From the NCBI RefSeq assembly GCF_017464355.1, contig NZ_JAFUAG010000005.1, forward strand, positions 22,977 to 86,976: a stretch of 64,000 nt of DNA, in the 5' to 3' direction. Shown here piece by piece: positions 1 to 64,000 of the stretch (its first letter is position 1; the number at the start of each line of letters is the position of its first letter). The notes beneath the pieces are model-generated. The model had not been told where the DNA came from, searched no databases, and saw only the letters and a program-made list of their open reading frames with translations. The stretch is from Ruminococcus sp. Lineage in GTDB: Bacteria; Bacillota; Clostridia; Oscillospirales; Ruminococcaceae. The translations under genes and the position numbers were made by a program.

Positions 1-175
1 TTCCCGTGACCAGCTGGTCCTCCTGATAGTCCATTCTGCCCTTGTCATAGACCTTTCCGAAGTCCTTCTTCCAGATAGCCAGGGCGTCACCGAAGCTGAG
101 GGCTATCATGGCGATGCCCATTACCAGCAGCAGCAGTTTGAAGAGCGCGAGCCTTACGCCAATGTTGTGTTTCAT
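1..175 (-). CDS. N-terminal part of a membrane or secreted protein (runs off the window)
   Basis: The reading frame starts with ATG at 175 on the minus strand and is open to the left edge, so 58 residues are visible. A basic start (MKHNIGVRLALFK) is followed by a hydrophobic stretch (LLLLVMGIAMIALSF), which is a signal anchor or signal peptide. The part after it is charged. A clear GGAGG ribosome site lies at 185-189, 9 bases before the ATG, and a consensus promoter lies further upstream. The rest of the gene is outside the window, so no family can be named. Confidence 0.75.
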   Translation of the reverse strand, partial: MKHNIGVRLALFKLLLLVMGIAMIALSFGDALAIWKKDFGKVYDKGRMDYQEDQLVTG

Positions 176-259
176 ATTCTTATACCTCCAAGCAGATTTG
201 TGAATAAGGAAATGATTTCTTCACATTATTATTGTTAAAATAGACTTCCGCATAATACA

Positions 260-288
260 AGTATAACCGACTTTTCGTGTGTTGTCAA
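260..288 (-). promoter_or_regulatory. Sigma-A promoter for the leftmost minus-strand gene
   Basis: On the minus strand TTGACA (288-283) is followed by a 17-bp spacer and TATACT (265-260). This is nearly a perfect vegetative promoter, pointing left to the partial membrane protein gene. Confidence 0.75.
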
Positions 289-347
289 CAAGTTAATATC
301 ATCAATTTATTTTTCTGTGAACTTTTGCTTAATATTAATTATTCCCC

Positions 348-376
348 TTTACTTATCAGGTGGAATGTGCTAGAAT
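348..376 (+). promoter_or_regulatory. Promoter for the 243-aa membrane-anchored protein
   Basis: TTTACT (348-353), a 17-bp spacer and TAGAAT (371-376) with an upstream TG (extended -10). It sits 60 bases before the ATG at 436. Confidence 0.6.
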
Positions 377-435
377 AATCATCGGAATAGATGAATTATG
401 GACGAGAGATCAAAAACAGAAAGGGAGTAATAAAA

Positions 436-1167
436 ATGAAGAATGTTATCGGAAAGATCGCAGCTGCTCTCATGGCAGCAGGTATCATGGCTGCACAGGC
501 TGTAACTGTATGTGCTGACAGTGATGTCACACTGGACTGCACTTCGGCTATCGAGTCTGACAACTGGTCCCAGAGCGTTAAGTTCGGCTACAACAGCGAA
601 GACCCCGCAGACACAGCAAGCTTCGATGCCACAAGAATGACGGAAAATTCTGTTATCAAGGTCAGCTACGATATCATTGAGGATCATCAGCTTGATGAAA
701 CTCAGGCTACAGGCTACCCTGTTGAGCTTATATTCCAGAGCTGGTCGAACCCCGACACCCCCATGGTCGGCACTGACGGCGGTGTGTGGGCAAAGGTGGC
801 ACCTGCAAAGATCGACACTGAGAACAACACTGAGGAATTCAACTACGCTGACATAGTTGCAGCTTACGGCAGCGACAACTTCGAGAAAGTTGACTGCGTA
901 CTCTTCGGTTCCACCAACGATGCGAAGATACTGGTGAAGAGCGCAACTGTCACCAACTGCAAGGACGAGGGCAGCCACTGGGTAGACCCCTCCATCGCTG
1001 AGCAGGAGAAGGCAGCTACCAAGAAGAACATCGTGGGTATCGTTGTAGGTATCGTGGCAGGTATCGCAGTTGCAGTAGGCGTTATCTGGTTCATCATCAG
1101 CAGAAAGTCCCGTGAGGCTTTCGATGTTACCACAGGCGAGTTCGTTGACAAGAAGGACGCAAGGTAA
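436..1167 (+). CDS. Secreted beta-rich protein with C-terminal membrane anchor
   Basis: 243 residues. The start at 436 is chosen because AGGGAG lies 8 bases upstream and a typical signal peptide follows (basic MKNVIGK, hydrophobic core, cleavage near VCA-DS). The middle, about residues 28-180, is acidic and rich in Asn, Thr and aromatic residues, as in extracellular beta-sandwich or carbohydrate-binding domains; the family is not certain. Near residues 195-220 a glycine/valine-rich transmembrane helix (IVGIVVGIVAGIAVAVGVIW) precedes a basic ISRKSR stop-transfer and a short cytoplasmic tail. It is therefore probably displayed on the outer face of the membrane. It is transcribed alone: promoter at 348, terminator at 1191. 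A role in polysaccharide binding is inference only. Confidence 0.7.
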   Translation: MKNVIGKIAAALMAAGIMAAQAVTVCADSDVTLDCTSAIESDNWSQSVKFGYNSEDPADTASFDATRMTENSVIKVSYDIIEDHQLDETQATGYPVELIFQSWSNPDTPMVGTDGGVWAKVAPAKIDTENNTEEFNYADIVAAYGSDNFEKVDCVLFGSTNDAKILVKSATVTNCKDEGSHWVDPSIAEQEKAATKKNIVGIVVGIVAGIAVAVGVIWFIISRKSREAFDVTTGEFVDKKDAR

Positions 1168-1190
1168 ACATCTTGAAAAGTATTTTCAGG

Positions 1191-1223
1191 CTGCGGCATT
1201 CCTGAGGGGTGCCGCAGTTTTTT
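1191..1223 (+). terminator. Rho-independent terminator
   Basis: Stem CTGCGGCA / TGCCGCAG (1191-1198 and 1210-1217) followed by six T. It ends the 243-aa gene at 1167. Confidence 0.85.
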
Positions 1224-1306
1224 ATGCACTTGAAATATATCGGCGGATATGCTATAATTTTTTTCAGGACGGCGCCTGCCGCATTACTTTGAATGGAGTG
1301 GTACAT

Positions 1307-2455
1307 ATGACCCTGCGTTACCCTGATATTTTTCCGGGATTTGTCTGTACAGGCTCGGCCTGCGAGGACAACTGCTGCAAAATGGGCTGGGATATCGAGA
1401 TAGATGAGAACACCCTTGACTACTACCGCAGCCTTGACACCGACCTGGGCAGAAGGCTCTGCGGGAACATTTACGAGGAGGAGGGCTGCTTTTATATGTC
1501 ACAGCCCGACGGCTGCCCTTTCCTCAGCGGCGAGGGACTTTGCAGCGTACAGCAGGCCTGCGGGGCTGAGCATATCTCGGAGATATGCCGTGAGCACCCC
1601 CGTTTCTACGAATGGTTCGGGGACTACAAGGAGGCAGGGCTGGGGCTTTGCTGCGAGGAGGTCTCAAGGCTGGTGCTGACCCATGAGCGCCCCCTGCTCT
1701 TCACCGAGAAGCAGACCGACGAGCCCGATGACGACCTGGAATTCGACAGCGGGATATTAGCGGCAGTGAAGGACCTCCGTGACAGGCTGATAGATGTGGC
1801 TCAGGACAGGGGCTTCACCCTGCTGCAGAGGCTGGTAATACTGGCCTACTGCGCTGAGGATATCGGCGAAGCCATGTACGGGGAGGACACCGAGCGCCTG
1901 AGACAGCTTTCGGGTATGCTGGCCATTGACGGTTTCCGCATGGAGATAGTCATTCAGGCACAGCAGGACGCTGCAGAGGCGGCAAAGTCCCACGAAAAGG
2001 GCAGGACGAAGGAGCAGCTGACAAAGCATATGCTGCATATGTTCAGCAGCATGGGATACATGGGCAAGCTGGGAAAGAGCTTTGACAGGGAGCGGTTTTC
2101 TGTGGAGAAGATACTGGGGGCTGAGAAAAAATTCAGCGGGGAATATGCCCCATATCAGTATGAGCTTGAAAATGTGCTGGTGTATTTTTTGTACAGATAT
2201 CTCATCAAGTCCGTCAGGGACTATTCTGCCGAAGAACACCTGCTGAGCGCTGTTTACCTGACCCTGGGTCTCAGGTGGCTGTTCCTGAAAGAATATGCGG
2301 AAAGCGGAAGTCTTCCCGATATCGGCAGACGTATCTTCCTGGCCAAGGAATTTTCCAAGGAAGTTGAATACGACAGCGACAACATGGACATCATATATGA
2401 TACCATACAGCAGGATACCGCCGTAAGAGATACACTGCGGGGCCTGTGTATGTAA
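1307..2455 (+). CDS. fliB: FliB-like lysine N-methylase family protein
   Basis: 382 residues. The N-terminus MTLRYPDIFPGFVC with Cys-rich CxGSxCExNCCxxGW and later CPFLSGEGLC and CxEHPRF is the hallmark of the flagellin lysine-N-methylase (FliB) family, whose cysteines are thought to bind a metal centre. The frame is open further upstream, but the ATG at 1307 has GGAGTG before it and begins the conserved motif, so it is preferred. No flagellar gene is seen nearby; many non-flagellated Firmicutes carry this family, so the substrate here may be another surface protein. A 68-aa gene follows after 12 bases and is probably co-transcribed. Confidence 0.75.
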   Translation: MTLRYPDIFPGFVCTGSACEDNCCKMGWDIEIDENTLDYYRSLDTDLGRRLCGNIYEEEGCFYMSQPDGCPFLSGEGLCSVQQACGAEHISEICREHPRFYEWFGDYKEAGLGLCCEEVSRLVLTHERPLLFTEKQTDEPDDDLEFDSGILAAVKDLRDRLIDVAQDRGFTLLQRLVILAYCAEDIGEAMYGEDTERLRQLSGMLAIDGFRMEIVIQAQQDAAEAAKSHEKGRTKEQLTKHMLHMFSSMGYMGKLGKSFDRERFSVEKILGAEKKFSGEYAPYQYELENVLVYFLYRYLIKSVRDYSAEEHLLSAVYLTLGLRWLFLKEYAESGSLPDIGRRIFLAKEFSKEVEYDSDNMDIIYDTIQQDTAVRDTLRGLCM

Positions 2456-2467
2456 GGCGGTGAGCAT

Positions 2468-2674
2468 ATGGGGATCTTCAGAAAAAAGACCGTAAAACAG
2501 GTGCCCCCCGAATGCGAGGGACTGGAGATAAAGGTGCAGGCCTCCACCTGCACAGGGGAAAAGACCATAGGCTTCTACAACAGGAAAAGCGGTGAACTGC
2601 TGTATAAGGAGCTGGTGCGCACCCCCGAGGATATCAGGGCTTTCTACGAAAGCTATGGCCTGACACCTCCCTGA
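2468..2674 (+). CDS. Small hypothetical protein, 68 aa
   Basis: A 68-residue soluble protein starting MGIFRKKTVKQVPPECEG, with no signal peptide or transmembrane helix. It contains two cysteines (in ECEG and STCTGEK). GGCGGTGAG precedes the ATG, and only 12 bases separate it from the FliB-like gene, so translational coupling is likely. I do not recognise the family. It could be an accessory of the FliB-like enzyme, but only position supports that. Confidence 0.6.
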   Translation: MGIFRKKTVKQVPPECEGLEIKVQASTCTGEKTIGFYNRKSGELLYKELVRTPEDIRAFYESYGLTPP

Positions 2675-2742
2675 GGGGCGGATATGTGGTTTAATTAGGA
2701 AAAAGTGCTTTAGGGGCAGGGCGGTTTTGTTTATTAATACTA

Positions 2743-2771
2743 TTGAAATTTCGGAAAGCGTATTGTATAAT
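2743..2771 (+). promoter_or_regulatory. Sigma-A promoter for the FemABX gene
   Basis: TTGAAA (2743-2748), 17-bp spacer, TATAAT (2766-2771); an overlapping second TATAAT starts at 2771. It lies 48 bases before the chosen start at 2819. Confidence 0.8.
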
Positions 2772-2818
2772 ATAATAGTTATGTTATAAGCATTTTATGT
2801 CGCATGGAGAGGATTTTT

Positions 2819-3919
2819 ATGGAGATCATAGATAAAAAGAACAAAGAACTTTTGAAGGAATACGAAAACTTTGCAAAGAACAGTGAGTACGGCAACTTCA
2901 TGCAGTCGCTGAGGTGGCCTAAGGTCAAGGAGAACTGGGGCTGGGACGCTGTTATTTCCCGCGGGGCTGACGGCAAGATCAGGGGCACCTGCCTGGTCAT
3001 CATCAAGAACATACCCATTTTCCCCACAACTTTCCTGTATGCGCCCCACGGCCCTGTGTGCGACTGGAGCGACAAGGAGGTCATGGCCGACCTATTCGAG
3101 GGTATCAAGGTACTGGCAAAGAAGTACCGTGCATATCAGTTCATGTGGGATCCGCCCTTTGAGGAAAAGGAACGGGAGCGTTCAAAGCTGATAACCGACA
3201 TGGGATTTTCTCATATAGATGACGCACCTGAGCTGACCACCATACAGGCGAGGAACAACTATATGCTCAGGGATATAAAGGGCAAGACCGCTGATGAGGT
3301 CATGATGTCCTTCAAGCCCGACTGGCGCAACCGTATACGCAAGGGTCCCAAGAAGGGCGTTGTATGCGAGATATGCGGCACTGAGGCGCTGGACGATTTC
3401 TACCCCATGATGGAAGCTACAGGCATACGCGACGGTTTCTCTATAAGAGGCAAGGATTATTTTGTAAAGTTCATCGAGGGTCTTGGCAAGGAACACTGCC
3501 ACCTGTTCATGTGTTATGTTGAAGAGGACGGCAAGAAGATACCCCTCTCGGGTGCTGTTACCACCCAGTACGCAGGCAAGACCTGTTATGTGTACGGTGC
3601 TTCCGCCAACCACCACCGCAACCTCTACCCCAACTACCTCATGCAGTGGACTATGATAAACTGGGCGCTGGAGGGCAACTGCGAGATCTACGATTTCATG
3701 GGCATACCTTTCTACAAGGACGAGACCAACCCCAACTACGGTGTGTACAAGTTCAAGAAGGGCTTCAACGGCGAGGTCGTCACCTATGCGGGCGAGTATT
3801 TCTACACATTCAGGCCGCTGATGAAGAAGATAGTTGACTTCGCTGAAAAGGTGTACATGGATATGCACGAACGCAAGAGGCAGAAACTGCTGAAAAACCG
3901 CAACACTGATATGCAGTGA
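2819..3919 (+). CDS. FemABX peptidyltransferase (peptidoglycan cross-bridge aminoacyltransferase)
   Basis: 366 residues in the size range of FemX/FemA/MurM. These enzymes use aminoacyl-tRNA to add amino acids to the stem-peptide lysine of lipid II at the inner face of the membrane. Two tandem GNAT-like halves can be read: residues 1-150 (QSLRWPKVKENWGW, YAPHGPV) and 155-340 (FKPDWRNRIRKGPKKGV, then the conserved tail YDFMGIPFYKDETNPNYGVYKFK, split here as YDFMGIPF and NYGVYKFKKGF). The ATG at 2819 is preferred to that at 2804 because GGAGAGGA sits 8 bases upstream. Monocistronic, with its own promoter and terminator. Amino acid specificity cannot be read. Confidence 0.9.
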   Translation: MEIIDKKNKELLKEYENFAKNSEYGNFMQSLRWPKVKENWGWDAVISRGADGKIRGTCLVIIKNIPIFPTTFLYAPHGPVCDWSDKEVMADLFEGIKVLAKKYRAYQFMWDPPFEEKERERSKLITDMGFSHIDDAPELTTIQARNNYMLRDIKGKTADEVMMSFKPDWRNRIRKGPKKGVVCEICGTEALDDFYPMMEATGIRDGFSIRGKDYFVKFIEGLGKEHCHLFMCYVEEDGKKIPLSGAVTTQYAGKTCYVYGASANHHRNLYPNYLMQWTMINWALEGNCEIYDFMGIPFYKDETNPNYGVYKFKKGFNGEVVTYAGEYFYTFRPLMKKIVDFAEKVYMDMHERKRQKLLKNRNTDMQ

Positions 3920-3935
3920 TATTCAGGAAATTTCT

Positions 3936-3972
3936 CAGCGTGGACGATGAGATGTCGTTCACGCTGTTTTTT
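3936..3972 (+). terminator. Terminator after the FemABX gene
   Basis: Stem CAGCGTG...CACGCTG extended by an ACGA/TCGT inner pair, followed by TTTTTT. Confidence 0.8.
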
Positions 3973-4093
3973 GTGTATGGAAGCAGCTTATGTCTGCATG
4001 GATTTGGCTGCATGACTTTGTAAAAAATGTACAAACAAAAAATCCATTAATCAATTACATCACCAAAGTTACGAACAGATGAGCAAAGTTGTC

Positions 4094-4122
4094 TTTACAA
4101 ATCGGGCGGGTTATGCTATAAT
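4094..4122 (+). promoter_or_regulatory. Promoter of araR with extended -10
   Basis: TTTACA (4094-4099), 17-bp spacer, TGCTATAAT with -10 at 4117-4122. The stretch 3973-4093 upstream holds TTTGTA...TACAAA (4017-4035) as a weak inverted repeat and otherwise nothing I can name. Confidence 0.7.
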
Positions 4123-4184
4123 TTGGTCAAATTAGTAAAGTCATCTTTTTGAGGGACAGATACTATTCAAAGGGGGATAAGATC

Positions 4185-5315
4185 GTGGATAACTATAAAT
4201 ATCTTATGATCGTTGATTGGGTAAAGGAACATATCAACAGCAAGGGCATGAAGCCCAACGACCGCTTTCTTACCGAGAAGCAGCTGTGCGATATACACGG
4301 GGTCAGCAGACAGACCGTAAGACAGGCGCTCATGCTGCTGGAAAGCGAGAATATAATAGTGCGTGTGCGGGGCAGCGGCACCTTCGTGGGAAACGGCATT
4401 GGCCGCAGCACGCCCGTTACGGTAAAGGGCAGCATAGGTGTCATATCAACTTATTTCAGCGACTACATCTTCCCCCATATAGTAACGGGAGTGGAGAGCG
4501 TGCTGGGCAGCGCAGGCTGCACCATGCAGCTGGCTATCACCCATAACCAGGTGTTTGAAGAGACCCAGGCGCTGGAAAGTATGCTGGCAAACGGCGTGCA
4601 GGGGCTGATAGTCGAGCCTTCAAAGAGCGCACTGCCCAACCCGAATATGGAGCTTTATGCCAGGCTGAAGCGGGAGCATATCCCCCTGGTGTTCTTCAAT
4701 GCCAAGTACCCCTGGGCTGACCAGCCCTGTGTGGCCATGGACGATGTGGCCGCAGGCAGGACGGTGACAGACCACCTCTTCAACTGCGGACATACGGAGA
4801 TAGCAGGCATTTTTGCCCTGGACGACATACAGGGACACAAGCGGTACAGCGGCTATATGGAAAGCTGCCTTGCCCATGGGGTGGCAGCCTCGGAGAAAAA
4901 TGTCATGTGGTTCGCCACCTCCGAGAAGAACGATATGTTCACCTATGCCTCAGACAAGCTGCTGGGGCTGCTGCGGGGGAAGACCGCAGTGGTCTGCTAC
5001 AATGACAAGCTGGCGGTGAAGCTGCTGAGGCTGCTGAGAGAGAACGGCATACGCGTACCTGAGGATATGTCTGTGGTGGGCATTGATGATTCAAGGTATG
5101 CATCTATATGCGAGGTGCCCCTGACAACGGTGCATCATCCCCAGAAAAAGCTGGGCGAGGCGGCAGCGCAGATGCTGCTGGATATGATAGATATGAAAGG
5201 CGGTGTTAAAAACGACCTGCTGTTCACTCCTGAACTTGTGGTGAGGGACTCGGTGCTGGATCTGCACGGGCCTGAGGGGAAAGCGGCGGTACACAAAAGG
5301 GTAAAAATGATCTGA
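4185..5315 (+). CDS. araR: AraR-type arabinose repressor (GntR DNA-binding head, LacI-type sensor body)
   Basis: 376 residues. Residues about 1-70 form a winged helix of the GntR type (FLTEKQLCDIHGVSRQTVRQ, then VRGSGTFV). Residues 85-365 form a LacI/RbsB-like ligand domain (GVISTYFSDYIFPHIVTGVE, VVGIDDSRYASICEVPLTTV, ending PELVVRDSV). This fusion is the AraR architecture, in which L-arabinose releases the repressor from DNA. The GTG at 4185 is chosen because AGGGGGA lies just upstream; a TTG at 4149 in the same frame has no ribosome site. It heads the sugar locus that ends with L-arabinose isomerase, which supports the arabinose assignment. Confidence 0.88.
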   Translation: MDNYKYLMIVDWVKEHINSKGMKPNDRFLTEKQLCDIHGVSRQTVRQALMLLESENIIVRVRGSGTFVGNGIGRSTPVTVKGSIGVISTYFSDYIFPHIVTGVESVLGSAGCTMQLAITHNQVFEETQALESMLANGVQGLIVEPSKSALPNPNMELYARLKREHIPLVFFNAKYPWADQPCVAMDDVAAGRTVTDHLFNCGHTEIAGIFALDDIQGHKRYSGYMESCLAHGVAASEKNVMWFATSEKNDMFTYASDKLLGLLRGKTAVVCYNDKLAVKLLRLLRENGIRVPEDMSVVGIDDSRYASICEVPLTTVHHPQKKLGEAAAQMLLDMIDMKGGVKNDLLFTPELVVRDSVLDLHGPEGKAAVHKRVKMI

Positions 5316-5367
5316 AACGGAAAAATCAGGAATAGAACGGAATATAATAAATGATGGGATATTACAG

Positions 5368-5441
5368 AGGCCCGAAAGGGGCTATGAAGAAAAAAGGAAA
5401 TGTACTGACATAAGGGTGAAGGTGAAAGCCCTTTCGTCAGT
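5368..5441 (+). promoter_or_regulatory. Two leader hairpins between araR and the AraC-type regulator
   Basis: The 157-base gap 5316-5472 holds a short hairpin AGGCCC-GAAA-GGGGCT (5368-5383) and an imperfect 13-bp hairpin ACTGACATAAGGG / CCCTTTCGTCAGT (5404-5416 and 5429-5441) with a 12-base loop. Neither has a T-run, so they are not plain terminators. They sit in the leader just before the ribosome site of the next gene. Confidence 0.45.
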
Positions 5442-5472
5442 TGTACGGACAGGATAGGGTGGTGACCTATTT

Positions 5473-6171
5473 ATGGAAAAGAGAACTTATGTTGATGAAT
5501 GCTGTAATGTCAAAAAACTTAACAAGGCGAAAATAGGCGAGCTTCTGAGAAGCGGAAGAATGGACAACTGCAGGCAGGTGCTTGATGAAGTGCTGGACGA
5601 GGTAGATTTCAGCGGGCTGAAGTCCCTGGTGCTGAGGCTGTACATCTGTGCAGACATCTACATCGAGATACGAAGTTTTGTTCGGGAGCTTGGTGTGGAA
5701 GACGAAGAATTCATCGGGCGGTTCGGCAGTGTAGAGGATATCGAGAACAGGCTGATGACCGTGGAAGCTGCGGTGGACTATCTCCACGATATAGTGGAGC
5801 AGAGCATTCGCTGGAGGAGCAGAAAAAGCCATGAAAACGGCAATTTTGTCGTGCGGGACGCAAGGCGCTATATCGATGAGAACTACATGAGCAGCGGACT
5901 TTCGCTGACCTCGGTGGCTGAAGCGGTGGGCATAAGCCCCGCATACCTCAGCGCACTGTTCAAGCGGGAAACGGGCAGGAATATGTCCGAATATATCACG
6001 GGGGTGCGCATAGACCATTCCAAAGAGCTGCTGTGCTGCACATCGAAGCTGATATACGAGATCGCCTTTGAAGTGGGATTTCAGGATTACCGCTATTTCA
6101 GCCAGATATTCAAGAAATGCACGGGGCTGACCCCCAGGCAGTTCAAGAACGAGGCTAATGTGTGTATGTAA
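5473..6171 (+). CDS. AraC-family transcription regulator
   Basis: 232 residues. The C-terminal 100 residues hold the double helix-turn-helix of AraC/XylS (ARRYIDENYMSSGLSLTSVA, SPAYLSALFKRETGRNMSEY, then IYEIAFEVGFQDYRYFSQIF and the signature KKCTGLTPRQFK). The N-terminal 120 residues are helical and resemble no cupin sugar-binding domain; similar halves occur in response-regulator-type AraC proteins, but the receiver domain is absent. ATG at 5473 follows GGGTGGTG. Placed between araR and the transporter genes, it probably acts with AraR on the sugar operon. The inducer is unknown. Confidence 0.85.
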   Translation: MEKRTYVDECCNVKKLNKAKIGELLRSGRMDNCRQVLDEVLDEVDFSGLKSLVLRLYICADIYIEIRSFVRELGVEDEEFIGRFGSVEDIENRLMTVEAAVDYLHDIVEQSIRWRSRKSHENGNFVVRDARRYIDENYMSSGLSLTSVAEAVGISPAYLSALFKRETGRNMSEYITGVRIDHSKELLCCTSKLIYEIAFEVGFQDYRYFSQIFKKCTGLTPRQFKNEANVCM

Positions 6172-6215
6172 GGTTTGAAACATCTTAGAAAATATGATTA
6201 TATGAAACAGCATTT

Positions 6216-6252
6216 ACGCAGGCAGACTTTTGGTTTGCCTGCGTTTATTTTT
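6216..6252 (+). terminator. Terminator after the AraC-type gene
   Basis: Stem ACGCAGGCA / TGCCTGCGT (6216-6224 and 6236-6244) followed by TTATTTTT. Confidence 0.85.
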
Positions 6253-6329
6253 GTCATTTGTTCGTATGACAATTTACTGCATTTTGAAAATCGTAAAATT
6301 TTAAACATTTTGAGTAAATTTATTGGTAT

Positions 6330-6355
6330 AAATGTATGCACAAATTGATTATAAT
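6330..6355 (+). promoter_or_regulatory. Transporter operon promoter with candidate AraR operator
   Basis: TATAAT at 6350-6355 is the clear -10 element. Just upstream, 6330-6345 reads AAATGTATGCACAAAT, which matches 12 of 16 positions of the Bacillus AraR box ATTTGTACGTACAAAT. A repressor bound here would cover the promoter. The -35 is not well defined (TATAAA at 6327 would give 17 bp). Confidence 0.5.
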
Positions 6356-6374
6356 GTAAGTACAAGTTAAGGAG

Positions 6375-6412
6375 AAAGGTGCCCGGCGGAAAGATGCCGG
6401 GAGGATACCTTT
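6375..6412 (+). promoter_or_regulatory. Structured leader before the sugar-binding protein
   Basis: A compound hairpin: outer pairs AAAGGT (6375-6380) with ACCTTT (6407-6412), inner stem CCCGGC / GCCGGG (6382-6387 and 6396-6401). It may stabilise the operon mRNA or control entry into it. No known riboswitch was recognised. Confidence 0.4.
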
Positions 6413-6453
6413 TGTGGTCGAATTTTGAATAGGAAATAAGGAGGAACTCAACT

Positions 6454-7470
6454 ATGAAAGTGAAGAAGATACTGGCGGCAGCAATAAGCATGGCAATGTG
6501 CGCAGGAATGTTCGCAGGCTGCGGCGACACAGGCTCGGGCGGCAGCGGCGGAGACAAGGACGGCAACGGCGGCGCTGCAAGGGCTGACGGCGAGCTCATC
6601 AAGGTGGGCATAATCAACAACGACCCCAACGAATCGGGCTACCGTACCGCCAACGACAAGGACCTCAAGGCTACATTCAGCAAAGAGAACGGCTTTGACG
6701 CTTCCTTCTCCTACAGCCTGAAAAACGATGAGCAGATAACCGCTGCCCAGAAGTTCATACAGGACGACGTTGACTACCTGCTGCTCTCCGCAGCTGATAC
6801 CGCAGGCTGGGATTCCGTACTTAAGGACGCTCAGGACGCAGGCGTAAAGGTAATACTCTTCGACAGAACCATAGATGCAGACCCCAGCCTGTATGAGGCT
6901 TCCATAGTATCCGATATGGCTAAGGAAGGCCAGACAGCTGTTGACTGGCTGAAGGGTCAGGGTCTTGACAAGTATGAAGTTATACACATTCAGGGTGTTA
7001 TGGGTTCTGCTGCACAGAAGGGCAGATCTCAGGCGCTGACAGATACTGCGGCCTCTGACGGCTGGACCATAGTTACCGAGCAAACTGCTGAGTGGAACGC
7101 AGAAAAGGCTCAGCAGATAGTACAGTCCGTTATCGACTCGGGCAAGACCTTCAACGTTATCTACGCTGAGAACGACGATATGGCCAAGGGCGCAGTTGCT
7201 GCCTTGGATAAGGCAAACATCTCCCACGGTGTGGGCAAGGACGTTGTAGTAATGGGCTTTGACTGCAACAAGTGGGCTCTGGAAGAACTCAAGGCAGGCA
7301 ACTGGAACTATGACGGCCAGTGCAATCCTTTCCAGTCTTCTTACATCAAGGACATCATCGACAAGCTGGAAGCAGGCGAGACTATCTCCGAGAAGACCAT
7401 AATCATGGACGAGAAGGGCTTCGACGCTGCTACCATAACTCAGGAAGATGTTGACAGCTACGGCATCTGA
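6454..7470 (+). CDS. Sugar ABC transporter substrate-binding lipoprotein (RbsB/YtfQ type)
   Basis: 338 residues. A lipoprotein signal peptide ends in the lipobox MFAGC with the modified Cys at position 23, followed by a Gly/Ser/Asp-rich linker and a type I periplasmic-binding fold (LIKVGIINNDPNESGYR, then VDYLLLSAADTAGWDSVL, VKVILFDRTIDADP, and VVVMGFDCNKWALEEL). The sequence is closest in feel to galactofuranose- and arabinose-binding proteins of the YtfQ group. It would hand a pentose or furanose sugar to the ATPase and permeases encoded next. A hairpin at 7496 separates it from the ATPase gene, an arrangement that usually gives excess binding protein. Confidence 0.9.
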   Translation: MKVKKILAAAISMAMCAGMFAGCGDTGSGGSGGDKDGNGGAARADGELIKVGIINNDPNESGYRTANDKDLKATFSKENGFDASFSYSLKNDEQITAAQKFIQDDVDYLLLSAADTAGWDSVLKDAQDAGVKVILFDRTIDADPSLYEASIVSDMAKEGQTAVDWLKGQGLDKYEVIHIQGVMGSAAQKGRSQALTDTAASDGWTIVTEQTAEWNAEKAQQIVQSVIDSGKTFNVIYAENDDMAKGAVAALDKANISHGVGKDVVVMGFDCNKWALEELKAGNWNYDGQCNPFQSSYIKDIIDKLEAGETISEKTIIMDEKGFDAATITQEDVDSYGI

Positions 7471-7495
7471 CAACAAGGTCACACTTAACAGTAAA

Positions 7496-7530
7496 CGCCC
7501 CAGCCCCTTCCCTATGGGGGCTGCGGGGCG
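7496..7530 (+). promoter_or_regulatory. Intercistronic stem-loop
   Basis: Stem CGCCCC...GGGGCG with inner CCCC/GGGG pairs. There is no T-run, so it probably protects the 3' end of the binding-protein message instead of ending transcription fully. Confidence 0.5.
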
Positions 7531-7632
7531 GACAGCAAACAGGTCATGATAAATTTCAGATACAGAATGAGTGCGGTGAGGCATAGGCGAGGTAAAATAT
7601 GTCCCCGCACTTGTTTTAAGGAGTGATATCTA

Positions 7633-9153
7633 ATGAGGGAGAATTCTCTGCTGGAGATGCGGGGGATATACAAGACCTTCCCCGGGGTAAAGGCTTTGCA
7701 GAATGTGGACTTTACCCTGTGCGAGGGTGAGATACACGCACTTATGGGCGAAAACGGTGCGGGTAAATCCACCCTGATAAAAGTTCTCACAGGTGTCCAT
7801 GTAAAGGACGGCGGCGAGATATTCGTCAAAGGCCACGCAAATGCGGTGAGCATAAATTCACCCAAACAGGCCCAGGCGCTGGGCATAAGCACAGTTTATC
7901 AGGAGATATCCCTGTGCCCCAACCTGTCGGTGGCGGAAAACATTTTCCTGGGCAGGTCGGAAAACCGGATAATCAGCTGGCGCAAGATGAACAAGCGGGC
8001 AGACGAGCTTCTTAAGGAGCTGGGCATAAATGTCAAGGCCACCCGGCAGCTGGCAAGCTGTTCCATAGCGGTGCAGCAGATGGTGGCTATCGCCAGGGCG
8101 GTGGATATGGACTGCTCGGTGCTGATACTTGATGAGCCTACCTCTTCGCTGGACGAATCGGAGGTAGCAAAGCTCTTCGTGCTTATGCGCAAGCTGAAAG
8201 CCAGAGGTGTGGGCATAATCTTCGTTACACATTTTCTGGATCAGGTATATGAGGTCTGCGACAAGATAACCGTACTGCGTGACGGCAAGCTGGTGGGCGA
8301 ATTCGAGATAGAAAATCTGCCCAGGCTGCAGCTGGTATCCAAGATGCTCGGCAAGGAGCTGGACGACATGGCCGACATCAAGAACGATGCACCTGCCTAC
8401 ACCAGCAAGGACGAAGTCCCTGTTTACGAGGGCAGGGGGCTTTGCTCGGACGAGGGCATATCGCCCTTTGACTTCAACATTCGCCGCGGCGAGATAAACG
8501 GCTTCACAGGCCTGCTGGGTTCAGGCCGAAGCGAATGCGTGCGCACTATCTTCGGGGCGGACAAGGTAACGGGCGGCACCGTGAAGATGAACGGCAAGGA
8601 AGTAAAGATAACCAAGCCCATACACGCTATGAAGCAGGGCATAGCTTATCTGCCTGAGGACAGAAAGCGTGACGGTATCGTAGGCGACCTTTCAGTAAGG
8701 GATAACATAATACTTGCGCTGCAGGTGAAGACAGGCTTTTTCAAGCCCTTCTCGAAGGCAAAGGCCACTGAATTTGCAAACAAGTACATCGAGCTGCTGG
8801 ACATAAAGACGGCTTCGGTGAACACACCTATAAAGTCACTTTCGGGCGGCAATCAGCAGAAGGTCATACTGGCAAGGTGGCTGCTGACAGACCCGAAATA
8901 TCTCATACTTGATGAACCTACAAGAGGTATCGACGTAGGTACAAAGGTAGATATACAGAAGCTGATGCTGAAGCTGGCATCGGAGGGCATGAGCGTTACT
9001 TTCATATCCTCTGAGACCGACGAGATGCTGCGCACCTGTTCAAGGCTGCTGGTCATGAGGGATCGCAAGCTGGTGGGCGAGCTCACAGGAGATCAGCTGA
9101 CACAGAACACTATCATGGCGACCATTGCGGGAGGTGAGAAAAATGCCGAGTAA
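7633..9153 (+). CDS. Sugar ABC transporter ATPase with two nucleotide-binding domains (RbsA/YtfR type)
   Basis: 506 residues, the usual length of RbsA/MglA/AraG proteins. Domain 1 (about 1-240) has Walker A GENGAGKST, a degenerate signature and Walker B VLILDEPTSSLD. Domain 2 (about 255-500) has the characteristic altered P-loop GLLGSGRSE, a good signature SLSGGNQQKV and Walker B LILDEPTRGIDVG. Only one site is expected to hydrolyse ATP fully, as in this family. It energises import of the sugar held by the upstream lipoprotein. The next permease gene starts inside its last codons. Confidence 0.93.
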   Translation: MRENSLLEMRGIYKTFPGVKALQNVDFTLCEGEIHALMGENGAGKSTLIKVLTGVHVKDGGEIFVKGHANAVSINSPKQAQALGISTVYQEISLCPNLSVAENIFLGRSENRIISWRKMNKRADELLKELGINVKATRQLASCSIAVQQMVAIARAVDMDCSVLILDEPTSSLDESEVAKLFVLMRKLKARGVGIIFVTHFLDQVYEVCDKITVLRDGKLVGEFEIENLPRLQLVSKMLGKELDDMADIKNDAPAYTSKDEVPVYEGRGLCSDEGISPFDFNIRRGEINGFTGLLGSGRSECVRTIFGADKVTGGTVKMNGKEVKITKPIHAMKQGIAYLPEDRKRDGIVGDLSVRDNIILALQVKTGFFKPFSKAKATEFANKYIELLDIKTASVNTPIKSLSGGNQQKVILARWLLTDPKYLILDEPTRGIDVGTKVDIQKLMLKLASEGMSVTFISSETDEMLRTCSRLLVMRDRKLVGELTGDQLTQNTIMATIAGGEKNAE

Positions 9154-10240
9154 TGCACTTAAACCACCAAAGACTTCCAAAATACCGAACATATTCCGCA
9201 ACCAGATATTCATACCTATCGCAGCTTTGCTGATACTGGCAGTTTTCAACCTGATAGCAGACCCCACGTTTTTCAGGATAACCCTTGACCAGAACAGCAA
9301 CGGCGACCCCGTACTGAACGGTTACATTATTACAGTTATCGACTACGGCTCCGAGCTGGCCATACTTGCCCTGGGCATGACGCTGGTGACAGCTGCCTCG
9401 GGGGGTCAGGATATCAGTGTGGGCGCAGGCATAGCCATTGCGGGCAGCGTGCTGCTGAGAGTCCTCTGCGGTGCGGACAGCCGTTCGGCTGAACTGCAGG
9501 CACCCATAATCGTGGGTTTCCTGGCGAGCTGCCTTGTGGCCATGATATTCGGCGCCTTCAACGGTTCGCTGGTGGCATTCTTCAAGATACAACCCATGGT
9601 CGCCACACTTATACTGTTTACAGCAGGCCGTTCCATAGCGGCATGGATAAACCACAACGAGCTGCCGATAGTCAGCGATGAAACATTCTCCTACTTCGGC
9701 AACTACATTCCTGGAATACCTGTTCCTACACCTTTCTTCATAGCGGTGGCGTGCTTCATAATAATGTGGGCGCTGCTGAAATTCACCACACTGGGGCTGT
9801 ACGTTCAGTCGGTGGGAATAAACGAGAAGACCTCCCGGCTGAACGGCCTCAACCCCGAACTGATAAAGCTGCTGACTTATGTGATACTGGGCGTTTGCGT
9901 GGCTATCGCAGGCTTTATCAAGGTGAGCAGACTTTCGACCATCAACTACTCGGTAATTGCCAAGGATATTGAAATGGACGCCATACTTGCAGTAGCCCTG
10001 GGCGGCAATGCCCTCAGCGGCGGCAAGTTCAGCATGGGAAGCTCCATACTGGGCGCTTACGTTATACAGTTCCTGACAACTACCCTGTACAAGTTCGATG
10101 TCAAGTCAGATGCGCTGCCTGCTTACAAGGCAGTGGTAGTCATACTGCTGGTAATTATGAGCGCACCCGCTGTACGCGAGAAGCTTTCAAGGCTGGCAAA
10201 GAAGCTGCACCCTGCAAAGGCTGCGGCGGAAAATTCCTGA
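9143..10240 (+). CDS. Sugar ABC transporter permease (RbsC/YtfT type)
   Basis: 365 residues with 8-10 hydrophobic helices. The family motif of RbsC-type permeases, VTAASGGQDISVGAGIAIAG, is near residue 90, and a second one (LAVALGGNALSGGKFS) near 285. The ATG at 9143 is preferred because GGGAGGTGAG lies just before it; it overlaps the ATPase gene by 11 bases, so translation is coupled. It forms the membrane channel together with the following permease. Confidence 0.92.
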   Translation: MPSNALKPPKTSKIPNIFRNQIFIPIAALLILAVFNLIADPTFFRITLDQNSNGDPVLNGYIITVIDYGSELAILALGMTLVTAASGGQDISVGAGIAIAGSVLLRVLCGADSRSAELQAPIIVGFLASCLVAMIFGAFNGSLVAFFKIQPMVATLILFTAGRSIAAWINHNELPIVSDETFSYFGNYIPGIPVPTPFFIAVACFIIMWALLKFTTLGLYVQSVGINEKTSRLNGLNPELIKLLTYVILGVCVAIAGFIKVSRLSTINYSVIAKDIEMDAILAVALGGNALSGGKFSMGSSILGAYVIQFLTTTLYKFDVKSDALPAYKAVVVILLVIMSAPAVREKLSRLAKKLHPAKAAAENS

Positions 10241-10258
10241 CGGACGGGAGGTAGCGAT

Positions 10259-11356
10259 ATGTCACGTTTTAACAGACAAGGGGGCGGCATACTGAAAGCA
10301 CCCTCAAAAATGACAGATACCAACCTGCTGACCACCATAACCGTATGCGTTTTCCTGATAATGTATCTGGGCGCTATCATATTCCTGGGGGAGGGCTTCC
10401 TTAAGCCCCAGGCATTCTTCAACATACTCAATGCCAATGCGGCGCTGATAATACTTTCCTGCGGCATGAGCCTTGTCATGATAACAGGGGGTATAGATAT
10501 CTCGGTGGGCGGTGTTACGGCGCTGGTCGCCATGAGCTGTGCAGTCTTCCTTGATGAAAAGGGCGGCAGCGTACCTGTGGCCATACTCATCGCCATAGGC
10601 ATAGGCCTGGCTTTCGGCATAGTGCAGGGATATCTGGTGGCTTATCTGGAGATACAGCCTTTCATAGTTACACTGGCGGGTATGTTCTTCGCCAGGGGCA
10701 TGACCACCATAGTTCACACAGACCCTTTCAATGTATCCAACCCCGATTTCGTTGCACTTAAGGATTCAAGGATAGTCATACCGTTCCTTGGCTCCACCAA
10801 CCGCAAGGGCATATTCGTGCCTGCAAAGGTAGAGCTTGGTGTGGTAGTTGCACTGCTGGTGGCAGCACTGCTGTTCTTCGCACTGAAATGGACTAAGACA
10901 GGCAGAAACTTCTACGCAGTTGGCGGCAACAGACAGAGCGCGCTGATGCTGGGTGTAAACGTCAAGCGCACCACTTTCCTCTCCCACGTTATCTGCGGCC
11001 TGCTGGCAGGTGTAGGCGGATTTGTATACTTCATGCACGTTGGCTCGGGTTCTCCCCAGCACGCCAGCGGCGCTGAGATGAATGCCATAGCTTCCTCCAT
11101 CATCGGCGGAACTATGCTGACAGGCGGTGTGGGCAACATCATCGGTACAGTTTTCGGCGTACTGGCACTGGCGCTCATACAGAACATCGTGTCCTCTGTG
11201 GGTCTGGACGATGCATGGTGGACGGGCATAACCGTTGCAGGTATGCTCTGCATCTTCCTGGTAGTACAGAGCATCATCATCGCAAGGCGCAAGAAGCGGG
11301 ACCTTTCCGCGGCAAACAAAAAGCCAGGCAGCAAAGAAAAAGCTGCGGCTTCATAA
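10259..11356 (+). CDS. Sugar ABC transporter permease (RbsC/YjfF type)
   Basis: 365 residues, hydrophobic, paralogous to the preceding permease (SLVMITGGIDISVGGVTALV near 85; ASSIIGGTMLTGGVGNIIGT near 285). Two different RbsC-type subunits next to a fused ATPase is the YtfR-YtfT-YjfF arrangement. The gene starts 18 bases after the previous one behind GGGAGG. Together with araA next door it suggests import of arabinose or an arabinofuranoside. Confidence 0.92.
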   Translation: MSRFNRQGGGILKAPSKMTDTNLLTTITVCVFLIMYLGAIIFLGEGFLKPQAFFNILNANAALIILSCGMSLVMITGGIDISVGGVTALVAMSCAVFLDEKGGSVPVAILIAIGIGLAFGIVQGYLVAYLEIQPFIVTLAGMFFARGMTTIVHTDPFNVSNPDFVALKDSRIVIPFLGSTNRKGIFVPAKVELGVVVALLVAALLFFALKWTKTGRNFYAVGGNRQSALMLGVNVKRTTFLSHVICGLLAGVGGFVYFMHVGSGSPQHASGAEMNAIASSIIGGTMLTGGVGNIIGTVFGVLALALIQNIVSSVGLDDAWWTGITVAGMLCIFLVVQSIIIARRKKRDLSAANKKPGSKEKAAAS

Positions 11357-11382
11357 ACCTTCAAAAGAAACCGAGTATGATC

Positions 11383-11409
11383 GCTTTCCCTGTCTTCGGC
11401 GGGGAAAGC
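11383..11409 (+). promoter_or_regulatory. Stem-loop ahead of araA
   Basis: GCTTTCCC / GGGAAAGC (11383-11390 and 11402-11409) with a loop containing TTCGG, followed by a second small GGCC-TTTAC-GGCC hairpin (11422-11434). No T-run follows. TATAAT-like bases at 11415 could be a weak internal promoter. Confidence 0.4.
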
Positions 11410-11453
11410 GAAACTATAATACGGCCTTTACGGCCACAGATAAGGAGTATAAT

Positions 11454-12887
11454 ATGAAATTCTGGTTCATTACGGGCTCGCAGTTCCTCTACGGCGAGGA
11501 TACCCTGAAACAGGTGGAGAAAAATTCAAAGGCCATAGTAAAGGGGCTGAAACTCCCCTTCCCTGTCAGGTACAAGCTTACAGCCAAGACCGAGGCCGAG
11601 ATAGAAAAGGTCATGAAAGAGGCCAATGCCGATGACGACTGCGCAGGTGTCATCACTTTCTGCCACACCTTCTCACCCTCAAAGATGTGGATAAACGGGC
11701 TGGCACTTCTGCAGAAGCCCTGGCTGCACCTGCACACCCAGTTCAACGAAACTATCCCCAACGAGGAGATAGACATGGACTACATGAACCTGCACCAATC
11801 CGCCCACGGCGACCGTGAGCACGGGTTCATCGGGGCAAGGCTGAGAGCGCCCCGTTCGGTGGTGGCAGGGTACTGGAAATCCCCAGAGGTACAGGAAAAA
11901 ATTGCCCAGTGGCAGCGGGCGGCCATAGGCGCTGCTTTCAGCAGGAGCCTCAGGATAATACGCTTCGGCGACAATATGCGTGAAGTTGCCGTCACCGAGG
12001 GCGACAAGGTGGAGGTACAGCTGAAGCTGGGCTGGCAGGTGAACACCTGGGGCGTAGGCGACCTTGTAAGGGAAATGGACGCTGTTACCGAAACAGAGAT
12101 AGACGAACTCATGAAAGAGTACGCTGAGCTTTACACCTTCAAAAAGAAAGACACCGAGGTCATTCGCTGCCAGGCACGGGAAGAGATAGCCATTGAAAAA
12201 ATGCTGTTGCGGGAGGGCGCCCACGCCTTCACTGATACTTTCCAGGACCTTCACGGCATGAAGCAGCTGCCCGGGCTGGCTGCCCAGCACCTTATGGCAA
12301 AGGGCTACGGCTTCGGGGCGGAGGGCGACTGGAAGACCGCAGGCCTGACAGCAGTGGTAAATGCCATGTACCCCGACGGCGCAGCCTCTTTCATGGAGGA
12401 CTACACCTACGACTACAAGCACGAGCTGATCCTTGGCGCCCATATGCTGGAGGTATGCCCGAGGATAGCCGCCGACAAGCCCCGCATTGAGGTACACCCC
12501 CTGGGCATAGGCGACCGCGAACCTCCCGCAAGGCTGGTTTTCGAGGGCATAGAGGGAGAAGCCAAGGCACTCTCGCTGGTGGATATGGGCGGAAGACTAA
12601 GGCTCATCGCCCAGGACGTGACCTGCCACAAGCCCATAAGCGATATGCCGAACCTCCCCGTGGCAAGAGCCATGTGGCGGCCTGCACCAAATTTCTATGA
12701 CGGCCTTGAATGCTGGATACTGGCAGGCGGCGCCCACCACACCGTCCTTACCCACGATATGACAGACAGAGCCCTCCGGGACTTCGCCCGTATTATGGAT
12801 ATCGAACTGGTAACTATCAACGCAGATACGACCCCCAAAGGTCTTGAGCGTGAGCTTAAGATCGGAGATCTCATCTATAAAAGGTGA
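11454..12887 (+). CDS. araA: L-arabinose isomerase
   Basis: 477 residues; converts L-arabinose to L-ribulose with a divalent metal in the cytoplasm. The start FWFITGSQFLYGEDTL and motifs CHTFSPSKMWI, LLHLHTQFN (here WLHLHTQFN), DYMNLHQSAHGDREHGFI and LGAHMLEVCP are diagnostic of AraA. The length is slightly below the 490-500 usual in enteric bacteria but normal for Firmicutes. ATG at 11454 is preceded by AAGGAG. It ends the operon; no ribulokinase or ribulose-5-phosphate epimerase gene of the pathway is nearby, so araB and araD must be elsewhere. Confidence 0.96.
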   Translation: MKFWFITGSQFLYGEDTLKQVEKNSKAIVKGLKLPFPVRYKLTAKTEAEIEKVMKEANADDDCAGVITFCHTFSPSKMWINGLALLQKPWLHLHTQFNETIPNEEIDMDYMNLHQSAHGDREHGFIGARLRAPRSVVAGYWKSPEVQEKIAQWQRAAIGAAFSRSLRIIRFGDNMREVAVTEGDKVEVQLKLGWQVNTWGVGDLVREMDAVTETEIDELMKEYAELYTFKKKDTEVIRCQAREEIAIEKMLLREGAHAFTDTFQDLHGMKQLPGLAAQHLMAKGYGFGAEGDWKTAGLTAVVNAMYPDGAASFMEDYTYDYKHELILGAHMLEVCPRIAADKPRIEVHPLGIGDREPPARLVFEGIEGEAKALSLVDMGGRLRLIAQDVTCHKPISDMPNLPVARAMWRPAPNFYDGLECWILAGGAHHTVLTHDMTDRALRDFARIMDIELVTINADTTPKGLERELKIGDLIYKR

Positions 12888-12907
12888 GATGATATCACCC
12901 CTTTAAA

Positions 12908-12942
12908 ACGCACCGCTGCCCTGAGGGTGGCGGTGCGTTTTT
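12908..12942 (+). terminator. Terminator of the arabinose operon
   Basis: Stem ACGCACCGC / GCGGTGCGT with an inner CCC/GGG pair, followed by TTTT. The 3' end abuts the convergent minus-strand gene and could serve both strands. Confidence 0.9.
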
Positions 12943-13312
12943 ACAGCAGCGAGTACAGGTGTGGCCACTGGCGGGCTGAAAGTGTTCTGCACTGGGCGAG
13001 GACGGCGTCAAGCTGGGGGACAAGGTCGGGGGAACTATCGGCGGCGAGGGCGGGCAGGCGGCTCATCTCGGCGGTAATGGCGGTTATAGCAGAAGAATTT
13101 TCGATACAGGACAGGACACGGCTGTAGCTTTCCCAGTATTGGCACAGCTTTGCGGCTTCATCGGAGGTGTCCTCACCGCGGGCGGCAGCCTGACGGATAT
13201 CTTCGCCCAGGCGCTGAATGTCATCATCGGCACTTTCTATATACAGCGATGAGGCTATGCCCCCTGCCAGCACCGTCAGCAGCAGGACTATGCTGATATA
13301 CAAGCGCTTCAT
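12941..13312 (-). CDS. DUF4363 family small membrane-anchored protein
   Basis: 123 residues with one N-terminal transmembrane helix (LYISIVLLLTVLAGGIASSLYI) followed by an acidic helical extracytoplasmic domain with WESYSRVLSCIENSS. The pairing with a DUF421/YetF protein, sharing a 4-base ATGA overlap, is the typical context of DUF4363. Function is unknown; the pair is often linked to sporulation or envelope stress. Confidence 0.75.
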   Translation of the reverse strand: MKRLYISIVLLLTVLAGGIASSLYIESADDDIQRLGEDIRQAAARGEDTSDEAAKLCQYWESYSRVLSCIENSSAITAITAEMSRLPALAADSSPDLVPQLDAVLAQCRTLSARQWPHLYSLL

Positions 13313-13986
13313 TTCATATCCTCCTTTTTGACTATGGTGTAGCTTGCGGCGCTGTCGGCGGTCATGAGGAATACCCCGCTTATATCGGCGCCGCTTGCTT
13401 TAACTATTTTTCCGAGCCATTTTTCATCAAGGCCAAGGTGCCGCAGTGCGGCCTGAGATACCTGCCCGTCGCTTATGACCATGACGGGCGGGTCTTTTTC
13501 TTCGGGGGAAAGCCCCAGGTCAGCAGAGGTAGGCGGGGCAGCGGCTTTTTTCGGGCATACGGAGATAGTGCCTGTAGTCTCGGCCACGGCAAACTGAACA
13601 TCATCAAGGTCGAATATCTGCTGGGCACGCAGGGCGGCCATGAGGTCATCGTTGGTAAATCGCAGCTCACGCATGGCGTGCTGGTCTATCTTCCCCTGAG
13701 AGATGATAAGTTTTGCCGACCCGCTGACCGCCCGCCGCACCCCGCGGTACCTGAGAGACAGATATGATATGATGACATCTATGGCGACAAGGGTGAAGAC
13801 AGGCACTATGCCCATGGTCATGGGAATGCTGATATCCTCTACGGGCAGGGTGGCTATGTTCGAGAGAAGAATGGTGACTACCAGCTCCGAGGGCTGCATC
13901 TCCCCTATCTGCCGCTTGCCCATCAGCCGCACTGCGGCCACGATGACGAAATAAAGCACAAAAGCGCGTATGAAAACTATTAGCAT
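13309..13986 (-). CDS. YetF-like DUF421 membrane protein
   Basis: 225 residues. Three hydrophobic helices in the first 85 residues include the family motif RLMGKRQIGEMQPSELVVTI; the C-terminal cytoplasmic part holds ISQGKIDQHAMRELRFTNDD and LRAQQIFDLDDVQFAV, both typical of DUF421. The second soluble subdomain ends with repeated acidic segments. GAGG stands just before the ATG at 13986. It leads a two-gene unit with the DUF4363 protein. Confidence 0.85.
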   Translation of the reverse strand: MLIVFIRAFVLYFVIVAAVRLMGKRQIGEMQPSELVVTILLSNIATLPVEDISIPMTMGIVPVFTLVAIDVIISYLSLRYRGVRRAVSGSAKLIISQGKIDQHAMRELRFTNDDLMAALRAQQIFDLDDVQFAVAETTGTISVCPKKAAAPPTSADLGLSPEEKDPPVMVISDGQVSQAALRHLGLDEKWLGKIVKASGADISGVFLMTADSAASYTIVKKEDMK

Positions 13987-14062
13987 TGTTACCTCCTCAG
14001 ATCAAGGTCTGCCGCCTTGATTTTTCTGACAAAATGTGTTATAATATATCGTGTATATTTTT

Positions 14063-14160
14063 CTCCCGATTTTGAAGTGTATTGCTGATGATACAGAATG
14101 TTTTTTTCGTATTGTTCCCCCGCCTTCGGTGTGGGAAACAGTACGCAGCCAAATTGGGAT
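14063..14160. repeat. Dispersed repeat copy A (about 100 bp, imperfect terminal inverted repeats)
   Basis: Starts TCCCGATTTTG and ends in CAAATTGGGA, which are imperfect inverse complements. It contains GTGTATTGCTGATGATACA and a GTATTGTTCCCCC hairpin. The reverse complement of 20778-20878 aligns with it nearly throughout. It lies in the recQ 5' region. Confidence 0.75.
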
Positions 14161-14211
14161 ATATTTTTTATGGCACTGCCATATATCTATTTAGAAAGAG
14201 CTGATGGCTTA

Positions 14212-16446
14212 ATGACCGATTTTTCGGATAAATACAGTGTGCTGCGGGATTTCTTCGGACACACGGATTTCCGTGAGGGGCAGCAGCCCCTGATAGATTC
14301 CCTGCTGTGCGGCAGGGACGCTGTGGGCATAATGCCTACAGGTGCGGGAAAATCCATGTGCTACCAGATACCCGCCCTTATGCTGGACGGGATAACCATT
14401 GTCATATCCCCGCTGATCTCCCTGATGAAAGATCAGGTCAACAGCCTGATACAATCGGGTGTGCGGGCAGCATACCTTAACTCATCGCTGACACCTCAGC
14501 AGTACAATGCTGCCCTGGGCAATGCCATGAGGGGTATGTACAAGCTGATATACGTTGCCCCCGAAAGGCTGTGTACGCCATCTTTTCTGGAACTGGCAAG
14601 AAATGTAAGGATATCGCTGGTAGCAGTGGACGAGGCTCACTGCGTATCCCAGTGGGGGCAGGATTTCAGGCCCCATTATATGCGCATACCGGAATTTCTG
14701 GCGCAGCTGCCCTACCGACCGACGGTGGGCGCTTTCACCGCAACGGCTACGGAACAGGTAAGGCTGGATATAATAAGGCTGCTGGGGCTGAACGACCCCC
14801 TGTGCATCACCACGGGCTTTGACAGGCAGAACCTGTACTTCGGGGTGATACAGGCTAAGGACAAATATGCCCAGGCCAAAAAGATAATAAAAGAAAACAA
14901 GGGCAGCTGCGGGATAATCTACTGCGCCACCCGCAAGGCCGTGGAGGAAGTGAGCGAAAGGCTCACCGCTGACGGCATAGCCTGCACCCGCTACCACGCA
15001 GGGCTTTCCCCTGAGGAGAGAAAGCAGAACCAGGACGATTTCATTTATGACAGGGTGGAGCTGATAGCGGCGACCAATGCTTTCGGCATGGGCATTGACA
15101 AATCCAACGTGGGATTTGTACTGCATTATAATATGCCCAAGAATATCGAAAATTATTATCAGGAGGCAGGCCGTGCGGGACGTGACGGCAGCGAGGCCAA
15201 ATGCATACTGCTGTACAGCGCCAGGGATTTCATGACCAACAAGTTCCTGATAGAAAATTCCAACGACAACCCCGACCTTGACGATGAGGCTCTTGAAGAG
15301 CTGCACAAGCGGGATATGATGAAGCTGCGGAAGATGTCTGACTACTGCAACACGGGGCGGTGTCTGAGGCAGTTCATACTTGATTATTTCGGGGAAAAGC
15401 GGCAGTGCAGCTGCGGCAACTGCTCAAACTGCCTGGGCGAAACAGAGCTTACAGATGTAACGGTGGAAGCCCAGAAGATACTTTCCTGTGTTTACAGGCT
15501 GCACCAGCGCAACCTGAAATTCGGGACGGTGGTAGTTTCTGCCATACTTAAAGGCTCGGGAAATGACAAGATAAAAAAATTCGGGCTGGAGAACCTTTCC
15601 ACCTACGGTATAATGAAGGAGGACTCCACCACCCGCATACGCACCATAATGCGCTTTTTGCAGGCTGAGGGCTATCTGGCGGACAGCGAGCACAGCACCA
15701 TTACTCTGACAAGGCGGGCGGCTGAGGTGCTTATGCAGCACAAGCAGGTCATGATGAGAATGCCGAAGACAGGCAGGGCGGACAAGGCCGAACGCACAAG
15801 GACGAAGACCCCGAGCGGTGAGATAGGTGCTTTCGACAGAGAGCTGTTTGAACGGCTGAGGGCGCTGCGCTCAAAGCTGGCGGCACAGATATCCATGCCT
15901 GCATACATAATCTTCAACGACGCTGCCCTGCGGCAGATGTGCGTACTCATGCCCGTGACCCAGAGCGCTTTTCTGGAGGTGCCCGGGGTGGGCAAGGTGA
16001 AGCAGGAGCAGTACGGCAGCTACTTCACGGCGGAGATAGCCGCATACCTGCGGGAGAACCCCGATAAAAAGAATACCGCCCCCGGGACCGTAGGCGAAAG
16101 CGGAGGTCTGGCGGGGCTGATAAAGAACGGTGCGGAGAGCCTGCAGGGCGTGGACACCGAACTTTCCCTGACACAGCTTGGGGACGAGATACTGACCCAG
16201 CTGGGGCTGAGCGCCGAGAAAAAGCCCGTCACTGAGGCTATACGCAGCTGGCTCATAAACGAGAACTACCTTACGGAAAAGATAGAGAACGGCCGGAAAA
16301 GGCTGAGCGTTACCATTCTTTCCGAGGAGGCGGGCATTGTGGAGAGGGAGAAGATAAGCTCCATAAACCGCGCTTATAAAACAGTGGTCTTCCCGAAAAC
16401 GGCACAGGAATTCGTGTTTGAGAACCTGGGAGAGATACTGGGATAA
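14212..16446 (+). CDS. recQ: ATP-dependent DNA helicase RecQ
   Basis: 744 residues; unwinds DNA 3' to 5' in recombination and replication repair. Motifs: FGHTDFREGQ, Walker A PTGAGKSMCYQ (about 50), DEAH box VAVDEAHC, CxxGRC...CSCGNCSNC zinc-binding cysteines (near 385-410), a winged RQC domain, and an HRDC domain near 545-610 (LFERLRALRSKLA, VPGVGKVKQEQYG). The C-terminal 130 residues form a further winged-helix-like tail. The frame is open to 14098, but homology begins at MTDFSDKYSVLRDFFGH, so ATG 14212 is used; its ribosome site is weak. The repeat copy A occupies the leader. Confidence 0.93.
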   Translation: MTDFSDKYSVLRDFFGHTDFREGQQPLIDSLLCGRDAVGIMPTGAGKSMCYQIPALMLDGITIVISPLISLMKDQVNSLIQSGVRAAYLNSSLTPQQYNAALGNAMRGMYKLIYVAPERLCTPSFLELARNVRISLVAVDEAHCVSQWGQDFRPHYMRIPEFLAQLPYRPTVGAFTATATEQVRLDIIRLLGLNDPLCITTGFDRQNLYFGVIQAKDKYAQAKKIIKENKGSCGIIYCATRKAVEEVSERLTADGIACTRYHAGLSPEERKQNQDDFIYDRVELIAATNAFGMGIDKSNVGFVLHYNMPKNIENYYQEAGRAGRDGSEAKCILLYSARDFMTNKFLIENSNDNPDLDDEALEELHKRDMMKLRKMSDYCNTGRCLRQFILDYFGEKRQCSCGNCSNCLGETELTDVTVEAQKILSCVYRLHQRNLKFGTVVVSAILKGSGNDKIKKFGLENLSTYGIMKEDSTTRIRTIMRFLQAEGYLADSEHSTITLTRRAAEVLMQHKQVMMRMPKTGRADKAERTRTKTPSGEIGAFDRELFERLRALRSKLAAQISMPAYIIFNDAALRQMCVLMPVTQSAFLEVPGVGKVKQEQYGSYFTAEIAAYLRENPDKKNTAPGTVGESGGLAGLIKNGAESLQGVDTELSLTQLGDEILTQLGLSAEKKPVTEAIRSWLINENYLTEKIENGRKRLSVTILSEEAGIVEREKISSINRAYKTVVFPKTAQEFVFENLGEILG

Positions 16447-16470
16447 ATGTAATTGAAAAGAGGAAGTAAA

Positions 16471-17325
16471 ATGTCATATCTGAAGGAAAAGAAGAGAGTT
16501 GTGGTAAAGGTAGGTACCTCTACCCTGACCCACAGGACAGGCAGGCTGAACATAAGGCGTGTGGAGGGACTGGTGAAAAATCTGGCGGACCTGCAGAATG
16601 CGGGACACGAGATAATACTGGTATCCAGCGGCGCCATAGGCCTGGGTATGTCGAAGATAGGCTTGGCAGAACGGCCAAAGGACACCCCCACAAAGCAGGC
16701 CTGCGCAGCGGTGGGTCAGTGCGAGCTGATGTACCTTTACGATAAGCTTTTTGCAGAATACAGCCTTAACGTGGCACAGTTTTTGCTGACAAAGTTCGTG
16801 CTGCTTGAGGACAGGCGACAGAACGTGCAGAATGCCCTTGAAAGGGTCATACAGCTGGGGGTCATACCCATAGTCAACGAAAACGACACTGTGGCTATCG
16901 ATGAGCTGGAGCTTGAAATGGGCGAGAACGATTCGCTGGCTGCTACAGTTGCAAAAATAGCGGGAGCTGACCTGCTGATAATAATGTCCGACATAGACGG
17001 CCTTTATGATTACGACCCCAGGCTCGACCCCGATGCCAAGCTCATACCTGTGGTAGAGGAGATAAATGATGATATCCGCAAGCTGGCAGGAGGCGCAGGC
17101 ACCAAAATGGGCACAGGCGGCATGATAACCAAGATAAACGCTGCGGAGATAGCTGTCAACAGCGGTATCGACATGATAATATTGAACGGCAAGAACCCCG
17201 ACAACCTTTACTGGCTCTTTGAGACAGGCAGCCTGGGCACCAGGTTCAAGGCAAAGGGGACACCTGCGGAGAAAAAAGCTGTCTTCATAGATGAGAGCAG
17301 CGACAGCGACATCGTGGAGGAGTAA
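16471..17325 (+). CDS. proB: Glutamate 5-kinase
   Basis: 284 residues; phosphorylates glutamate, the first step of proline synthesis. Motifs VVVKVGTSTLT, LVSSGAIGLGMSKI, VNENDTVAIDEL, GENDSLAATVA and GTGGMITKINAA match the amino-acid kinase fold. There is no C-terminal PUA domain, so it is the short form. ATG 16471 follows AGAGGAAG; a TTG six codons upstream is less likely. It starts the proB-(111 aa)-GNAT-proA cluster. Confidence 0.95.
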   Translation: MSYLKEKKRVVVKVGTSTLTHRTGRLNIRRVEGLVKNLADLQNAGHEIILVSSGAIGLGMSKIGLAERPKDTPTKQACAAVGQCELMYLYDKLFAEYSLNVAQFLLTKFVLLEDRRQNVQNALERVIQLGVIPIVNENDTVAIDELELEMGENDSLAATVAKIAGADLLIIMSDIDGLYDYDPRLDPDAKLIPVVEEINDDIRKLAGGAGTKMGTGGMITKINAAEIAVNSGIDMIILNGKNPDNLYWLFETGSLGTRFKAKGTPAEKKAVFIDESSDSDIVEE

Positions 17326-17326
17326 G

Positions 17327-17662
17327 ATGAGATATTTCTGCCATAACGGCCAGCGCACAGGCACGGTGTACCACGAGTTCTTCAAGGGCGAGTGGAAAGA
17401 CGGCGACGGCTTCTGGAACGACGGTTCCATATGCCTGCATGACGACCTGTTCAGCGGCAGCGGATTTGAACGCATACTCAAAGAAGCCCTCAGCGACTAC
17501 GACCGCTACAGCGGCACGCTCATCTATCCCGAGGACTGGGAGGAGGTCTGTCGGCTGGCAAAAAAGGCAGGCGGCACTGCGGGCGACATAGTTGACGAGG
17601 CTGCCCTGTGGGTGGAAGACGCATTCGAGAACTGCGGGTGTTTCACTATACTGGGGCTGTGA
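17327..17662 (+). CDS. Hypothetical protein, 111 aa, in the proline cluster
   Basis: Starts one base after the proB stop behind GGAGGAG, so it is co-translated. It is acidic and soluble, with an aromatic-rich N-terminal half (FCHNGQRTGTVYHEFF, GEWKDGDGFWNDGS) and cysteines spread along it. I recognise no family. Its place between proB and proA suggests a link to proline or osmotic metabolism, which is inference from position. Confidence 0.65.
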   Translation: MRYFCHNGQRTGTVYHEFFKGEWKDGDGFWNDGSICLHDDLFSGSGFERILKEALSDYDRYSGTLIYPEDWEEVCRLAKKAGGTAGDIVDEAALWVEDAFENCGCFTILGL

Positions 17663-17740
17663 GGGAGGTGCCTTTTCTCAGGGCAGTGGTCTTTTGGCTT
17701 ACACAGGAAAGCCCCGCGAACAGACAGAAAAGAGGGATCT

Positions 17741-18160
17741 ATGACAGAGATAAGCTTTACCGACATACCCGATGATGAGGGTCTGGAACTTATAGAAGAG
17801 GGCTTTGAAAGCTATGCCGAAAGCCGCGGGGTGGTCTGCGGGTACAGGGACTTCACTTTTGTAGCCCGCGAAAATGACAGGACGGTCGGGCTGCTGTCGG
17901 GGCATTCATATTATAAAGAAGCCCACGTCAGCGAACTGATAGTCCATAAAGACTATCGGGGACAGGATATAGGCACTAAGCTTCTTGAAGCGGCGGAGGA
18001 ACATTTCCGCAGAGAGGGGCTTGAAAATATAGAGCTTACCACCTATGCCTTTCAGGCACCCGAATTTTACAAGAAGTGCGGGTTTAAGGTGGAATATGTA
18101 AGAAAGTCGAAAAGCGATGAAAAGCTTGATAAATATTTCCTGGTAAAGGAATTACAGTAA
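17741..18160 (+). CDS. GNAT-family N-acetyltransferase
   Basis: 139 residues, the length of a single GNAT domain. The acetyl-CoA motif is visible as LIVHKDYRGQDIGTKLLEAAEEH (V-x-x-x-x-RGQxIG/T, near residues 66-90), followed by the beta-4 to alpha-4 part (IELTTYAFQAPEFYKKCGF). The acceptor is unknown. It lies between proB and proA, 79 bases after the 111-aa gene, with AGAGGGAT before its ATG. Confidence 0.85.
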   Translation: MTEISFTDIPDDEGLELIEEGFESYAESRGVVCGYRDFTFVARENDRTVGLLSGHSYYKEAHVSELIVHKDYRGQDIGTKLLEAAEEHFRREGLENIELTTYAFQAPEFYKKCGFKVEYVRKSKSDEKLDKYFLVKELQ

Positions 18161-18190
18161 ACGGCATAAATGCCGAAAGGAGCGTTGAAA

Positions 18191-19441
18191 ATGGGTTATA
18201 TCGACACACTGGGGCAGAATGCGCAGGCAGCCAAGGGCGCTATCGCATTTGCTTCAACAGACATGAAGAACAATGCACTGCTGGAGATAGCATACACTCT
18301 CCGCAGCAGCAAGGACGAGATACTGGCGGCCAACGCAGTAGACCTGGAGAACGGCAGGGCAAGGAAGATGAGCGAATCTCTGCTGGACAGGCTGGCGCTG
18401 AACGATGCCAGGATAGAGGGCATGGCCAATGCCTGCGAAAATCTGGCGAGATATGCTGACCCTGTCGGTGAGGTAGTGGACGGCAGCACCAGACCCAACG
18501 GCATGAAGATAGAGCGCGTGCGGGTGCCTATGGGCGTTATCGGCATGATATACGAGGCAAGGCCCAACGTTACCGTTGATGCTGCCATACTGGCGCTGAA
18601 AAGCGGCAACGCAGTTATACTCCGCGGCGGCAAGGAAGCTATAAACTCCAACAAATGCCTGGCTGACCTGATGAGGCTGGCAGTTAAGCGCAAAGGCTTC
18701 GACCCCAACATCATACAGCTGGTGGAGGATACTGACAGGGGTATCGCCCACGACATGATGACCGCCAACAAGTACATCGACATTCTGGTGCCCCGCGGCG
18801 GCGCCCAGCTGATAAAGGCTGTTGTGCAGACCGCTACTGTTCCCGTTATTGAAACAGGCACGGGCAACTGCCACGTTTATGTGGACGCTTCCGCTGACCT
18901 GAACATGGCTGTCAACATCGTTGACAACGGCAAGACCCAGCGCCCCTCTGTCTGCAATGCAGTGGAAAGCTGCCTTGTTCACCGTGATGTTGCAGAGCGT
19001 TTCCTGCCCAAGCTGAAAAAGCGTCTGGACGAGCATAAGGTGGAGATAAGGGGCTGCGAGCTCACAAGGCAGATACTCGGGGATTGCGTGGTACCTGCTG
19101 ATGAGGACGATTATGCCACCGAATTCCTGGATTACATCATTTCCATAAAGGTAGTAGATGACCTGGCGGAGGCTATAGAGCATATCTCGAAGTACAGCAC
19201 AGGACATTCTGAATGCATAGTTACCGAGAGCCTGTTCTCTGCTGAGGAATTCAAGAAGAGGATAGATGCAGCGGCGGTATACGTTAATGTTTCCACCAGA
19301 TTTACCGACGGCGAAATGTTCGGTCTGGGGGCTGAGCTGGGCATCTCCACCCAGAAGCTCCACGCAAGAGGACCCATGGGACTGCGTGAGATGACCACCA
19401 CAAAGTACATCGTAACAGGCAACGGTCAGGTAAGGGGATAA
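18191..19441 (+). CDS. proA: Gamma-glutamyl phosphate reductase
   Basis: 416 residues; reduces gamma-glutamyl phosphate with NADPH to the semialdehyde, the second proline step. Motifs: RVPMGVIGMIYEARPNVTVD, LRGGKEAINSN, VPRGGAQLIK, ETGTGNCHVYVD, and the catalytic-cysteine segment PSVCNAVE near residue 258. ATG 18191 follows GAAAGGAG and begins the homology. Shares the cluster with proB. Confidence 0.96.
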   Translation: MGYIDTLGQNAQAAKGAIAFASTDMKNNALLEIAYTLRSSKDEILAANAVDLENGRARKMSESLLDRLALNDARIEGMANACENLARYADPVGEVVDGSTRPNGMKIERVRVPMGVIGMIYEARPNVTVDAAILALKSGNAVILRGGKEAINSNKCLADLMRLAVKRKGFDPNIIQLVEDTDRGIAHDMMTANKYIDILVPRGGAQLIKAVVQTATVPVIETGTGNCHVYVDASADLNMAVNIVDNGKTQRPSVCNAVESCLVHRDVAERFLPKLKKRLDEHKVEIRGCELTRQILGDCVVPADEDDYATEFLDYIISIKVVDDLAEAIEHISKYSTGHSECIVTESLFSAEEFKKRIDAAAVYVNVSTRFTDGEMFGLGAELGISTQKLHARGPMGLREMTTTKYIVTGNGQVRG

Positions 19442-19551
19442 GAGCAATTTTTGGGGTGTGTGAAGAAATTGTTAAAACTTTTTACCCCGATTTTGCAGAG
19501 TTTTTTCCCTCTGAGAAGCCGTTTTTACTGGATTTTTGAACAAAGCACAAT

Positions 19552-19586
19552 AATTGCGCAGTGTCTTTTGATACTGCGCAATTTTC
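19552..19586 (+). terminator. Terminator-like hairpin after proA
   Basis: Perfect 11-bp stem AATTGCGCAGT / ACTGCGCAATT (19552-19562 and 19572-19582) with TTTT in the loop and a short TTTC tail. The preceding 19442-19551 is T-rich with no gene. Confidence 0.65.
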
Positions 19587-19612
19587 GGTCAGTATTAACA
19601 CTCCGTTCACCC

Positions 19613-19641
19613 TTGACAACGGGGAAAAAGTGTTATATAAT
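19613..19641 (+). promoter_or_regulatory. Consensus sigma-A promoter of rpe
   Basis: TTGACA (19613-19618), 17-bp spacer, TATAAT (19636-19641): a full consensus match, expected to be strong. Confidence 0.85.
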
Positions 19642-19689
19642 AAATTTAATTTATTGGAGAATACTCCGAAGAAAAGGTCGGTGGATAAT

Positions 19690-20340
19690 GTGAAGAGTCT
19701 TGTTTCGGCTTCTCTTCTGGGCTGCGATCTGGCAGACCTGAAAAACGAGATAAAAAGCATTGAACAGGCAGGTGCAGACTGGCTGCACTGTGATGTCATG
19801 GACGGCGCTTTCGTGGATAATATCAGCTTCGGCACCCCTGTGCTGAAATGTATAAAGAAGTATGCAACGGTACCCATGGACACCCACCTGATGATACAGT
19901 ACCCCATACGCTATGTGGACGACTATGCAAAGCTGGGCTCAGATAACATAACCTTCCATCTTGAAGCTGCTGATGACCCTCAGGCGGTCATCGACCGCAT
20001 ACACAGCCACGGCATAAGCGCAGGCATATCCATAAAGCCTGCTACCCCCGTTTCGGCGGTGAAGCCTTTTCTTGAAAGCGTTGAGCTGGTGCTGGTGATG
20101 ACGGTAGACCCCGGTTTCGGCGGACAGAAGTTCATCCCCGATACCCTCAGCAAGATAAGCGAGATACGCTATCTTCTGGACAGCCTTGGCAGAAACGATA
20201 CCCACATACAGGTAGACGGCGGCGTAAATGACAAGACCGTGAAGTTCTGCCGTGAAGCAGGGGCTGATGTCATGGTGTCAGGTTCCTATGTCTTCGGCGC
20301 CAATGACAGGAATGCCGCTGTAAAGTCACTGAAAATATGA
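19690..20340 (+). CDS. rpe: Ribulose-phosphate 3-epimerase
   Basis: 216 residues; interconverts ribulose-5-P and xylulose-5-P in the pentose phosphate pathway. Motifs: SASLLGCDLADL, DWLHCDVMDGAFV, DTHLMIQYP, VMTVDPGFGGQKFI and VDGGVNDKT, with the metal ligands His/Asp in place. The start is GTG at 19690 (GGTGG just upstream); GTG at 19681 in the same frame is an alternative. ATG further upstream falls inside the promoter and is excluded. The enzyme would help channel arabinose-derived pentose into central metabolism. Confidence 0.93.
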   Translation: MKSLVSASLLGCDLADLKNEIKSIEQAGADWLHCDVMDGAFVDNISFGTPVLKCIKKYATVPMDTHLMIQYPIRYVDDYAKLGSDNITFHLEAADDPQAVIDRIHSHGISAGISIKPATPVSAVKPFLESVELVLVMTVDPGFGGQKFIPDTLSKISEIRYLLDSLGRNDTHIQVDGGVNDKTVKFCREAGADVMVSGSYVFGANDRNAAVKSLKI

Positions 20341-20346
20341 ACATCT

Positions 20347-20396
20347 GTATCCCGATCCTGACGTGTATTGCTGATGATACACGACCGACACGGGAT
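20347..20396. repeat. Dispersed repeat copy C (short hairpin version)
   Basis: GTATCCCG...CGGGATAC ends enclose GTGTAT...ATACAC. The core GTGTATTGCTGATGATACA is identical to copy A. It lies just after rpe. Confidence 0.6.
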
Positions 20397-20418
20397 ACAT
20401 CTATAAATTCCCCCAAGG

Positions 20419-20448
20419 GCACATCTGCAATGCAGGTGTGCTTTTTTT
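20419..20448 (+). terminator. Terminator of rpe
   Basis: Stem GCACATCTGC / GCAGGTGTGC (20419-20428 and 20432-20441) with an AAT loop, followed by seven T. Confidence 0.9.
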
Positions 20449-20467
20449 CTGCCTTGCTGTATTATAT

Positions 20468-20535
20468 CAACATTACAAAATTGTAATGTTGCGTAAGAGT
20501 AAAAGGGGGATAAATCAAAAATAATGTGCTATACT
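20468..20535 (+). promoter_or_regulatory. Perfect inverted repeat and promoter before the 69-aa gene
   Basis: CAACATTACAA / TTGTAATGTTG, an 11-bp perfect inverted repeat with a 2-bp centre (20468-20491), typical of a dimeric regulator site. An extended -10 TGCTATACT follows (TATACT 20530-20535); its -35 is poor, which fits a site that depends on an activator. Confidence 0.5.
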
Positions 20536-20567
20536 ATATACAGCAACAGAGGAAAGGAAGATACATC

Positions 20568-20777
20568 ATGAAGGATAAGCTTACATCTGTAATATTCGGC
20601 GGGGTATTTGCCCTGAGCCTGCTGGCCGCAGGTATGTGGAACATAGCTGAGGTCATTCGCCCCAAGAATGCAGCACACCCCATGAACTGGACAGCACCTA
20701 TGCTGCTGGTCTTTCTGGCCGCTGTGGGTGCCTGCGCACTGACTGTAAGGAAGATAGCGGAATCACCTGAAAAATAA
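20568..20777 (+). CDS. Small two-helix membrane protein, 69 aa
   Basis: 69 residues with two hydrophobic stretches (SVIFGGVFALSLLAAGMWNI and APMLLVFLAAVGACALTV) joined by a polar loop containing KNAAHPMNW. GGAAAGGAAG precedes the ATG at 20568, and ATG codons upstream lack it. Repeat copy B starts at its stop codon and can act as its terminator. Family not recognised. Confidence 0.65.
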   Translation: MKDKLTSVIFGGVFALSLLAAGMWNIAEVIRPKNAAHPMNWTAPMLLVFLAAVGACALTVRKIAESPEK

Positions 20778-20878
20778 ATCCCAATTTGGTTGTGTATTGT
20801 TTCCCCCGCCTTCGGCGGGGGAAACAATACGAAAAAAAGCCATTCTGTATCATCAACAATACACTTCAAAATTGGGAG
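20778..20878. repeat. Dispersed repeat copy B (inverted relative to copy A)
   Basis: Begins ATCCCAATTTGG and ends AAATTGGGA. Inside is a 16-bp perfect stem GTATTGTTTCCCCCGC / GCGGGGGAAACAATAC capped by a TTCG-containing loop and followed by GAAAAAAAGCC. It aligns with the reverse complement of copy A over about 100 bp. Confidence 0.8.
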
Positions 20879-20930
20879 AAAAATAAAAAAACAATGTGAA
20901 AAGGACAAAGAAGACAGGAGAACGGAGAAA

Positions 20931-20966
20931 TTTGCAGATGACAATTCTGCAAAAGTGTGGTAAAAT
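20931..20966 (+). promoter_or_regulatory. Promoter and 7-bp inverted repeat of the Bce-type exporter
   Basis: ATGACA (20938-20943), 17-bp spacer, TAAAAT (20961-20966). The -35 lies between the arms of TTTGCAG / CTGCAAA (20931-20937 and 20947-20953), a possible response-regulator site. Confidence 0.5.
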
Positions 20967-21068
20967 AGAATAGTCGGGGAGGGAGAATGAAGGACGGACA
21001 TATAACACCACTTTTTTCAGAGACAGACAACATAAACAAAATAAATACATATCGAGAGGAAGACAGCA

Positions 21069-21833
21069 ATGGAACTTTTGAAGATCGATCACATCGAGAA
21101 ATACTACGGCAGCAGATCAAGCCTGACCAAGGCTATAGACGACATATCCTTTACAGTGGATAAGGGTGAGTTCACGGCCATAATGGGTGCCTCGGGCAGC
21201 GGCAAGACCACCCTGCTGAACGTTATATCCACCATAGACCGTGTGACCTCGGGACATATCTACCTGGAGGGGCAGGACATAACCGAACTGAAAAGCGGAA
21301 AGCTTGGCAAGTTCAGGAGAGAGAAGCTGGGCTTTATCTTCCAGGACTTCAACCTGCTGGACACCCTGACAGCTTTTGAGAACATCTCCCTGGCGCTGAC
21401 CATACAGAAGCTCCCCCACGATGAGATAGAAAAGCGTGTAAGAAAAGTGGCGGAAGAGCTGGGCATAACGGAGGTACTGGAGAAGTACCCCTACCAGATG
21501 TCAGGCGGACAGAAACAGAGGGTAGCCTCAGCCAGGGCCATAGTCACCGAGCCCAGCCTTGTGCTGGCAGATGAGCCCACAGGTGCGCTGGATTCAAAGG
21601 CGGCAAAACAGCTGCTGGAAAGGTTCAACTACCTGAACAGCGAACGGGGTGCTACCATTATGATGGTAACACACGACAGCTTCACCGCCAGCTATGCAAA
21701 GCGGGTCATATTCATAAAGGACGGCAAGATATTCAACGAGTTCAACCGAGGCAATGACAGCCGCAAGGAATTCTTCAACCGCATAATAGATGTTGTTACC
21801 CTGCTGGGAGGTGACGTAAGCGATGCTCTTTAA
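21069..21833 (+). CDS. Bce-type ABC transporter ATPase
   Basis: 254 residues. Walker A GASGSGKTTLLN, Q-loop FQDFNLLDTLTAFEN, signature MSGGQKQRVASARA and Walker B LVLADEPTGALDSK place it in the MacB/LolD/BceA group. It overlaps the permease gene by 11 bases. Such pairs remove or sense peptide antibiotics such as bacitracin. No BceRS two-component genes are adjacent, so the sensor must be elsewhere or absent. GAGAGGAAG precedes the ATG. Confidence 0.9.
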   Translation: MELLKIDHIEKYYGSRSSLTKAIDDISFTVDKGEFTAIMGASGSGKTTLLNVISTIDRVTSGHIYLEGQDITELKSGKLGKFRREKLGFIFQDFNLLDTLTAFENISLALTIQKLPHDEIEKRVRKVAEELGITEVLEKYPYQMSGGQKQRVASARAIVTEPSLVLADEPTGALDSKAAKQLLERFNYLNSERGATIMMVTHDSFTASYAKRVIFIKDGKIFNEFNRGNDSRKEFFNRIIDVVTLLGGDVSDAL

Positions 21834-23874
21834 GCTTTCTCTCAGCAATATCCGCCGCAGCCTGAAGGACTATGCTGTATACTTCTTCACCCTGCTCATA
21901 GGCGTAGCTGTGTTCTATGTTTTCAATGCCATAAGCACTCAGACGGCTTTCCTGAAGATAAGCAGCGACACACATGAAGCGGTAGATATACTTAAGACCC
22001 TGCTTTCGGGCATGAGCGTTTTTGTGGCAGGGGTGCTGGGTCTGCTGATAGTTTATGCCAGCAGATTTCTCATGAAGCGCCGCCACAGAGAATTCGCGCT
22101 GTACATGATGCTGGGCATGAACAAGAGCAAGATATCCGCCCTGCTGCTGACAGAGACCCTGCTCATCGGTCTTGGTTCACTGGTCATAGGCCTGCCTGTG
22201 GGCATAGGGCTCTCTCAGCTGATGAGCGCCCTTGTAGCGGGACTTTTTGAAGCCGACATGAGCGAGTACCGCTTCATCGTATCGGGCGGTGCTGTACTTA
22301 AGACCTGCCTGTATTTCGGGCTGATGTATGTAGTAGTGATGCTGTTCAACAGCTTCATGATCAGCAAGAGTAAGCTGATAGACCTGATGAATTCGGGCAA
22401 GCGCAGCGAGAAGCCCAAGCTCAAGAACCCTGTGTTCTGCGTGCTGATATTCATCGTGGCTGTACTGATGCTGGGCTATGCTTACTACAATGTTGGTATC
22501 GCCACAAAAGTATTATCCCAGAAAAAACTCTATATATGCATAATCATGGGCTGCATATCAACTTTCCTGATATTCTGGTCAGTATCGGGTATGCTGCTGA
22601 AGACGGTCATGAGCATGAAGAAGACCTACTTCCGCGGGCTCAACTGCTTTACTTTCAGGCAGCTCTCGGGCAAGGTGAACACTGTGGTGGTTTCGATGAC
22701 CATTATCTGCCTTATGCTTTTCCTGACCATTTGCGCCCTGTGCGCTTCATTCTCCCTTAGAAACACCCTTAACAGCAATATCCGCGAATTCTGCCCTGTA
22801 GATGTGGAATACGAACTTGCTATAGGCAACTACTTTGACGACCTGACCTACTGCGATATAGAAGAGGCCTATGCCGAAGGCGGATATGACCTCTGCGAGA
22901 ACCTTTCGGAATACGTTCACATTAACATATACAAGGACAGAGGCTTTACCATGTCTGCCCTGATAGGTGACAAAAAGGACGAGCAGGCATCGAAGTACCG
23001 CTTCCTGATCTCAGACTTCCCCGAAACTATCGTGAGGGTGAGCGACTACAACAAGGTCATGGAGCTTTACGGCAGAGATACCCTTGAACTGGGCGAGGAC
23101 GAATTCATAGTAGTATGCAACTACAGTGAGTCGGAAGATGTAAGAAATCATTTCATGTCAAAGGGCATGGAGCTGAATATCTTCGGCAATACCCTGCACT
23201 CAAAGTACGATAAGTGCATTGACGGCTTTCTCTTCATGAGCGCCCAGAGATCCAACAATGGTCTGTATATAGTACCCGATGATGCAGTTGATGAAAGCGG
23301 CAGAGATATGGACTATGTATTCGGCAACTTTAACACCGATGACCCCGATGAAAAGGCTGCACTCTCGGCGGCTGAGCACAAAAGATATGATGAGGTAAGA
23401 GAAGCATTCCACAATAACCACGGCGAGGATATCTTCGGGGAATGCGTTACCCGTGACGAGCTTAAGGCCTCCAGCGTAGGGCTTGGTGCTATTGTGACCT
23501 TCCTGGGGCTGTACCTGGGTCTGGTGTTCCTCATTGCCTGCGGCGCTATGCTGGCGCTGAAAGAACTCAGCGACAACGTTGACAGCGCCCCCAGATACGC
23601 TATGCTGCGCAGGCTGGGCGTTGAAGAAAAGGATATCGAGCGTTCGCTGCTGGTACAGTCAGGGCTGTTCTTCCTGCTGCCCCTGCTGCTGGCTGCACTG
23701 CACTCTATCTTCGGCATGAGGTTCGGGCTGTATGTGCTGACAGTTTTCGGCAACACAGGCCTGGGACCCTCCATAGCACTGACAGCAGTTATACTGGCTC
23801 TGATATACGGCGGGTACTTCCTGATAACCTACCTGTGCAGCCGTTCAATAATACGCGAAAGAAAAGAACTGTAA
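21823..23874 (+). CDS. Bce-type ABC transporter permease (FtsX-like, 10 helices)
   Basis: 683 residues. Transmembrane helices lie at about 20-40, 55-75, 105-130, 160-180, 205-225, 235-255 and 290-310, then a large extracytoplasmic domain (about 315-555) and three more helices at 565-680. This 4+4+2-like pattern with the big loop between helices 7 and 8 is the BceB/VraG architecture. The start motif LFKLSLSNIRRSLKDYAVYF is typical. It acts with the ATPase in antimicrobial-peptide resistance; the peptide is unknown. Confidence 0.88.
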   Translation: MLFKLSLSNIRRSLKDYAVYFFTLLIGVAVFYVFNAISTQTAFLKISSDTHEAVDILKTLLSGMSVFVAGVLGLLIVYASRFLMKRRHREFALYMMLGMNKSKISALLLTETLLIGLGSLVIGLPVGIGLSQLMSALVAGLFEADMSEYRFIVSGGAVLKTCLYFGLMYVVVMLFNSFMISKSKLIDLMNSGKRSEKPKLKNPVFCVLIFIVAVLMLGYAYYNVGIATKVLSQKKLYICIIMGCISTFLIFWSVSGMLLKTVMSMKKTYFRGLNCFTFRQLSGKVNTVVVSMTIICLMLFLTICALCASFSLRNTLNSNIREFCPVDVEYELAIGNYFDDLTYCDIEEAYAEGGYDLCENLSEYVHINIYKDRGFTMSALIGDKKDEQASKYRFLISDFPETIVRVSDYNKVMELYGRDTLELGEDEFIVVCNYSESEDVRNHFMSKGMELNIFGNTLHSKYDKCIDGFLFMSAQRSNNGLYIVPDDAVDESGRDMDYVFGNFNTDDPDEKAALSAAEHKRYDEVREAFHNNHGEDIFGECVTRDELKASSVGLGAIVTFLGLYLGLVFLIACGAMLALKELSDNVDSAPRYAMLRRLGVEEKDIERSLLVQSGLFFLLPLLLAALHSIFGMRFGLYVLTVFGNTGLGPSIALTAVILALIYGGYFLITYLCSRSIIRERKEL

Positions 23875-23880
23875 AAATAA

Positions 23881-23916
23881 CAGCGGCATTCCCCAAAAAC
23901 GGAATGCCGCTGTTTT
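23881..23916 (+). terminator. Terminator of the Bce-type operon
   Basis: Perfect 12-bp stem CAGCGGCATTCC / GGAATGCCGCTG (23881-23892 and 23901-23912) followed by TTTT; AA before it makes it usable on both strands. Confidence 0.88.
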
Positions 23917-23932
23917 GCGTTATAAATAAAAT

Positions 23933-24261
23933 GGTGCCTGTTCAGGGGCGGGGTACTCATAAGTAAGTTTATATGTTCTGCTGGGGGAAACCCTTTTGAA
24001 AAAGGGTTATCCCCCTATGTCAGCTATGCTGACATATACCCCACTTCCTAAAACTTCTATTTTGGTGGGGCGATAGGTCACTATGCTATCAAAGAATAGC
24101 AATAATCTGACATTCAATGTTCTACATCAGAACAGTGACCTATCGCCCCACCAATATAAAAAGTCTTTGGAAAGGGGTTTGGGGGACAACCTTTCTTCAG
24201 AAAGGTTTCCCCCAATAAAATACATAAACTTACTTATAAGTACCGCCCCTGAGCCGGCACC
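23933..24261. repeat. 329-bp imperfect palindrome with nested hairpins
   Basis: Ends GGTGCC and GGCACC. The left arm (CAGGGGCGG, ATAAGTAAGTTTAT, GGGGGAAACC) recurs in inverse complement on the right, and the central GGGGCGATAGGTCAC / GTGACCTATCGCCCC repeats the pattern around a 50-base core. Each arm also contains its own small hairpin. It fills the gap between convergent genes. No coding capacity of note. Likely a MITE-type element or a large structured RNA. Confidence 0.8.
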
Positions 24262-24270
24262 GTTTGTTTA

Positions 24271-25515
24271 TCAGGTAATGCTGTCGATGGTCAGCTTTTC
24301 CCAGCCGTCGAAGTAGGTGACTTCCATGTTGTCCATTACCTCGGCGAACTTAGCCTGTATAGCGGGCTGGTCGTTGGAGGCTATCATGGCGTCTATATTC
24401 TCGTTGATATAGTCCATATCAGGCTCAAGCCTCTTGACGATGAAATAGCCGTAGGTGTCGTTCTCAACCAGTTCGTCACTGATATCACCGGGCTGCAGAG
24501 CAAAGGCAGCGTCAAGCAGGTCCTTGGGATAGCCGCCTGTGTTGTCCTTTCTCATGTAGTAGCCGTTCTTGGGGTCTTCAAGGCCGATATCCCAGCCGTA
24601 TTCCTCTACCAGCTTGTTGAAGTCTTCGCCGTCAAGGGCACGCTTGAGGGCTTCCTCAGCTATCTCCTTAGCCTTAGCCTTGGCTTCTTCCTGGGCAGCT
24701 TCATCGAGGTTTGCATATGCTGCACCCTTGGCGCTAATCTTCTGGGAGAGGGTCATGTCATCAAAGCCCTCGGCGGTGCTGTCATCAAGCTCTACCTGAG
24801 CGTAGAAAGGCACCATTATATGGACCTCATGAGCATACTCCTCGGGGTCCTGCACCATAGCCAGGAAATCATCGTGGGAAGTTGCCAGCTCGCCGTCATT
24901 GGCAAAAAGGGTGTCCATAACCTTGTTGTAGGTCTGGGCTCTCACGAACATCTTCTCGTATATCTCATCGCTGAGGTGAGCCTTCTGCATATCCTCCTTG
25001 AAAGCTTCCTCGCTCTCGTAGTCGGACTTGGCATTCTGCATATTGTTCTCTATGACCTTTCTGTCCTCATCGTCCAGTTCAATGCCGTAGTCAGCAGCCA
25101 GCTTGTCGGTGACAAGTTCCTGCTTGAGTCTGCTGATGACATCTTCCAGGAACATATTGTAGGCAGGCTGGTTATCTCTCAGTGAGTCCTCGGTGACACC
25201 GTAGGTCTGCTTATAGCTTTCAAGGCTGTAGAAATAGTAGAAGCGGAACTCATCGAAGCTTATATCTATGCCGTCAATGGTCAGCACGGTCAGGTCGGTG
25301 GTGTCTACCTCTTCACCGTCAATGGTCAGGGAAGGCTCAGGCAGTACCTCAGCCTGAACGGGAGCTGCTATCTCGTCATCGTCATCGGTGGTAGCCGAAG
25401 CTGCCGAGAAATTATCAGCTTTCTTATCGTCCTTGTCCTTTTTATCGCCGCAGCCGCTGAGCACGCCCGCGCTCAGGGTCAGCGCCAGCAGTAACGCTGC
25501 TATCTTCTTTATCAT
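24271..25515 (-). CDS. PrsA-like foldase lipoprotein (parvulin-type prolyl isomerase)
   Basis: 414 residues. The lipoprotein signal ends at the lipobox LSGC (Cys 21), then an acidic Asp-rich linker. Residues 75-220 form the SurA/PrsA-like helical chaperone part (FDEFRFYYFYSLESYKQTYG). Residues 225-385 resemble a parvulin domain (EVHIMVP, GEDFNKLVEEYGWD, GYYMRKDNTGGYPKDLLDAA, LQPGDISDELVENDTYGYFI). The isomerase core is diverged, so catalysis is not certain. It would aid folding of exported proteins at the outer membrane face. A start-proximal AGGAAAG is present. Confidence 0.82.
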   Translation of the reverse strand: MIKKIAALLLALTLSAGVLSGCGDKKDKDDKKADNFSAASATTDDDDEIAAPVQAEVLPEPSLTIDGEEVDTTDLTVLTIDGIDISFDEFRFYYFYSLESYKQTYGVTEDSLRDNQPAYNMFLEDVISRLKQELVTDKLAADYGIELDDEDRKVIENNMQNAKSDYESEEAFKEDMQKAHLSDEIYEKMFVRAQTYNKVMDTLFANDGELATSHDDFLAMVQDPEEYAHEVHIMVPFYAQVELDDSTAEGFDDMTLSQKISAKGAAYANLDEAAQEEAKAKAKEIAEEALKRALDGEDFNKLVEEYGWDIGLEDPKNGYYMRKDNTGGYPKDLLDAAFALQPGDISDELVENDTYGYFIVKRLEPDMDYINENIDAMIASNDQPAIQAKFAEVMDNMEVTYFDGWEKLTIDSIT

Positions 25516-25726
25516 AAAATATCTTTCCTTTCCTTACTATGAGATAGTATAATTATCTTACAATAACACATGGTACATTATAAAACAATAATGTGATAAA
25601 ACTGTGATTTAATTACAAATATTTTGTTATCCCATACCCGCGGATCAGAAGACCCGCTATTCAAAAAATGACATTTGTCACATAAGAAAATGATAGGCGG
25701 CACTACAAAAATCATTCGGGGTCTGA

Positions 25727-25732
25727 TATAAT
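25727..25732 (+). promoter_or_regulatory. -10 element of the ABC-2 operon
   Basis: TATAAT at 25727-25732, with a weak TACAAA 17 bp upstream (25704-25709). The gap 25516-25777 between divergent genes otherwise is AT-rich and holds no gene. Confidence 0.45.
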
Positions 25733-25777
25733 GAGTACAATGAAAAAAACGGGAAGACCCGAACGGAGGAAAAAATC

Positions 25778-26728
25778 ATGGCTGAAAATGTTGTTAAGAT
25801 AGAAAACTTAGTCAAGCGTTACGGCGAGCTTATCGCCCTGGATCATCTTGACCTGGAAATAAAGGCAGGAGAAGTCTTCGGGCTGCTGGGGCCTAACGGC
25901 TCGGGCAAGACCACCACCATAAACTGTCTGCTCTCACTGCTGAGCTACGACAAGGGCAGCATTGAGATATTCGGGAAAAAGATGTCCCCCACCGCCTACG
26001 ACATCAAGAAAGACATAGGCATAATAATGCAGAACGTGGCTGTTTTTGAGGAACTGACCGTTCAGGAGAACATTGATTACTTCTGCGGGCTGTACATTAC
26101 CGACAAGGCGAAAAGAAAGCAGTATGTCGATGAGGCCATAAGCTTTGCGGGGCTGGAGGATTTCAGGAAATTCTTCCCGAAGAAGCTTTCGGGAGGCCTG
26201 CTGAGAAGGCTGAACATAGCCTGCGGCATAGCCCACAAGCCCAGGCTCATCATACTGGACGAACCTACCGTAGCCGTTGACCCCCAGAGCCGCAACAAGA
26301 TACTTGAAGGCATAGAGGAGCTCAACCGCAATGGAGCCACCATAATTTACACCTCCCACTACATGGAGGAGGTAGAGCAGATATGCACCCGCATAGCTAT
26401 CATGGACAAGGGCAGGAAGATAGCCGAGGGCACCAAGGAAGAGCTAAAGACCATGATAAAGAACACCGAGACTATCACCGTGGCGCTGCATGAGCTTCCC
26501 GAAAAGGTGCTTGACGAGATAAGCGCCCTCAGCCACATCTACAGTGCTGATTACACTGACGGCACCCTGACAGCCTGCTGCTCGGGCGGGCGCCACAACC
26601 TCATAAGGATACTGGAGATACTGCAGAAGAATGACCTGCACATAGGCAAGGTAACAACAGCACAGCCCACCCTCAACGATGTGTTCCTGGAGATAACGGG
26701 CAAGGCGCTGAGAGATAAGGAGGACTGA
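25778..26728 (+). CDS. ABC-2 exporter ATPase
   Basis: 316 residues. Walker A GPNGSGKTTTIN, Q-loop IMQNVAVFEELTVQENID, signature KKLSGGLLRRLNIA and Walker B LIILDEPTVAVDPQ, plus an H-loop TSHYMEE. The 90-residue C-terminal extension is normal for CcmA/NatA-type drug and antibiotic exporters. GGAGG precedes the ATG. It begins a three-gene unit with two permeases. Confidence 0.9.
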   Translation: MAENVVKIENLVKRYGELIALDHLDLEIKAGEVFGLLGPNGSGKTTTINCLLSLLSYDKGSIEIFGKKMSPTAYDIKKDIGIIMQNVAVFEELTVQENIDYFCGLYITDKAKRKQYVDEAISFAGLEDFRKFFPKKLSGGLLRRLNIACGIAHKPRLIILDEPTVAVDPQSRNKILEGIEELNRNGATIIYTSHYMEEVEQICTRIAIMDKGRKIAEGTKEELKTMIKNTETITVALHELPEKVLDEISALSHIYSADYTDGTLTACCSGGRHNLIRILEILQKNDLHIGKVTTAQPTLNDVFLEITGKALRDKED

Positions 26729-26729
26729 A

Positions 26730-27860
26730 ATGTTCTTTAACGAGTTCAAATACAATCTGCTTGCCACCATACGCAACCGCAGCTTTATCTTCTGGCTGAT
26801 ACTCTTCCCCATGGTGCTGGGCACACTGTTCAAGGCGGCATTTTCTGACGTTTATGCCAACGACATAAAGTTCAGCGCCATACCCGCCGCTGTGGTGGCT
26901 CAAAAAGATGACGAAGCTTTCAGGGAGGTCATCAAGGCAGTTTCAACAGGTGAAGACCCGCTGCTGAAAGTCACATATGCTGACAAGGAGGAAGCCGAGG
27001 AGCTGCTGAAAAACGGCAAGGTATACGGCATACTCACCAAGGGCGAGAGCCTGACCCTTTCGGTAGGCGCCAACGGTATCGAGGAGACCATACTCAAATC
27101 CTTTGCGGACAGATACCTCACCCAGGAAAAGCTCATAAAAGACACCGCAGAAAAAGACCCCTCGAAGATACCCGCCCTCATAGAGGTGATGCAGGAGGAA
27201 ACAAATTCTCTTAAGAAGATAAGGATCACCGACGGCGAATGCGACCCGCTGATAACCTACTTTTTCAACCTGCTGGCCATGGTGGCGGTCTGCAGCTCGG
27301 TAACGGGACTGAACATCGTTTCCAACAACCAGGCAGACCAGTCCCCTCTTGCAGCAAGAAAAGGCTGCTCGCCCACACCCAAGCTCATAAGCACCCTGGC
27401 AGTGCTTGGCAGCTGCTGGGTAGTCAGCTCAGGCTGCACCGCTTTCAGCGTAAGCTTTCTGGCCTTTGTGCTTAAGATAAACTTCGGCAGCAGGCTGGGG
27501 CTTGTATACCTTTCAACTATGATAGGCGGGATAATGGGCACCTCCATGGGCTTTATGATAGGCTCGCTGGTAAGGGGCAGCGAAGGCAGAAGAAACGCTG
27601 CGGCCATGCTGATCTCCGTAGGCGGAAATTTCCTCAGCGGCCTGATGATAGCTGACATCAAGCCCGCCATAATGGAGAAAGCCCCCATAGTCAACGCACT
27701 TAACCCCTCAGCGGTGGTATGTGACAGCCTGTACTACTTAAACCTTGACAGGGACTACGACCGCTATATCGGCAAGCTCATCACCATGCTGGCAATGACC
27801 GTGATATTCACGGCGGTGGGCTTCATCTTCACAAGGAGGAAGAAATATGCAACTCTTTAA
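26730..27860 (+). CDS. ABC-2 exporter permease 1
   Basis: 376 residues. One N-terminal helix (SFIFWLILFPMVLGTLF), a soluble extracytoplasmic stretch to about 165, then five or six helices (for example YFFNLLAMVAVCSSVTGLNIV) to the end RRKK. This is the ABC2_membrane_3 (YhgE/NodJ-like) layout. It begins one base after the ATPase stop behind AAGGAGG. The transported compound cannot be read. Confidence 0.88.
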   Translation: MFFNEFKYNLLATIRNRSFIFWLILFPMVLGTLFKAAFSDVYANDIKFSAIPAAVVAQKDDEAFREVIKAVSTGEDPLLKVTYADKEEAEELLKNGKVYGILTKGESLTLSVGANGIEETILKSFADRYLTQEKLIKDTAEKDPSKIPALIEVMQEETNSLKKIRITDGECDPLITYFFNLLAMVAVCSSVTGLNIVSNNQADQSPLAARKGCSPTPKLISTLAVLGSCWVVSSGCTAFSVSFLAFVLKINFGSRLGLVYLSTMIGGIMGTSMGFMIGSLVRGSEGRRNAAAMLISVGGNFLSGLMIADIKPAIMEKAPIVNALNPSAVVCDSLYYLNLDRDYDRYIGKLITMLAMTVIFTAVGFIFTRRKKYATL

Positions 27861-28986
27861 GCTGTTCATGCGCATACTCAAGAAGAAGCTGCCCCTTGCC
27901 ATGGTCTACGTTGTGGTCTTCATGTTACTCTGCGTGGCTTTCTCGGCAAACGGTGACAACGAGGGCTCCTTCGAGGAAAGCAAGGTCAGCGTGGTCATCA
28001 CCGACAATGACAACACCCCTGAAAGCAAGGCGCTGACAGACTACATCGCAAGCAGGCAGAAGGTCGTGGAAACGAAGATACCCGTAAAGGACGCACTCTT
28101 CTACAACCAGATAAGCTTTTCACTGACCATAAACGAGGGCTATGCCCACAGGCTCGCCGGGGGTGACACTGAGGCGCTGTTTACCCAGGAATATGTCCAC
28201 GAAAGCTACGGGGCTGCCTACATGACCAGCTTCCTTGATGAGTATGTGAGCTGTATAAGGGCAGCAATGCTCTCGGGGGAGGATACCTTGACAGCCGCAG
28301 GCAGCGCAGCCTCCGCCATGGATACTGCCGCTGAGGTAGAAATGCTTTCATCAGACGCGGGCAAGCTCACAGGGCTGCTAAGCGGCCACGGATTTTTCAG
28401 GTACCTGCCCTATGTCATACTTTCAGTCATGATGATGTCGCTGTCATCGGTGCTGATATCCATAAACAGCAAGGAGGTACGCTACCGCACCAACTGTTCA
28501 TCTGTCAGCCCCACCTCTTATGTCATGCAGCTGCTGGGCGGCAGCGTGGAATTCATGCTGGGGGTATGGCTATTGTTCATGGTGCTGGGCGCCGTACTTG
28601 AAGGAGGCTTCAGCGGAAGAGGCTGGCTGCAGGTGCTGAACAGCTTTGTATTCTCCATAGTTGCTACCCTGATAGCTGCCATGATCTCCCTGCTGCTGAG
28701 ATCGGCTCAGGCAGTTACACTGATAAGCAATGTAGTGGGTCTGGCCATGAGTTTTATCAGCGGCGTGTTCGTGCCCCAGTCGATAATGAACAGCAGCGTG
28801 CTGGCAGTGGGCAAGTTCATGCCCATGTACTGGTACACAAAGGCAAATGAGATGATAGTAGGCACAGAAGTCTACCATACAAACGAATACGTACAATGCC
28901 TGCTGATACAGGCAGGCTTCGCGGCGGCGCTGGCAGCCGTGACACTGGTGATATTCAGGCTGAAAATGAAAACAAACGAAAACTAA
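27847..28986 (+). CDS. ABC-2 exporter permease 2
   Basis: 379 residues with the same plan as the preceding permease: one N-terminal helix (LAMVYVVVFMLLCVAFSANG), an outside domain to about 175, then helices ending in IFRLKMK. It overlaps the preceding gene by 14 bases, so the two are coupled and probably form a heterodimer. GGAGGAAG is inside the upstream gene. Confidence 0.88.
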   Translation: MQLFKLFMRILKKKLPLAMVYVVVFMLLCVAFSANGDNEGSFEESKVSVVITDNDNTPESKALTDYIASRQKVVETKIPVKDALFYNQISFSLTINEGYAHRLAGGDTEALFTQEYVHESYGAAYMTSFLDEYVSCIRAAMLSGEDTLTAAGSAASAMDTAAEVEMLSSDAGKLTGLLSGHGFFRYLPYVILSVMMMSLSSVLISINSKEVRYRTNCSSVSPTSYVMQLLGGSVEFMLGVWLLFMVLGAVLEGGFSGRGWLQVLNSFVFSIVATLIAAMISLLLRSAQAVTLISNVVGLAMSFISGVFVPQSIMNSSVLAVGKFMPMYWYTKANEMIVGTEVYHTNEYVQCLLIQAGFAAALAAVTLVIFRLKMKTNEN

Positions 28987-29011
28987 GTGCAGGAAAAAAG
29001 GAGAACAAAAA

Positions 29012-29767
29012 ATGTTAGCGATATACCTCAGCGGAACAGGAAACACAAAACATTGTATAGAGAAGCTCGCAAAGCTCATAGATGAGAACACAGAGATACT
29101 GCCCATTGAGAGCGAGGGAATAAAGGAGAAGATAGCGGCGGCAGATGATATCATACTCGGGTACCCCACCCAGTTTTCCAACGCACCCATTATGGTTCGG
29201 GACTTTATAAAGCACAACGACATCTGGCGGGGCAAGCGGGTGCTTTGTGTGGCTACCATGGGTCTTTTCAGCGGCGACGGCGCAGGCTGTGCCGCAAGGC
29301 TGCTGCGAAAACAAGGCGCTGAGATACTGGGCGGGCTGCACATACATATGCCCGATTCTATCAGTGACAACAAAATGCTGAAAAAGTCCCTTGAAGAGAA
29401 CAAGGCCATTATCGCCGAGGCTGACCGCAAGATAGAACGCACCGCCGCAGAGATACGCTCAGGGAAATACCCCACCGAGGGCATACGCCCATATTCCCGT
29501 GCGATAGGCCTGTTCGGCCAGCGCCTGTGGTTCTACGGCAAGACCCTCGATTATTCCGACAAGCTGAAAATAAGCGATGAATGCATAGGCTGCGGCAAAT
29601 GCAGCAGCGTGTGTCCCATGAAAAATCTCTCCATAAAAAACGGCAGGGTCGAAACAAAGGGCAGCTGTACCATGTGCTACCGCTGTGTCAGCCAGTGCCC
29701 CAAAAAGGCCATTACTCTGCTGGGCAGCAAGATATACGAGCAGTGCAGATTTGACAGGTATGTATAA
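29012..29767 (+). CDS. EFR1-type flavodoxin plus two-[4Fe-4S] ferredoxin
   Basis: 251 residues. The N-terminal 150 residues form a flavodoxin-like domain (YLSGTGNTKHCIEKL binds FMN phosphate; LGYPTQFSNAP). The C-terminal 65 hold two ferredoxin motifs: CIGCGKCSSVCP and CTMCYRCVSQCP. The combination matches the EFR1 family of clostridial electron-transfer proteins. AAAAGGAG precedes the ATG, 25 bases after the second permease gene, so it may be read with the exporter operon. Its redox partner is unknown. Confidence 0.9.
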   Translation: MLAIYLSGTGNTKHCIEKLAKLIDENTEILPIESEGIKEKIAAADDIILGYPTQFSNAPIMVRDFIKHNDIWRGKRVLCVATMGLFSGDGAGCAARLLRKQGAEILGGLHIHMPDSISDNKMLKKSLEENKAIIAEADRKIERTAAEIRSGKYPTEGIRPYSRAIGLFGQRLWFYGKTLDYSDKLKISDECIGCGKCSSVCPMKNLSIKNGRVETKGSCTMCYRCVSQCPKKAITLLGSKIYEQCRFDRYV

Positions 29768-29789
29768 AAAACAGCCGCCGCAAATGAAA

Positions 29790-29824
29790 AGCCCCGGGAA
29801 ATGCTTTTGACAGATCCCGGGGCT
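29790..29824. terminator. Bidirectional terminator between convergent genes
   Basis: Stem AGCCCCGGGA / TCCCGGGGCT (29790-29799 and 29815-29824). On the minus strand it is followed by TTTTC, so it mainly ends the P-type ATPase gene; AACAGC/GCTGTT pairs flank it. Confidence 0.8.
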
Positions 29825-29830
29825 GTGCTG

Positions 29831-32446
29831 TTATGCTTTCTTTGATTTTTTCACAAGTACGACTACCTCATGTGCGACCAGGGGCATGATCGAAAGGATC
29901 AGGACCAGTCCCCACATAGCGCCTGTCATCTTAACGGTACCGAATATATTTCTCAGGAAAGGTATCTCGGTAACTGCCAGCTGACCAAGCAGACCTACTG
30001 CCAGAGCAAGTATCATTATCTTGTTGTCCAGATGATTGAATTTGAACAGTGAAGTTTCGGTATCACGCATACCTATGGCATGGAACAGCTCGGATACTGC
30101 AAGGGTGCAGAAGGCAAGCGTCTGGGACTTCATCAGTATCTCCTTATCAGCGAAGCGATCGATGATGTTCCCGAGGCTGAATGCTGTTCCCGCTGATGAA
30201 AGCTCCCTTATGGGCGTATACAGGAAAGCGATTAGGGTCACAACTGCGATGATAACGCTGTAAAGCCCCACCTTGAAATATCCGCCGTCAGCAAAGATAG
30301 ACTCGCCGTTTTTGCGGGGTTTCTTGTTCATTACATCAGATGATGAGTTGGGATCGACACCCAGTGCAAAGCAGGGCAGGGAGTCGGTGAGGAGATTTAC
30401 CCACAGTATGTGTACGGCCTTGAGGGGTGCCGCAAAGCCTGCCGCGATAGCCGCAAACATTACCACGACTTCGCTTATATTCGAGGACAGCGCAAAGAGG
30501 ATAGACTTCTTGACATTCTCGTAAATGTTCCTGCCCTCCTTGACAGCCTTTTCTATGGTGGTGAATTTGTCGTCCTGCAGAACTATGTCTGCGGCACCCT
30601 TGGCAACATCGGTACCTGTTATGCCCATTGCAACACCGACATCAGCCGCTTTAAGCGAGGGTGCGTCGTTCACGCCGTCGCCTGTCATGGAAGCGATATT
30701 GTTGTTGGCCTGTATGGCCTTTACTATCCTGACCTTGTGTTCGGGGGAAACTCTTGCAAAGATCGAAAGCCCGGGAACTCGCTCGCGCAGCTCCTCATCG
30801 CTCATCTCGTCCAGCTCGTGACCCATTACGCATTCATCGGGTCTTTCTGCTATGCCCAGCTTTTTGGCTATGGCAAGGGCAGTGTCCTTGTGGTCGCCTG
30901 TTATCATGACAGTCTTTATGCCTGCACGCTTGAAGGTGCTGATAGACTCGACCACCTCAGGTCTTTCGGGGTCTATCATACCTATCATGCCGATGTAGGT
31001 AAGCCCCTGTTCAACAGCGTCCCTGTTATCCTCACGGACAGCCAGCGAAAGCACACGCAGTGCCTCAAAGGACATCTCCGACATGGCATTGGAAATAAGG
31101 GTCATATCCTCATTTGTTATCTCACGGACAGCACCGTTGACCCTTATGTGGGTACACCTCATCAGCAGTTCATCGGTAGAGCCTTTGGTGTAGGATATTA
31201 TCTTTCCGTCCTCGGTGGTATGAACGGTGGTCATGAGCTTTCTTTCCGAATCGAAAGCCTTTTCGTTTATACGGGGCACAGACTTTTCCGTGGCCGCCTT
31301 TTCAATGCCGTATCTCTTTGCAAAGGCCACAAGGGCAGTCTCGGTGGGGTCGCCTACCTCGGTGCCGTCAGAAGCGATAGAAGCGTCATTACAAAGCATA
31401 AGCCCCTTTATGAGCGTATCGTGCTTATCCTTATCAAGGGTATCAAGGTCGATGTACTCACCGTTCTCAAAAGCCTTTACAACGGTCATCTTGTTCTGGG
31501 TAAGGGTGCCTGTTTTATCAGAGCATACATAGCTTACCGCGCCCAGGGTCTCAACAGCGGGCATATTCTTGACTATGGCATTTATCTTTGCCATTCTCTG
31601 CATACCCAGGGCAAGCACTATGGTGACGATAGTGGGTATTCCCTCGGGGATAGCCGCAACTGCCAGGGAAACCGCCGTCATGAGAAGCTCCAGCACCTCT
31701 CTGCCCTGGAGTATGCCTATGAGGAACACCACTGCACATATGATGATAACTGCAATGCCCAGGGTACGGCTGAGTTCGTCCATGCCTTTCTGCAGGGGCG
31801 AGGGCTTTTCCTTTTCCTGCCCTACCATATCGGCTATCTTGCCTATCTGGGTATCCATGCCCGTGTGTACGACTTCACCTATGCCTCGCCCGAAGGTGAC
31901 AACGGTGGTCATATATGCAAGGTCAAGGCGGTCGCCTATGCCTGTCTTTTCATCAGGCACGAAGTTCTCGTCCTTTTCCACAGGTACAGATTCGCCCGTG
32001 AGTGCCTTTTCGTCCATCATCAGGCGGGCTGTTTCAAGCAGTTTCAGGTCGGCAGGTACCTGCTTGCCCGCTTCAAGTACAACGATATCGCCGACGACCA
32101 GTTCCTCCGAGGATATCTCCCTGGTCTCACCGTCGCGGATAACGGTGGCTTTCAGCACAGACATCTTCTTCAGCGCGTCAAGAGCCTTCTGCGCCTTGCC
32201 CTCCTGCACCACGCCTATCACCGCATTGGCTATGACGATGACCAGCATGATGACAGCTTCGCCGTAATCGTGCAGTATTATCGAGATTATGATAGCCGCA
32301 CCAAGTATCGCATTGGTGAAGTTCAGTATCTGTGCAAGAAACATCTGCAATAATGTTTTCTGCTTTTCCTCTTTCAGGCAGTTACGTCCGTTCTCACTAA
32401 GACGTTTTTCGGCTTCTGCCTGCGTAAGCCCCGTAAATTTAGCCAT
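29831..32446 (-). CDS. P-type calcium-transporting ATPase (PMCA/SERCA-like)
   Basis: 871 residues, full length. N-terminal GLTQAEAEKRLSENGRN cation-ATPase motif, TGES actuator loop (ALTGESVPVEK), phosphorylation motif CSDKTGTLTQNKM with the Asp near 315, MITGDHKDTA, and hinge TGDGVNDAPSLK; ten hydrophobic helices including PEGIP in helix 4 (VAAIPEGIPTIV) and NLLTDSLP in helix 6, both typical of Ca-selective type II pumps. It exports Ca2+ or a related cation using ATP. Monocistronic: strong promoter at 32480-32508, AAAGGAGC before the ATG. Confidence 0.93.
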   Translation of the reverse strand: MAKFTGLTQAEAEKRLSENGRNCLKEEKQKTLLQMFLAQILNFTNAILGAAIIISIILHDYGEAVIMLVIVIANAVIGVVQEGKAQKALDALKKMSVLKATVIRDGETREISSEELVVGDIVVLEAGKQVPADLKLLETARLMMDEKALTGESVPVEKDENFVPDEKTGIGDRLDLAYMTTVVTFGRGIGEVVHTGMDTQIGKIADMVGQEKEKPSPLQKGMDELSRTLGIAVIIICAVVFLIGILQGREVLELLMTAVSLAVAAIPEGIPTIVTIVLALGMQRMAKINAIVKNMPAVETLGAVSYVCSDKTGTLTQNKMTVVKAFENGEYIDLDTLDKDKHDTLIKGLMLCNDASIASDGTEVGDPTETALVAFAKRYGIEKAATEKSVPRINEKAFDSERKLMTTVHTTEDGKIISYTKGSTDELLMRCTHIRVNGAVREITNEDMTLISNAMSEMSFEALRVLSLAVREDNRDAVEQGLTYIGMIGMIDPERPEVVESISTFKRAGIKTVMITGDHKDTALAIAKKLGIAERPDECVMGHELDEMSDEELRERVPGLSIFARVSPEHKVRIVKAIQANNNIASMTGDGVNDAPSLKAADVGVAMGITGTDVAKGAADIVLQDDKFTTIEKAVKEGRNIYENVKKSILFALSSNISEVVVMFAAIAAGFAAPLKAVHILWVNLLTDSLPCFALGVDPNSSSDVMNKKPRKNGESIFADGGYFKVGLYSVIIAVVTLIAFLYTPIRELSSAGTAFSLGNIIDRFADKEILMKSQTLAFCTLAVSELFHAIGMRDTETSLFKFNHLDNKIMILALAVGLLGQLAVTEIPFLRNIFGTVKMTGAMWGLVLILSIMPLVAHEVVVLVKKSKKA

Positions 32447-32479
32447 AGCTGTGTTTGCTCCTTTTTTCAGATACTATTC

Positions 32480-32508
32480 ATTATACATCAACTTACAGTA
32501 ACTGTCAA
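32480..32508 (-). promoter_or_regulatory. Consensus promoter of the P-type ATPase
   Basis: On the minus strand TTGACA (32508-32503), 17-bp spacer, TATAAT (32485-32480). Confidence 0.85.
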
Positions 32509-32554
32509 TATTCAGTCAGATGATAAGAAAGCTCAGCCTGTGCCCAAAGAAAAC

Positions 32555-32588
32555 AGCGGCCGCACCATTGAGTTCGCGGGCGGCCGCT
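32555..32588 (-). terminator. Terminator of pheA-ispF
   Basis: 9-bp stem AGCGGCCGC / GCGGCCGCT (32555-32563 and 32580-32588), followed on the minus strand by GTTTTC. Confidence 0.75.
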
Positions 32589-32597
32589 TTGCTGTTT

Positions 32598-33071
32598 TTA
32601 CACATTCTCCAGCAGTACCACTGCTGTGGCTGAAATGCCAAGACCCTCTCCAGTGAAGCCGAGGTGTTCCTCGGTGGTGGCTTTTACCGAGATCCTGCTC
32701 ACATCGCAGCCTATGACATTTGCTATATTCGTTCTCATTTCCATGATATAGGGTGCGAGCTTGGGCTGCTGGCAGCATATGGTCATATCAGCATTGCTGA
32801 ACACATATTCGCTGTCCTCCAGCAGTTCGCACACTTTATCCAGCAGCTTCATGCTATCAGCGCCCTTGTACTCAGGGTCGGTATCAGGGAAAAGCTTGCC
32901 TATATCCCCCAGAGCCAGCGCACCGAGAATGGCGTCCATAAGTGCGTGTACCAGCACATCAGCGTCCGAATGGCCATCGAGGCCTTTTTCAAAGGGTATA
33001 TCCACCCCGCCGAGTATGAGCTTTCTGCCCTCGGTGAGCCTGTGTACATCATAACCGTGACCTATACGCAT
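32598..33071 (-). CDS. ispF: 2-C-methyl-D-erythritol 2,4-cyclodiphosphate synthase
   Basis: 157 residues, the normal length; fifth step of the MEP isoprenoid pathway. Metal-site residues show in [12 protein letters not shown] (Asp 8, His 10) and [20 protein letters not shown] (His 42 region); later [16 protein letters not shown] carries the CDP-binding end. It starts 3 bases after the pheA stop, so the two form an operon, an unusual partner for ispF (ispD is commoner). Confidence 0.96.
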
Positions 33072-33074
33072 ATC

Positions 33075-34187
33075 CTATACCTCCTCATAGTTTCCTAAGA
33101 ATTTGAAATAGCTCAGTTCCTGCTCCAGCTCGCTCAGCAGCTTTGCCACCTCGGGGCTGTCGATATTGCCGTGGAAATCCAGATAGAACACCACATCAAA
33201 ATCCGTATTGGCAATTGGCATACTCTCTATCATGGAAAGATTCAGCCCTGCCACCGAGAACTTCGTCAGCAGCCTGTACAGCGATGAGCTCTGGTGGGGC
33301 AGCGCCAGGCATACCGATATGGTGTTTGCATTGGCGGACTTAAGAGTTTCCCGCGAGATGAGAATAAACTTGGTATAATTCTCCGTGGCATTCTGGATAT
33401 TTTTTTCAAGTATATCCAGCCCGAACTCATTGGCCGCATTCTCAGAGCAGATAGCCGCATAGGGCTCATCGCTTTCCCTGATGAACTTGGCTGCCAGGGA
33501 AGTATTTGCATAGCGGTGGGTCTTGAAGCCATGCTCGTTTATAAAATCAGAGCATTGCTGCAGTCCCTGTTCGTGGGAATATACCGCCTTTATATCCTCC
33601 ATTTTAACGCCCTTTTTCACAGCCAGGCAGTGGGAGATACGCAGCTTTGTTCCCGCGCATATCTTGAAATCATACCGCTTCATCAGGTCATAGGTCTGTG
33701 CCACCGAACCCGCTGTAGAATTGACTATGGGCAGTATACCATACTCAGCCTCGCCCTCAGCCACGGCCTTGAAGATATCTTCAAACTCCTCATGGAAGAC
33801 AGGCTCGAACTCATCAAAGAGGTTTGAGCAGGCAATGTGGTTATAGGAACCGTTAGTCCCGGGGACAGCTACCGTATGCCTGCCCGAAAGCTCCAGGGGC
33901 TTGTACTTTATGCTTTCCGCGTCAGCGAAAAACTGCTGGTACTGCATACACTTCGATATATCCATCATAGTCTGGAAATACACCCGTGTAGCCCCTTTGA
34001 GGTCATCAGGCGCCGAGGCTGTCACCCTGTCGATTATCTCCCTCTCCCTGTCCTTGTGGAAGACGGGCAGGTCGTTGGCTATCTTGTATTCCGCCACCTG
34101 GTAGCAGAGCCGCATACGCTTGGTAAAAAGCTCCTGCAGCTGCTTATCTACCTCGTTTATCTCAAGTCTTAATTCTTTCAGATCCAT
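33075..34187 (-). CDS. pheA: Bifunctional chorismate mutase / prephenate dehydratase
   Basis: 370 residues; makes phenylpyruvate from chorismate for phenylalanine. Residues 1-85: AroQ chorismate mutase (LRLEINEVDKQLQELFTKRM, VFHKDREREII). Residues 105-280: dehydratase (AVPGTNGSYNHIA; GILPIVNSTAGSV; SHEQGLQQCSDFI; NYTKFILISRE). Residues 295-370: ACT domain with GLNLSMIESMPI, for feedback by phenylalanine. Promoter TTGCAA-17-TAAAAT lies at 34220-34248. Confidence 0.95.
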   Translation of the reverse strand: MDLKELRLEINEVDKQLQELFTKRMRLCYQVAEYKIANDLPVFHKDREREIIDRVTASAPDDLKGATRVYFQTMMDISKCMQYQQFFADAESIKYKPLELSGRHTVAVPGTNGSYNHIACSNLFDEFEPVFHEEFEDIFKAVAEGEAEYGILPIVNSTAGSVAQTYDLMKRYDFKICAGTKLRISHCLAVKKGVKMEDIKAVYSHEQGLQQCSDFINEHGFKTHRYANTSLAAKFIRESDEPYAAICSENAANEFGLDILEKNIQNATENYTKFILISRETLKSANANTISVCLALPHQSSSLYRLLTKFSVAGLNLSMIESMPIANTDFDVVFYLDFHGNIDSPEVAKLLSELEQELSYFKFLGNYEEV

Positions 34188-34219
34188 AATATCACCCTAA
34201 CGATAAAAAGTACTCCTAT

Positions 34220-34248
34220 ATTTTACCACGTTTTCCCGATTTTTGCAA
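34220..34248 (-). promoter_or_regulatory. Promoter of pheA-ispF
   Basis: On the minus strand TTGCAA (34248-34243), 17-bp spacer, TAAAAT (34225-34220). Confidence 0.65.
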
Positions 34249-34303
34249 TAGCTTTTTCCGCAGCATTTTACAGACATTGCTGACCTGATATCATCATCAG
34301 AAA

Positions 34304-34336
34304 CAAAAACACTCCTGTCAGTTACGACAGAAGTGT
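34304..34336 (-). terminator. Terminator after khpA
   Basis: On the minus strand ACACTTCTGTC / GACAGGAGTGT (34336-34326 and 34319-34309) with a short loop, then TTTTTG. One G-T pair. Confidence 0.85.
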
Positions 34337-34353
34337 CAAAACGCAAATATCGC

Positions 34354-34587
34354 TTAGTCTATCTCGACCATTATCTTCTGGCCGACCTTGGAAGCAGCTG
34401 CTCTCATAACAACTCTGATAGCCTTAGCTATCCTTCCCTGCTTACCGATAACTCTGCCCATGTCGTCAGCTGCAACGTGGAGGTGGTAAACTATAACACC
34501 CTCATCGTTGGGCTCATCAGCAGTAACTTCGATAGCGGTCTTGTCCTCGACCAGATCAGCTACGATAGTTTCGAGTAATTCTTTCAT
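34354..34587 (-). CDS. khpA: KH-domain RNA-binding protein KhpA
   Basis: 77 residues. The KH GxxG loop is visible as GRVIGKQGRIAKAIRVVM. KhpA (YlqC) binds RNA with KhpB and affects cell elongation and division. It follows rpsP as in most Firmicutes, but the rimM-trmD-rplS genes that normally come next are absent; a terminator ends the operon here. Confidence 0.94.
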   Translation of the reverse strand: MKELLETIVADLVEDKTAIEVTADEPNDEGVIVYHLHVAADDMGRVIGKQGRIAKAIRVVMRAAASKVGQKIMVEID

Positions 34588-34624
34588 CTAAATGCTCCTC
34601 CTTAACACTTCCCGCAAGAGTATA

Positions 34625-34660
34625 TCGGTAAGGCGGGTGCGGGATAGTTTGCCTTACCGA
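34625..34660 (-). promoter_or_regulatory. Hairpin between rpsP and khpA
   Basis: Perfect 10-bp stem TCGGTAAGGC / GCCTTACCGA (34660-34651 and 34634-34625 on the minus strand) with a 16-base loop in the 86-base gap. No T-run, so it is likely an mRNA stabiliser or partial attenuator. Confidence 0.5.
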
Positions 34661-34673
34661 CGGAAGACGCAAA

Positions 34674-34916
34674 TTACAGTGTGCCGTTCTTCTTCAGGAT
34701 AGCCTTTACTGTATCAGTAGGCTGTGCGCCCTTTGCGATCCAGCTCTTTACCTTCTCGTCATCTACCTTTACCAGGGAAGGCTCCTTAGTGGGGTCATAG
34801 TAACCCAGCTCCTCGATAAATCTGCCATCTCTGGGGTATCTGGAGTCAGCAACAACGAGTCTGTAGAAAGGTGCCTTCTTGGCGCCCATTCTTCTCAGTC
34901 TGATCTTTACTGCCAT
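34674..34916 (-). CDS. rpsP: 30S ribosomal protein S16
   Basis: 80 residues. [40 protein letters not shown] and the end [13 protein letters not shown] are typical of S16. GGAGGTGAA precedes the ATG at 34916. It lies in the ylxM-ffh-rpsP-khpA order. Confidence 0.97.
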
Positions 34917-34985
34917 TTTAAATTCACCTCCGTACTTTCCTTAAAATAATATATCAAGCGGGGAACTCCGCATTGAAAACTTACA

Positions 34986-35186
34986 TCAAACGAATATCAT
35001 CACTATACCGACGATCATTACAACTATGCCGCAAAACATATACAATATGCGGGCATTCTTTCTGCCGATCTGCTCAACGGCTCTGCGCATCTTTATAGCT
35101 GAGAAAAAAAGATCCCAATCTTTATATGCGCCCCAGAAAAGGTAAAAACCAAAGCCAAGCAGAAGTATGACCCTAATAAAACTCAA
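34986..35186 (-). CDS. Small two-helix membrane protein, 66 aa (paralogue of the 62-aa neighbour)
   Basis: 66 residues with an N-terminal helix (VILLLGFGFYLFWGAY), a short basic loop (KMRRAVEQIGRKNARI), and a C-terminal helix (MFCGIVVMIVGIVMIFV). The pattern and spacing match the 62-aa protein encoded just upstream, so the two arose by duplication. The two-helix plan resembles small immunity-type membrane proteins (Imm17-like), but no toxin is near; the assignment is weak. Confidence 0.6.
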   Translation of the reverse strand: MSFIRVILLLGFGFYLFWGAYKDWDLFFSAIKMRRAVEQIGRKNARILYMFCGIVVMIVGIVMIFV

Positions 35187-35224
35187 TCTGACTTAAACTC
35201 CTTTCAGGCAGCATTCCATCTGCC

Positions 35225-35413
35225 TCACATATCCATAAAAAGCATTATGCTGAAAACTATCAGCAGCAGCCCTATGCCGCCGTAGACGACCCTTGCTGCG
35301 GTGTGACCCATACTGCCCGTCTTCACTATCCTGAAGAAAAACTTCACATCAGCGAAGCAGCACCATATCACCAGACCGCCCAGCACCATGAAAAGCAGTG
35401 CTATGTACATCAT
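35225..35413 (-). CDS. Small two-helix membrane protein, 62 aa
   Basis: 62 residues: helix 1 YIALLFMVLGGLVIWCCF, loop with FFFRIVKTGSMGHTAARV, helix 2 GIGLLLIVFSIMLF. It begins 3 bases after the ffh stop, and the ffh end AAGCCCCAGCAGTAAGCC supplies no strong ribosome site, so coupling to ffh is likely. Paralogous to the 66-aa protein downstream. A link to membrane targeting is possible from context only. Confidence 0.6.
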   Translation of the reverse strand: MMYIALLFMVLGGLVIWCCFADVKFFFRIVKTGSMGHTAARVVYGGIGLLLIVFSIMLFMDM

Positions 35414-35416
35414 GGC

Positions 35417-36790
35417 TTACTGCTGGGGCTTCTTGGAACCAAGCTCCCTCATGAGAACTGCTCTCCTGCGCCTTGCACTCTTGCCGTGCAGCATACCGCC
35501 GCCCACACCGAACTGCTTCATCATCTTCTTCATCTGCTCATACTGCTTGAGAAGCTGATTTACATCAGATACCTGTGTGCCGCTGCCCGCAGCTATCCTT
35601 CTCTTGCGCTTGGGGTCTATAATGGAGGGCTTTCTGCGCTCTGCCATAGTCATGGAGTTTATCATGGCCTCGGTCTTCCTCAGGGAAGCTTCGCCCATCT
35701 CCACGTCTTCATCGCTTATCTTGCTGGCACCGGGGAGCATCTGTATGATGTTCTTCACGCTGCCCATTTTCTGTATCTGCTTCATCTGGTCAAGCAGGTC
35801 GTTGAGGTCAAAGCCCTCCTCCTGCATTTTCCTGGCCAGTCTCTCAGCCTCTTCCTCATCGACGGTCTGTGTAGCCTTTTCGATAAGGGTGAGCATATCG
35901 CCCATGCCGAGTATTCTGGAAGCCATTCTCTCAGGGTGGAAAGGCTCGAACTCATCAAGTTTTTCGCCCATGCCCACGAACTTGATAGGCTTACCTGTAA
36001 CAGCCAGCACCGACAGTGCCGCACCGCCTCTGGTATCCGAGTCAAGCTTTGTCAGTATCACCGAGTCGATACCCAGCGCCTCATCGAAGCTTGATGCAAC
36101 CTTTACAGCGTCCTGACCGATCATGGCGTCAACTACCAGCATGATCTCGTTGGGCTCTGCTATCTTCTTGATGTCCTTAAGCTCGTCCATCAGCTGCTCA
36201 TCTATATGCAGACGGCCTGCTGTATCTATGATGACCAGGTCATTGCCGTAGTCCTTTGCCTGCTTAAGGCCTTCCTTGACTATCTTGCGGGGGTCTATCT
36301 GTCCCATTTCAAACACGGGGACTTCTGCCTTAGCCGCAACGACCTTCAGCTGGTCTATAGCCGCAGGTCTGTAAACGTCCGCCGCTATCAGCAGAGGTCT
36401 GTTGCCCTGCCGCTTGAACATCTTTGCCAGCTTTGCCGCATGGGTAGTTTTACCCGAACCCTGCAGACCGCACATCATTATAACGCAAGGCGGTTTGCTG
36501 GGGAAATTTATCTTTGAGTTTGCCTCGCCCATGAGCTTGACAAGCTCGTCATTAACTATCTTTATGACCTGCTGTCCGGGAGTAAGGCTTTTCAGCACGT
36601 CCTCTCCGACACTTCTCTCAGTAACATTAGCCACGAAGTCCTTAACGACCTTATAGCTTACGTCTGCTTCCAGCAGGGCCATCTTGACCTCTTTCATAGC
36701 CTCCTTAACGTCGGCTTCTGTCAGCTTTCCTCTGCCTTTCAGCTTTTTGAATACGCTGCCCAGCTTTTCACTTAATCCCTCAAATGCCAT
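35417..36790 (-). CDS. ffh: Signal recognition particle GTPase Ffh
   Basis: 457 residues. N domain (LSEKLGSVFKKLKGRGKLTE), G domain with G1 GLQGSGKTTHAAKLA, DTAGRLHID (G3), TKLDSDTRGGAAL (G4), GxGE loop (GMGEKLDEFEPF), and a methionine-rich M domain (about 300-440) ending in Arg-rich signal-RNA binding segments. It carries ribosomes with membrane proteins to FtsY. Preceded by ylxM, 46 bases away, as in most Firmicutes. Confidence 0.96.
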   Translation of the reverse strand: MAFEGLSEKLGSVFKKLKGRGKLTEADVKEAMKEVKMALLEADVSYKVVKDFVANVTERSVGEDVLKSLTPGQQVIKIVNDELVKLMGEANSKINFPSKPPCVIMMCGLQGSGKTTHAAKLAKMFKRQGNRPLLIAADVYRPAAIDQLKVVAAKAEVPVFEMGQIDPRKIVKEGLKQAKDYGNDLVIIDTAGRLHIDEQLMDELKDIKKIAEPNEIMLVVDAMIGQDAVKVASSFDEALGIDSVILTKLDSDTRGGAALSVLAVTGKPIKFVGMGEKLDEFEPFHPERMASRILGMGDMLTLIEKATQTVDEEEAERLARKMQEEGFDLNDLLDQMKQIQKMGSVKNIIQMLPGASKISDEDVEMGEASLRKTEAMINSMTMAERRKPSIIDPKRKRRIAAGSGTQVSDVNQLLKQYEQMKKMMKQFGVGGGMLHGKSARRRRAVLMRELGSKKPQQ

Positions 36791-36836
36791 AGGTCCTGAC
36801 CTCCCTGTCCATTTTCATAATTCTATATATCGCCGA

Positions 36837-37241
36837 TCATTCTTCCTCGGCTTCCTCTATAAGTCCCTCGGTATCATAGTCTGCCAGCTTGCTGTCAAGG
36901 TTCTCCAGCAGAACTATGGTCTTTTCAGCGATAGGCCTTGAGAGGCTTATGCGCTTGCATTCATTGAAGATATCCAGTGCCTGTGCCTTGAACTCTTTCA
37001 GCTCCTCCACATACACCCGCTGGGCTTTCAGCAGCCCCAGCTTCTCTTCATATTCCACCAGTGCTTTTTCGCAGTGCTTTACCGCGTCATGCACGCCCTG
37101 CCTTGAGATATTGCATTCAGCCGCTATCTCGCCAAGGCTCAGGTCATCGTTGTAATACAGGTCCATTATGTTGAACTGCTTATCGGTCAGCAGCTTACCG
37201 TAAAGATCGAGCAAGCTGTACATCTCAAAACTCTTTGCCAT
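36837..37241 (-). CDS. ylxM: YlxM/p13-like helix-turn-helix protein of the SRP operon
   Basis: 134 residues. Sigma-70 region 4-like helix-turn-helix: [40 protein letters not shown]. The YlxM family stands before ffh and modulates SRP function. The frame is open to 37346, but ATG 37241 starts the homology and has GGAAAGGAG before it. Confidence 0.92.
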
Positions 37242-37317
37242 GACGGTGCGCTCCTTTCCGACGATGTGTACCTTTTTTTGCACATCTGTAAAGTTATCAA
37301 GCTTTACAACATAAACT

Positions 37318-37346
37318 ATTATATAACATCTTCCCCCATTTGTCAA
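37318..37346 (-). promoter_or_regulatory. Consensus promoter of the ylxM-ffh-rpsP-khpA operon
   Basis: On the minus strand TTGACA (37346-37341), 17-bp spacer, TATAAT (37323-37318), followed by an 80-base leader. Confidence 0.88.
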
Positions 37347-37408
37347 GAGGGGTCGGATAAAAACATAAAATTTAACAATTTATTATATAAATCACGAGAA
37401 TTATATGT

Positions 37409-37487
37409 TATAATTTTAAGATACAATAATGTGATAGTTTATAAGTAAGTTATTATCCGCACTATTTTCCCCTGCATAAAGCGGATA
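37409..37487 (+). promoter_or_regulatory. Promoter and leader hairpin of the aldo/keto reductase gene
   Basis: Extended -10 TGTTATAAT (TATAAT 37409-37414) without a good -35. In the leader, TATCCGC (37454-37460) can pair with GCGGATA (37481-37487), ending just before GAGGAGG. Confidence 0.5.
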
Positions 37488-37510
37488 GATGAAGAGGAGG
37501 CGCTTAAAAG

Positions 37511-38476
37511 ATGATAAGCTGTGTACTCAAAAATGACAGATATGAGATCAGGATACCGTCCCTTACCTACGGCACCGCTAACTTTGACAGATATGACAGC
37601 GATGAGATGTATTTCTCTTTTCTGGATAAGTATGTGGAGCTGGGGGGCTGGTGCATAGATACTGCCCGTGTTTACTGCGACTGGGTCGAGGGCGGTGCAG
37701 ACGCCAGCGAGAAAGCTATCGGCAGGTGGCTGAAAGCCAGGAACTGCCGTGACAAGGTGCTGATAGCCACCAAGGGCGGCCACCACGACCGTGAAACGGG
37801 CGAACCCAGGCTTGACCGTGCAAGCCTTGAATATGACCTTGCAAAGTCGCTGGAATGCCTGGGCACGGACTACGTTGACATATATTACCTCCACCGTGAC
37901 TGCACTGATATACCCGTGGAGGAGATAATGCCCATACTCAACGAGTTTTATGAGCAGGGCAGGATACACTTCATAGGTGTTTCAAACTGGACCACCGCCC
38001 GTATAGAAGAGGCCAATAAGTACGCTGAGGCCAACGGGCTGGAGCCTATACGCATAAGCCAGATAAACTATTCGCTCGCCCACGCAAGCACCGATATCCT
38101 CGGTGATGACACACTGGTCTGCATGGACACCAGGGAGTTTGGCTGGTACCGCAGGCACAACTTCCCTGTTATGGCATTCTCGCCACAGGCAAAGGGCTTT
38201 TTCGCCAAGCTTGCCAGGGGTGACGCCGCCACAAATCTTCCCGAGAGCCAGTATGCTTCCACCGCTAACCTGGCAAGGCTCGCAAGGGTGAAAATGCTTT
38301 GCCAGCAGACAGGTACACCTCCCGCAGTGGTGCCCCTGGGTTATCTGAACAGCCAGCCTTTCTTTGTATCATCTGTTTTCGCAGTTACCAAGCTCTGGCA
38401 GATGGAGGAGAACATGGCAGCCCAGGACCTTGTCTACGATGAAAAGACCCTGGCATTCCTTGACAACAGGATATAA
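37511..38476 (+). CDS. Aldo/keto reductase
   Basis: 321 residues, the family length. TIM-barrel signatures: SLTYGTANFD, GGWCIDTARVYCDW (Asp and Tyr of the active site), VLIATKGGHH (Lys), VDIYYLHRD (His), IGVSNWTTARIEEA and QINYSLAH. It reduces a carbonyl with NADPH; the substrate is unknown. Own promoter, own terminator at 38519. Confidence 0.9.
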   Translation: MISCVLKNDRYEIRIPSLTYGTANFDRYDSDEMYFSFLDKYVELGGWCIDTARVYCDWVEGGADASEKAIGRWLKARNCRDKVLIATKGGHHDRETGEPRLDRASLEYDLAKSLECLGTDYVDIYYLHRDCTDIPVEEIMPILNEFYEQGRIHFIGVSNWTTARIEEANKYAEANGLEPIRISQINYSLAHASTDILGDDTLVCMDTREFGWYRRHNFPVMAFSPQAKGFFAKLARGDAATNLPESQYASTANLARLARVKMLCQQTGTPPAVVPLGYLNSQPFFVSSVFAVTKLWQMEENMAAQDLVYDEKTLAFLDNRI

Positions 38477-38518
38477 CTGCGGCAGGCGCATTTCTCAGTG
38501 CCGCTTACAAGAGTTTTC

Positions 38519-38560
38519 AGCCACAGTATTTCCGTTTTTCGGAAGCGCTGTGGCTTTTTA
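38519..38560 (+). terminator. Terminator after the aldo/keto reductase
   Basis: Stem AGCCACAG / CTGTGGCT (38519-38526 and 38548-38555) with inner TTCCG/CGGAA, then TTTTT. Confidence 0.85.
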
Positions 38561-38567
38561 TGTCAAA

Positions 38568-38597
38568 AAGCTGCGTCCCTTTTAAAAGGCCGCAGCT
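38568..38597 (+). promoter_or_regulatory. Second hairpin in the MATE leader
   Basis: AGCTGCG / CGCAGCT arms (from 38570 to 38596) around inner CCTTTTAAAAGG. It lies 13 bases after the terminator and 27 before the MATE start. No promoter is obvious between them, so read-through control of the pump is possible. Confidence 0.4.
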
Positions 38598-38623
38598 ATC
38601 TTTTCGTTTACGGAGATGAATAT

Positions 38624-39982
38624 ATGAAAAATGATATGGATATGCTGCACGGCTCTATCGGCGATAAGCTGATGAAGTTCGCCCTGCCCCTGGCGGCAAC
38701 GGGTATATTGCAGCAGCTTTTCAACGCGGCAGATGTGGCCGTGGTAGGTAACTGGGTAGGCAAGAAAGCCATGGCTGCCGTGGGCTGCAACACCCCCGTC
38801 ATCACCCTGATACTCAGCCTTTTCACGGGTATCTCTATCGGCGCAAACGTGGTCATTTCCACCCTCATTGGCCAGAAGCGCCATGAAAGGGTGAAAAGTG
38901 CGGTGCATACCGCCATACTTTTCGCCTTTGTGGGCGGCGTTATCTTTGCGGGGATATGCGAGCTGCTCTCACGGCAGATACTCAGTAAAATGTCCATTCC
39001 CGACAATGTATTTGAAATGGCCCTGCTGTATTTCAGGGTCTATATCGCAGGTATGCCCGTCATACTGCTCTATGACTTCTGCTCCGCCGTTTTCAGGAGC
39101 TACGGCAACACCCGCACGCCACTTATCTGCCTGATGACCTCGGGGGTCATCAATGTGCTGCTCAACCTGTTCTTCGTTATCGTCCTTAAGATGACAGTGA
39201 ACGGTGTGGCGCTGGCAACGGTCATATCAAACCTCATAAGCTCGGTGCTGCTCATTTACTTCCTTATGAAAGAAAAGTCGGAGATACACTTCTCACCCTC
39301 ACAGCTGCGCATTGACAAAAAGCAGCTGGCTTCCATGGTGGCCATAGGACTTCCCGCAGGGCTGCAGGGCATGGTCTTCGCTATTTCAAACATACTTATC
39401 CAATCCTCCATAAACAAGCTTGGCAGCGATGTCATGGCGGCTTCGTCGGCGGCTTTCAACATCGAGATATTCGCCTACTACATACTAAACTCCTTCGGCC
39501 AGGGCGCCACCACCTTTGTGGGACAGAACTACGGTGCCAAAAACCCCGAAAGATGCATTCGTGCCACCAAGATCGCCATGGCTCAGGATATGGTCATCAC
39601 CGTGGTCATGTCACTGCTCATACTCCTCGTGGGCAGACATCTGCTGCATATCTTCAACCCCGACCCCGAGGTAGTTCGTATCGGCAGTATCCGCCTGAAA
39701 TATATCCTGCTCTCCGAGGGCATAAACGTGGTCATCGAGATACTCTCGGGCTGCATGAGGGGCTACGGACGCTCCATAGTGCCCGCCCTCATCTGCACCG
39801 CAGGCATATGCGGGGTGCGCATAACCTGGGTATATACCGCCTTCCGCCATAGCCAGACCTTTTCTACCCTCCTCATCGCCTACCCCCTCAGCTGGGCTGC
39901 CACAGGCACCGCACTGGTCATAGCCTATACTATCCTCCGCCGCCATACCATGAAGCCTTTCTTCCAGGAAAGCAAACTCTGA
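38624..39982 (+). CDS. MATE-family multidrug/sodium antiporter
   Basis: 452 residues, 12 hydrophobic helices in two MatE halves (residues 15-180 and 235-400). Motifs: HGSIGDKLMKFALPLAATGI, FNAADVAVVGNWVGKKAMAA, and GQGATTFVGQNYGAKNPERC. Exports cationic drugs or metabolites in exchange for Na+ or H+. ATG 38624 has GGAGATG before it; the open frame further upstream runs through the leader hairpins and is excluded. Confidence 0.93.
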   Translation: MKNDMDMLHGSIGDKLMKFALPLAATGILQQLFNAADVAVVGNWVGKKAMAAVGCNTPVITLILSLFTGISIGANVVISTLIGQKRHERVKSAVHTAILFAFVGGVIFAGICELLSRQILSKMSIPDNVFEMALLYFRVYIAGMPVILLYDFCSAVFRSYGNTRTPLICLMTSGVINVLLNLFFVIVLKMTVNGVALATVISNLISSVLLIYFLMKEKSEIHFSPSQLRIDKKQLASMVAIGLPAGLQGMVFAISNILIQSSINKLGSDVMAASSAAFNIEIFAYYILNSFGQGATTFVGQNYGAKNPERCIRATKIAMAQDMVITVVMSLLILLVGRHLLHIFNPDPEVVRIGSIRLKYILLSEGINVVIEILSGCMRGYGRSIVPALICTAGICGVRITWVYTAFRHSQTFSTLLIAYPLSWAATGTALVIAYTILRRHTMKPFFQESKL

Positions 39983-39991
39983 CATAAACCC

Positions 39992-40010
39992 ACCCGCCGC
40001 GGCGGGTTTT
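39992..40010 (+). terminator. Short GC-rich terminator after the MATE gene
   Basis: ACCCGC-CGCG-GCGGGT followed by TTTT; it touches the stop codon of the convergent S66 peptidase gene. Confidence 0.75.
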
Positions 40011-40980
40011 ACCTCAGCAGTGTTATGGTGCGGGCGTCGGCGTTGAGTTCGGCGGTGAGGCCTATGGGAATGGTGAGCATGGGGGCGCAGTGGCTGAGAT
40101 CGCATTGGGCGAGGACGGGTATAGAGGGTCTGCCTATGCATTCATATACGAAGTCGCAGTATGACATAGCGGTCTCGCTGTCTGAATAGTCACGGGGCTT
40201 GCCGATGATAAGCCCGCCCAGCTTTTGGAACACCCCGCAGAGGTCAAGCTGTGCGAGAAAGCTTTCCACCCATTCGGCGCAGGACTGCGTATCCTCTATA
40301 AACAGGATATCGCCCTGCTTTATCTCAGGCATATAGGGTGTCCCCCAGACGCTCATCATAGTCCAGAGGTTCCCGCCGATGAGCCTGCCCCTGACCTTGC
40401 CGCCGCAGAGCGTAACAAGTTCATTGGGTATATGCTTTTCCTCCGTCAGGGGCTGTGACCAGTCGATAAGCTCATCGGAGTAGGCAGCGGGGGGCTGATA
40501 GGTGTAGCTTTCCTCAAAGTTCAGCACATCGCAGAAGCATTTAAGTGCGATATCACGGTAGGGGCTGAGCCTTGCATAGCTTGTCACAAAATTAGTGCCG
40601 TAGTAGTCGGGTATGCCTGTTTTGGCATACAGCGCCAGAAGAAGCGATGTAACATCGGACATTCCCACAACGGGCTTGGGGTGAGCTTTGTAATACTCGT
40701 AGTCGATAAAGGGCAGCATACCGTTGGTCACATTGCCGCCTACGCTGGCCATGAGTACATCCACCTCAGGGTCACGCAGCAGGCTGTTGAACTCATCTGC
40801 CCTTTCACGGGGCGTGCCTGTGCGGTAGGCATTTTTCCTGCCCCACAGCTTGCCGTGCTTTACCTCAAAGCCCTGTTCCCTCATATAAGCCTCCGCCCGT
40901 GCGGCTGCCTCAGGGGCTTCGTTTATTATGCACCATGAGGGGCTGAAGACCCCTATGACCGAACCTTTTCCTATCTTCAT
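40009..40980 (-). CDS. S66-family LD-carboxypeptidase / MccF-like peptidase
   Basis: 323 residues. Motifs of the S66 fold: VIGVFSPSWC at the start, the nucleophile elbow VVGMSDVTSLLLAL, GRLIGGNLWTMMS, DILFIEDTQ (Glu) and HCAPMLTIPIGL (His). Members trim the stem peptide of murein (LD-carboxypeptidase) or cleave aminoacyl-nucleotide antibiotics (MccF). Nothing in the context chooses between the two. A consensus promoter (41027-41055) drives it. Confidence 0.88.
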   Translation of the reverse strand: MKIGKGSVIGVFSPSWCIINEAPEAAARAEAYMREQGFEVKHGKLWGRKNAYRTGTPRERADEFNSLLRDPEVDVLMASVGGNVTNGMLPFIDYEYYKAHPKPVVGMSDVTSLLLALYAKTGIPDYYGTNFVTSYARLSPYRDIALKCFCDVLNFEESYTYQPPAAYSDELIDWSQPLTEEKHIPNELVTLCGGKVRGRLIGGNLWTMMSVWGTPYMPEIKQGDILFIEDTQSCAEWVESFLAQLDLCGVFQKLGGLIIGKPRDYSDSETAMSYCDFVYECIGRPSIPVLAQCDLSHCAPMLTIPIGLTAELNADARTITLLR

Positions 40981-41026
40981 CTGTGTTCCCTCCGATACTT
41001 ATGTTTTTCCGAATTTTCTCAGGGAA

Positions 41027-41055
41027 AGTATAGCATATATCCTGACATATGTCAA
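41027..41055 (-). promoter_or_regulatory. Promoter of the S66 peptidase gene
   Basis: On the minus strand TTGACA (41055-41050), 17-bp spacer, TATACT (41032-41027). The perfect 12-bp palindrome TGACATATGTCA (41043-41054) overlaps the -35. Confidence 0.8.
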
Positions 41056-41068
41056 CGGGCGTTCCCTA

Positions 41069-41097
41069 TTGACTAATTTAACAAAAAGTGGTATGAT
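41069..41097 (+). promoter_or_regulatory. Divergent promoter of the alpha/beta hydrolase genes
   Basis: TTGACT (41069-41074), 17-bp spacer, TATGAT (41092-41097). In the leader, GGCTGA / TCAGCC (41119-41124 and 41138-41143) followed by TTTT may be a weak attenuator. Confidence 0.65.
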
Positions 41098-41200
41098 GAT
41101 ACAGGTAAAAACTGCATGGGCTGAACGCTGCGAGGTGTCAGCCTTTTGATAAAGATGCAAGTTAGCTATATCTAACTCATAGATAGCAGAAAGGAAAAAC

Positions 41201-42118
41201 ATGAAAAAGAAGACCCTTAAATACCGCATGATGCTGGCGGGCGCAAGGCTGCTCCCCCTTAAAAAGCTGATGGCACAGCCCCCCGAGAAGACTCAGAAGC
41301 TCTTTGCAAAGGCTTATAAAGGCGAGAATATACCAAAGCTCAGCGACCCAAAACTCACTATAAGCAAGGGAACTGTTTCAGGCTCATCGGTGCTTTTCAT
41401 CAAGCCGAAAAAGCCCACCGACAGGCTGATGATATATCTGGTCGGGGGCGGTATGCTTAAATACCCCAAGCCCTCTCAGGTAAAGGATGTCATGAGCCTT
41501 GCCAAGGAATGCAGCATAAACGTAATGCTGCCCTATTACCCCCTTGTGCTGGAGGGGCACAGCCTCACCGATGTGTATGCCATGCTCTATGAGCTTTACA
41601 AAAAGGCTCTGAAAAAATTCTCCCCCGAAAATATCGTATTTGCAGGGGGCTCCTCAGGGGGAAATCTGGCGCTGGGGCTCATATCCCACATCAATGAAAC
41701 AGGAGAGGGTCTGCCCCTGCCCGCAAAGGTATATGCAGGCTCCCCGGGTTCTCTGCTTATAACCGACGAGGAAAAAGCCGCCGCCATGAAGCTTGAAAAA
41801 ACCGACGTCATCATGAGCGTAAAGGCAACTGAAAACATCTGGGAGGGCATGACAGGGGGCAAGCCTGTTCCCGACTACATGAAATATCTCCAGCTGGGCA
41901 ACTATACGGGGCTCGGTAATGTATACCTCAGCTTTGGCGGAGATGAGGTCTTTGCCGCAGCCGCCGAGAGCATAGTGGCTCGTCTTAAAGAATGCGGTGT
42001 GGAGCATATCACCATGGAGATAGGTGAGGGTATGTACCACAGCTACGCCATGATGCCCCTGGTTAAAGATGCCGCCGAGGGCTACCGCCGTTTCAGGGAA
42101 TACATTTCCCATCAATAA
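41201..42118 (+). CDS. Alpha/beta hydrolase (hormone-sensitive-lipase-like esterase)
   Basis: 305 residues. The nucleophile motif is GGSSGGNLALGL near residue 150; the oxyanion segment is a variant YLVGGGM instead of HGGG; Asp and His are seen in YLSFGGDEVF and GMYHSYAMMP. This fits the HSL/esterase family acting on small acyl esters. AGAAAGGA precedes ATG 41201. A second hydrolase gene follows after 20 bases, so they are probably one operon. Confidence 0.88.
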   Translation: MKKKTLKYRMMLAGARLLPLKKLMAQPPEKTQKLFAKAYKGENIPKLSDPKLTISKGTVSGSSVLFIKPKKPTDRLMIYLVGGGMLKYPKPSQVKDVMSLAKECSINVMLPYYPLVLEGHSLTDVYAMLYELYKKALKKFSPENIVFAGGSSGGNLALGLISHINETGEGLPLPAKVYAGSPGSLLITDEEKAAAMKLEKTDVIMSVKATENIWEGMTGGKPVPDYMKYLQLGNYTGLGNVYLSFGGDEVFAAAAESIVARLKECGVEHITMEIGEGMYHSYAMMPLVKDAAEGYRRFREYISHQ

Positions 42119-42138
42119 AGAACGGAGAGTTATCTGCA

Positions 42139-42903
42139 ATGAAGTACTTTGAATTCGGAAAAGAGAACGACATCACCCTGCTGCTGCTCCACGGTGTAGA
42201 CACCACATGGCAGCTGAGTTTTGAAAAGTTCATCGAGGCTGCAAAGTCGAGATACCATATAATTGCAGTGGCGGAAGACGGCTTCAACACCGATGAACCC
42301 GAGACCGATGCTGTCAGCGTTATCGCCGAGGCCCACAAGATAACCGAGTACCTGGTGGAGAATTTTGACGGTAAGATAGATATTATCCTTGGTGAGTCCC
42401 TGGGTGGCATGATAATGACCGAGATACTCCTTGACCCCCGCATAAGCGTACACACAGCCATTGCCGACGGCTTTACCATTCTTGAATATCCCCCCTTCCG
42501 CCATGACCTGCCCAAGCGCCTTTTCGCCAGCGCCATAACTGCGGTGGAGTTTTTCGCTTTCAGGCACATGGGGCTTTTCAACAAGCTGCTGGGCGAGGAT
42601 ATAGATGACATGATATTCAGGGAGGCTTCAAAGGCGACCCTATGGAACCTTGAATATTCCATGATGCCCTACCGCTACAAGCTTGAAGCCTTTGACCTGG
42701 CCGACACATACCTCTGGCACGGCGAGAACGAACCCGGCATGAAGCACGTTCTGCGCAAGGTGGACAGAACGAAATACCACTTCAAGCACCTGGTCTTCAA
42801 GGGCAAAGGCCACGGTTCCCTGCTGCGCTGCCCCGAAAGAATGATACGTGAGATAGACCGTGCCTACAAGGGCTATGACAAGGACTATGTGACAAGGCTG
42901 TAG
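42139..42903 (+). CDS. Alpha/beta hydrolase
   Basis: 254 residues. LLLLHGVDTTW, nucleophile elbow ILGESLGGMIMTE (near 95) and FKGKGHGSLLR (His near 230) give the catalytic frame; a helical lid lies between about 120 and 195. Substrate unknown. It follows the HSL-like gene closely behind CGGAGAG. A terminator at 42916 ends the pair. Confidence 0.85.
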   Translation: MKYFEFGKENDITLLLLHGVDTTWQLSFEKFIEAAKSRYHIIAVAEDGFNTDEPETDAVSVIAEAHKITEYLVENFDGKIDIILGESLGGMIMTEILLDPRISVHTAIADGFTILEYPPFRHDLPKRLFASAITAVEFFAFRHMGLFNKLLGEDIDDMIFREASKATLWNLEYSMMPYRYKLEAFDLADTYLWHGENEPGMKHVLRKVDRTKYHFKHLVFKGKGHGSLLRCPERMIREIDRAYKGYDKDYVTRL

Positions 42904-42915
42904 ATATCGATATGA

Positions 42916-42952
42916 CCCCCGTATGCCGCAAAGCACACGGGGGAATTTTTTT
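42916..42952 (+). terminator. Terminator of the hydrolase operon
   Basis: Stem CCCCCGT / ACGGGGG (42916-42922 and 42937-42943) followed by AATTTTTTT. Confidence 0.88.
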
Positions 42953-42954
42953 CG

Positions 42955-44067
42955 GTGAGCAATAATGATGCACTTGAATTTATATATGATGAGCTGTACA
43001 AGCTTACAGAAAAGGGGTACATAAAAGAAGCGTTTGAATTAAGCACTTATCTCTTCAAAGAGGTTTCAGATGTTGCTATTGATGATTCGGACGAGGGGCT
43101 GTCAACTTTCGGCTCAGAGCTTCGTGATCTTTGGCATGACCTTTCAGATAAAGCTGACGAAAACACCGCTATAGAGATGTATGAATGGTTTGCATCACAC
43201 CTTAACGGCTGGGTCATCGACTATATGGAGGAATTCCTTGAAGATGCGATATACGAATGCTTTGAAAGCGAGGATATCCTGAATAAAAAGCTAGCCCTTG
43301 CAGATACTCGTATAAAGGCAGCCAATAGTGTCTGGGAGAAGAAAAAGTGGATATTGCACCGAATAACTGTTATGAAACAGATCGAAGCCCCCGAAAATGA
43401 ATTTGTCAGCTATTGCAGGAAATTCTATGATGACGCCGATATACGCAGAGAGCTTGTAAACTACTATGTCGCAGCGGAAAAGGCAGAAGAAGCGATCAAT
43501 GTTCTTAATGATTCACTTAAAAACTATAATAATTCAGGTGAGACAAAAGAAAACCATGCTCAGATAAAGGAACTGTATAAAAAGCTCGGCAACAAGGAAG
43601 AATACATGAAACACCTATGGGTGCTTGTGACAGAGCATTGCAGTCTTGACTATTTCCGTGAGCTTAAAGCCCAGTACTCCGATGACGAATGGCAGACAGT
43701 ACGGGCGAAGGTCTTCCGGGCAAATTCATCATATATGCTTATGCAGTTATATTATGAAGAAAAGCTCTATCACAGGCTGATGACTGAGATCGAGAAGGAG
43801 GGCAGCACTTTCTGCATAAAAGAATATGAAGATGTCCTCATCAAGCTGTATCCCCAAAAAATCTTGAAGCTATACGCAGAGAGTCTCAACCGTGAAGCAC
43901 GAGGCACAGCAAAACGAAGCACTTACGCATACTGGGCAGCTGACCTGAGACATATGCTGACCATCGAGGGCGGTTATGAAGTGGTATCAGGAATTCTTGC
44001 AGACTGGCGTATGAGATACAAGAACCGCCCTGCTATGATGCAGGAGCTTGACAGTGTGAGGATATAA
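42955..44067 (+). pseudogene. 3' remnant of a SWIM zinc-finger family gene
   Basis: An open frame of 370 codons begins with GTG only 2 bases after the T-run of a terminator, with no promoter or ribosome site. The protein is helical and TPR-like (EAFELSTYLFKEV; AAEKAEEAINVL; YKKLGNKEEYMKHLWVLV) and ends ILADWRMRYKNRPAMMQEL, which matches the C-terminal half of clostridial SWIM zinc-finger proteins. The N-terminal CxCx(n)CxH SWIM domain is missing. I therefore call it a 5'-truncated gene. If it is translated at all, the start would be this GTG. It is the last host gene before the integrated element. Confidence 0.65.
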
Positions 44068-44084
44068 AAAAGCACTGTACCTCC

Positions 44085-44113
44085 TAATGGAAATACAGTG
44101 CCGTGCCTATAGT
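44085..44113 (-). terminator. Minus-strand terminator-like hairpin
   Basis: GCACTGTA / TACAGTGC followed on the minus strand by TTTTTT. No minus-strand gene feeds it here, which hints at lost material. Confidence 0.5.
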
Positions 44114-44227
44114 TATGTCATTTTCTGAATTTATAAACGGTGTTTAATATTCTTATATTTTTATGATCAAATACTACGATAGTATCCTCAAATACGCATA
44201 CCGAGAGGCTATCAAAGAACATCAACC

Positions 44228-44276
44228 AAAAAAGATATGCCAAATTATGAAACATACAATTTGGCATATCTTTTTT
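44228..44276. terminator. Strong bidirectional terminator
   Basis: A 19-bp perfect stem whose arms begin AAAAAAGATATGCC (44228-44246) and end GGCATATCTTTTTT (44258-44276). The stretch 44114-44227 holds nothing recognisable. Confidence 0.88.
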
Positions 44277-44357
44277 ATCTTTTCATGACCCAAAACAATT
44301 TAGTATAACTTTGGTTGTCAAAACCCGATTTTTGGACGTTACCCAAAAATGCAAAGA

Positions 44358-44385
44358 CCTCGCAAACGGCGTGTTTGCGAGGCTT
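44358..44385 (+). terminator. Hairpin before the left attachment site
   Basis: Perfect 10-bp stem CCTCGCAAAC / GTTTGCGAGG (44358-44367 and 44373-44382) followed by CTTT. Confidence 0.6.
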
Positions 44386-44391
44386 TAAGCT

Positions 44392-44410
44392 GCAGGGGCA
44401 CCAAGGGTCG
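44392..44410 (+). repeat. Left attachment site (duplicated tRNA-Trp 3' end)
   Basis: GCAGGGGCACCAAGG followed by GTCG is the same as 63832-63850 (first 15 bases identical, 18 of 19 overall) and in the same orientation. 63833-63850 is the 3' end of the tRNA-Trp gene, so this is the distal copy made on integration. It bounds the element on the left. Confidence 0.8.
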
Positions 44411-44514
44411 CTCCCTGCGGGCAGTGCTTAGTGTTTTTCACGCTGCCCTTTCCGCTGTCAATAGATCGAAAGACACATAAACTTAAATCCGCATAAGCGG
44501 TGAAAGGAAAAAAC

Positions 44515-45312
44515 ATGAAAAACACAAAGATGATCGCAGTAGCAAATCAGAAGGGCGGTGTGGGCAAAACCACCACTACCATCAATGTAGGTGCAGCGCT
44601 TGCACTTATGGGCAAGAAGGTTCTTCTCGTTGACCTTGATACGCAGGAGTCGATGTCCAACTTTTTCGGCATATACAATGCTGACAACAATATTGGCAAG
44701 GCGCTCTACAAGACGGTCAGCCGTGAAGCTATTGACCTGGCGGACTATATCGTTACAAACGAGGTAAACGGAGTTGATATGATACCGGCAGAGCTGAACA
44801 CCATGCAGCGTATCGCCATAGACCTTGTATCGGTAAGAAGCAAGGAAACGGTTTTCCGCAGACTTATCAATCAGAACAGTGAAGTGCTTGAAAGATACGA
44901 CTACATTTTGCTTGATTGTCCCCCCTCCCTCAATGTTATACTGGATAACGCACTTACGGCCAGCCGATATGTGCTTATCCCCTGTCAGGCTCACCCTCTG
45001 AGCTATCCCCCGCTGCCTAACCTGCTTTTGCAGATAGATGAGATCCGGGCAGAACTGAACGAAAACATTGAAGTCATCGGCATTGTGCCAACAATGGTCG
45101 ATCGCAGCTCCAACAGCAGACAGACCGTCGATATGCTGCGTGAAAACTACGCTGACACACTTTTTGAGACCGAGATAGAACGCATGGCCGTTGCCGCAAA
45201 TTCCGCACTTACCGAAAAAGCGGTCGTGCTTTCCAATGCAAAGGACAATCGGGTATCCCGTGAATACAAGGATCTCGCTAACGAACTGGTCAACCGTATC
45301 AAGGGGGTGTAA
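44515..45312 (+). CDS. parA: ParA/Soj-type partition ATPase
   Basis: 265 residues. The deviant Walker A motif KGGVGKTTTTINVGAAL with the signature Lys, DLDTQESMSNFFG, and Walker B YDYILLDCPPSLNVIL define ParA/Soj. AAAGGAA precedes ATG 44515. In ICEs of the Tn1549 type, parA-parB open the element and help keep the excised circle. Its reading frame is intact although the partner ParB is not. Parts of its antisense strand happen to be open for hundreds of codons. Confidence 0.92.
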   Translation: MKNTKMIAVANQKGGVGKTTTTINVGAALALMGKKVLLVDLDTQESMSNFFGIYNADNNIGKALYKTVSREAIDLADYIVTNEVNGVDMIPAELNTMQRIAIDLVSVRSKETVFRRLINQNSEVLERYDYILLDCPPSLNVILDNALTASRYVLIPCQAHPLSYPPLPNLLLQIDEIRAELNENIEVIGIVPTMVDRSSNSRQTVDMLRENYADTLFETEIERMAVAANSALTEKAVVLSNAKDNRVSREYKDLANELVNRIKGV

Positions 45313-45315
45313 GGC

Positions 45316-45519
45316 ATGAAATTTGACAAGGTAAAAGAAACATTCTCGGAGAGAAAAGAAAAAGGCAGCATAAAGGAGAGCCTTATCTCCGCCGAAGAAG
45401 TGCTGAACGAGATAACCGAGATAGCTATGCACAAGCTGGATATGTACGCCGATGAGGACGGCAACCAGCCCTTTGATAGGATTATACTCCACCCATTCTC
45501 CATCGACAAGTGTTTCTAA
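45316..45519 (+). pseudogene. parB 5' remnant
   Basis: Starts 3 bases after parA. The first 53 codons (KFDKVKETFSERKEKGSIKE through DEDGNQPF) look like the start of an ICE ParB; normally the ParB/Srx fold would follow. Instead, after about 45474, 14 unrelated codons lead to a stop. The break coincides with the end of the minus-strand gene 45478-45825. The protein lacks its nuclease/CTPase and DNA-binding parts and cannot act as ParB. Confidence 0.75.
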
Positions 45520-45825
45520 CTTTCCCCATTCAGGTTTTCCAATGTCACGCCCTTTTACTCTAATCGGAATTAAAGCATCGTGCTGACAAAACGGCAACGG
45601 ATCATTAATGTCTATCCAACCTCTTTCATCTATTTCATCATTCCAATCATCATATACATCTTCCAAATCATTATAATACTGGTCAAACGAACATTGAATT
45701 GCATCTATACTGCAATATTGAAATAGGAAAACCCCTTCGTTTTTTGTTTGATAAATCATTATTTTGTGAATATAATCACTCTCGTTGCACTTCATAGGAT
45801 TTTTTAGAAAAGCATATTTCCTCAT
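45478..45825 (-). pseudogene. Hypothetical acidic protein, 3' end cut at the parB junction
   Basis: Starts at ATG 45825 with GGAGG 7 bases upstream and a near-consensus promoter. About 116 own codons can be read (MRKYAFLKNPMKC, DLEDVYDDWNDEIDERGW, PEWGKLETLVDGEW). It is rich in Asp, Glu and aromatics, like immunity or SMI1-type proteins, but I recognise no family. After EYNPIKG the frame runs on through the antisense of parB and parA as far as 44458, so the real 3' end has been lost or a 455-aa chimaera would be made. Confidence 0.55.
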
Positions 45826-45867
45826 ACTACAGCCTCCGTATTCAATTTGAGGGTTACTGCTGAACTT

Positions 45868-45896
45868 ATTATATATCAATTTTATGAATCAGTCAA
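45868..45896 (-). promoter_or_regulatory. Promoter of the truncated minus-strand gene
   Basis: On the minus strand TTGACT (45896-45891), 17-bp spacer, TATAAT (45873-45868). Confidence 0.7.
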
Positions 45897-46021
45897 CCAC
45901 CCACTTTCATCAAACTGCCGCCCAGACTGCGCAATAACTGCGCCGTACCAGATTACAATTTCAAGTATGACCGCCGACCGAAGCGGCGGCATAAAAGAGA
46001 GAAAGTCGCTGACGCTCCAAT

Positions 46022-46206
46022 TCTCGCCATGACAGCGAGAAAACCGCCGAAAGGCGGTAAAAGCCGTGCCGATGAAAAATCGGCACTCTCAGTTCGCAAG
46101 CACGGTGGATTGTGCCGCGTTTCGGAAAACACGGACAAATCCACGATACTTGTCAGGGGAAAAATTTCCCCTAAAACCCCTAAATAAAAAGACCGCTGAT
46201 GCGGTC
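46022..46206. other. oriT-like region with five hairpins
   Basis: Five separate inverted repeats in 185 bases: TCTCGC/GCGAGA (46022-46040), ACCGCC-GAAA-GGCGGT (46043-46058), GTGCCGAT/ATCGGCAC (46066-46086), AGGGGAAA/TTTCCCCT (46155-46172) and GACCGC-TGAT-GCGGTC (46191-46206). It lies directly before mobC, where the transfer origin of such elements is found. The nick site cannot be fixed by eye. Confidence 0.5.
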
Positions 46207-46226
46207 AAAAGCGAAAGGAGACTTTT

Positions 46227-47438
46227 ATGACAAAAGCCGAAAAGAATTACAAGAGAGATTACGGTCACAAGGACAGTGCAGAGCTTGCTTTGAATTACAC
46301 CCGTGACGGTATGCGTGAGGAACTTGACGGTGTGCTTGAAAAGGTCAGTCCCGATGAGCTTACAGCGGACGAGCAGGAGTATCTAAACGGACGGGATCAG
46401 TGTCGTAATCATACGCTGAATATCCGCTTCAATGATACCGAATGGGAGCATATTTGCAGGCAGGCGGAGCTTCTTCATGTGAAGAAGTCAAGTTATGTCA
46501 GGGAGTGTGCGAAAGCGCACTATGTTCTGATGATGGATCAAAGCGACATGAATGGCATTATCGGTGCGGTCAGAGCCTTATCCACCAACGTGAATCAGAT
46601 TGCCCGACGAGCCAATAAAACGAGCAGAATTTACAGCGAAGATATTACTACAACGAAAGAGAGTGTGAATGCGATTTGGCAGTTACTAAGCTACATTGTT
46701 ATTAAGGACAGCGATGACTTTGCAGATTTCCTGCTGAAATGCGCTCAGAACGGCATACTTGTCTACTACGATCCGGAGCATACGATAGACCTGAAATTTA
46801 TGCTTGCGGAGCAGAAGGAACGCAATCCGAGAGCCAAAATGACGAGGGCGAAAACACTTGGGTGGTTTTACGAAACGGAGCAGATCAAAAGCCGTATTAT
46901 CCACTACAAGAAAGCTATGGAAAAGAAGCCGAGAGCGCTGATAAGGCGAGTGCCTGTGCAGGCGGAGGAAAACAAGTTTATCCGTGACAGCATCGACCGC
47001 ACCAACATGAAGCTGACAAGCAAGGCGATGAATATTCTTGCCAAGTATGGCGTGACCGCTGAGGAGGCGAAAGCTGAGAGCATCGCAGCGTTCAGCGAGA
47101 GGGTGGCGCTTGTTCAGGAACTTAACGATATTTCGGACGAGATCAAGGAGCTTGAAGAACGTGCCGAAACGCTGAGAAAATTCTGGGCTTTCAAGCCGTA
47201 TTACGATGAATACAAGTCCCTCAGCGGACGAAAACAGGAGAAGTATAAAAAGGCTCAGAAAAATGCTCGATATAAGGCTATCAAGCTAAAAGCGGACGAA
47301 CTGTCGCAGGCGGCGAATGAGATCGAGCAGTATCTACGTCAGGAGCAGAGCAGGGAGCGCAGAAAAAGAAAAATAGGAGTGTGCTTGAATAACAGGCTCT
47401 CCGACGAACGGAGTGTCAACACAGAAATGTTTCCATAA
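46227..47438 (+). CDS. mobC: MobC fused in frame to a relaxase C-terminal tail
   Basis: 403 residues. Residues 60-155 are a normal MobC relaxosome protein: ribbon-helix-helix NHTLNIRFNDTEWEHICRQA, KKSSYVRECAKA, IGAVRALSTNVNQIARRANK, and ESVNAIWQLLSYI. From about residue 160 the sequence becomes the end of a MobA/relaxase protein (FADFLLKCAQNGI, RAKTLGWFYETEQIKSRI, then coiled coil to a basic tail RERRKRK). The catalytic Tyr/HUH part of the relaxase is missing, so an in-frame deletion near 46698 joined the two genes. AAAGGAG precedes the ATG. It could still bind oriT but not nick it. Confidence 0.78.
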   Translation: MTKAEKNYKRDYGHKDSAELALNYTRDGMREELDGVLEKVSPDELTADEQEYLNGRDQCRNHTLNIRFNDTEWEHICRQAELLHVKKSSYVRECAKAHYVLMMDQSDMNGIIGAVRALSTNVNQIARRANKTSRIYSEDITTTKESVNAIWQLLSYIVIKDSDDFADFLLKCAQNGILVYYDPEHTIDLKFMLAEQKERNPRAKMTRAKTLGWFYETEQIKSRIIHYKKAMEKKPRALIRRVPVQAEENKFIRDSIDRTNMKLTSKAMNILAKYGVTAEEAKAESIAAFSERVALVQELNDISDEIKELEERAETLRKFWAFKPYYDEYKSLSGRKQEKYKKAQKNARYKAIKLKADELSQAANEIEQYLRQEQSRERRKRKIGVCLNNRLSDERSVNTEMFP

Positions 47439-47446
47439 ACAAGAAA

Positions 47447-47475
47447 ACTCCCGTATCAGCAAAGAATACGGGAGT
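47447..47475 (-). terminator. Terminator of the pilus cluster
   Basis: Perfect 10-bp stem ACTCCCGTAT / ATACGGGAGT followed on the minus strand by TTTTC; can also stop mobC transcripts. Confidence 0.85.
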
Positions 47476-47480
47476 AGATC

Positions 47481-50400
47481 TTATTCAGTTTCTTTTCTTC
47501 TGCGTAGTTTTAAATATCCAATGCCTGACATTGTCAATAAACCAACAGCAGCTGTTGCAGCAGTACTCAGATCAATGCCCGTAGGCAGTGTACCGTTAAG
47601 TGTGTTCGTGTACAAGACCTTATGGTCATCTGCAAGCGTACCTGATATTGTTTTATTATTTACAGGGTCTTCCTCTGTACTTCCCACGGTTCTTGTGATC
47701 GATGTTATGTAGTCATCTGCCTGATTTTCGGTCAGTATGTAGCCTGTATTTTTAGGCAATCCTTCAAACACGATCTTTTCACCATGAGACAGTGTGAATG
47801 GAAACGTGCCGTCATTATTAAGAGTAATAGTTCTATTCCTCTCACCATTAAAGGTCGCACGAAGTCCTGTTCCTGTAATTGCTGTGCCGTCCGCGGCAGT
47901 AAACCTGATCACAAAGCTGAAATCCTTTGCTTTATTACCAAGATTTCCTGCTACGGTCTTATCCACTTCAAGTGTGTACGTTGGCACTTTTTTGTTTTGG
48001 AGCGAATAAGTATATGCCGTTCCGCTTACAGTTGCATCACGGAAGAACTTATATTCATCTGAATTGATCGTTTCAGTGTCAGCACCGTTGATCAAAGGTG
48101 TATATGCAGTAGGGCAATCCTCCCATAGGAAGTATACATACTTGTATGTCACAGTATTGCCTGCGCCAACGCTGACCTCCTTGCTCTTTTCAAGATCGGC
48201 GATCTCCTGCTGCCATTTGTTGTCTTTGTTCAGCTTGACCGTCATAAATTTCGGCTCAACGCTCATGTAGTATGTTTTTCCGTCATCAGTAGTATACTTT
48301 AATGCTCTGCCGAGATAGGTGTTCAGGAACGATGGAATCGTAGGTTCTGCTTCCGAACTGCCATACTTCATGACAGTGCCGTCTTCGGCGATCGGCATTT
48401 CATTTCCGTTTTCGTCAAACCATATCTTTTTGACTGTGATAACATACTTATCATGTATCAGCGTTTTGGTATTTGTAAATTCCACAGCCTGCCTGTCTTT
48501 TACGGTTTGCTGACCTGTTGTAACACCGCCGTCCGTGTTCGCAGTATTCGTCTGCGCATACTCTTCAAGGCTCGTATCTGTCAGCGTTTCCTCGGTTATG
48601 GTGTATTTTGCCGTTGCAGGAAGATCGCTGAACGTTACGTTTTGCGACTGTTTCAGCTTGGTCTCGAAGCTGACATTTCCGTTTTTATCAACGGCTTTAC
48701 CCGAAGGCAGCCAGCTGTACGGATATTCAGGAACAAGTCCCGAGAAGTTTACAGTAAATGAAAACTCTGTATCTCTCCATTCCGTATCATCATCAAGACT
48801 CAGCGTCTTAAGCGTTCCCGTGCCGTCATTTTCATTCAGCAGAGATGTCTTGCTCAGTGTAAGATCATTTGTTATGATACGGTTCTCGATGACGACCTCA
48901 GCCTCTTCATTCTTACGGATAGTTCCTGACAGCGGTGCAGCAGTGACTATCTCATACAGGGCGGTATCGTCTATGGTTTCGCTGACCGTGTATTTCGCAC
49001 CCACAGGCAGACCCGACAGGATAATCTCCTCATTGGCTTTCAGCTCAAACTCTGCCTGACCGTTTGCGTCGAACGGAGTTTTTGTGTAAGCTGAATTATC
49101 TGACTTTTTCATAACGACATTGAAAGTGAATGTCTGATCGGGGTCAAGGACAATGTCATTCTCCATAGTCTTTTTCAGCTTTAAAGAGCCTGTATCCTGA
49201 TCTGTCGCAGTGTTCACAAGCAGCGCCTTGCCGTCATCGCCCTTTGTTATCTTCGGGTTATTTTCGGAGGTGTCCGCTTTGTATGTGCCGAATTTTTCTT
49301 CCCAAAGGTAGAATTCTTCATCGGCATTGTTGACATTCATTACAAGCTGCCAGTCGGGTGAATCGCCGTTGATGACTTTTTTCCATGTAGCCGTTGTTTC
49401 CTTTGTGTAGTAGTATTCCGTCACATGGGTATCGTCCAGCGGCACACGAATGGTAAGGTTTATCGTCTGGGGTACGGTGTATTCGCGTTCGCTGACGAAT
49501 GTTCCCGCCTCACCTGTAATGTACTCATAGACAAATTCGGTCTTGCGGTTCGGGTCTTCATCTACCTCCTTTTCCTCGGCAGGTGACAGCACTGTAAAGC
49601 CGTTGGGGGCTTCGGAATAGTCCTGTGCAGCAGCCCTCAGCGCGCCCCCTGCAAACAGCGGGCGGGAAGCGGAATTCAGTGCGTTTGTGGAATCGAAGCT
49701 GTACCCCTCTTTTCCTGTAAAGAATGACTTGTAGTAATCTGAGTAGTACTCGCTTGTAAACTCTGTTGCATCTATTATATATGCTGAATTAAAATAAGGA
49801 CCATACAGACGACTATCATTATCATTTGTTTTCCCATTATAGATAAAGGTCCCATATGAGCTGCCATTAGCTATGCCTCTTAAGTAATCCTCGTGATAAA
49901 CAACATCGAGATGTTTTGGATTACCCTGTATATAGCCTCCGGCATTAACTGGGGTATCATTATTCTGAGCATTTTTAAACCTGGAATCATAGAGATTGAT
50001 TCTGAAGCAATCGTCCATCTCCTTGTTCCAAGAACAATTCGATGTGGTGTTCCATTTACACTTAGCAAAAATCTTACAGCAAGTGGCATTTATTGCTGTT
50101 CCGCCAGACCCATGATTTCCGAGATTCATAAATGCAGACCGTATATCACTAAGCTTGGTATCAGAAGCTGTTCCGGTCGAAAAATTACTTAAATCAATAT
50201 ATTCCATCCAGAAACAATTATAAAACCACTTATTTATAGTTTCCAGATTAGGACAATCTGAAAAACCTCTCAGGTCGATCTTCTGGAGAGCTCTACACTC
50301 ACTGAACATACTGTCCACAGATGTCAGCTTGTCGGCTGCTGTGAACTTGGTGTAGTCGAGCTTTATCTCGGTGACAGCTTTCATATTTTCAAACATACTT

Positions 50401-53400
50401 GCAAAAGTAGTGACGTTTGAGGTCGTGAAGCCACTGAGATCAAGCGATGTGACCTTTTCACAGCCCTTGAACATATTGCTCATATTTGTCAGCTTATCTG
50501 TAGTGACGAGCGAACTCAGATCAATTGAAGTCAGGTTTGAACAGCCCTCAAACATACTCTGCATGGTAGTCACTTTTTCGCCGTTGAAATCATTCAGGTC
50601 AATTGAAGTAAATCCGCTGTTGTTACAGTTTTTAAACATTTCCTGACAGCTTTCAGGCAGATAGATTATGTTTGCATCGCTCCACCACTTGACCTTTTTG
50701 TCGGTAGGATCCCACCATGCGTAGAACTCTCCGTCCTCGCCGTCAACATCGGCTTTGCACGCAATAGCATTGTCAGGCTTGGTTGAGGAACGCTCTAATC
50801 CTGTAAAGTTCGCTTTGTTACCTTGTATCAGTGTTTTTAGTCCGTCACCGATCGTAACGACCTTGACACTCACCGAGGGCTTCTCATTTTTCAAATGCAC
50901 CGTCGGGAATTTCGGGGCGCTTGGATCAACTGTTATCTCGCCTACCCATGATTTGTCGATGTTCTTTTTATCTTCATAGGTCGGCTCGTCACCTATACGG
51001 ATATAGTCCGCATTCTCGGGTGAATAAGCATCATCATACTCATGTGTCGAAATGTTCAGCACAAGGTATTCAAGTGCATTGCTGTCATCAAATACGACCT
51101 TGCCGCCTGTTACACTGAAAGTCTTGTCGGCTATGGTTGCATAGCCCTTGGGGGCAGTGGTCTCCGAAAGCGTATATCCGCTGCCTGGTATCAGCTGTAC
51201 CATATCGAATTCGCCCTTGATACTGCCGCCTGTGACGGTCTGCTTCCAGTTCGTGCCGTCAAAGGTCCACTTGAAGTCAGCGGCTTCATCTCTTTTGATA
51301 TAGGACTGTTGCAGTGCCGCATATCTGTCATTCAGCGTTGTGGGGGCTGTGACTGTAAATACAGCGCCGTCAAGAGGGTTCTTGCTTATGCTGTCAGCCT
51401 TGATGAGCTTTGTACTTGCCAATGGGTCATTACTGATAGTGTTTTCTTTAATGCCTTCAATGCTGAACGTTGCCGAGTAATTGCCCGTCTTTGTTACAGT
51501 TACTGTATAGGAATTTGTTGCAGGCGCAGCATATCCGTCAGCAGGATATTCCTCGGTAAGCGTATATGTTCCCGGTTCAACTGAACTGAAAGTCACTGTG
51601 CCGCCTGTGCTGTATTCAGTCATATCAACAGAAGTGTTCAGGTCTGATGTACCTTTCAGCGTAAACTTTGCACCGCTGATGTTACCGCCTGTGACAGAAT
51701 CGACTTTGGAGAATACAATATCGGTATGGGGTCTGGGCTCATTGGTTATCTTGTATATGCCGTTTTCCTTTTCAAGCTCAGTGCCGTCTATCTCAACGAT
51801 AGTGACCAGCCCGTCAGGCCGAACAGTTACTTTTTTCGACTCCTTGTCAAGAATATGGTCATCGTCCGAGATAGTTTCCGTCAAGGTGTATGTTCCTCTT
51901 TCAAGATCTTCAAAAAGAACCTTGCCTTGTTTGTCCGAGGTAAGTGTTTCATCATAGGGTTTTCCGTAATCGGAAATTCCCGCCAGGTTGAACTGAACAC
52001 CCTCTATCTTACTGCCTGTCTTACTGTCGTTCTTGGTAAATTCAAGATCGCCTGTGACCATATAGGACACCTCAGTGTAGTCAAAGTGGGTGTAATAATA
52101 CTGATCCAGCGTTTTACTCTCGTCAGTCGGGTCTATGGGCATATTTGTGAATGAACGGTACACGTTATTATAGGTTTTCAGCGGTGTAAGGAACTGACCG
52201 TCCTCCACATCGACCGGTCTTGTATCCAGCCATGACTTCGGTGCTGTCATCGTCACCGTGAAGCTCATGCTCGCGCCCTTTGGCAGTGTGAATTCTTCGC
52301 CTGTGTACACGATGAATGCTGTTACTTTGCCAAGATCGCCGGGGTCTTTCCAGTTTACCTCTTCCCAGCCGTCATGCTCCTCATATTCATCACTGTCCTC
52401 TTTTATCTCACCCAAAATTGATCTCAGCAGATTCTGACGTTCTACAGCATTTGAATAAACGCTGTCATCATCAAGATCTATGATTTCATTGCCTTTGTAT
52501 ACAAAAAGGTGCAGGTCATTGGCAAGATCGCCCATACGGTTCTCGATAGCTGACAGGTTAAAGCTCTTTACAGTACCGTTCCAATCTCTGTCTTTATTGA
52601 TACCATAGTTGTATTGTATACCGTCTTTTGTTCTGTAATTCTCTATCGAGTCAAGGATAGCAATATCACGAGCCTTTGTGGTCGAAGCATTTTTCATACG
52701 GAAGTGATAAGTGTAATCTTCACTGGGATGAACAACAGCACTCTGTTTCTGTGAAGGATCGGATTTTGAGGAAACATATTTGAAAATACCCGATGCTGTC
52801 TGTATCAGCGCAACGATATTCTCCGTTGCTTCCGCATAGATAAATCTCTTGGCATTTCCGTTATCCGGGTCAAGACCTATCATATAGGCAGATTTTGAAA
52901 CAGCATGATTACCGCCGTTATCAGGATAACCGCCGCCGATATTCTCATTGCCTGTCTGATAAGCGATGGTATTGTTGGCTATCGGCCCGTAGTCCTGAAT
53001 ATCTGCATGAGAATGAACTGTTGCATAGGTCAGCCGATAATTTTTCTGACAGGGAGCATATATTTCCACTGTCATCAGCTTCTGTCCCGAGCCTGCATGG
53101 TCATCTTCTCTTGGCAGTACCTTGAACGATGAAGACGGCAGAGGTGTCGATTTATCATCTATATATACGTTCACACTTCCTTCGATCACATCGCTGTAAA
53201 GCGGCAGAAGGTCATAGAACACACCCGACTGCTGCTCAACAGGTACATTGTTTACCGTAACGCCGTCGATCGCACCCGAGTAAAGCTCCTGTACTTTAGT
53301 TTCCCATGTTACGATATACTGGCGGTTCAGCGTGTCATTTATCGTCTTATACGACTCGCCGTCCTTGCCTGTGATAGGTGCATCATTCTCATTTCTTGCT

Positions 53401-55757
53401 GTCTTGGTGATAGATGAAGTTCTTTTGTCCTGAGATACAAGGTCAGTACCTGAAACAGCCTTGTGGAACAACGAAGTATCATCATGTGCTTTTACGTCAT
53501 AGGCACCTGTATTCTGCACGTTTACCTGTTTCAGATCGCCTTCTTTACCATATCCGTTCAAAAAGTTTTTGACACGTTCTGTCGGATTGATCGCAACAGT
53601 CGGCTTAGTGTTCAGCTGTACACAAAAATACTCATTGCTTGTGGTCAGCTGATAGCCCGTGACTTTTGCACCGTCTGCAAACTTAAAAGCTGAAGATGAT
53701 GCCGCTGAAACGATACTTGTATCTATGTCACTGAAAGTATTTGTGTCAGGGTGATACTTTGCAGCTAACACAGCGTCCGGACTGCCGTTTATGTACGCAT
53801 ACAGATCAAGTGTCACGCCCTGATCGTAATCGGAACGATTTGTTATCGGCTCGCCGCTGAATTCCAGTGTATCAGCATCAAAGTTTACCCTATCTGCCGA
53901 AAAAGCGAACTCCACTCCGCTGAAATAATAGTCATCAGGCTCCAAGGGTAAAGTATTGGCTGAATTTCCGGGCTGGAGCAATGTAATATTTTTATCCGTG
54001 AAAGAATATGTTACATTTTCCTGACCATAAAACGATTCTGCCAATTCGGATGCAACGATCTTCAAAAGCAGATCAGAGGTCATTTCATAGGCGGTAGATA
54101 TTGACACACCGTCCTTTTCATAGCCTGCTGAACCCATCTCAGCTGTATATTCTCCCAGCGGTGAACTGACTGATATATTATTTCCGTTCACAACAGCTGT
54201 AATACTTTTAGTCAGCTTTTCATTGAGATGCTCGATCGTGTTTCCATAAGAATGCATTTTCGCCTCAGTGCTGTATTTCAGCCCTGTAACCGAAGTATTA
54301 TCTTGCAGGATATTATTCAGTTCATAACTTGTTGTAAGACCTTTTTTGGACGCAGTATAGCTTTCTATCACAGGCGGTATGCTTGGTTTCTTTCTTTCAT
54401 AGATAAATTCAGCCTGTGTCGTTCTTGTCGTCTCCTTGTCTTTTTTATCCAAAGGAGTTACTTTTCCCTCTGCGTCATTCACAGCTTTATAAGAACCGTT
54501 TCTCGGAGCATTGTTGATCGCATCTGTTCCCGTCTTTTCATATCTGGTTATTACCAATGCTGTCGGCGGATTGCCTGTCAGATTTTCAGCGGTAAGAGAA
54601 TATTCTCCATTGTCATCAGCCACAGGTTTCTCAAAATTGCCGTTGGCAATATTCATGGCAACAAACTGACCCTCTACTGTGTGAGTTACACCGTCTGCAT
54701 CAGTACCGCTGAGTGTACCTGGCTTATCCGAAACAGTATAATCATATTTTTGAGTTACGGTCGAAACCTTTGAATCTATCTGCCATACCATGTACAGATA
54801 ATTATCTTTTTCGTCACCCAGTACAAGACCTTTATCTTTGATGAAACTCAATTTTTCGAGCTGATCTGCTGTAAAGAACTCAGTCTGATTGTTCTGCTTG
54901 ACGGATTTGGAAGTAGACTGTATCTGTACACCTGTATTGATATATACGGGGATCTCACGGGTATCTGCCTTGATCTCGTGGTGGTTATCCGAAGCATCAG
55001 GATCTTCAGAATCTTTTGGCCAGCTGTCGATGATGACCGACGCCTTAGCTGCATCAGAAACCTCCAGATCTTCATAGTCCCATGTGTTATACAGCATTTT
55101 ATATGCCATAGGGAATTCATAGACCTGACCTGCGGAGATAGGTTTTATATTGTAGATCACGATCTCGGGCTTGCCGTCCTGTCCTGTTACTTCTTCGTAA
55201 AGAAAGTCATAATCTGTATCATATGTATAGATAATATTATCTTCGGCATCTTTTACAGGAACTCCGTTATCATCGTACAGAGGAACTTTAGGTACATCAG
55301 ATGCTTTAGGAACAGAGAGTTCGATCACATCACCGTATTTTTTCTCAGCATCACTTCCGCCTGCTTCTGTCTGTCCTTTCAGCCGCAATATGTGAGCCGG
55401 GATATGTATCTCTACAAAGCGTTCTTTTATCAGCTCAGTATCGTTATCACCAATTCCCTGACCAGAAAGCGAAAAATCAACTGAATATATAAACTTATGA
55501 CCTGAATTGGAGTTTGAGGCAGTCCATACATATCCATCTTTTATCTCTGCTGTCTCATCTTTCGCATTATCGTCTTTAAATGCCGAAGAATAATCAGCGC
55601 CGCCTGTCAGCTGTATATCAAACAGATTTATAGTATGAGCATATTCTATCGGCTCATCGGCAAAAGATGCTATCGGAGCAGCATTCCCGATAAGCATCGC
55701 CGCAGCTGACAAACCGCTTACAATACGCTTTATCAGGCTGTTAAATCTATTCCTCAT
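47481..55757 (-). CDS. Giant sortase-anchored adhesin (2,758 aa) with Cna-B/SpaA-like and BspA-like LRR domains
   Basis: Signal peptide 1-33 (LIKRIVSGLSAAAML, cleaved near SFA-DE). Residues 35-1220: a long beta-rich stalk. About 1230-1560: three SpaA/Cna-B-like domains (for example DLEFTKNDSKTGSKIEGVQF with ERGTYTLTET, and HTDIVFSKVDSVTGGNISGA with PGTYTLTEE), a fold that often has Lys-Asn isopeptide bonds. About 1680-1860: BspA-like leucine-rich repeats (MFEGCSNLTSIDLSS, MFKGCEKVTSLDLSG). About 2185-2700: more Cna-B-like modules (GSLKLKKTMEND, NDLTLSKTSL, YTLEVDKTVAGN). The end is a sorting signal LPTGIDLSTA, a hydrophobic helix and KLRRRKE. GGAGG precedes ATG 55757. As the largest and last gene of the cluster it is the likely tip or adhesive subunit. 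The ligand is unknown. Confidence 0.88.
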   Translation of the reverse strand: MRNRFNSLIKRIVSGLSAAAMLIGNAAPIASFADEPIEYAHTINLFDIQLTGGADYSSAFKDDNAKDETAEIKDGYVWTASNSNSGHKFIYSVDFSLSGQGIGDNDTELIKERFVEIHIPAHILRLKGQTEAGGSDAEKKYGDVIELSVPKASDVPKVPLYDDNGVPVKDAEDNIIYTYDTDYDFLYEEVTGQDGKPEIVIYNIKPISAGQVYEFPMAYKMLYNTWDYEDLEVSDAAKASVIIDSWPKDSEDPDASDNHHEIKADTREIPVYINTGVQIQSTSKSVKQNNQTEFFTADQLEKLSFIKDKGLVLGDEKDNYLYMVWQIDSKVSTVTQKYDYTVSDKPGTLSGTDADGVTHTVEGQFVAMNIANGNFEKPVADDNGEYSLTAENLTGNPPTALVITRYEKTGTDAINNAPRNGSYKAVNDAEGKVTPLDKKDKETTRTTQAEFIYERKKPSIPPVIESYTASKKGLTTSYELNNILQDNTSVTGLKYSTEAKMHSYGNTIEHLNEKLTKSITAVVNGNNISVSSPLGEYTAEMGSAGYEKDGVSISTAYEMTSDLLLKIVASELAESFYGQENVTYSFTDKNITLLQPGNSANTLPLEPDDYYFSGVEFAFSADRVNFDADTLEFSGEPITNRSDYDQGVTLDLYAYINGSPDAVLAAKYHPDTNTFSDIDTSIVSAASSSAFKFADGAKVTGYQLTTSNEYFCVQLNTKPTVAINPTERVKNFLNGYGKEGDLKQVNVQNTGAYDVKAHDDTSLFHKAVSGTDLVSQDKRTSSITKTARNENDAPITGKDGESYKTINDTLNRQYIVTWETKVQELYSGAIDGVTVNNVPVEQQSGVFYDLLPLYSDVIEGSVNVYIDDKSTPLPSSSFKVLPREDDHAGSGQKLMTVEIYAPCQKNYRLTYATVHSHADIQDYGPIANNTIAYQTGNENIGGGYPDNGGNHAVSKSAYMIGLDPDNGNAKRFIYAEATENIVALIQTASGIFKYVSSKSDPSQKQSAVVHPSEDYTYHFRMKNASTTKARDIAILDSIENYRTKDGIQYNYGINKDRDWNGTVKSFNLSAIENRMGDLANDLHLFVYKGNEIIDLDDDSVYSNAVERQNLLRSILGEIKEDSDEYEEHDGWEEVNWKDPGDLGKVTAFIVYTGEEFTLPKGASMSFTVTMTAPKSWLDTRPVDVEDGQFLTPLKTYNNVYRSFTNMPIDPTDESKTLDQYYYTHFDYTEVSYMVTGDLEFTKNDSKTGSKIEGVQFNLAGISDYGKPYDETLTSDKQGKVLFEDLERGTYTLTETISDDDHILDKESKKVTVRPDGLVTIVEIDGTELEKENGIYKITNEPRPHTDIVFSKVDSVTGGNISGAKFTLKGTSDLNTSVDMTEYSTGGTVTFSSVEPGTYTLTEEYPADGYAAPATNSYTVTVTKTGNYSATFSIEGIKENTISNDPLASTKLIKADSISKNPLDGAVFTVTAPTTLNDRYAALQQSYIKRDEAADFKWTFDGTNWKQTVTGGSIKGEFDMVQLIPGSGYTLSETTAPKGYATIADKTFSVTGGKVVFDDSNALEYLVLNISTHEYDDAYSPENADYIRIGDEPTYEDKKNIDKSWVGEITVDPSAPKFPTVHLKNEKPSVSVKVVTIGDGLKTLIQGNKANFTGLERSSTKPDNAIACKADVDGEDGEFYAWWDPTDKKVKWWSDANIIYLPESCQEMFKNCNNSGFTSIDLNDFNGEKVTTMQSMFEGCSNLTSIDLSSLVTTDKLTNMSNMFKGCEKVTSLDLSGFTTSNVTTFASMFENMKAVTEIKLDYTKFTAADKLTSVDSMFSECRALQKIDLRGFSDCPNLETINKWFYNCFWMEYIDLSNFSTGTASDTKLSDIRSAFMNLGNHGSGGTAINATCCKIFAKCKWNTTSNCSWNKEMDDCFRINLYDSRFKNAQNNDTPVNAGGYIQGNPKHLDVVYHEDYLRGIANGSSYGTFIYNGKTNDNDSRLYGPYFNSAYIIDATEFTSEYYSDYYKSFFTGKEGYSFDSTNALNSASRPLFAGGALRAAAQDYSEAPNGFTVLSPAEEKEVDEDPNRKTEFVYEYITGEAGTFVSEREYTVPQTINLTIRVPLDDTHVTEYYYTKETTATWKKVINGDSPDWQLVMNVNNADEEFYLWEEKFGTYKADTSENNPKITKGDDGKALLVNTATDQDTGSLKLKKTMENDIVLDPDQTFTFNVVMKKSDNSAYTKTPFDANGQAEFELKANEEIILSGLPVGAKYTVSETIDDTALYEIVTAAPLSGTIRKNEEAEVVIENRIITNDLTLSKTSLLNENDGTGTLKTLSLDDDTEWRDTEFSFTVNFSGLVPEYPYSWLPSGKAVDKNGNVSFETKLKQSQNVTFSDLPATAKYTITEETLTDTSLEEYAQTNTANTDGGVTTGQQTVKDRQAVEFTNTKTLIHDKYVITVKKIWFDENGNEMPIAEDGTVMKYGSSEAEPTIPSFLNTYLGRALKYTTDDGKTYYMSVEPKFMTVKLNKDNKWQQEIADLEKSKEVSVGAGNTVTYKYVYFLWEDCPTAYTPLINGADTETINSDEYKFFRDATVSGTAYTYSLQNKKVPTYTLEVDKTVAGNLGNKAKDFSFVIRFTAADGTAITGTGLRATFNGERNRTITLNNDGTFPFTLSHGEKIVFEGLPKNTGYILTENQADDYITSITRTVGSTEEDPVNNKTISGTLADDHKVLYTNTLNGTLPTGIDLSTAATAAVGLLTMSGIGYLKLRRRKETE

Positions 55758-56445
55758 TCTTATCTTCCTCCTCGTTGTTATCCCGTTTGAAAAGAAATGT
55801 AGAAATTGCTATCAAAATTGAATAAAGCATTGTCATTCAGACCGCATTGGCAGAAAAGCTGTCTTCGGTCAGAACGTTTTCGATAAATCCTGTTATCGGA
55901 TCTCCGTTATTGTCATTAGTAAGCGAAGTATCGGTCGTTGAAGATGTTGTATCAGTCGCTCCTGATGTCGTGTCTGAATCAAAAGTGCCTTAATAGTCGT
56001 TTTCAAATTCTATTTTATCGGGCTTTTCGTCCTTTCCCCCGCTCTTAGCGACAACCGTATATTTCAGCGTGCTATCGGAAACGTCCTCAACAAATACTGT
56101 TACGCTATAAATATTCTTATCATATTTAATATCAGGCTCATTGCCTTCTTTTTCATAGACCTTGTACACAAAAGTGCCGGGTTCATCAATATCTATCTCA
56201 AATTTTCCTGTGCCGTTTTCGGTAATTTCCAACGTATCGGACTTAGGCATCGGAGAAATTTCATTTTCTGATCCAATTATAATAGTATATGTGTGTGTCA
56301 TGCCGTCCGGTATCTCCAGACAGGTGACAGGTATCTCTGCTTCAAGCGTTACATACGCCAAAGCTCTTATTCCCATAAAAGGAAAAACAAAACAGGAGAG
56401 CAAGCATACTGCCATAAGGCATATCAAGCTCCTTATTTTTCTCAT
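55747..56445 (-). pseudogene. Spy0128-like pilus subunit interrupted by two in-frame stops
   Basis: The first open part (55990-56445, 151 aa) has a signal peptide (LICLMAVCLLSCFVFPFMG) and a Spy0128/FctA-like isopeptide domain (EIPVTCLEIPDGMTHTYTI, GTFVYKVYEKEG, YSVTVFVEDV) and stops with TAA after KIEFENDY. The same frame then goes on for 50 codons of Ser/Thr/Asp-rich linker (GTFDSDTTSGATDTTSST and DPITGF), meets TGA (55837-55839), and continues MTMLYSILIAISTFLFKRD plus an acidic tail to TAG at 55747. The last part is a membrane anchor, so the full ancestral gene had 230 or so codons and overlapped the adhesin start by 11 bases. Either two nonsense changes or readthrough. Confidence 0.75.
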
Positions 56446-56469
56446 AAACTCACTCTCCTCGTAATGTTT

Positions 56470-57162
56470 TCAATCAATGTAGCAGAATACAAGTGTCCTC
56501 GAAATGGAGTCTCCCTCCGCACAGGTGGACAGTGCAAGGATACGCTGACCTGTATCTGCCGTGTAAGTCTCACAATGTTCCTTGATAAATTGCCGTATAT
56601 CGCCCTTGTCGGGGTCAAATACAGCTTCGTCCTTTGCACTCGCACGCATGGCGGCGAATACAGTAAGGTCGTAGATCTTTTCGGCATCTTTGCCGACGAT
56701 CAGTGTTCCCGATGAATGACTGTTCAGATATGACGTATCCAAGAAATCGTCCAGTGCGCCGAACATTCGCCCGTATTCCATGTGGTGTCCGTAAATAAGC
56801 GAGTAATCATCGGAAAAGTCGGGAGCGTTCCTGCTGTCGAGAAAAATGCTCCCCGACAGAGAATACTTACCGAAAGGATCGGTATTGAGGTACTTTACAT
56901 TATCATCGCCCTGCATAACGGGGTAGTCGATGTTCGTTCCGTCAATGGTGATCCAAGCGACCATATCATCGGTTATCTGCTGATCCCCATGCGCAGCCTC
57001 GTTCTGCCACGGCTTGTACTTTGAAATGTCGTCGTTAAGAGCATGGCTGTATACATAATAGTTATCATACATACACCACATCACGACTAGCAGTATCAGC
57101 ACCAGCACGATCATAACGAGCCGCTCATAGATGATATTCATTGTTTTCCAGAATCTAAGCAA
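56470..57162 (-). CDS. srtB: Class B sortase
   Basis: 230 residues. One N-terminal transmembrane helix (LVMIVLVLILLVVMWCMYDN), then the sortase barrel: DMVAWITIDGTNIDYPVMQG, YGHHMEYGRMFG (catalytic His), LALSTCAEGD (catalytic Cys in a TLSTC-like motif) and SRTLVFCYID (Arg). The order and the STC motif suit class B. It would join the pilins, all of which carry I/LPTG motifs, and perhaps anchor them to the wall. It begins 6 bases after the pilin stop. Confidence 0.93.
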   Translation of the reverse strand: MLRFWKTMNIIYERLVMIVLVLILLVVMWCMYDNYYVYSHALNDDISKYKPWQNEAAHGDQQITDDMVAWITIDGTNIDYPVMQGDDNVKYLNTDPFGKYSLSGSIFLDSRNAPDFSDDYSLIYGHHMEYGRMFGALDDFLDTSYLNSHSSGTLIVGKDAEKIYDLTVFAAMRASAKDEAVFDPDKGDIRQFIKEHCETYTADTGQRILALSTCAEGDSISRTLVFCYID

Positions 57163-57168
57163 GGCAGC

Positions 57169-58833
57169 TTATTCTTCCTCAGCTTTTCTGCGCTTGTTTT
57201 TGATGACCAGATAAGCGATACCGCTGATAACTACAACGCCGACTCCTGCGGGGGCAGCCACCGAGAGAAGTATGCCTGTGGGGATCGTGCCCTGACGGGT
57301 ATTCTTGAATGCAGCGTTTGTATCCTTTGTAAGTGCTGTATCTGCATATTTCGCAGTCCATGATTCAACGGTAGAATCAGTGGTGTCAACAGTAAGACTT
57401 GTGATATTGGTACCTGCATCTTCATCACCGTTCTTTGTATCGCCTGTCAGAACAAATTCAGGCTCATAGTCTTCCTGATACTCAGTGATCGTATAGCTTG
57501 TTTTATCTGAAAGGCCCTTGATGGTAACAGTATTGCCGTGCTGGAGATAGTAATAAGCTGTTATAGTGCCCTCTGTAGTTGAACCCGAGTTAAGGGCAAA
57601 TGTATAACCATCATCTGCAACTTTTTTGGTTGTATCCGCAACGAGCTGAGCCGCATTTTTCTGACTTGCATAGCGTGCCTGTGTTGCAGCATTCACTGTC
57701 TCGGGAACAGCACTTTCTGCCTCAGCGATGTCCACATCAAACAGATTGCCCGCGGTAGCATTTTTGATCTCGACTTTGAACATGAAGAACTTATCTCTTG
57801 AAGCCTGATTGCCGTCAACGGTCTTGCTGAATGTAAGATCGTGAGTGACATAAGTGTTCTTGAATCCAACCGACTTTGTAGCACTTGCCACTTCAAGACC
57901 ATTTGAAGTCTTTGTTGTATTATCCTCCATAGTTGCGGCTGTACCTGATATTGCAGTATTTGAATTAGAAGGTCCGGTAGTCTGTGTACCAACATACATA
58001 ACATAACCGGCAATTTTCAGCTTCTTGTTGTATGTATAGGTATAGCTGCCCTCCTCACCGCTTCTGGTATAGTAGGAAGCATCTTCTACGTAGACATCGA
58101 GTGTTCTTGTTGTATCGGTATCATTGATAATACCTGTATTTACATTTTCGGACGTTGTTGATTCTGTGATCAAATAACGATAAACTCCCGGCTCGGTAAA
58201 TCCACAATCTGAGAAATCAAGTTCAACTTCCTTTTCAGCATAGTAAGTTGCTGCATTACCATCGCTGAGTACAACATTATCATTTGTAACAGTAATTGTC
58301 GAACCACTTGCCGCATTGCTGCTGCCAAGAGTAACATCGTTTGCTGCATAAGCTACGGGGATCGCACTGCTCTCATTTCCGGCAGTTGTAACAGTAGTCG
58401 CTGTAATAGCGGCACTGCCTGCGGTTGCAAATGCAAGATGATCGCTATTATCAGCAACCGTCTTATAGGTGATTTTGTCAGGGTCAACACCTGCAAGTAC
58501 AGCAAGGGTACTGCTTGTTGCATCAACAGCACTTCCGGCAGTCGCAGTAAAAGTAAAACTGCACGCAGGAATATTTGCGCCGTCCTCAATTTCAAGAACC
58601 TTTTTGAGCATAGTGGTATTGTCAGTTGCTAAATCAGCTGTAATTGGTGTTCCGTCTGTATCGGAGTATGCACTTGATCGTGATACCGTTCCGGTTATCA
58701 AAGCGTTATTTGATCCGCTCGGAACATCATATTTCGTTCCTGCCGCACTCGCCCCCAAAGGCATTGAAAGAGCCATAGAAGCGATCATTGCCAGCGAAGC
58801 CACGCCCGCTGCAATTCGTTTCGTTCTTTTCAT
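57169..58833 (-). CDS. Major pilin, sortase substrate (IPTG motif)
   Basis: 554 residues. Signal peptide 1-31 (AAGVASLAMIASMALSMPLG, cleaved at ASA-AG). Very rich in Thr, Ala and Ser. Two Spy0128/Cna-B-like domains are visible: about 60-290 (DCGFTEPGVYRYLITEST, TLDVYVEDAS, KIAGYVMYVG) and about 320-510 (HDLTFSKTVDGNQASRDKFF, LSDKTSYTITEYQ). The end is QGTIPTGILLSV, a hydrophobic helix and IKNKRRKAEEE. This is the layout of a main pilus shaft subunit. AGGAGGGAT precedes its ATG. No YPK-type pilin motif was found by eye. Confidence 0.88.
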   Translation of the reverse strand: MKRTKRIAAGVASLAMIASMALSMPLGASAAGTKYDVPSGSNNALITGTVSRSSAYSDTDGTPITADLATDNTTMLKKVLEIEDGANIPACSFTFTATAGSAVDATSSTLAVLAGVDPDKITYKTVADNSDHLAFATAGSAAITATTVTTAGNESSAIPVAYAANDVTLGSSNAASGSTITVTNDNVVLSDGNAATYYAEKEVELDFSDCGFTEPGVYRYLITESTTSENVNTGIINDTDTTRTLDVYVEDASYYTRSGEEGSYTYTYNKKLKIAGYVMYVGTQTTGPSNSNTAISGTAATMEDNTTKTSNGLEVASATKSVGFKNTYVTHDLTFSKTVDGNQASRDKFFMFKVEIKNATAGNLFDVDIAEAESAVPETVNAATQARYASQKNAAQLVADTTKKVADDGYTFALNSGSTTEGTITAYYYLQHGNTVTIKGLSDKTSYTITEYQEDYEPEFVLTGDTKNGDEDAGTNITSLTVDTTDSTVESWTAKYADTALTKDTNAAFKNTRQGTIPTGILLSVAAPAGVGVVVISGIAYLVIKNKRRKAEEE

Positions 58834-58861
58834 TAAAGATCCCTCCTGATAATTCTATTGC

Positions 58862-59107
58862 TTATATACCACGCTTCCGCATAACGAATACTACCTTGCC
58901 CTGTACATCGTCAAGCCCTATCGCACCGAATGTGCGGCTGTCGGATATATCACTTCGGTAGTCATTCATAACGAAAACGCAGTTTTCTGAAACTGTGTAT
59001 GGGAACGTGATACTTGCTCCCTCTGATGTGGTGGAATATAGCGTATCTTCAAAAATGCCATAACCGTTCACGGTCACATGATCGGCTCTGATGTCAACGC
59101 TGTCACC
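58862..59107 (-). pseudogene. Signal peptidase I, 3' remnant
   Basis: Open from GDSVDIRADHVTVNGYG to RKRGI. Box E is recognisable as MNDYRSDISDSRTFGAIG, and the end IQGKVVFVMRK-like (VQGKVVFVMRK) is typical. The stop TAG at 59108-59110 lies just before the first homologous codon, GD of RVIGLPGD, so the catalytic Ser (box B) and Lys (box D) parts are lost. The break is at the edge of the IS605-type remnant. In related pilus clusters a signal peptidase heads the operon. Confidence 0.8.
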
Positions 59108-60346
59108 CTATAAATAGAGAATTGAAGCCCTCACGGGTCATTCTTGATGTTTCGCTGTGTATGCTTTCACGGCTCTCACCGCTGATCACAAGTTCGGGTA
59201 CACTCCGCAGCCGTAAATTCCCGTCCGACCGACGGTATATATTATATTCTTATCCTGTTGTGTAAATTACCATATCTCTCAGGTTGTAGCTTGCGTTCAA
59301 AGACCTGTCCTCGGTATATCCGCATGAACACCGAAATGTATCAGAGGATATGGACGCTCCCTTATTCAGCAGGCCGCATGAACTGCAAATGTTCGCCGAG
59401 CGGAAGCTCTTTTCTGCTGCCCTGAGCTGAATGCCTGTCTCATGACATTTTGATGTGAGTCTTTCTCTGAATCGCCTTAGCTTCTGACCTAAAAGATACT
59501 TCGCTACATAATGATCTTTCATCAGCCGGGAAACATTTATATCAGAAATAGCGATAAAAGACGGCTTGGTTTTCACTATCTCCGCTATTGTCTGGTCTAT
59601 ATAATTGTCACGGATATTGCTGATCTTCCAATACAACCGCTGTAGCTTCAGCTTTTGCTTTTCAATATTTCTGCCCTGTGTCTGACCGTCTTGCTTTTCA
59701 TTTTCCGGTTTCCTTGAAAACCGTCTATGCTCACGGATACCGAGGTGAAGTCCGATGCCGTCCGTCATTTCGGCAGGAGCGATCGTAGGTTTATCCGGCA
59801 TATCGAGCAGAACGGAAACAAAATATCGTCCCGCACGTTTGGAGATCCTGCCGCTTTTGACCCATACCCCTATGCTGTTGTAGGGATATAGCCCTTCTCT
59901 TTGAGCCGCACCCGGCCGAGTGACGGGATTTTGAGCCTGTGCCGTTCACATTCGCAGTCACGGCTGTTCTTTCTGTAAAAAAACATCTTTACATCGGAGT
60001 CCTTTTTCTTCTTGAATTGCGGAAAACCGCCTTTCTTCTTGAAGGACTTCTGAAATGCGTGATCGGCATCGTCAATACTGCGCTTAACAGCACCGGTATT
60101 GACCTCTTTTATCCACATATAGTCAGGATCGTTCGGCAGAAACTCATGATTCATCCATATGTTAAAAGCATGACCTCTCATGAACTGTTCTCCGTTTTCA
60201 TACCATTCCTTATTCTGCGATATGAAAAATTATAAATAGATCTGCATACGCCCTATTGTTTTGTTGATTTTTGTGATCTGCTCGGGTGTCGGGTCTATCT
60301 CGACTTTGAAGCTCCTGTACATTTCATCACCTCAAAGGAAAAATCA
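59108..60346 (-). mobile_element. IS605/IS1341-type insertion remnant
   Basis: Holds a broken tnpB and about 140 bases of downstream sequence that ends at the truncated signal peptidase gene. The inner edge near 59108-59135 has CCCGTGAGGG, as in transposon ends with an RNA scaffold. No tnpA is seen. The left limit near 60346 is a guess. Confidence 0.5.
59250..60322 (-). pseudogene. tnpB: tnpB (IS605 OrfB) pseudogene
   Basis: Starts MYRSFKVEIDPTPEQ at 60322 behind GAGGTGATG. An in-frame TAA follows after codon 30, the next part (QNKEWYENGEQFMRG, to SLGRVRLKEKGYIPTTA) ends in TAG near 59881, and the C-terminal half lies in another frame (KSGRISKRAGRYFVSV, then 59801-59250). The RuvC-I motif reads GIGLHLGI where GIDLGI is expected, so the catalytic Asp is His; RuvC-II reads AISDINV where AIEDLNV is expected, so the Glu is also lost. 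The zinc finger CSSCG...CSCG and the tail EDRSLNASYNL are kept. It is dead as a nuclease. Confidence 0.85.
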
Positions 60347-60664
60347 TTACGATAAATACAGATCGTCCATTTCCTCGATCGCCTGCAAACTTTCGATCTG
60401 ATAGTCCATGTCGCAAATCAGGTTACTATGATAAGGTGCGCCCTCCTCGCCAAGCGTGACCGTTTTTATCAGTAAGGGAGCAACTTTCTCAGCATGAAGC
60501 CTATCTTTCAGGACAAACCAACCGAAATTAGTAAACACCTTAACGGTATACTGAGGAGATACATCGGCGAGCGAATCAAAATCGGATCTGGCAGCGTTCC
60601 AAAGAAAAAGACTATATATAATAGTATAGTAATGCCGATTGCTATCATGGCAATTAAAATTCAT
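60347..60664 (-). CDS. Hypothetical protein, 105 aa, or gene fragment
   Basis: An open frame with AGGACAGGAA before its ATG. The N-terminal 30 residues look random, while the rest (SPQYTVKVFTNFGWFVLKD, IKTVTLGEEGAPYHS, QIESLQAIEEMDDLYL) looks like real protein. No family recognised. It ends 24 bases before tnpB. The neighbours are all damaged, so this may be the end of a lost gene. Confidence 0.4.
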   Translation of the reverse strand: MNFNCHDSNRHYYTIIYSLFLWNAARSDFDSLADVSPQYTVKVFTNFGWFVLKDRLHAEKVAPLLIKTVTLGEEGAPYHSNLICDMDYQIESLQAIEEMDDLYLS

Positions 60665-60937
60665 ATCTTTTTCCTGTCCTTGTACACCTAAACCCTCTCC
60701 TGAGCATATTTGCTGATAGTTAAATCATCTGTTTTCGCAAAATTAAGGATTTGACGATATGGTAAAATAGTTAACATAAAGAATAATAACACACGTCATC
60801 GGCATATCCGATTTATATAGCTATTATTAATATCCAGTATATCAAATTTTAAGCACATTGTCAAGATGTTTTGCCAGGTTTTGTATTTATTCATCAAGAG
60901 CAACAAATTCGCTGTAAATTTTATTGGAGGTACTACG

Positions 60938-61054
60938 ATGAGCAAAGGAACAATATATAAACGCAAGGACGGGCGCCGGGAGGCTCGTATTTCTATGGGA
61001 AAAGATGAAAACGGGAAACGGCAATGGAGGACTTTGCTCTTCGTGCGGGACTAA
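60938..61054 (+). pseudogene. Integrase N-terminal stub
   Basis: ATG 60938 behind TTGGAGG. The 38 codons SKGTIYKRKDGRREARISMG and ENGKRQW are the typical arm-binding (AP2-like) start of a tyrosine integrase of the Tn916/XerC type. At about 61027 the match ends and a stop follows, so the SAM-like and catalytic R-H-R-Y domains are gone. This explains why the element is fixed in tRNA-Trp. Confidence 0.7.
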
Positions 61055-61182
61055 TAGACAGCAGCCGTTATCTCGATGAAAAAGAGTACGCTGACTTACT
61101 TGAAAATGGTCAGCTGCCTGAGCGTTTTGAAGATATTATTTCCGAAAATATTCAGGACGACCACGGCGGATATCACCGCTGA
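61027..61182 (+). pseudogene. C-terminal fragment of a conjugation gene, joined to the integrase stub
   Basis: In another frame from the integrase stub and overlapping its end: EDFALRAGLIDSSRYLDEKE, then LLENGQLPERFEDI to YHR and TGA. It has no start codon or ribosome site of its own. Such an end is plausible for the gene that precedes the coupling-protein genes in Tn1549-like elements, but I cannot name it. Confidence 0.5.
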
Positions 61183-61227
61183 GAGCTTAATACTTTAGCA
61201 ATTATATAAAGGGAGAAAGGATAGACC

Positions 61228-61609
61228 ATGAACATAGAAGACGCTTTTTTTGAGTATCCTTACGCTGAGTTCAGGAGTGATCTTGAAGAAGAATTCACTG
61301 ATATAGTCAAGAGAAAAAGAAAGGTATATATGACGAGTATCGGGCTCATCGGCCTGGGAATTGCTTTTCTCCTGACCTTTCTGCTCACCCGGGCTGCTTG
61401 TGCTGGCACTTGTGTTGATGATAAGTGGTTCTATGATAGTAAAAAGCACGAACAAGAGTGATGAACACAGGCTGGAAATTACCGCAAGCAGCACAGAAAT
61501 GGAGCTGGTCTATCTGACTAACAGCAGATACTTCAAGCGGATATTTACCGCTGATCTTAACGATACAGTAATTGGATTCCCGTTAGTCCAATCACTGCTT
61601 TCATTATAA
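61228..61609 (+). pseudogene. Small membrane protein gene with a frameshift
   Basis: ATG 61228 behind GGGAGAAAGG. The first frame (MNIEDAFFEYPYAEFRSDLE, then helix GLIGLGIAFLLTFLL) goes on to 61461, but near 61395 the hydrophobic run continues in the +1 frame as LLVLALVLMISGSMIV and KSTNKSDEHRLEITASS to 61609. Together they would make a two-helix protein of about 125 residues. One base change near 61395 explains both parts. Family unknown; it precedes the coupling protein remnant. Confidence 0.55.
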
Positions 61610-61621
61610 CTTAGGTTTCGA

Positions 61622-62821
61622 GTGCGTGTAAACCATGCCTGGCTTGTCATGGATCTATACAATTGTAATTATTATAGTACGCTGGCTTCCAACATAAACA
61701 TCTTCGGCTCTGATCTAGGTATTGCCAAGCTTACATCGGGAAATCAGATAAACTTTTACGAGTTGGTCGATCCGGAAAAACCCCTGGCCGTTTTCATGGT
61801 AGTACCCGATGATAATCCTGCCCGTTGGATAATCAGTTCCCTTTTCGTAAATCAGTGCTACAATTCACTGGTATCACTATCCGCAAAGTGTATAGGTCAG
61901 AAACTGCCTCAGAGGGTGCATTTTATCCTGGACGAATTCGGCAACATGGTGCGAATACCCGATATGGACAGCAAAATTACCGTCGGCGCAGGCAGAAATC
62001 TGCTATTCAATATGTTTATCCAGGACCTTAACCAGCTGGACACAAAGTATGATAAGGCCGCAAAGACGATACGTTCCAACTGCGGTAACATGATATATAT
62101 AAACTCCCTGGACAAGGATACGAACGAATATATATCCTCTATCCTCGGTACAAAAACCGTAGAGTATACCACATACAGCGGAAAGCTCAGCGAATTTGTC
62201 GAAAATAAGAACCTGGTCGTGGAGGGCCAGCCTCTGATGTCGGCCACGGAGCTATCCAACATGGAATTTGGTTCGGCCATAACTAAAAGGCAGCGCCTTT
62301 ATCCTATCAAAACCAAATTTGAACCGTTCTACAAGCTTGGTATCAAGCCCACACCTATTGAGGATATCGCAAAGGATATGGATATTATCGACCTTCCACT
62401 GTCTGATACTCTGTTCGATATGGAATTGTTGTGGACTCCGCTATTTGTACCTAAGATAGACGGCAGGTCCGGGAAAGCAATGGTTGAGACCGATGAACGG
62501 GGATTTGCTGTACCCGTCACCAACTGGAACGATATACGCAAGTCCTATGAAGAACGCAGGAAGGTCAGCCTTACTAAATCATCTGCACGAACCAATTTTG
62601 CCAATGACACCGTCGATGAGAACTTGGCGCTCAATTCATCGCTGCAGTACATCATCAAGGCGCTCGATGAGCTTTCAGGCGGCCAGTTTACGCAGGATTA
62701 CAACAACTGTAAGTGGGAGCAGGCAGAAAAGGTCGTCAAAACAGCTATTGGCCGTGGTGTTATCGACCCCAAGCAGCGTGATGAGATAATGCAGTATATC
62801 AACAATTCTCACAACGTTTAA
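61622..62821 (+). pseudogene. VirD4/TcpA-type coupling protein, C-terminal remnant
   Basis: About 399 codons. Residues from VNHAWLVMDLYNCNYYS on match the second half of a conjugation coupling ATPase: Walker B RVHFILDEFGNMVRIPDMDS, VGAGRNLLFNMFIQDLNQLD, and KTIRSNCGNMIYI. The N-terminal membrane helices and the Walker A lobe are missing, and only a GTG with no ribosome site is available as a start. It cannot energise transfer. C-terminal tail to 62821 is intact. Confidence 0.8.
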
Positions 62822-62925
62822 CATATTAATACGGCGAAAATGCTTTTGACTGACCGGGGTTGACAATGGCTGAAATATAGGTTATACTGATCAAAGTAAT
62901 TCAGAACATCGGCAGAGGTGGTCAA

Positions 62926-63228
62926 ATGAAAATATATACTATAATAGGCGGTGTCAATGGTGTCGGCAAGAGCAGCTTGTCGGGTGTACTGGTCAATCAG
63001 CGAAACGATATGGGTGTTATAATAGACACTGACAAGATCACCGCTGAAAATGGTGTGGATAAACTGCATGGCGGTAAAATTGCTATACAGCGGATCAACA
63101 GCTGCCTGGAAAAAGGTGTTAACTTCACCCAGGAAACTACCCTATCCGAAGTAAGAACTATAAAAACGATAAAGAAGGCAATTGAAAAAGATTACTATAT
63201 CAGGTTGTATTACGTCGGTATCAAATGA
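62926..63228 (+). pseudogene. Zeta-toxin-like P-loop kinase, truncated
   Basis: ATG 62926 behind AGAGGTGG. Walker A IIGGVNGVGKSSLSG, then VIIDTDKITAENG and ETTLSEVRTIKTIKKA, as in zeta-like kinases common on ICEs. The family normally has about 190 residues; here the frame stops after YYIRLYYVGI. Downstream, another frame gives a short tail (DDYMYTKDRIKAYAEN) to TAA at 63294, probably the end of a different gene. No epsilon-like antitoxin is next to it. Confidence 0.6.
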
Positions 63229-63302
63229 TGACTATATGTATACAAAAGATAGAATTAAAGCTTATGCCGAAAATATTATTGATTTGAAGTTATAATAAAA
63301 AA

Positions 63303-63341
63303 GAGAGTCTAACCAAAAATAGTTGGACTCTCATATTTTTA
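63303..63341 (+). terminator. Terminator after the zeta-like stub
   Basis: Stem GAGAGTC-TAAC / GTTG-GACTCTC followed by ATATTTTT. Confidence 0.75.
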
Positions 63342-63420
63342 CAAATCAGATAGTATGCAAGAAAAAATAACAAAGTAACAGTTTGCATTTGCAAGCCTGC
63401 CCCCCGGCAGCTACCTCAAT

Positions 63421-63750
63421 GTGCGCCGTGACCACTTAGTGACAGTAAGTGCAGCGAGTATAAACACTGTGGTGTGAGATACCGAGATGTAATCGGGAAG
63501 TCATGACCTGTATCGGTCATGCAAAGGGCGCAGCCGACAGCAAGGCGATGTCAATGACGGAGTTTGTCACTTCCAGACGTTGCTGATGACTAGGCGATCT
63601 ACCAAGATCTGCGTCAAAAGGAAAACATTTTGGGAAAATTAAAAAGTATTCTCCGCTGATAAACAGCGGTAATAATACAAAACAACAGGCTGGTAGCAGT
63701 ACCGCTTGTTGGCACAAATTTACTGATAACAATGGATTTGTGCCAGCAAG
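63421..63750 (+). ncRNA. Structured non-coding region, possibly the 5' part of a group II intron
   Basis: About 330 bases without a credible gene. It begins GTGCGCC, the form of a group II intron 5' end (GUGYG), and TGCGCC (63422-63427) can pair with GGCGCA (63529-63534), as a domain I base stem. Further stems: ATGACC/GGTCAT near 63505, CCGCTG-ATAA-CAGCGG (63654-63669), and TGGCACAAAT / ATTTGTGCCA (63710-63719 and 63736-63745). No domain V or intron protein follows, so it would be a truncated copy. Another structured RNA class is possible. Confidence 0.4.
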
Positions 63751-63792
63751 TGAATTGCCTACACTGTGTCTATAGACACACTTTTTATATAT

Positions 63793-63826
63793 GAAAAACC
63801 CCGCAAGGGAATTTCTTCCCTCACGG
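63793..63826 (-). terminator. Terminator of the tRNA pair
   Basis: On the minus strand CCGTGAGGGAA-GAAA-TTCCCTTGCGG (63826-63801), 11 bp with two G-T pairs, followed by GGTTTTTC. The tRNAs therefore keep a terminator on the element side of the attachment site. Confidence 0.8.
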
Positions 63827-63831
63827 AGAAA

Positions 63832-63850
63832 GCAGGGGCACCAAGGATCG
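63832..63850 (+). repeat. Right attachment site inside the tRNA-Trp gene
   Basis: GCAGGGGCACCAAGG-ATCG: the 3' 18 bases of the tRNA gene plus one base. Direct repeat of 44392-44410. Confidence 0.8.
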
Positions 63851-63905
63851 AACTCGGGACACGCGGTTTTGGAGACCGCTGCTCTACCAGCTGAGCTATA
63901 CCCCT
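63833..63905 (-). tRNA. tRNA-Trp (CCA anticodon)
   Basis: 73 bases, minus strand. Acceptor arms AGGGGTA / TGCCCCT, D-loop TAGCTCAGCTGGTAGAGCA, anticodon stem GCGGT with loop CTCCAAA (anticodon CCA), T-loop GTTCGATC, discriminator G as in tRNA-Trp. The 3' CCA is not encoded. Its 3' end is the integration target of the element. Confidence 0.95.
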
Positions 63906-63915
63906 ATGAAGAAAG

Positions 63916-63989
63916 TGGACCATCAGGGACTCGAACCCCGGACCCACCGGTTATGAGCCGGTTGCTCTGACCAACTGAGCTAATGGTCC
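63916..63989 (-). tRNA. tRNA-Met (CAT anticodon), elongator type
   Basis: 74 bases, minus strand. Acceptor GGACCAT / ATGGTCC, discriminator A, D-arm TAGCTCAGTTGGTCAGAGCA, anticodon loop CTCATAA, T-loop GTTCGAGT. The first pair is G-C and the anticodon stem lacks GGG/CCC, so it is not the initiator. A CAT anticodon may also mark tRNA-Ile2 (lysidine); by overall sequence Met is more likely. It lies 10 bases upstream of tRNA-Trp, one transcript. Confidence 0.9.
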
Positions 63990-64000
63990 ATGTACAAAAA

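What the first reader, a model, noticed from the sequence alone, without database searches (positions are those of the whole stretch)
44392..63850. A 19.4-kb immobile ICE in tRNA-Trp that carries a sortase-pilus cluster as cargo
The last 18 bases of tRNA-Trp plus one flanking base (63832-63850) recur in direct orientation at 44392-44410 (15 exact, 18 of 19). Between them every transfer gene is partial: integrase stub, relaxase without catalytic part, VirD4 without Walker A, parB cut. The pilus genes are by comparison nearly complete. This suggests that the conjugation machinery was lost while the adhesin cargo was kept, i.e. domestication of an ICE-borne pilus.
Basis: partly seen in the sequence, partly recalled or inferred. 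Interest (0 to 1): 0.8.

Follow-up and report, generated by a model that had tools for sequence, protein, structure and literature searches.

The report
Decayed tRNA-Trp ICE holding damaged pilus
In a Ruminococcus chromosome, the two ends and a few broken genes of an old self-transferring DNA element still sit in a tRNA gene, and between them lies a pilus operon that probably travels separately and is itself partly broken, so this is an ordinary kind of mobile-DNA ruin rather than a tamed pilus.

Summary
The repeat is real: 44392-44410 matches the tRNA-Trp 3' end 18 of 19. The borders hold up: a relative (G027) has an unoccupied tRNA-Trp whose flank aligns with 44218-44391, and R. albus 8 has both ICE ends in one element. 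But the repeat is a 15-bp stump of a 43-bp att, fused to the ParA leader by a ~192-bp deletion. ParB, relaxase, VirD4 and zeta are broken. The ICE's own integrase is absent; the 'integrase stub' is a different recombinase linked to the pilus block. The pilus is not core to this ICE family. Its signal-peptidase fragment is 93% identical to a copy beside hslO in G024 (core genes 78-85%), which has the same stub and IS607-like remnant and no ICE gene beside it. The pilus is also decaying: signal peptidase cut to its last 81 residues, minor pilin with two in-frame stops. Tip adhesin, sortase, major pilin and a promoter remain. The VirD4 fragment, surely dead, has a substitution ratio as low as the intact R. 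albus 7 copy, so open frames do not prove retention. Verdict: a composite decayed ICE. Domestication is not supported.

The parts
44352..44385 (-). tRNA-Trp transcription terminator hairpin, stranded at the far border
   Evidence: fold -21 kcal/mol, z -4.24; a similar inverted repeat, seen by eye in the alignments, follows tRNA-Trp in G027 and other loci
44392..44406 (.). attL stump: last 15 bp of tRNA-Trp, fused at an AGG microhomology to the ParA leader
   Evidence: full repeat in relatives is 43-48 bp
44404..45476 (+). ICE left end: ParA leader, parA and the start of parB
   Evidence: 87% DNA to R. albus 8, 84% to AR67
44515..45312 (+). parA, intact (265 aa)
   Evidence: Pfam AAA_31 1.9e-47; 92% aa to R. 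albus 8
45316..45519 (+). parB remnant, 54 homologous residues of 297
45902..47412 (+). MobC fused in frame to relaxase C-terminus (ORF 46227-47438); 557 bp missing at 46697|46698, including the relaxase nuclease domain
47481..55757 (-). giant tip/adhesin pilin, 2758 aa, open
   Evidence: SpaA, DUF7601, DUF285 domains; 74-75% aa to G012/G009
55990..56445 (-). FctA-type minor pilin, broken: in-frame stops at about 55992 and 55839; anchor part cut off
   Evidence: FctA 6.1e-13; intact 241 aa in G009
56470..57162 (-). pilus sortase, 230 aa, open
   Evidence: Sortase 3.9e-13; nearest PDB chains 3psq and SrtB-family 4y4q
57169..58833 (-). major pilin, 554 aa, open, IPTG-type sorting end (by eye)
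   Evidence: DUF7601 1.7e-6; 54% aa to G012
58862..59109 (-). signal peptidase (sip) remnant: last 81 of 184 residues
   Evidence: 184 aa in G009, 193 aa in G024
59144..60278 (-). IS607-like remnant: frameshifted tnpB (59250-60181) and RAGATH-18-like RNA (59144-59211); called IS607 because of that RNA
   Evidence: Cas12f1-like_TNB 2.2e-13 on the C-terminal piece; frame break; Rfam 36.3 bits, below the 44.9 gathering score
60836..60864 (-). probable pilus operon promoter, TTGACA-17-TATACT
   Evidence: 11 of 12; 8 promoter-like sites in the region against 5.1 in shuffles; same hexamers upstream of sip in G009 and G024
60922..61014 (+). N-terminal stub of a tyrosine recombinase, not the ICE's own
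   Evidence: 85% DNA to a 362-aa integrase-like gene of R. albus 8 C52; remnant also in G024:C40
61012..61609 (+). T4SS-region remnants: end of a 262-aa gene and a frameshifted 219-aa gene
   Evidence: 46-48% aa to R. albus 7 and AR67 ICE genes
61574..61692 (.). repeat sequence at a deletion junction, 94% to R. albus 8 C8
61676..62821 (+). VirD4 C-terminal fragment
   Evidence: 77% aa to R. albus 7 VirD4 of 735 aa
62926..63228 (+). zeta-like kinase fragment, 100 aa against 190 aa in R. albus 8 C8
   Evidence: Zeta_toxin 5.5e-5
63375..63831 (.). conserved ICE right end, with terminator hairpin 63788-63825 (-)
   Evidence: 85-86% DNA in R. albus 7 (two loci), R. albus 8 and AR67; alignment; fold z -4.29
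63832..63905 (-). tRNA-Trp (CCA) with intact 3' end (attR side)

Best explanation
A conjugative element (ICE) of a family found in R. albus integrated into the 3' end of tRNA-Trp and left the native tRNA terminator at the far border (supported by the empty site and conserved ends; that its own tyrosine integrase did it is inferred). It then decayed by deletions: the attL core, the integrase, the relaxase catalytic domain, most of the T4SS and half of VirD4 are gone (shown by comparison). A pilus operon, flanked by a fragment of a different integrase and an IS607-like remnant, lies in the middle (shown). It was probably acquired laterally and inserted into the element or into a tandem array at this tRNA (inferred). 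It has lost the signal peptidase start and the anchor of its minor pilin (shown), so it probably no longer builds a normal anchored pilus, although sortase, major pilin, tip and a promoter survive (inferred). The island cannot excise by itself (inferred).
For: Empty site with a similar flank. ICE ends shared with R. albus 8, AR67 and R. albus 7. 43-bp att in relatives against a 15-bp stump. Gene truncations. R. albus 8 carries left end, an integrase and right end on one contig stretch. Sortase and pilin not seen in the fetched ICE-family loci, and no ICE protein match at 15 of 15 other pilus loci examined, of 18 known. sip 93% to G024 against 78-85% for core genes.
Against: MobC-relaxase and the ICE ends have not been seen together in one intact element, so blocks from two elements are possible. 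The stretch left of the T4SS genes in the R. albus 7 ICE is withheld (N). 45476-45902 has no informative relative. The empty-site flank is only 69% identical over 207 bp. G024 holds both ICE pieces (C105) and a pilus sip (C40), on different contigs, so a past link there cannot be excluded. The lateral-transfer inference rests on one 261-bp stretch.
Confidence: 0.8

Rival explanations
1. Domestication: the host kept the pilus for its own use while the ICE's transfer genes were lost.
For: An 8.3-kb tip frame, sortase and major pilin are open. Pairwise dN/dS of tip and sortase is 0.09-0.17. A promoter is conserved with G009 and G024.
Against: sip is decapitated and fctA has two stops. The VirD4 fragment, surely dead, has N:S 15:57, like intact R. 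albus 7 (15.7:53.3; G024 is 34:53), so the pattern predates decay. Tip N:S on the window branch (310:364) is higher than in G009 (174:287, p 0.006) and G012 (198:382, p 2.5e-5).
Confidence: 0.12
2. Tandem accretion (a version of the best explanation): two or three elements integrated one after another at tRNA-Trp; the pilus came in its own integrase-bearing island and internal att sites were deleted later.
For: AR67 shows ICE right end, att and ParA of a second element in a row. A foreign integrase stub is next to the pilus, also in G024 without ICE genes beside it. A MobC-relaxase relative in R. albus 7 lies near an integrase-like gene in what looks, by eye, like a mobilisable element. The own genome's second tRNA-Trp is occupied by another element.
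Against: No internal att copy remains in the window. R. albus 8 shows that the left and right ICE ends belong to one element.
Confidence: 0.4
3. The pilus operon is an old chromosomal neighbour of tRNA-Trp that was caught between ICE pieces by rearrangement.
For: G020:C74 has the same kind of operon, same orientation, 2 kb from tRNA-Trp, without ICE protein matches; G027 has a distant pilus type (sortases 34-37%) beside its empty tRNA-Trp.
Against: 1 of 15 other loci of this pilus type fetched has a tRNA-Trp in the fetched stretch. In the window the operon is inside, not outside, the ICE ends. The sip fragment is more alike between G000 and G024 than core genes are.
Confidence: 0.1
4. The pilus genes are the ICE's own mating adhesin, part of its conjugation module.
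For: Some Firmicute conjugative elements carry surface adhesins and sortases (recalled, not tested).
Against: In R. albus 7, 8, AR67 and G024, which hold the ICE family, no sortase above 46% identity (the type here is 52% or more) and no major pilin match was found, nor in the fetched ICE loci. G024 has an intact sip of this type, but on a contig without ICE genes in the stretch read.
Confidence: 0.03

Closest known systems
Decayed ICE (dICE) and cis-mobilizable element (CIME), as in Streptococcus salivarius/agalactiae (PMC7563491, PMC5704250; passages read)
   Same: Derived from an ICE by deletion, no working recombination or conjugation genes, cargo kept, at a specific target gene with relatives in tandem arrays
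   Different: CIMEs keep both att sites; here attL is a 15-bp stump
R. albus 8 tRNA-Trp element (C106:46955 to the contig end) and R. albus 7 ICE ending at C5:3671524
   Same: Same left end (R. albus 8) and right end (both); the R. albus 8 element also lacks T4SS matches and has only a TopB piece
   Different: They keep a 340-344-aa integrase; R. albus 8 keeps the 43-bp repeat; the pilus was not found in either
Composite genomic island CGI48 in tRNA-Trp of Shewanella putrefaciens (PMC8978831; start of abstract in search listing only)
   Same: Composite island in tRNA-Trp
   Different: Different host group and, as far as the listing shows, different content
ICESag37 replacing pilus island PI-1 in group B Streptococcus (PMC8533585; abstract and passages read)
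   Same: An ICE and a sortase-pilus island share one chromosomal locus
   Different: There the ICE replaces the pilus island; here the pilus is inside the ICE ends
IS607 TnpB with RAGATH-18-derived RNA (PMC11061315; passages read)
   Same: TnpB-like gene followed on the same strand by a RAGATH-18-like RNA
   Different: TnpB is frameshifted here and the RNA scores below the gathering cut-off

Membership tests
Functional ICE | own integrase | tested here: not met
   No blastn match at 1e-3 between 44301-63831 and the integrase region of R. albus 8 or 7 (its tblastx rows were printed only in part); only a 93-bp stub of another recombinase
Functional ICE | relaxase with nuclease domain | tested here: not met
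   PF03432 lies at residues 19-157 of the R. albus 7 relative; residues 1-193 are missing in the window; no Relaxase hit on the window ORF
Functional ICE | coupling protein and T4SS | tested here: not met
   VirD4 C-terminal part only; no DNA match to the VirB4-like gene of R. albus 7
Decayed ICE | ICE ends in the target gene with broken module genes | tested here: met
CIME | both att sites retained | tested here: not met
   attR side (tRNA-Trp) complete; attL only 15 of 43 bp
Sortase-assembled pilus operon (FCT-like) | pilus sortase, major pilin and tip with sorting signals | tested here: met
   sorting signals read by eye
Sortase-assembled pilus operon (FCT-like) | intact minor pilin and signal peptidase as in G009 | tested here: not met
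Sortase-assembled pilus operon (FCT-like) | pili made by the cell | not testable with these tools
   needs microscopy or surface proteomics
IS607 TnpB-reRNA | TnpB plus downstream RAGATH-18 RNA | tested here: inconclusive
   TNB domain met; RNA 36.3 bits against 44.9; TnpB frameshifted

The most novel reading that the evidence does not exclude
The pilus block with its own integrase stub is a remnant of an integrative pilus island that moves between species of Ruminococcus and nests in ICEs at tRNA-Trp; the ruined copy here may still make sortase-linked fibres from the conserved promoter, now possibly transcribed together with the TnpB guide RNA that lies between promoter and pilus genes.
Probability: 0.15. 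Interest if true: 0.5.

Novelty: new member of a known kind. Interest (0 to 1): 0.3.

Why it matters
It documents a tRNA-Trp ICE family in the R. albus group of Ruminococcus, with an empty site, defined ends and differently decayed copies, and gives a hint that adhesive pilus operons move laterally there. It also cautions that open reading frames inside a decayed element are not evidence of domestication: a dead transfer gene looked as well preserved as an intact copy.

Tried and rejected
Rejected: chance repeat. Integrase stub as the ICE's own integrase. Pilus as ICE core module. dN/dS as proof of retention: the dead VirD4 control looked like the intact R. albus 7 copy. GC content as a border marker: it is 0.46-0.55 up to 43 kb and 0.39-0.48 from there, so the fall starts about 1 kb left of the border. 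Rfam gave no RNA family for the right end 63375-63831 at E up to 0.1. Paper searches for an R. albus ICE or conjugative transposon listed 3 and 2 papers, seen in the listing only; none is about such an element by title or start of abstract. Searches for Ruminococcus sortase pili (23 papers, 12 listed, 4 papers) gave nothing bearing on it in the listings. No claim that it is absent from print is made beyond these.

Not resolved: 45476-45902; how the pilus block got between the ICE ends; the left part of the R. albus 7 ICE; the fate of the pilus genes downstream of sip in G024.
Full report
Setting. The window is G000:C33:22977-86976 and ends where its contig ends, just past tRNA-Met. Relatives in the same genus include R. 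albus 8 (G023, whose contig C106 has the length of NZ_ADKM02000031) and R. albus AR67 (G004, C6 = NZ_FOKQ01000035). G022 is taken as R. albus 7 from its 3,685,408-base contig; that name is recalled, not from a call. G024, G027, G009, G012, G020 and G025 are unnamed genus members. Gene names given 'by eye' rest on reading the translation, not on a search.

The repeat and the borders. GCAGGGGCACCAAGG at 44392 copies the tRNA-Trp 3' end; over 19 bases 18 match, and no other place in 1-63800 on either strand reaches 15 of 19. In 200 first-order Markov simulations, one strand, the best match was 12-16. G027:C27 has a tRNA-Trp with no ICE gene beside it, and its downstream flank aligns with window 44218-44391 (blastn 69% over 207 bp; alignment); G027 has no match to the window VirD4. 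The window flank holds a terminator-like hairpin (z -4.24), and G027 shows a similar inverted repeat by eye. So the tRNA's own terminator now lies 19.4 kb away, while the ICE right end supplies another hairpin beside the tRNA (63788-63825, z -4.29).

One ICE family, both ends. In R. albus 8 a 43-base exact tRNA copy (C106:46955) is followed, about 160 bp after the repeat, by sequence 87% identical to window 44404-45476 (ParA and the start of ParB). At the other end the contig runs through the conserved right end (86%) into tRNA-Trp. Between them lie ParB of 297 aa, a TopB fragment and a 340-aa tyrosine integrase on the minus strand. So left and right ends belong to one element there. AR67 and the two tRNA-Trp loci of R. 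albus 7 share the right end, 85-86% without the tRNA. In the window the tRNA stump is joined directly to the ParA leader at AGG. Relative to R. albus 8, 192 bp are missing (L068 12968 to 13160; my arithmetic). So the 'repeat' is a 15-base stump of a 43-base att, and its last matches come from the ICE side.

Damage to the transfer genes. ParB keeps 54 of 297 residues. MobC is joined in frame to the relaxase C-terminus; the junction 46697|46698 skips 557 bp present in G024:C223, that is relaxase residues 1-193, and the nuclease domain of the R. albus 7 relative lies at 19-157. The 219-aa T4SS-region gene is frameshifted. VirD4 keeps about the last 380 of 735 residues. The zeta fragment has 100 aa against 190. 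ParA is intact. The ICE's own integrase is absent. R. albus 7 has, beside its second tRNA-Trp (C5:1553.6 kb), a pilus-free ICE remnant with an integrase-like gene (by eye) and a VirD4 tail; about 12 kb on lies a transporter gene (MATE, by eye) 78-81% identical to the window's 38498-39982. This looks like the same site, decayed differently.

The pilus block, 47438 to about 61014. It holds tip (2758 aa), FctA-type minor pilin, sortase (230 aa), major pilin (554 aa), signal peptidase (sip), an IS607-like tnpB remnant, a promoter and a recombinase stub. Tip, minor pilin and sortase are nearest to G009 and G012 among the loci compared. The stub (60922-61014) resembles a 362-aa integrase-like gene in R. 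albus 8 C52, not the ICE integrase. In G024:C40 an intact sip (93% DNA over 261 bp), an IS607-like remnant and the same stub region lie in this order beside hslO, engB and lon (by eye), with no ICE gene in the stretch listed. A multi-copy sequence, probably an insertion-sequence end, closes that contig at sip, so the rest of that operon is not seen. Core genes of that contig are 78-85% identical between G024 and G000 (81, 79, 85 and 78 for four stretches). The 93% therefore points to lateral transfer, on the evidence of one 261-bp stretch.

Is the pilus part of the ICE? Sortase matches of 52% identity or more lie at 19 loci in 13 of 29 genomes, window included. I fetched 15 of the 18 others (not G010:C303, G010:C222, G018:C23). 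Searching them with 17 window proteins at E 1e-4 gave no ParA, ParB, MobC-relaxase, VirD4, zeta or integrase-stub hit in 15 of 15; one of the 15, G020:C74, has tRNA-Trp 2 kb away. Flanks were limited by contig ends and by the 20-30 kb fetched. In the fetched ICE-family loci (L068-L078, L081, L089) no sortase, pilin, fctA or sip hit appeared; the only pilus-protein hit was a leucine-rich-repeat stretch of tip in L077 (32%, 1.5e-6). Another such stretch lies in L007, which has a ParA relative. Major-pilin matches were found in 13 of 29 genomes, and in none of R. albus 7, 8, AR67 and G024, whose sortase matches are all at 46% or less. So the pilus is not core to this ICE family.

Is the pilus kept? 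Against: sip has lost its first 103 of 184 residues (homology ends at 59109), and the FctA-type gene has two in-frame stops before its anchor part, while G009 has an intact 241-aa copy. G012 also lacks a clear intact sip, so sip loss alone may not be fatal. For: tip, sortase and major pilin are open. A TTGACA-17-TATACT promoter at 60864-60836 is conserved with G009 and G024; a site scoring 10 or more of 12 was found upstream of 12 of 14 pilus loci scanned, window included, a scan run without a shuffled control. Substitution counts (three taxa, changes unique to each branch, N:S): tip window 310:364, G009 174:287 (p 0.006), G012 198:382 (p 2.5e-5; tests); sortase 11:31, 8:22, 20:28; major pilin 22:27, 81:53, 20:37; fctA up to its first stop 15:16, 8:11, 17:21; parA 14.5:54.5, R. 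albus 8 1:16, AR67 8:39; VirD4 fragment 15:57, R. albus 7 15.7:53.3, G024 34:53. The VirD4 fragment cannot work and yet looks like the intact R. albus 7 copy. Decay is thus too recent for such ratios to show retention, and the tip shows, if anything, slightly looser constraint. Synonymous sites are saturated for VirD4 and near saturation for other pairs, so these are rough counts.

Mechanism proposed. Shown by comparison: an ICE in tRNA-Trp, then deletions. Inferred: integration by the lost integrase; entry of the pilus block by insertion or by accretion at this tRNA; no self-excision. AR67 shows a tandem of this family at a tRNA-Trp att, and the own genome's other tRNA-Trp is occupied by a different 6.2-kb element with a 462-aa integrase-like gene next to a 47-bp tRNA copy, so accretion is plausible.

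Place among known things. Decayed ICEs and CIMEs at tRNA and other target genes are well described; the definition read requires retained att sites for a CIME (PMC7563491, PMC5704250, passages). attL here fails that, so I file it as a decayed ICE of composite make-up. An ICE and a pilus island competing for one locus is known in group B Streptococcus (PMC8533585, abstract and passages). RAGATH-18 RNA with IS607 TnpB is known (PMC11061315, passages). I rate it a new member of a known kind.

Noticed in passing
G000:C10 (L067) 8854-15167: The own genome's other tRNA-Trp/tRNA-Met locus is also occupied: a 47-bp exact copy of the window's tRNA-Trp end and the local tRNA-Trp bracket about 6.2 kb with a 462-aa integrase-like and a primase-like gene (by eye).
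   Followed up: partly
window 63375-63831: A conserved ICE right end of about 450 bp, 85-86% identical in R. albus 7 (two loci), R. albus 8 and AR67, with no Rfam match and no clear gene; could be an attachment-arm region or an unknown RNA.
   Followed up: partly
window 59144-59211: RAGATH-18-like RNA (36.3 bits, below the cut-off) just downstream of a frameshifted TnpB and between the pilus promoter and the pilus genes.
   Followed up: partly
G004:C6 (L076 8551-10318): AR67 has an ICE right end, a 43-bp tRNA-Trp copy and then ParA/ParB of a second element: a tandem array.
   Followed up: partly
L146 (G020:C74) 3060-13549: Same pilus type, same orientation, 2 kb from tRNA-Trp and next to GntR/ABC-type genes (by eye) like those near the R. 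albus 7 tRNA-Trp locus, without ICE protein matches.
   Followed up: partly
window 61574-61692: Short repeated sequence at the T4SS/VirD4 deletion junction, found at four places near contig ends in AR67 (59 bp, 81%) and in R. albus 8 (94%); looks like an insertion-sequence end.
   Followed up: partly
window 42955-44067: Protein with a weak TPR match beside the left border, without a relative in the 60 other genomes of the genus, family and order searched.
   Followed up: no
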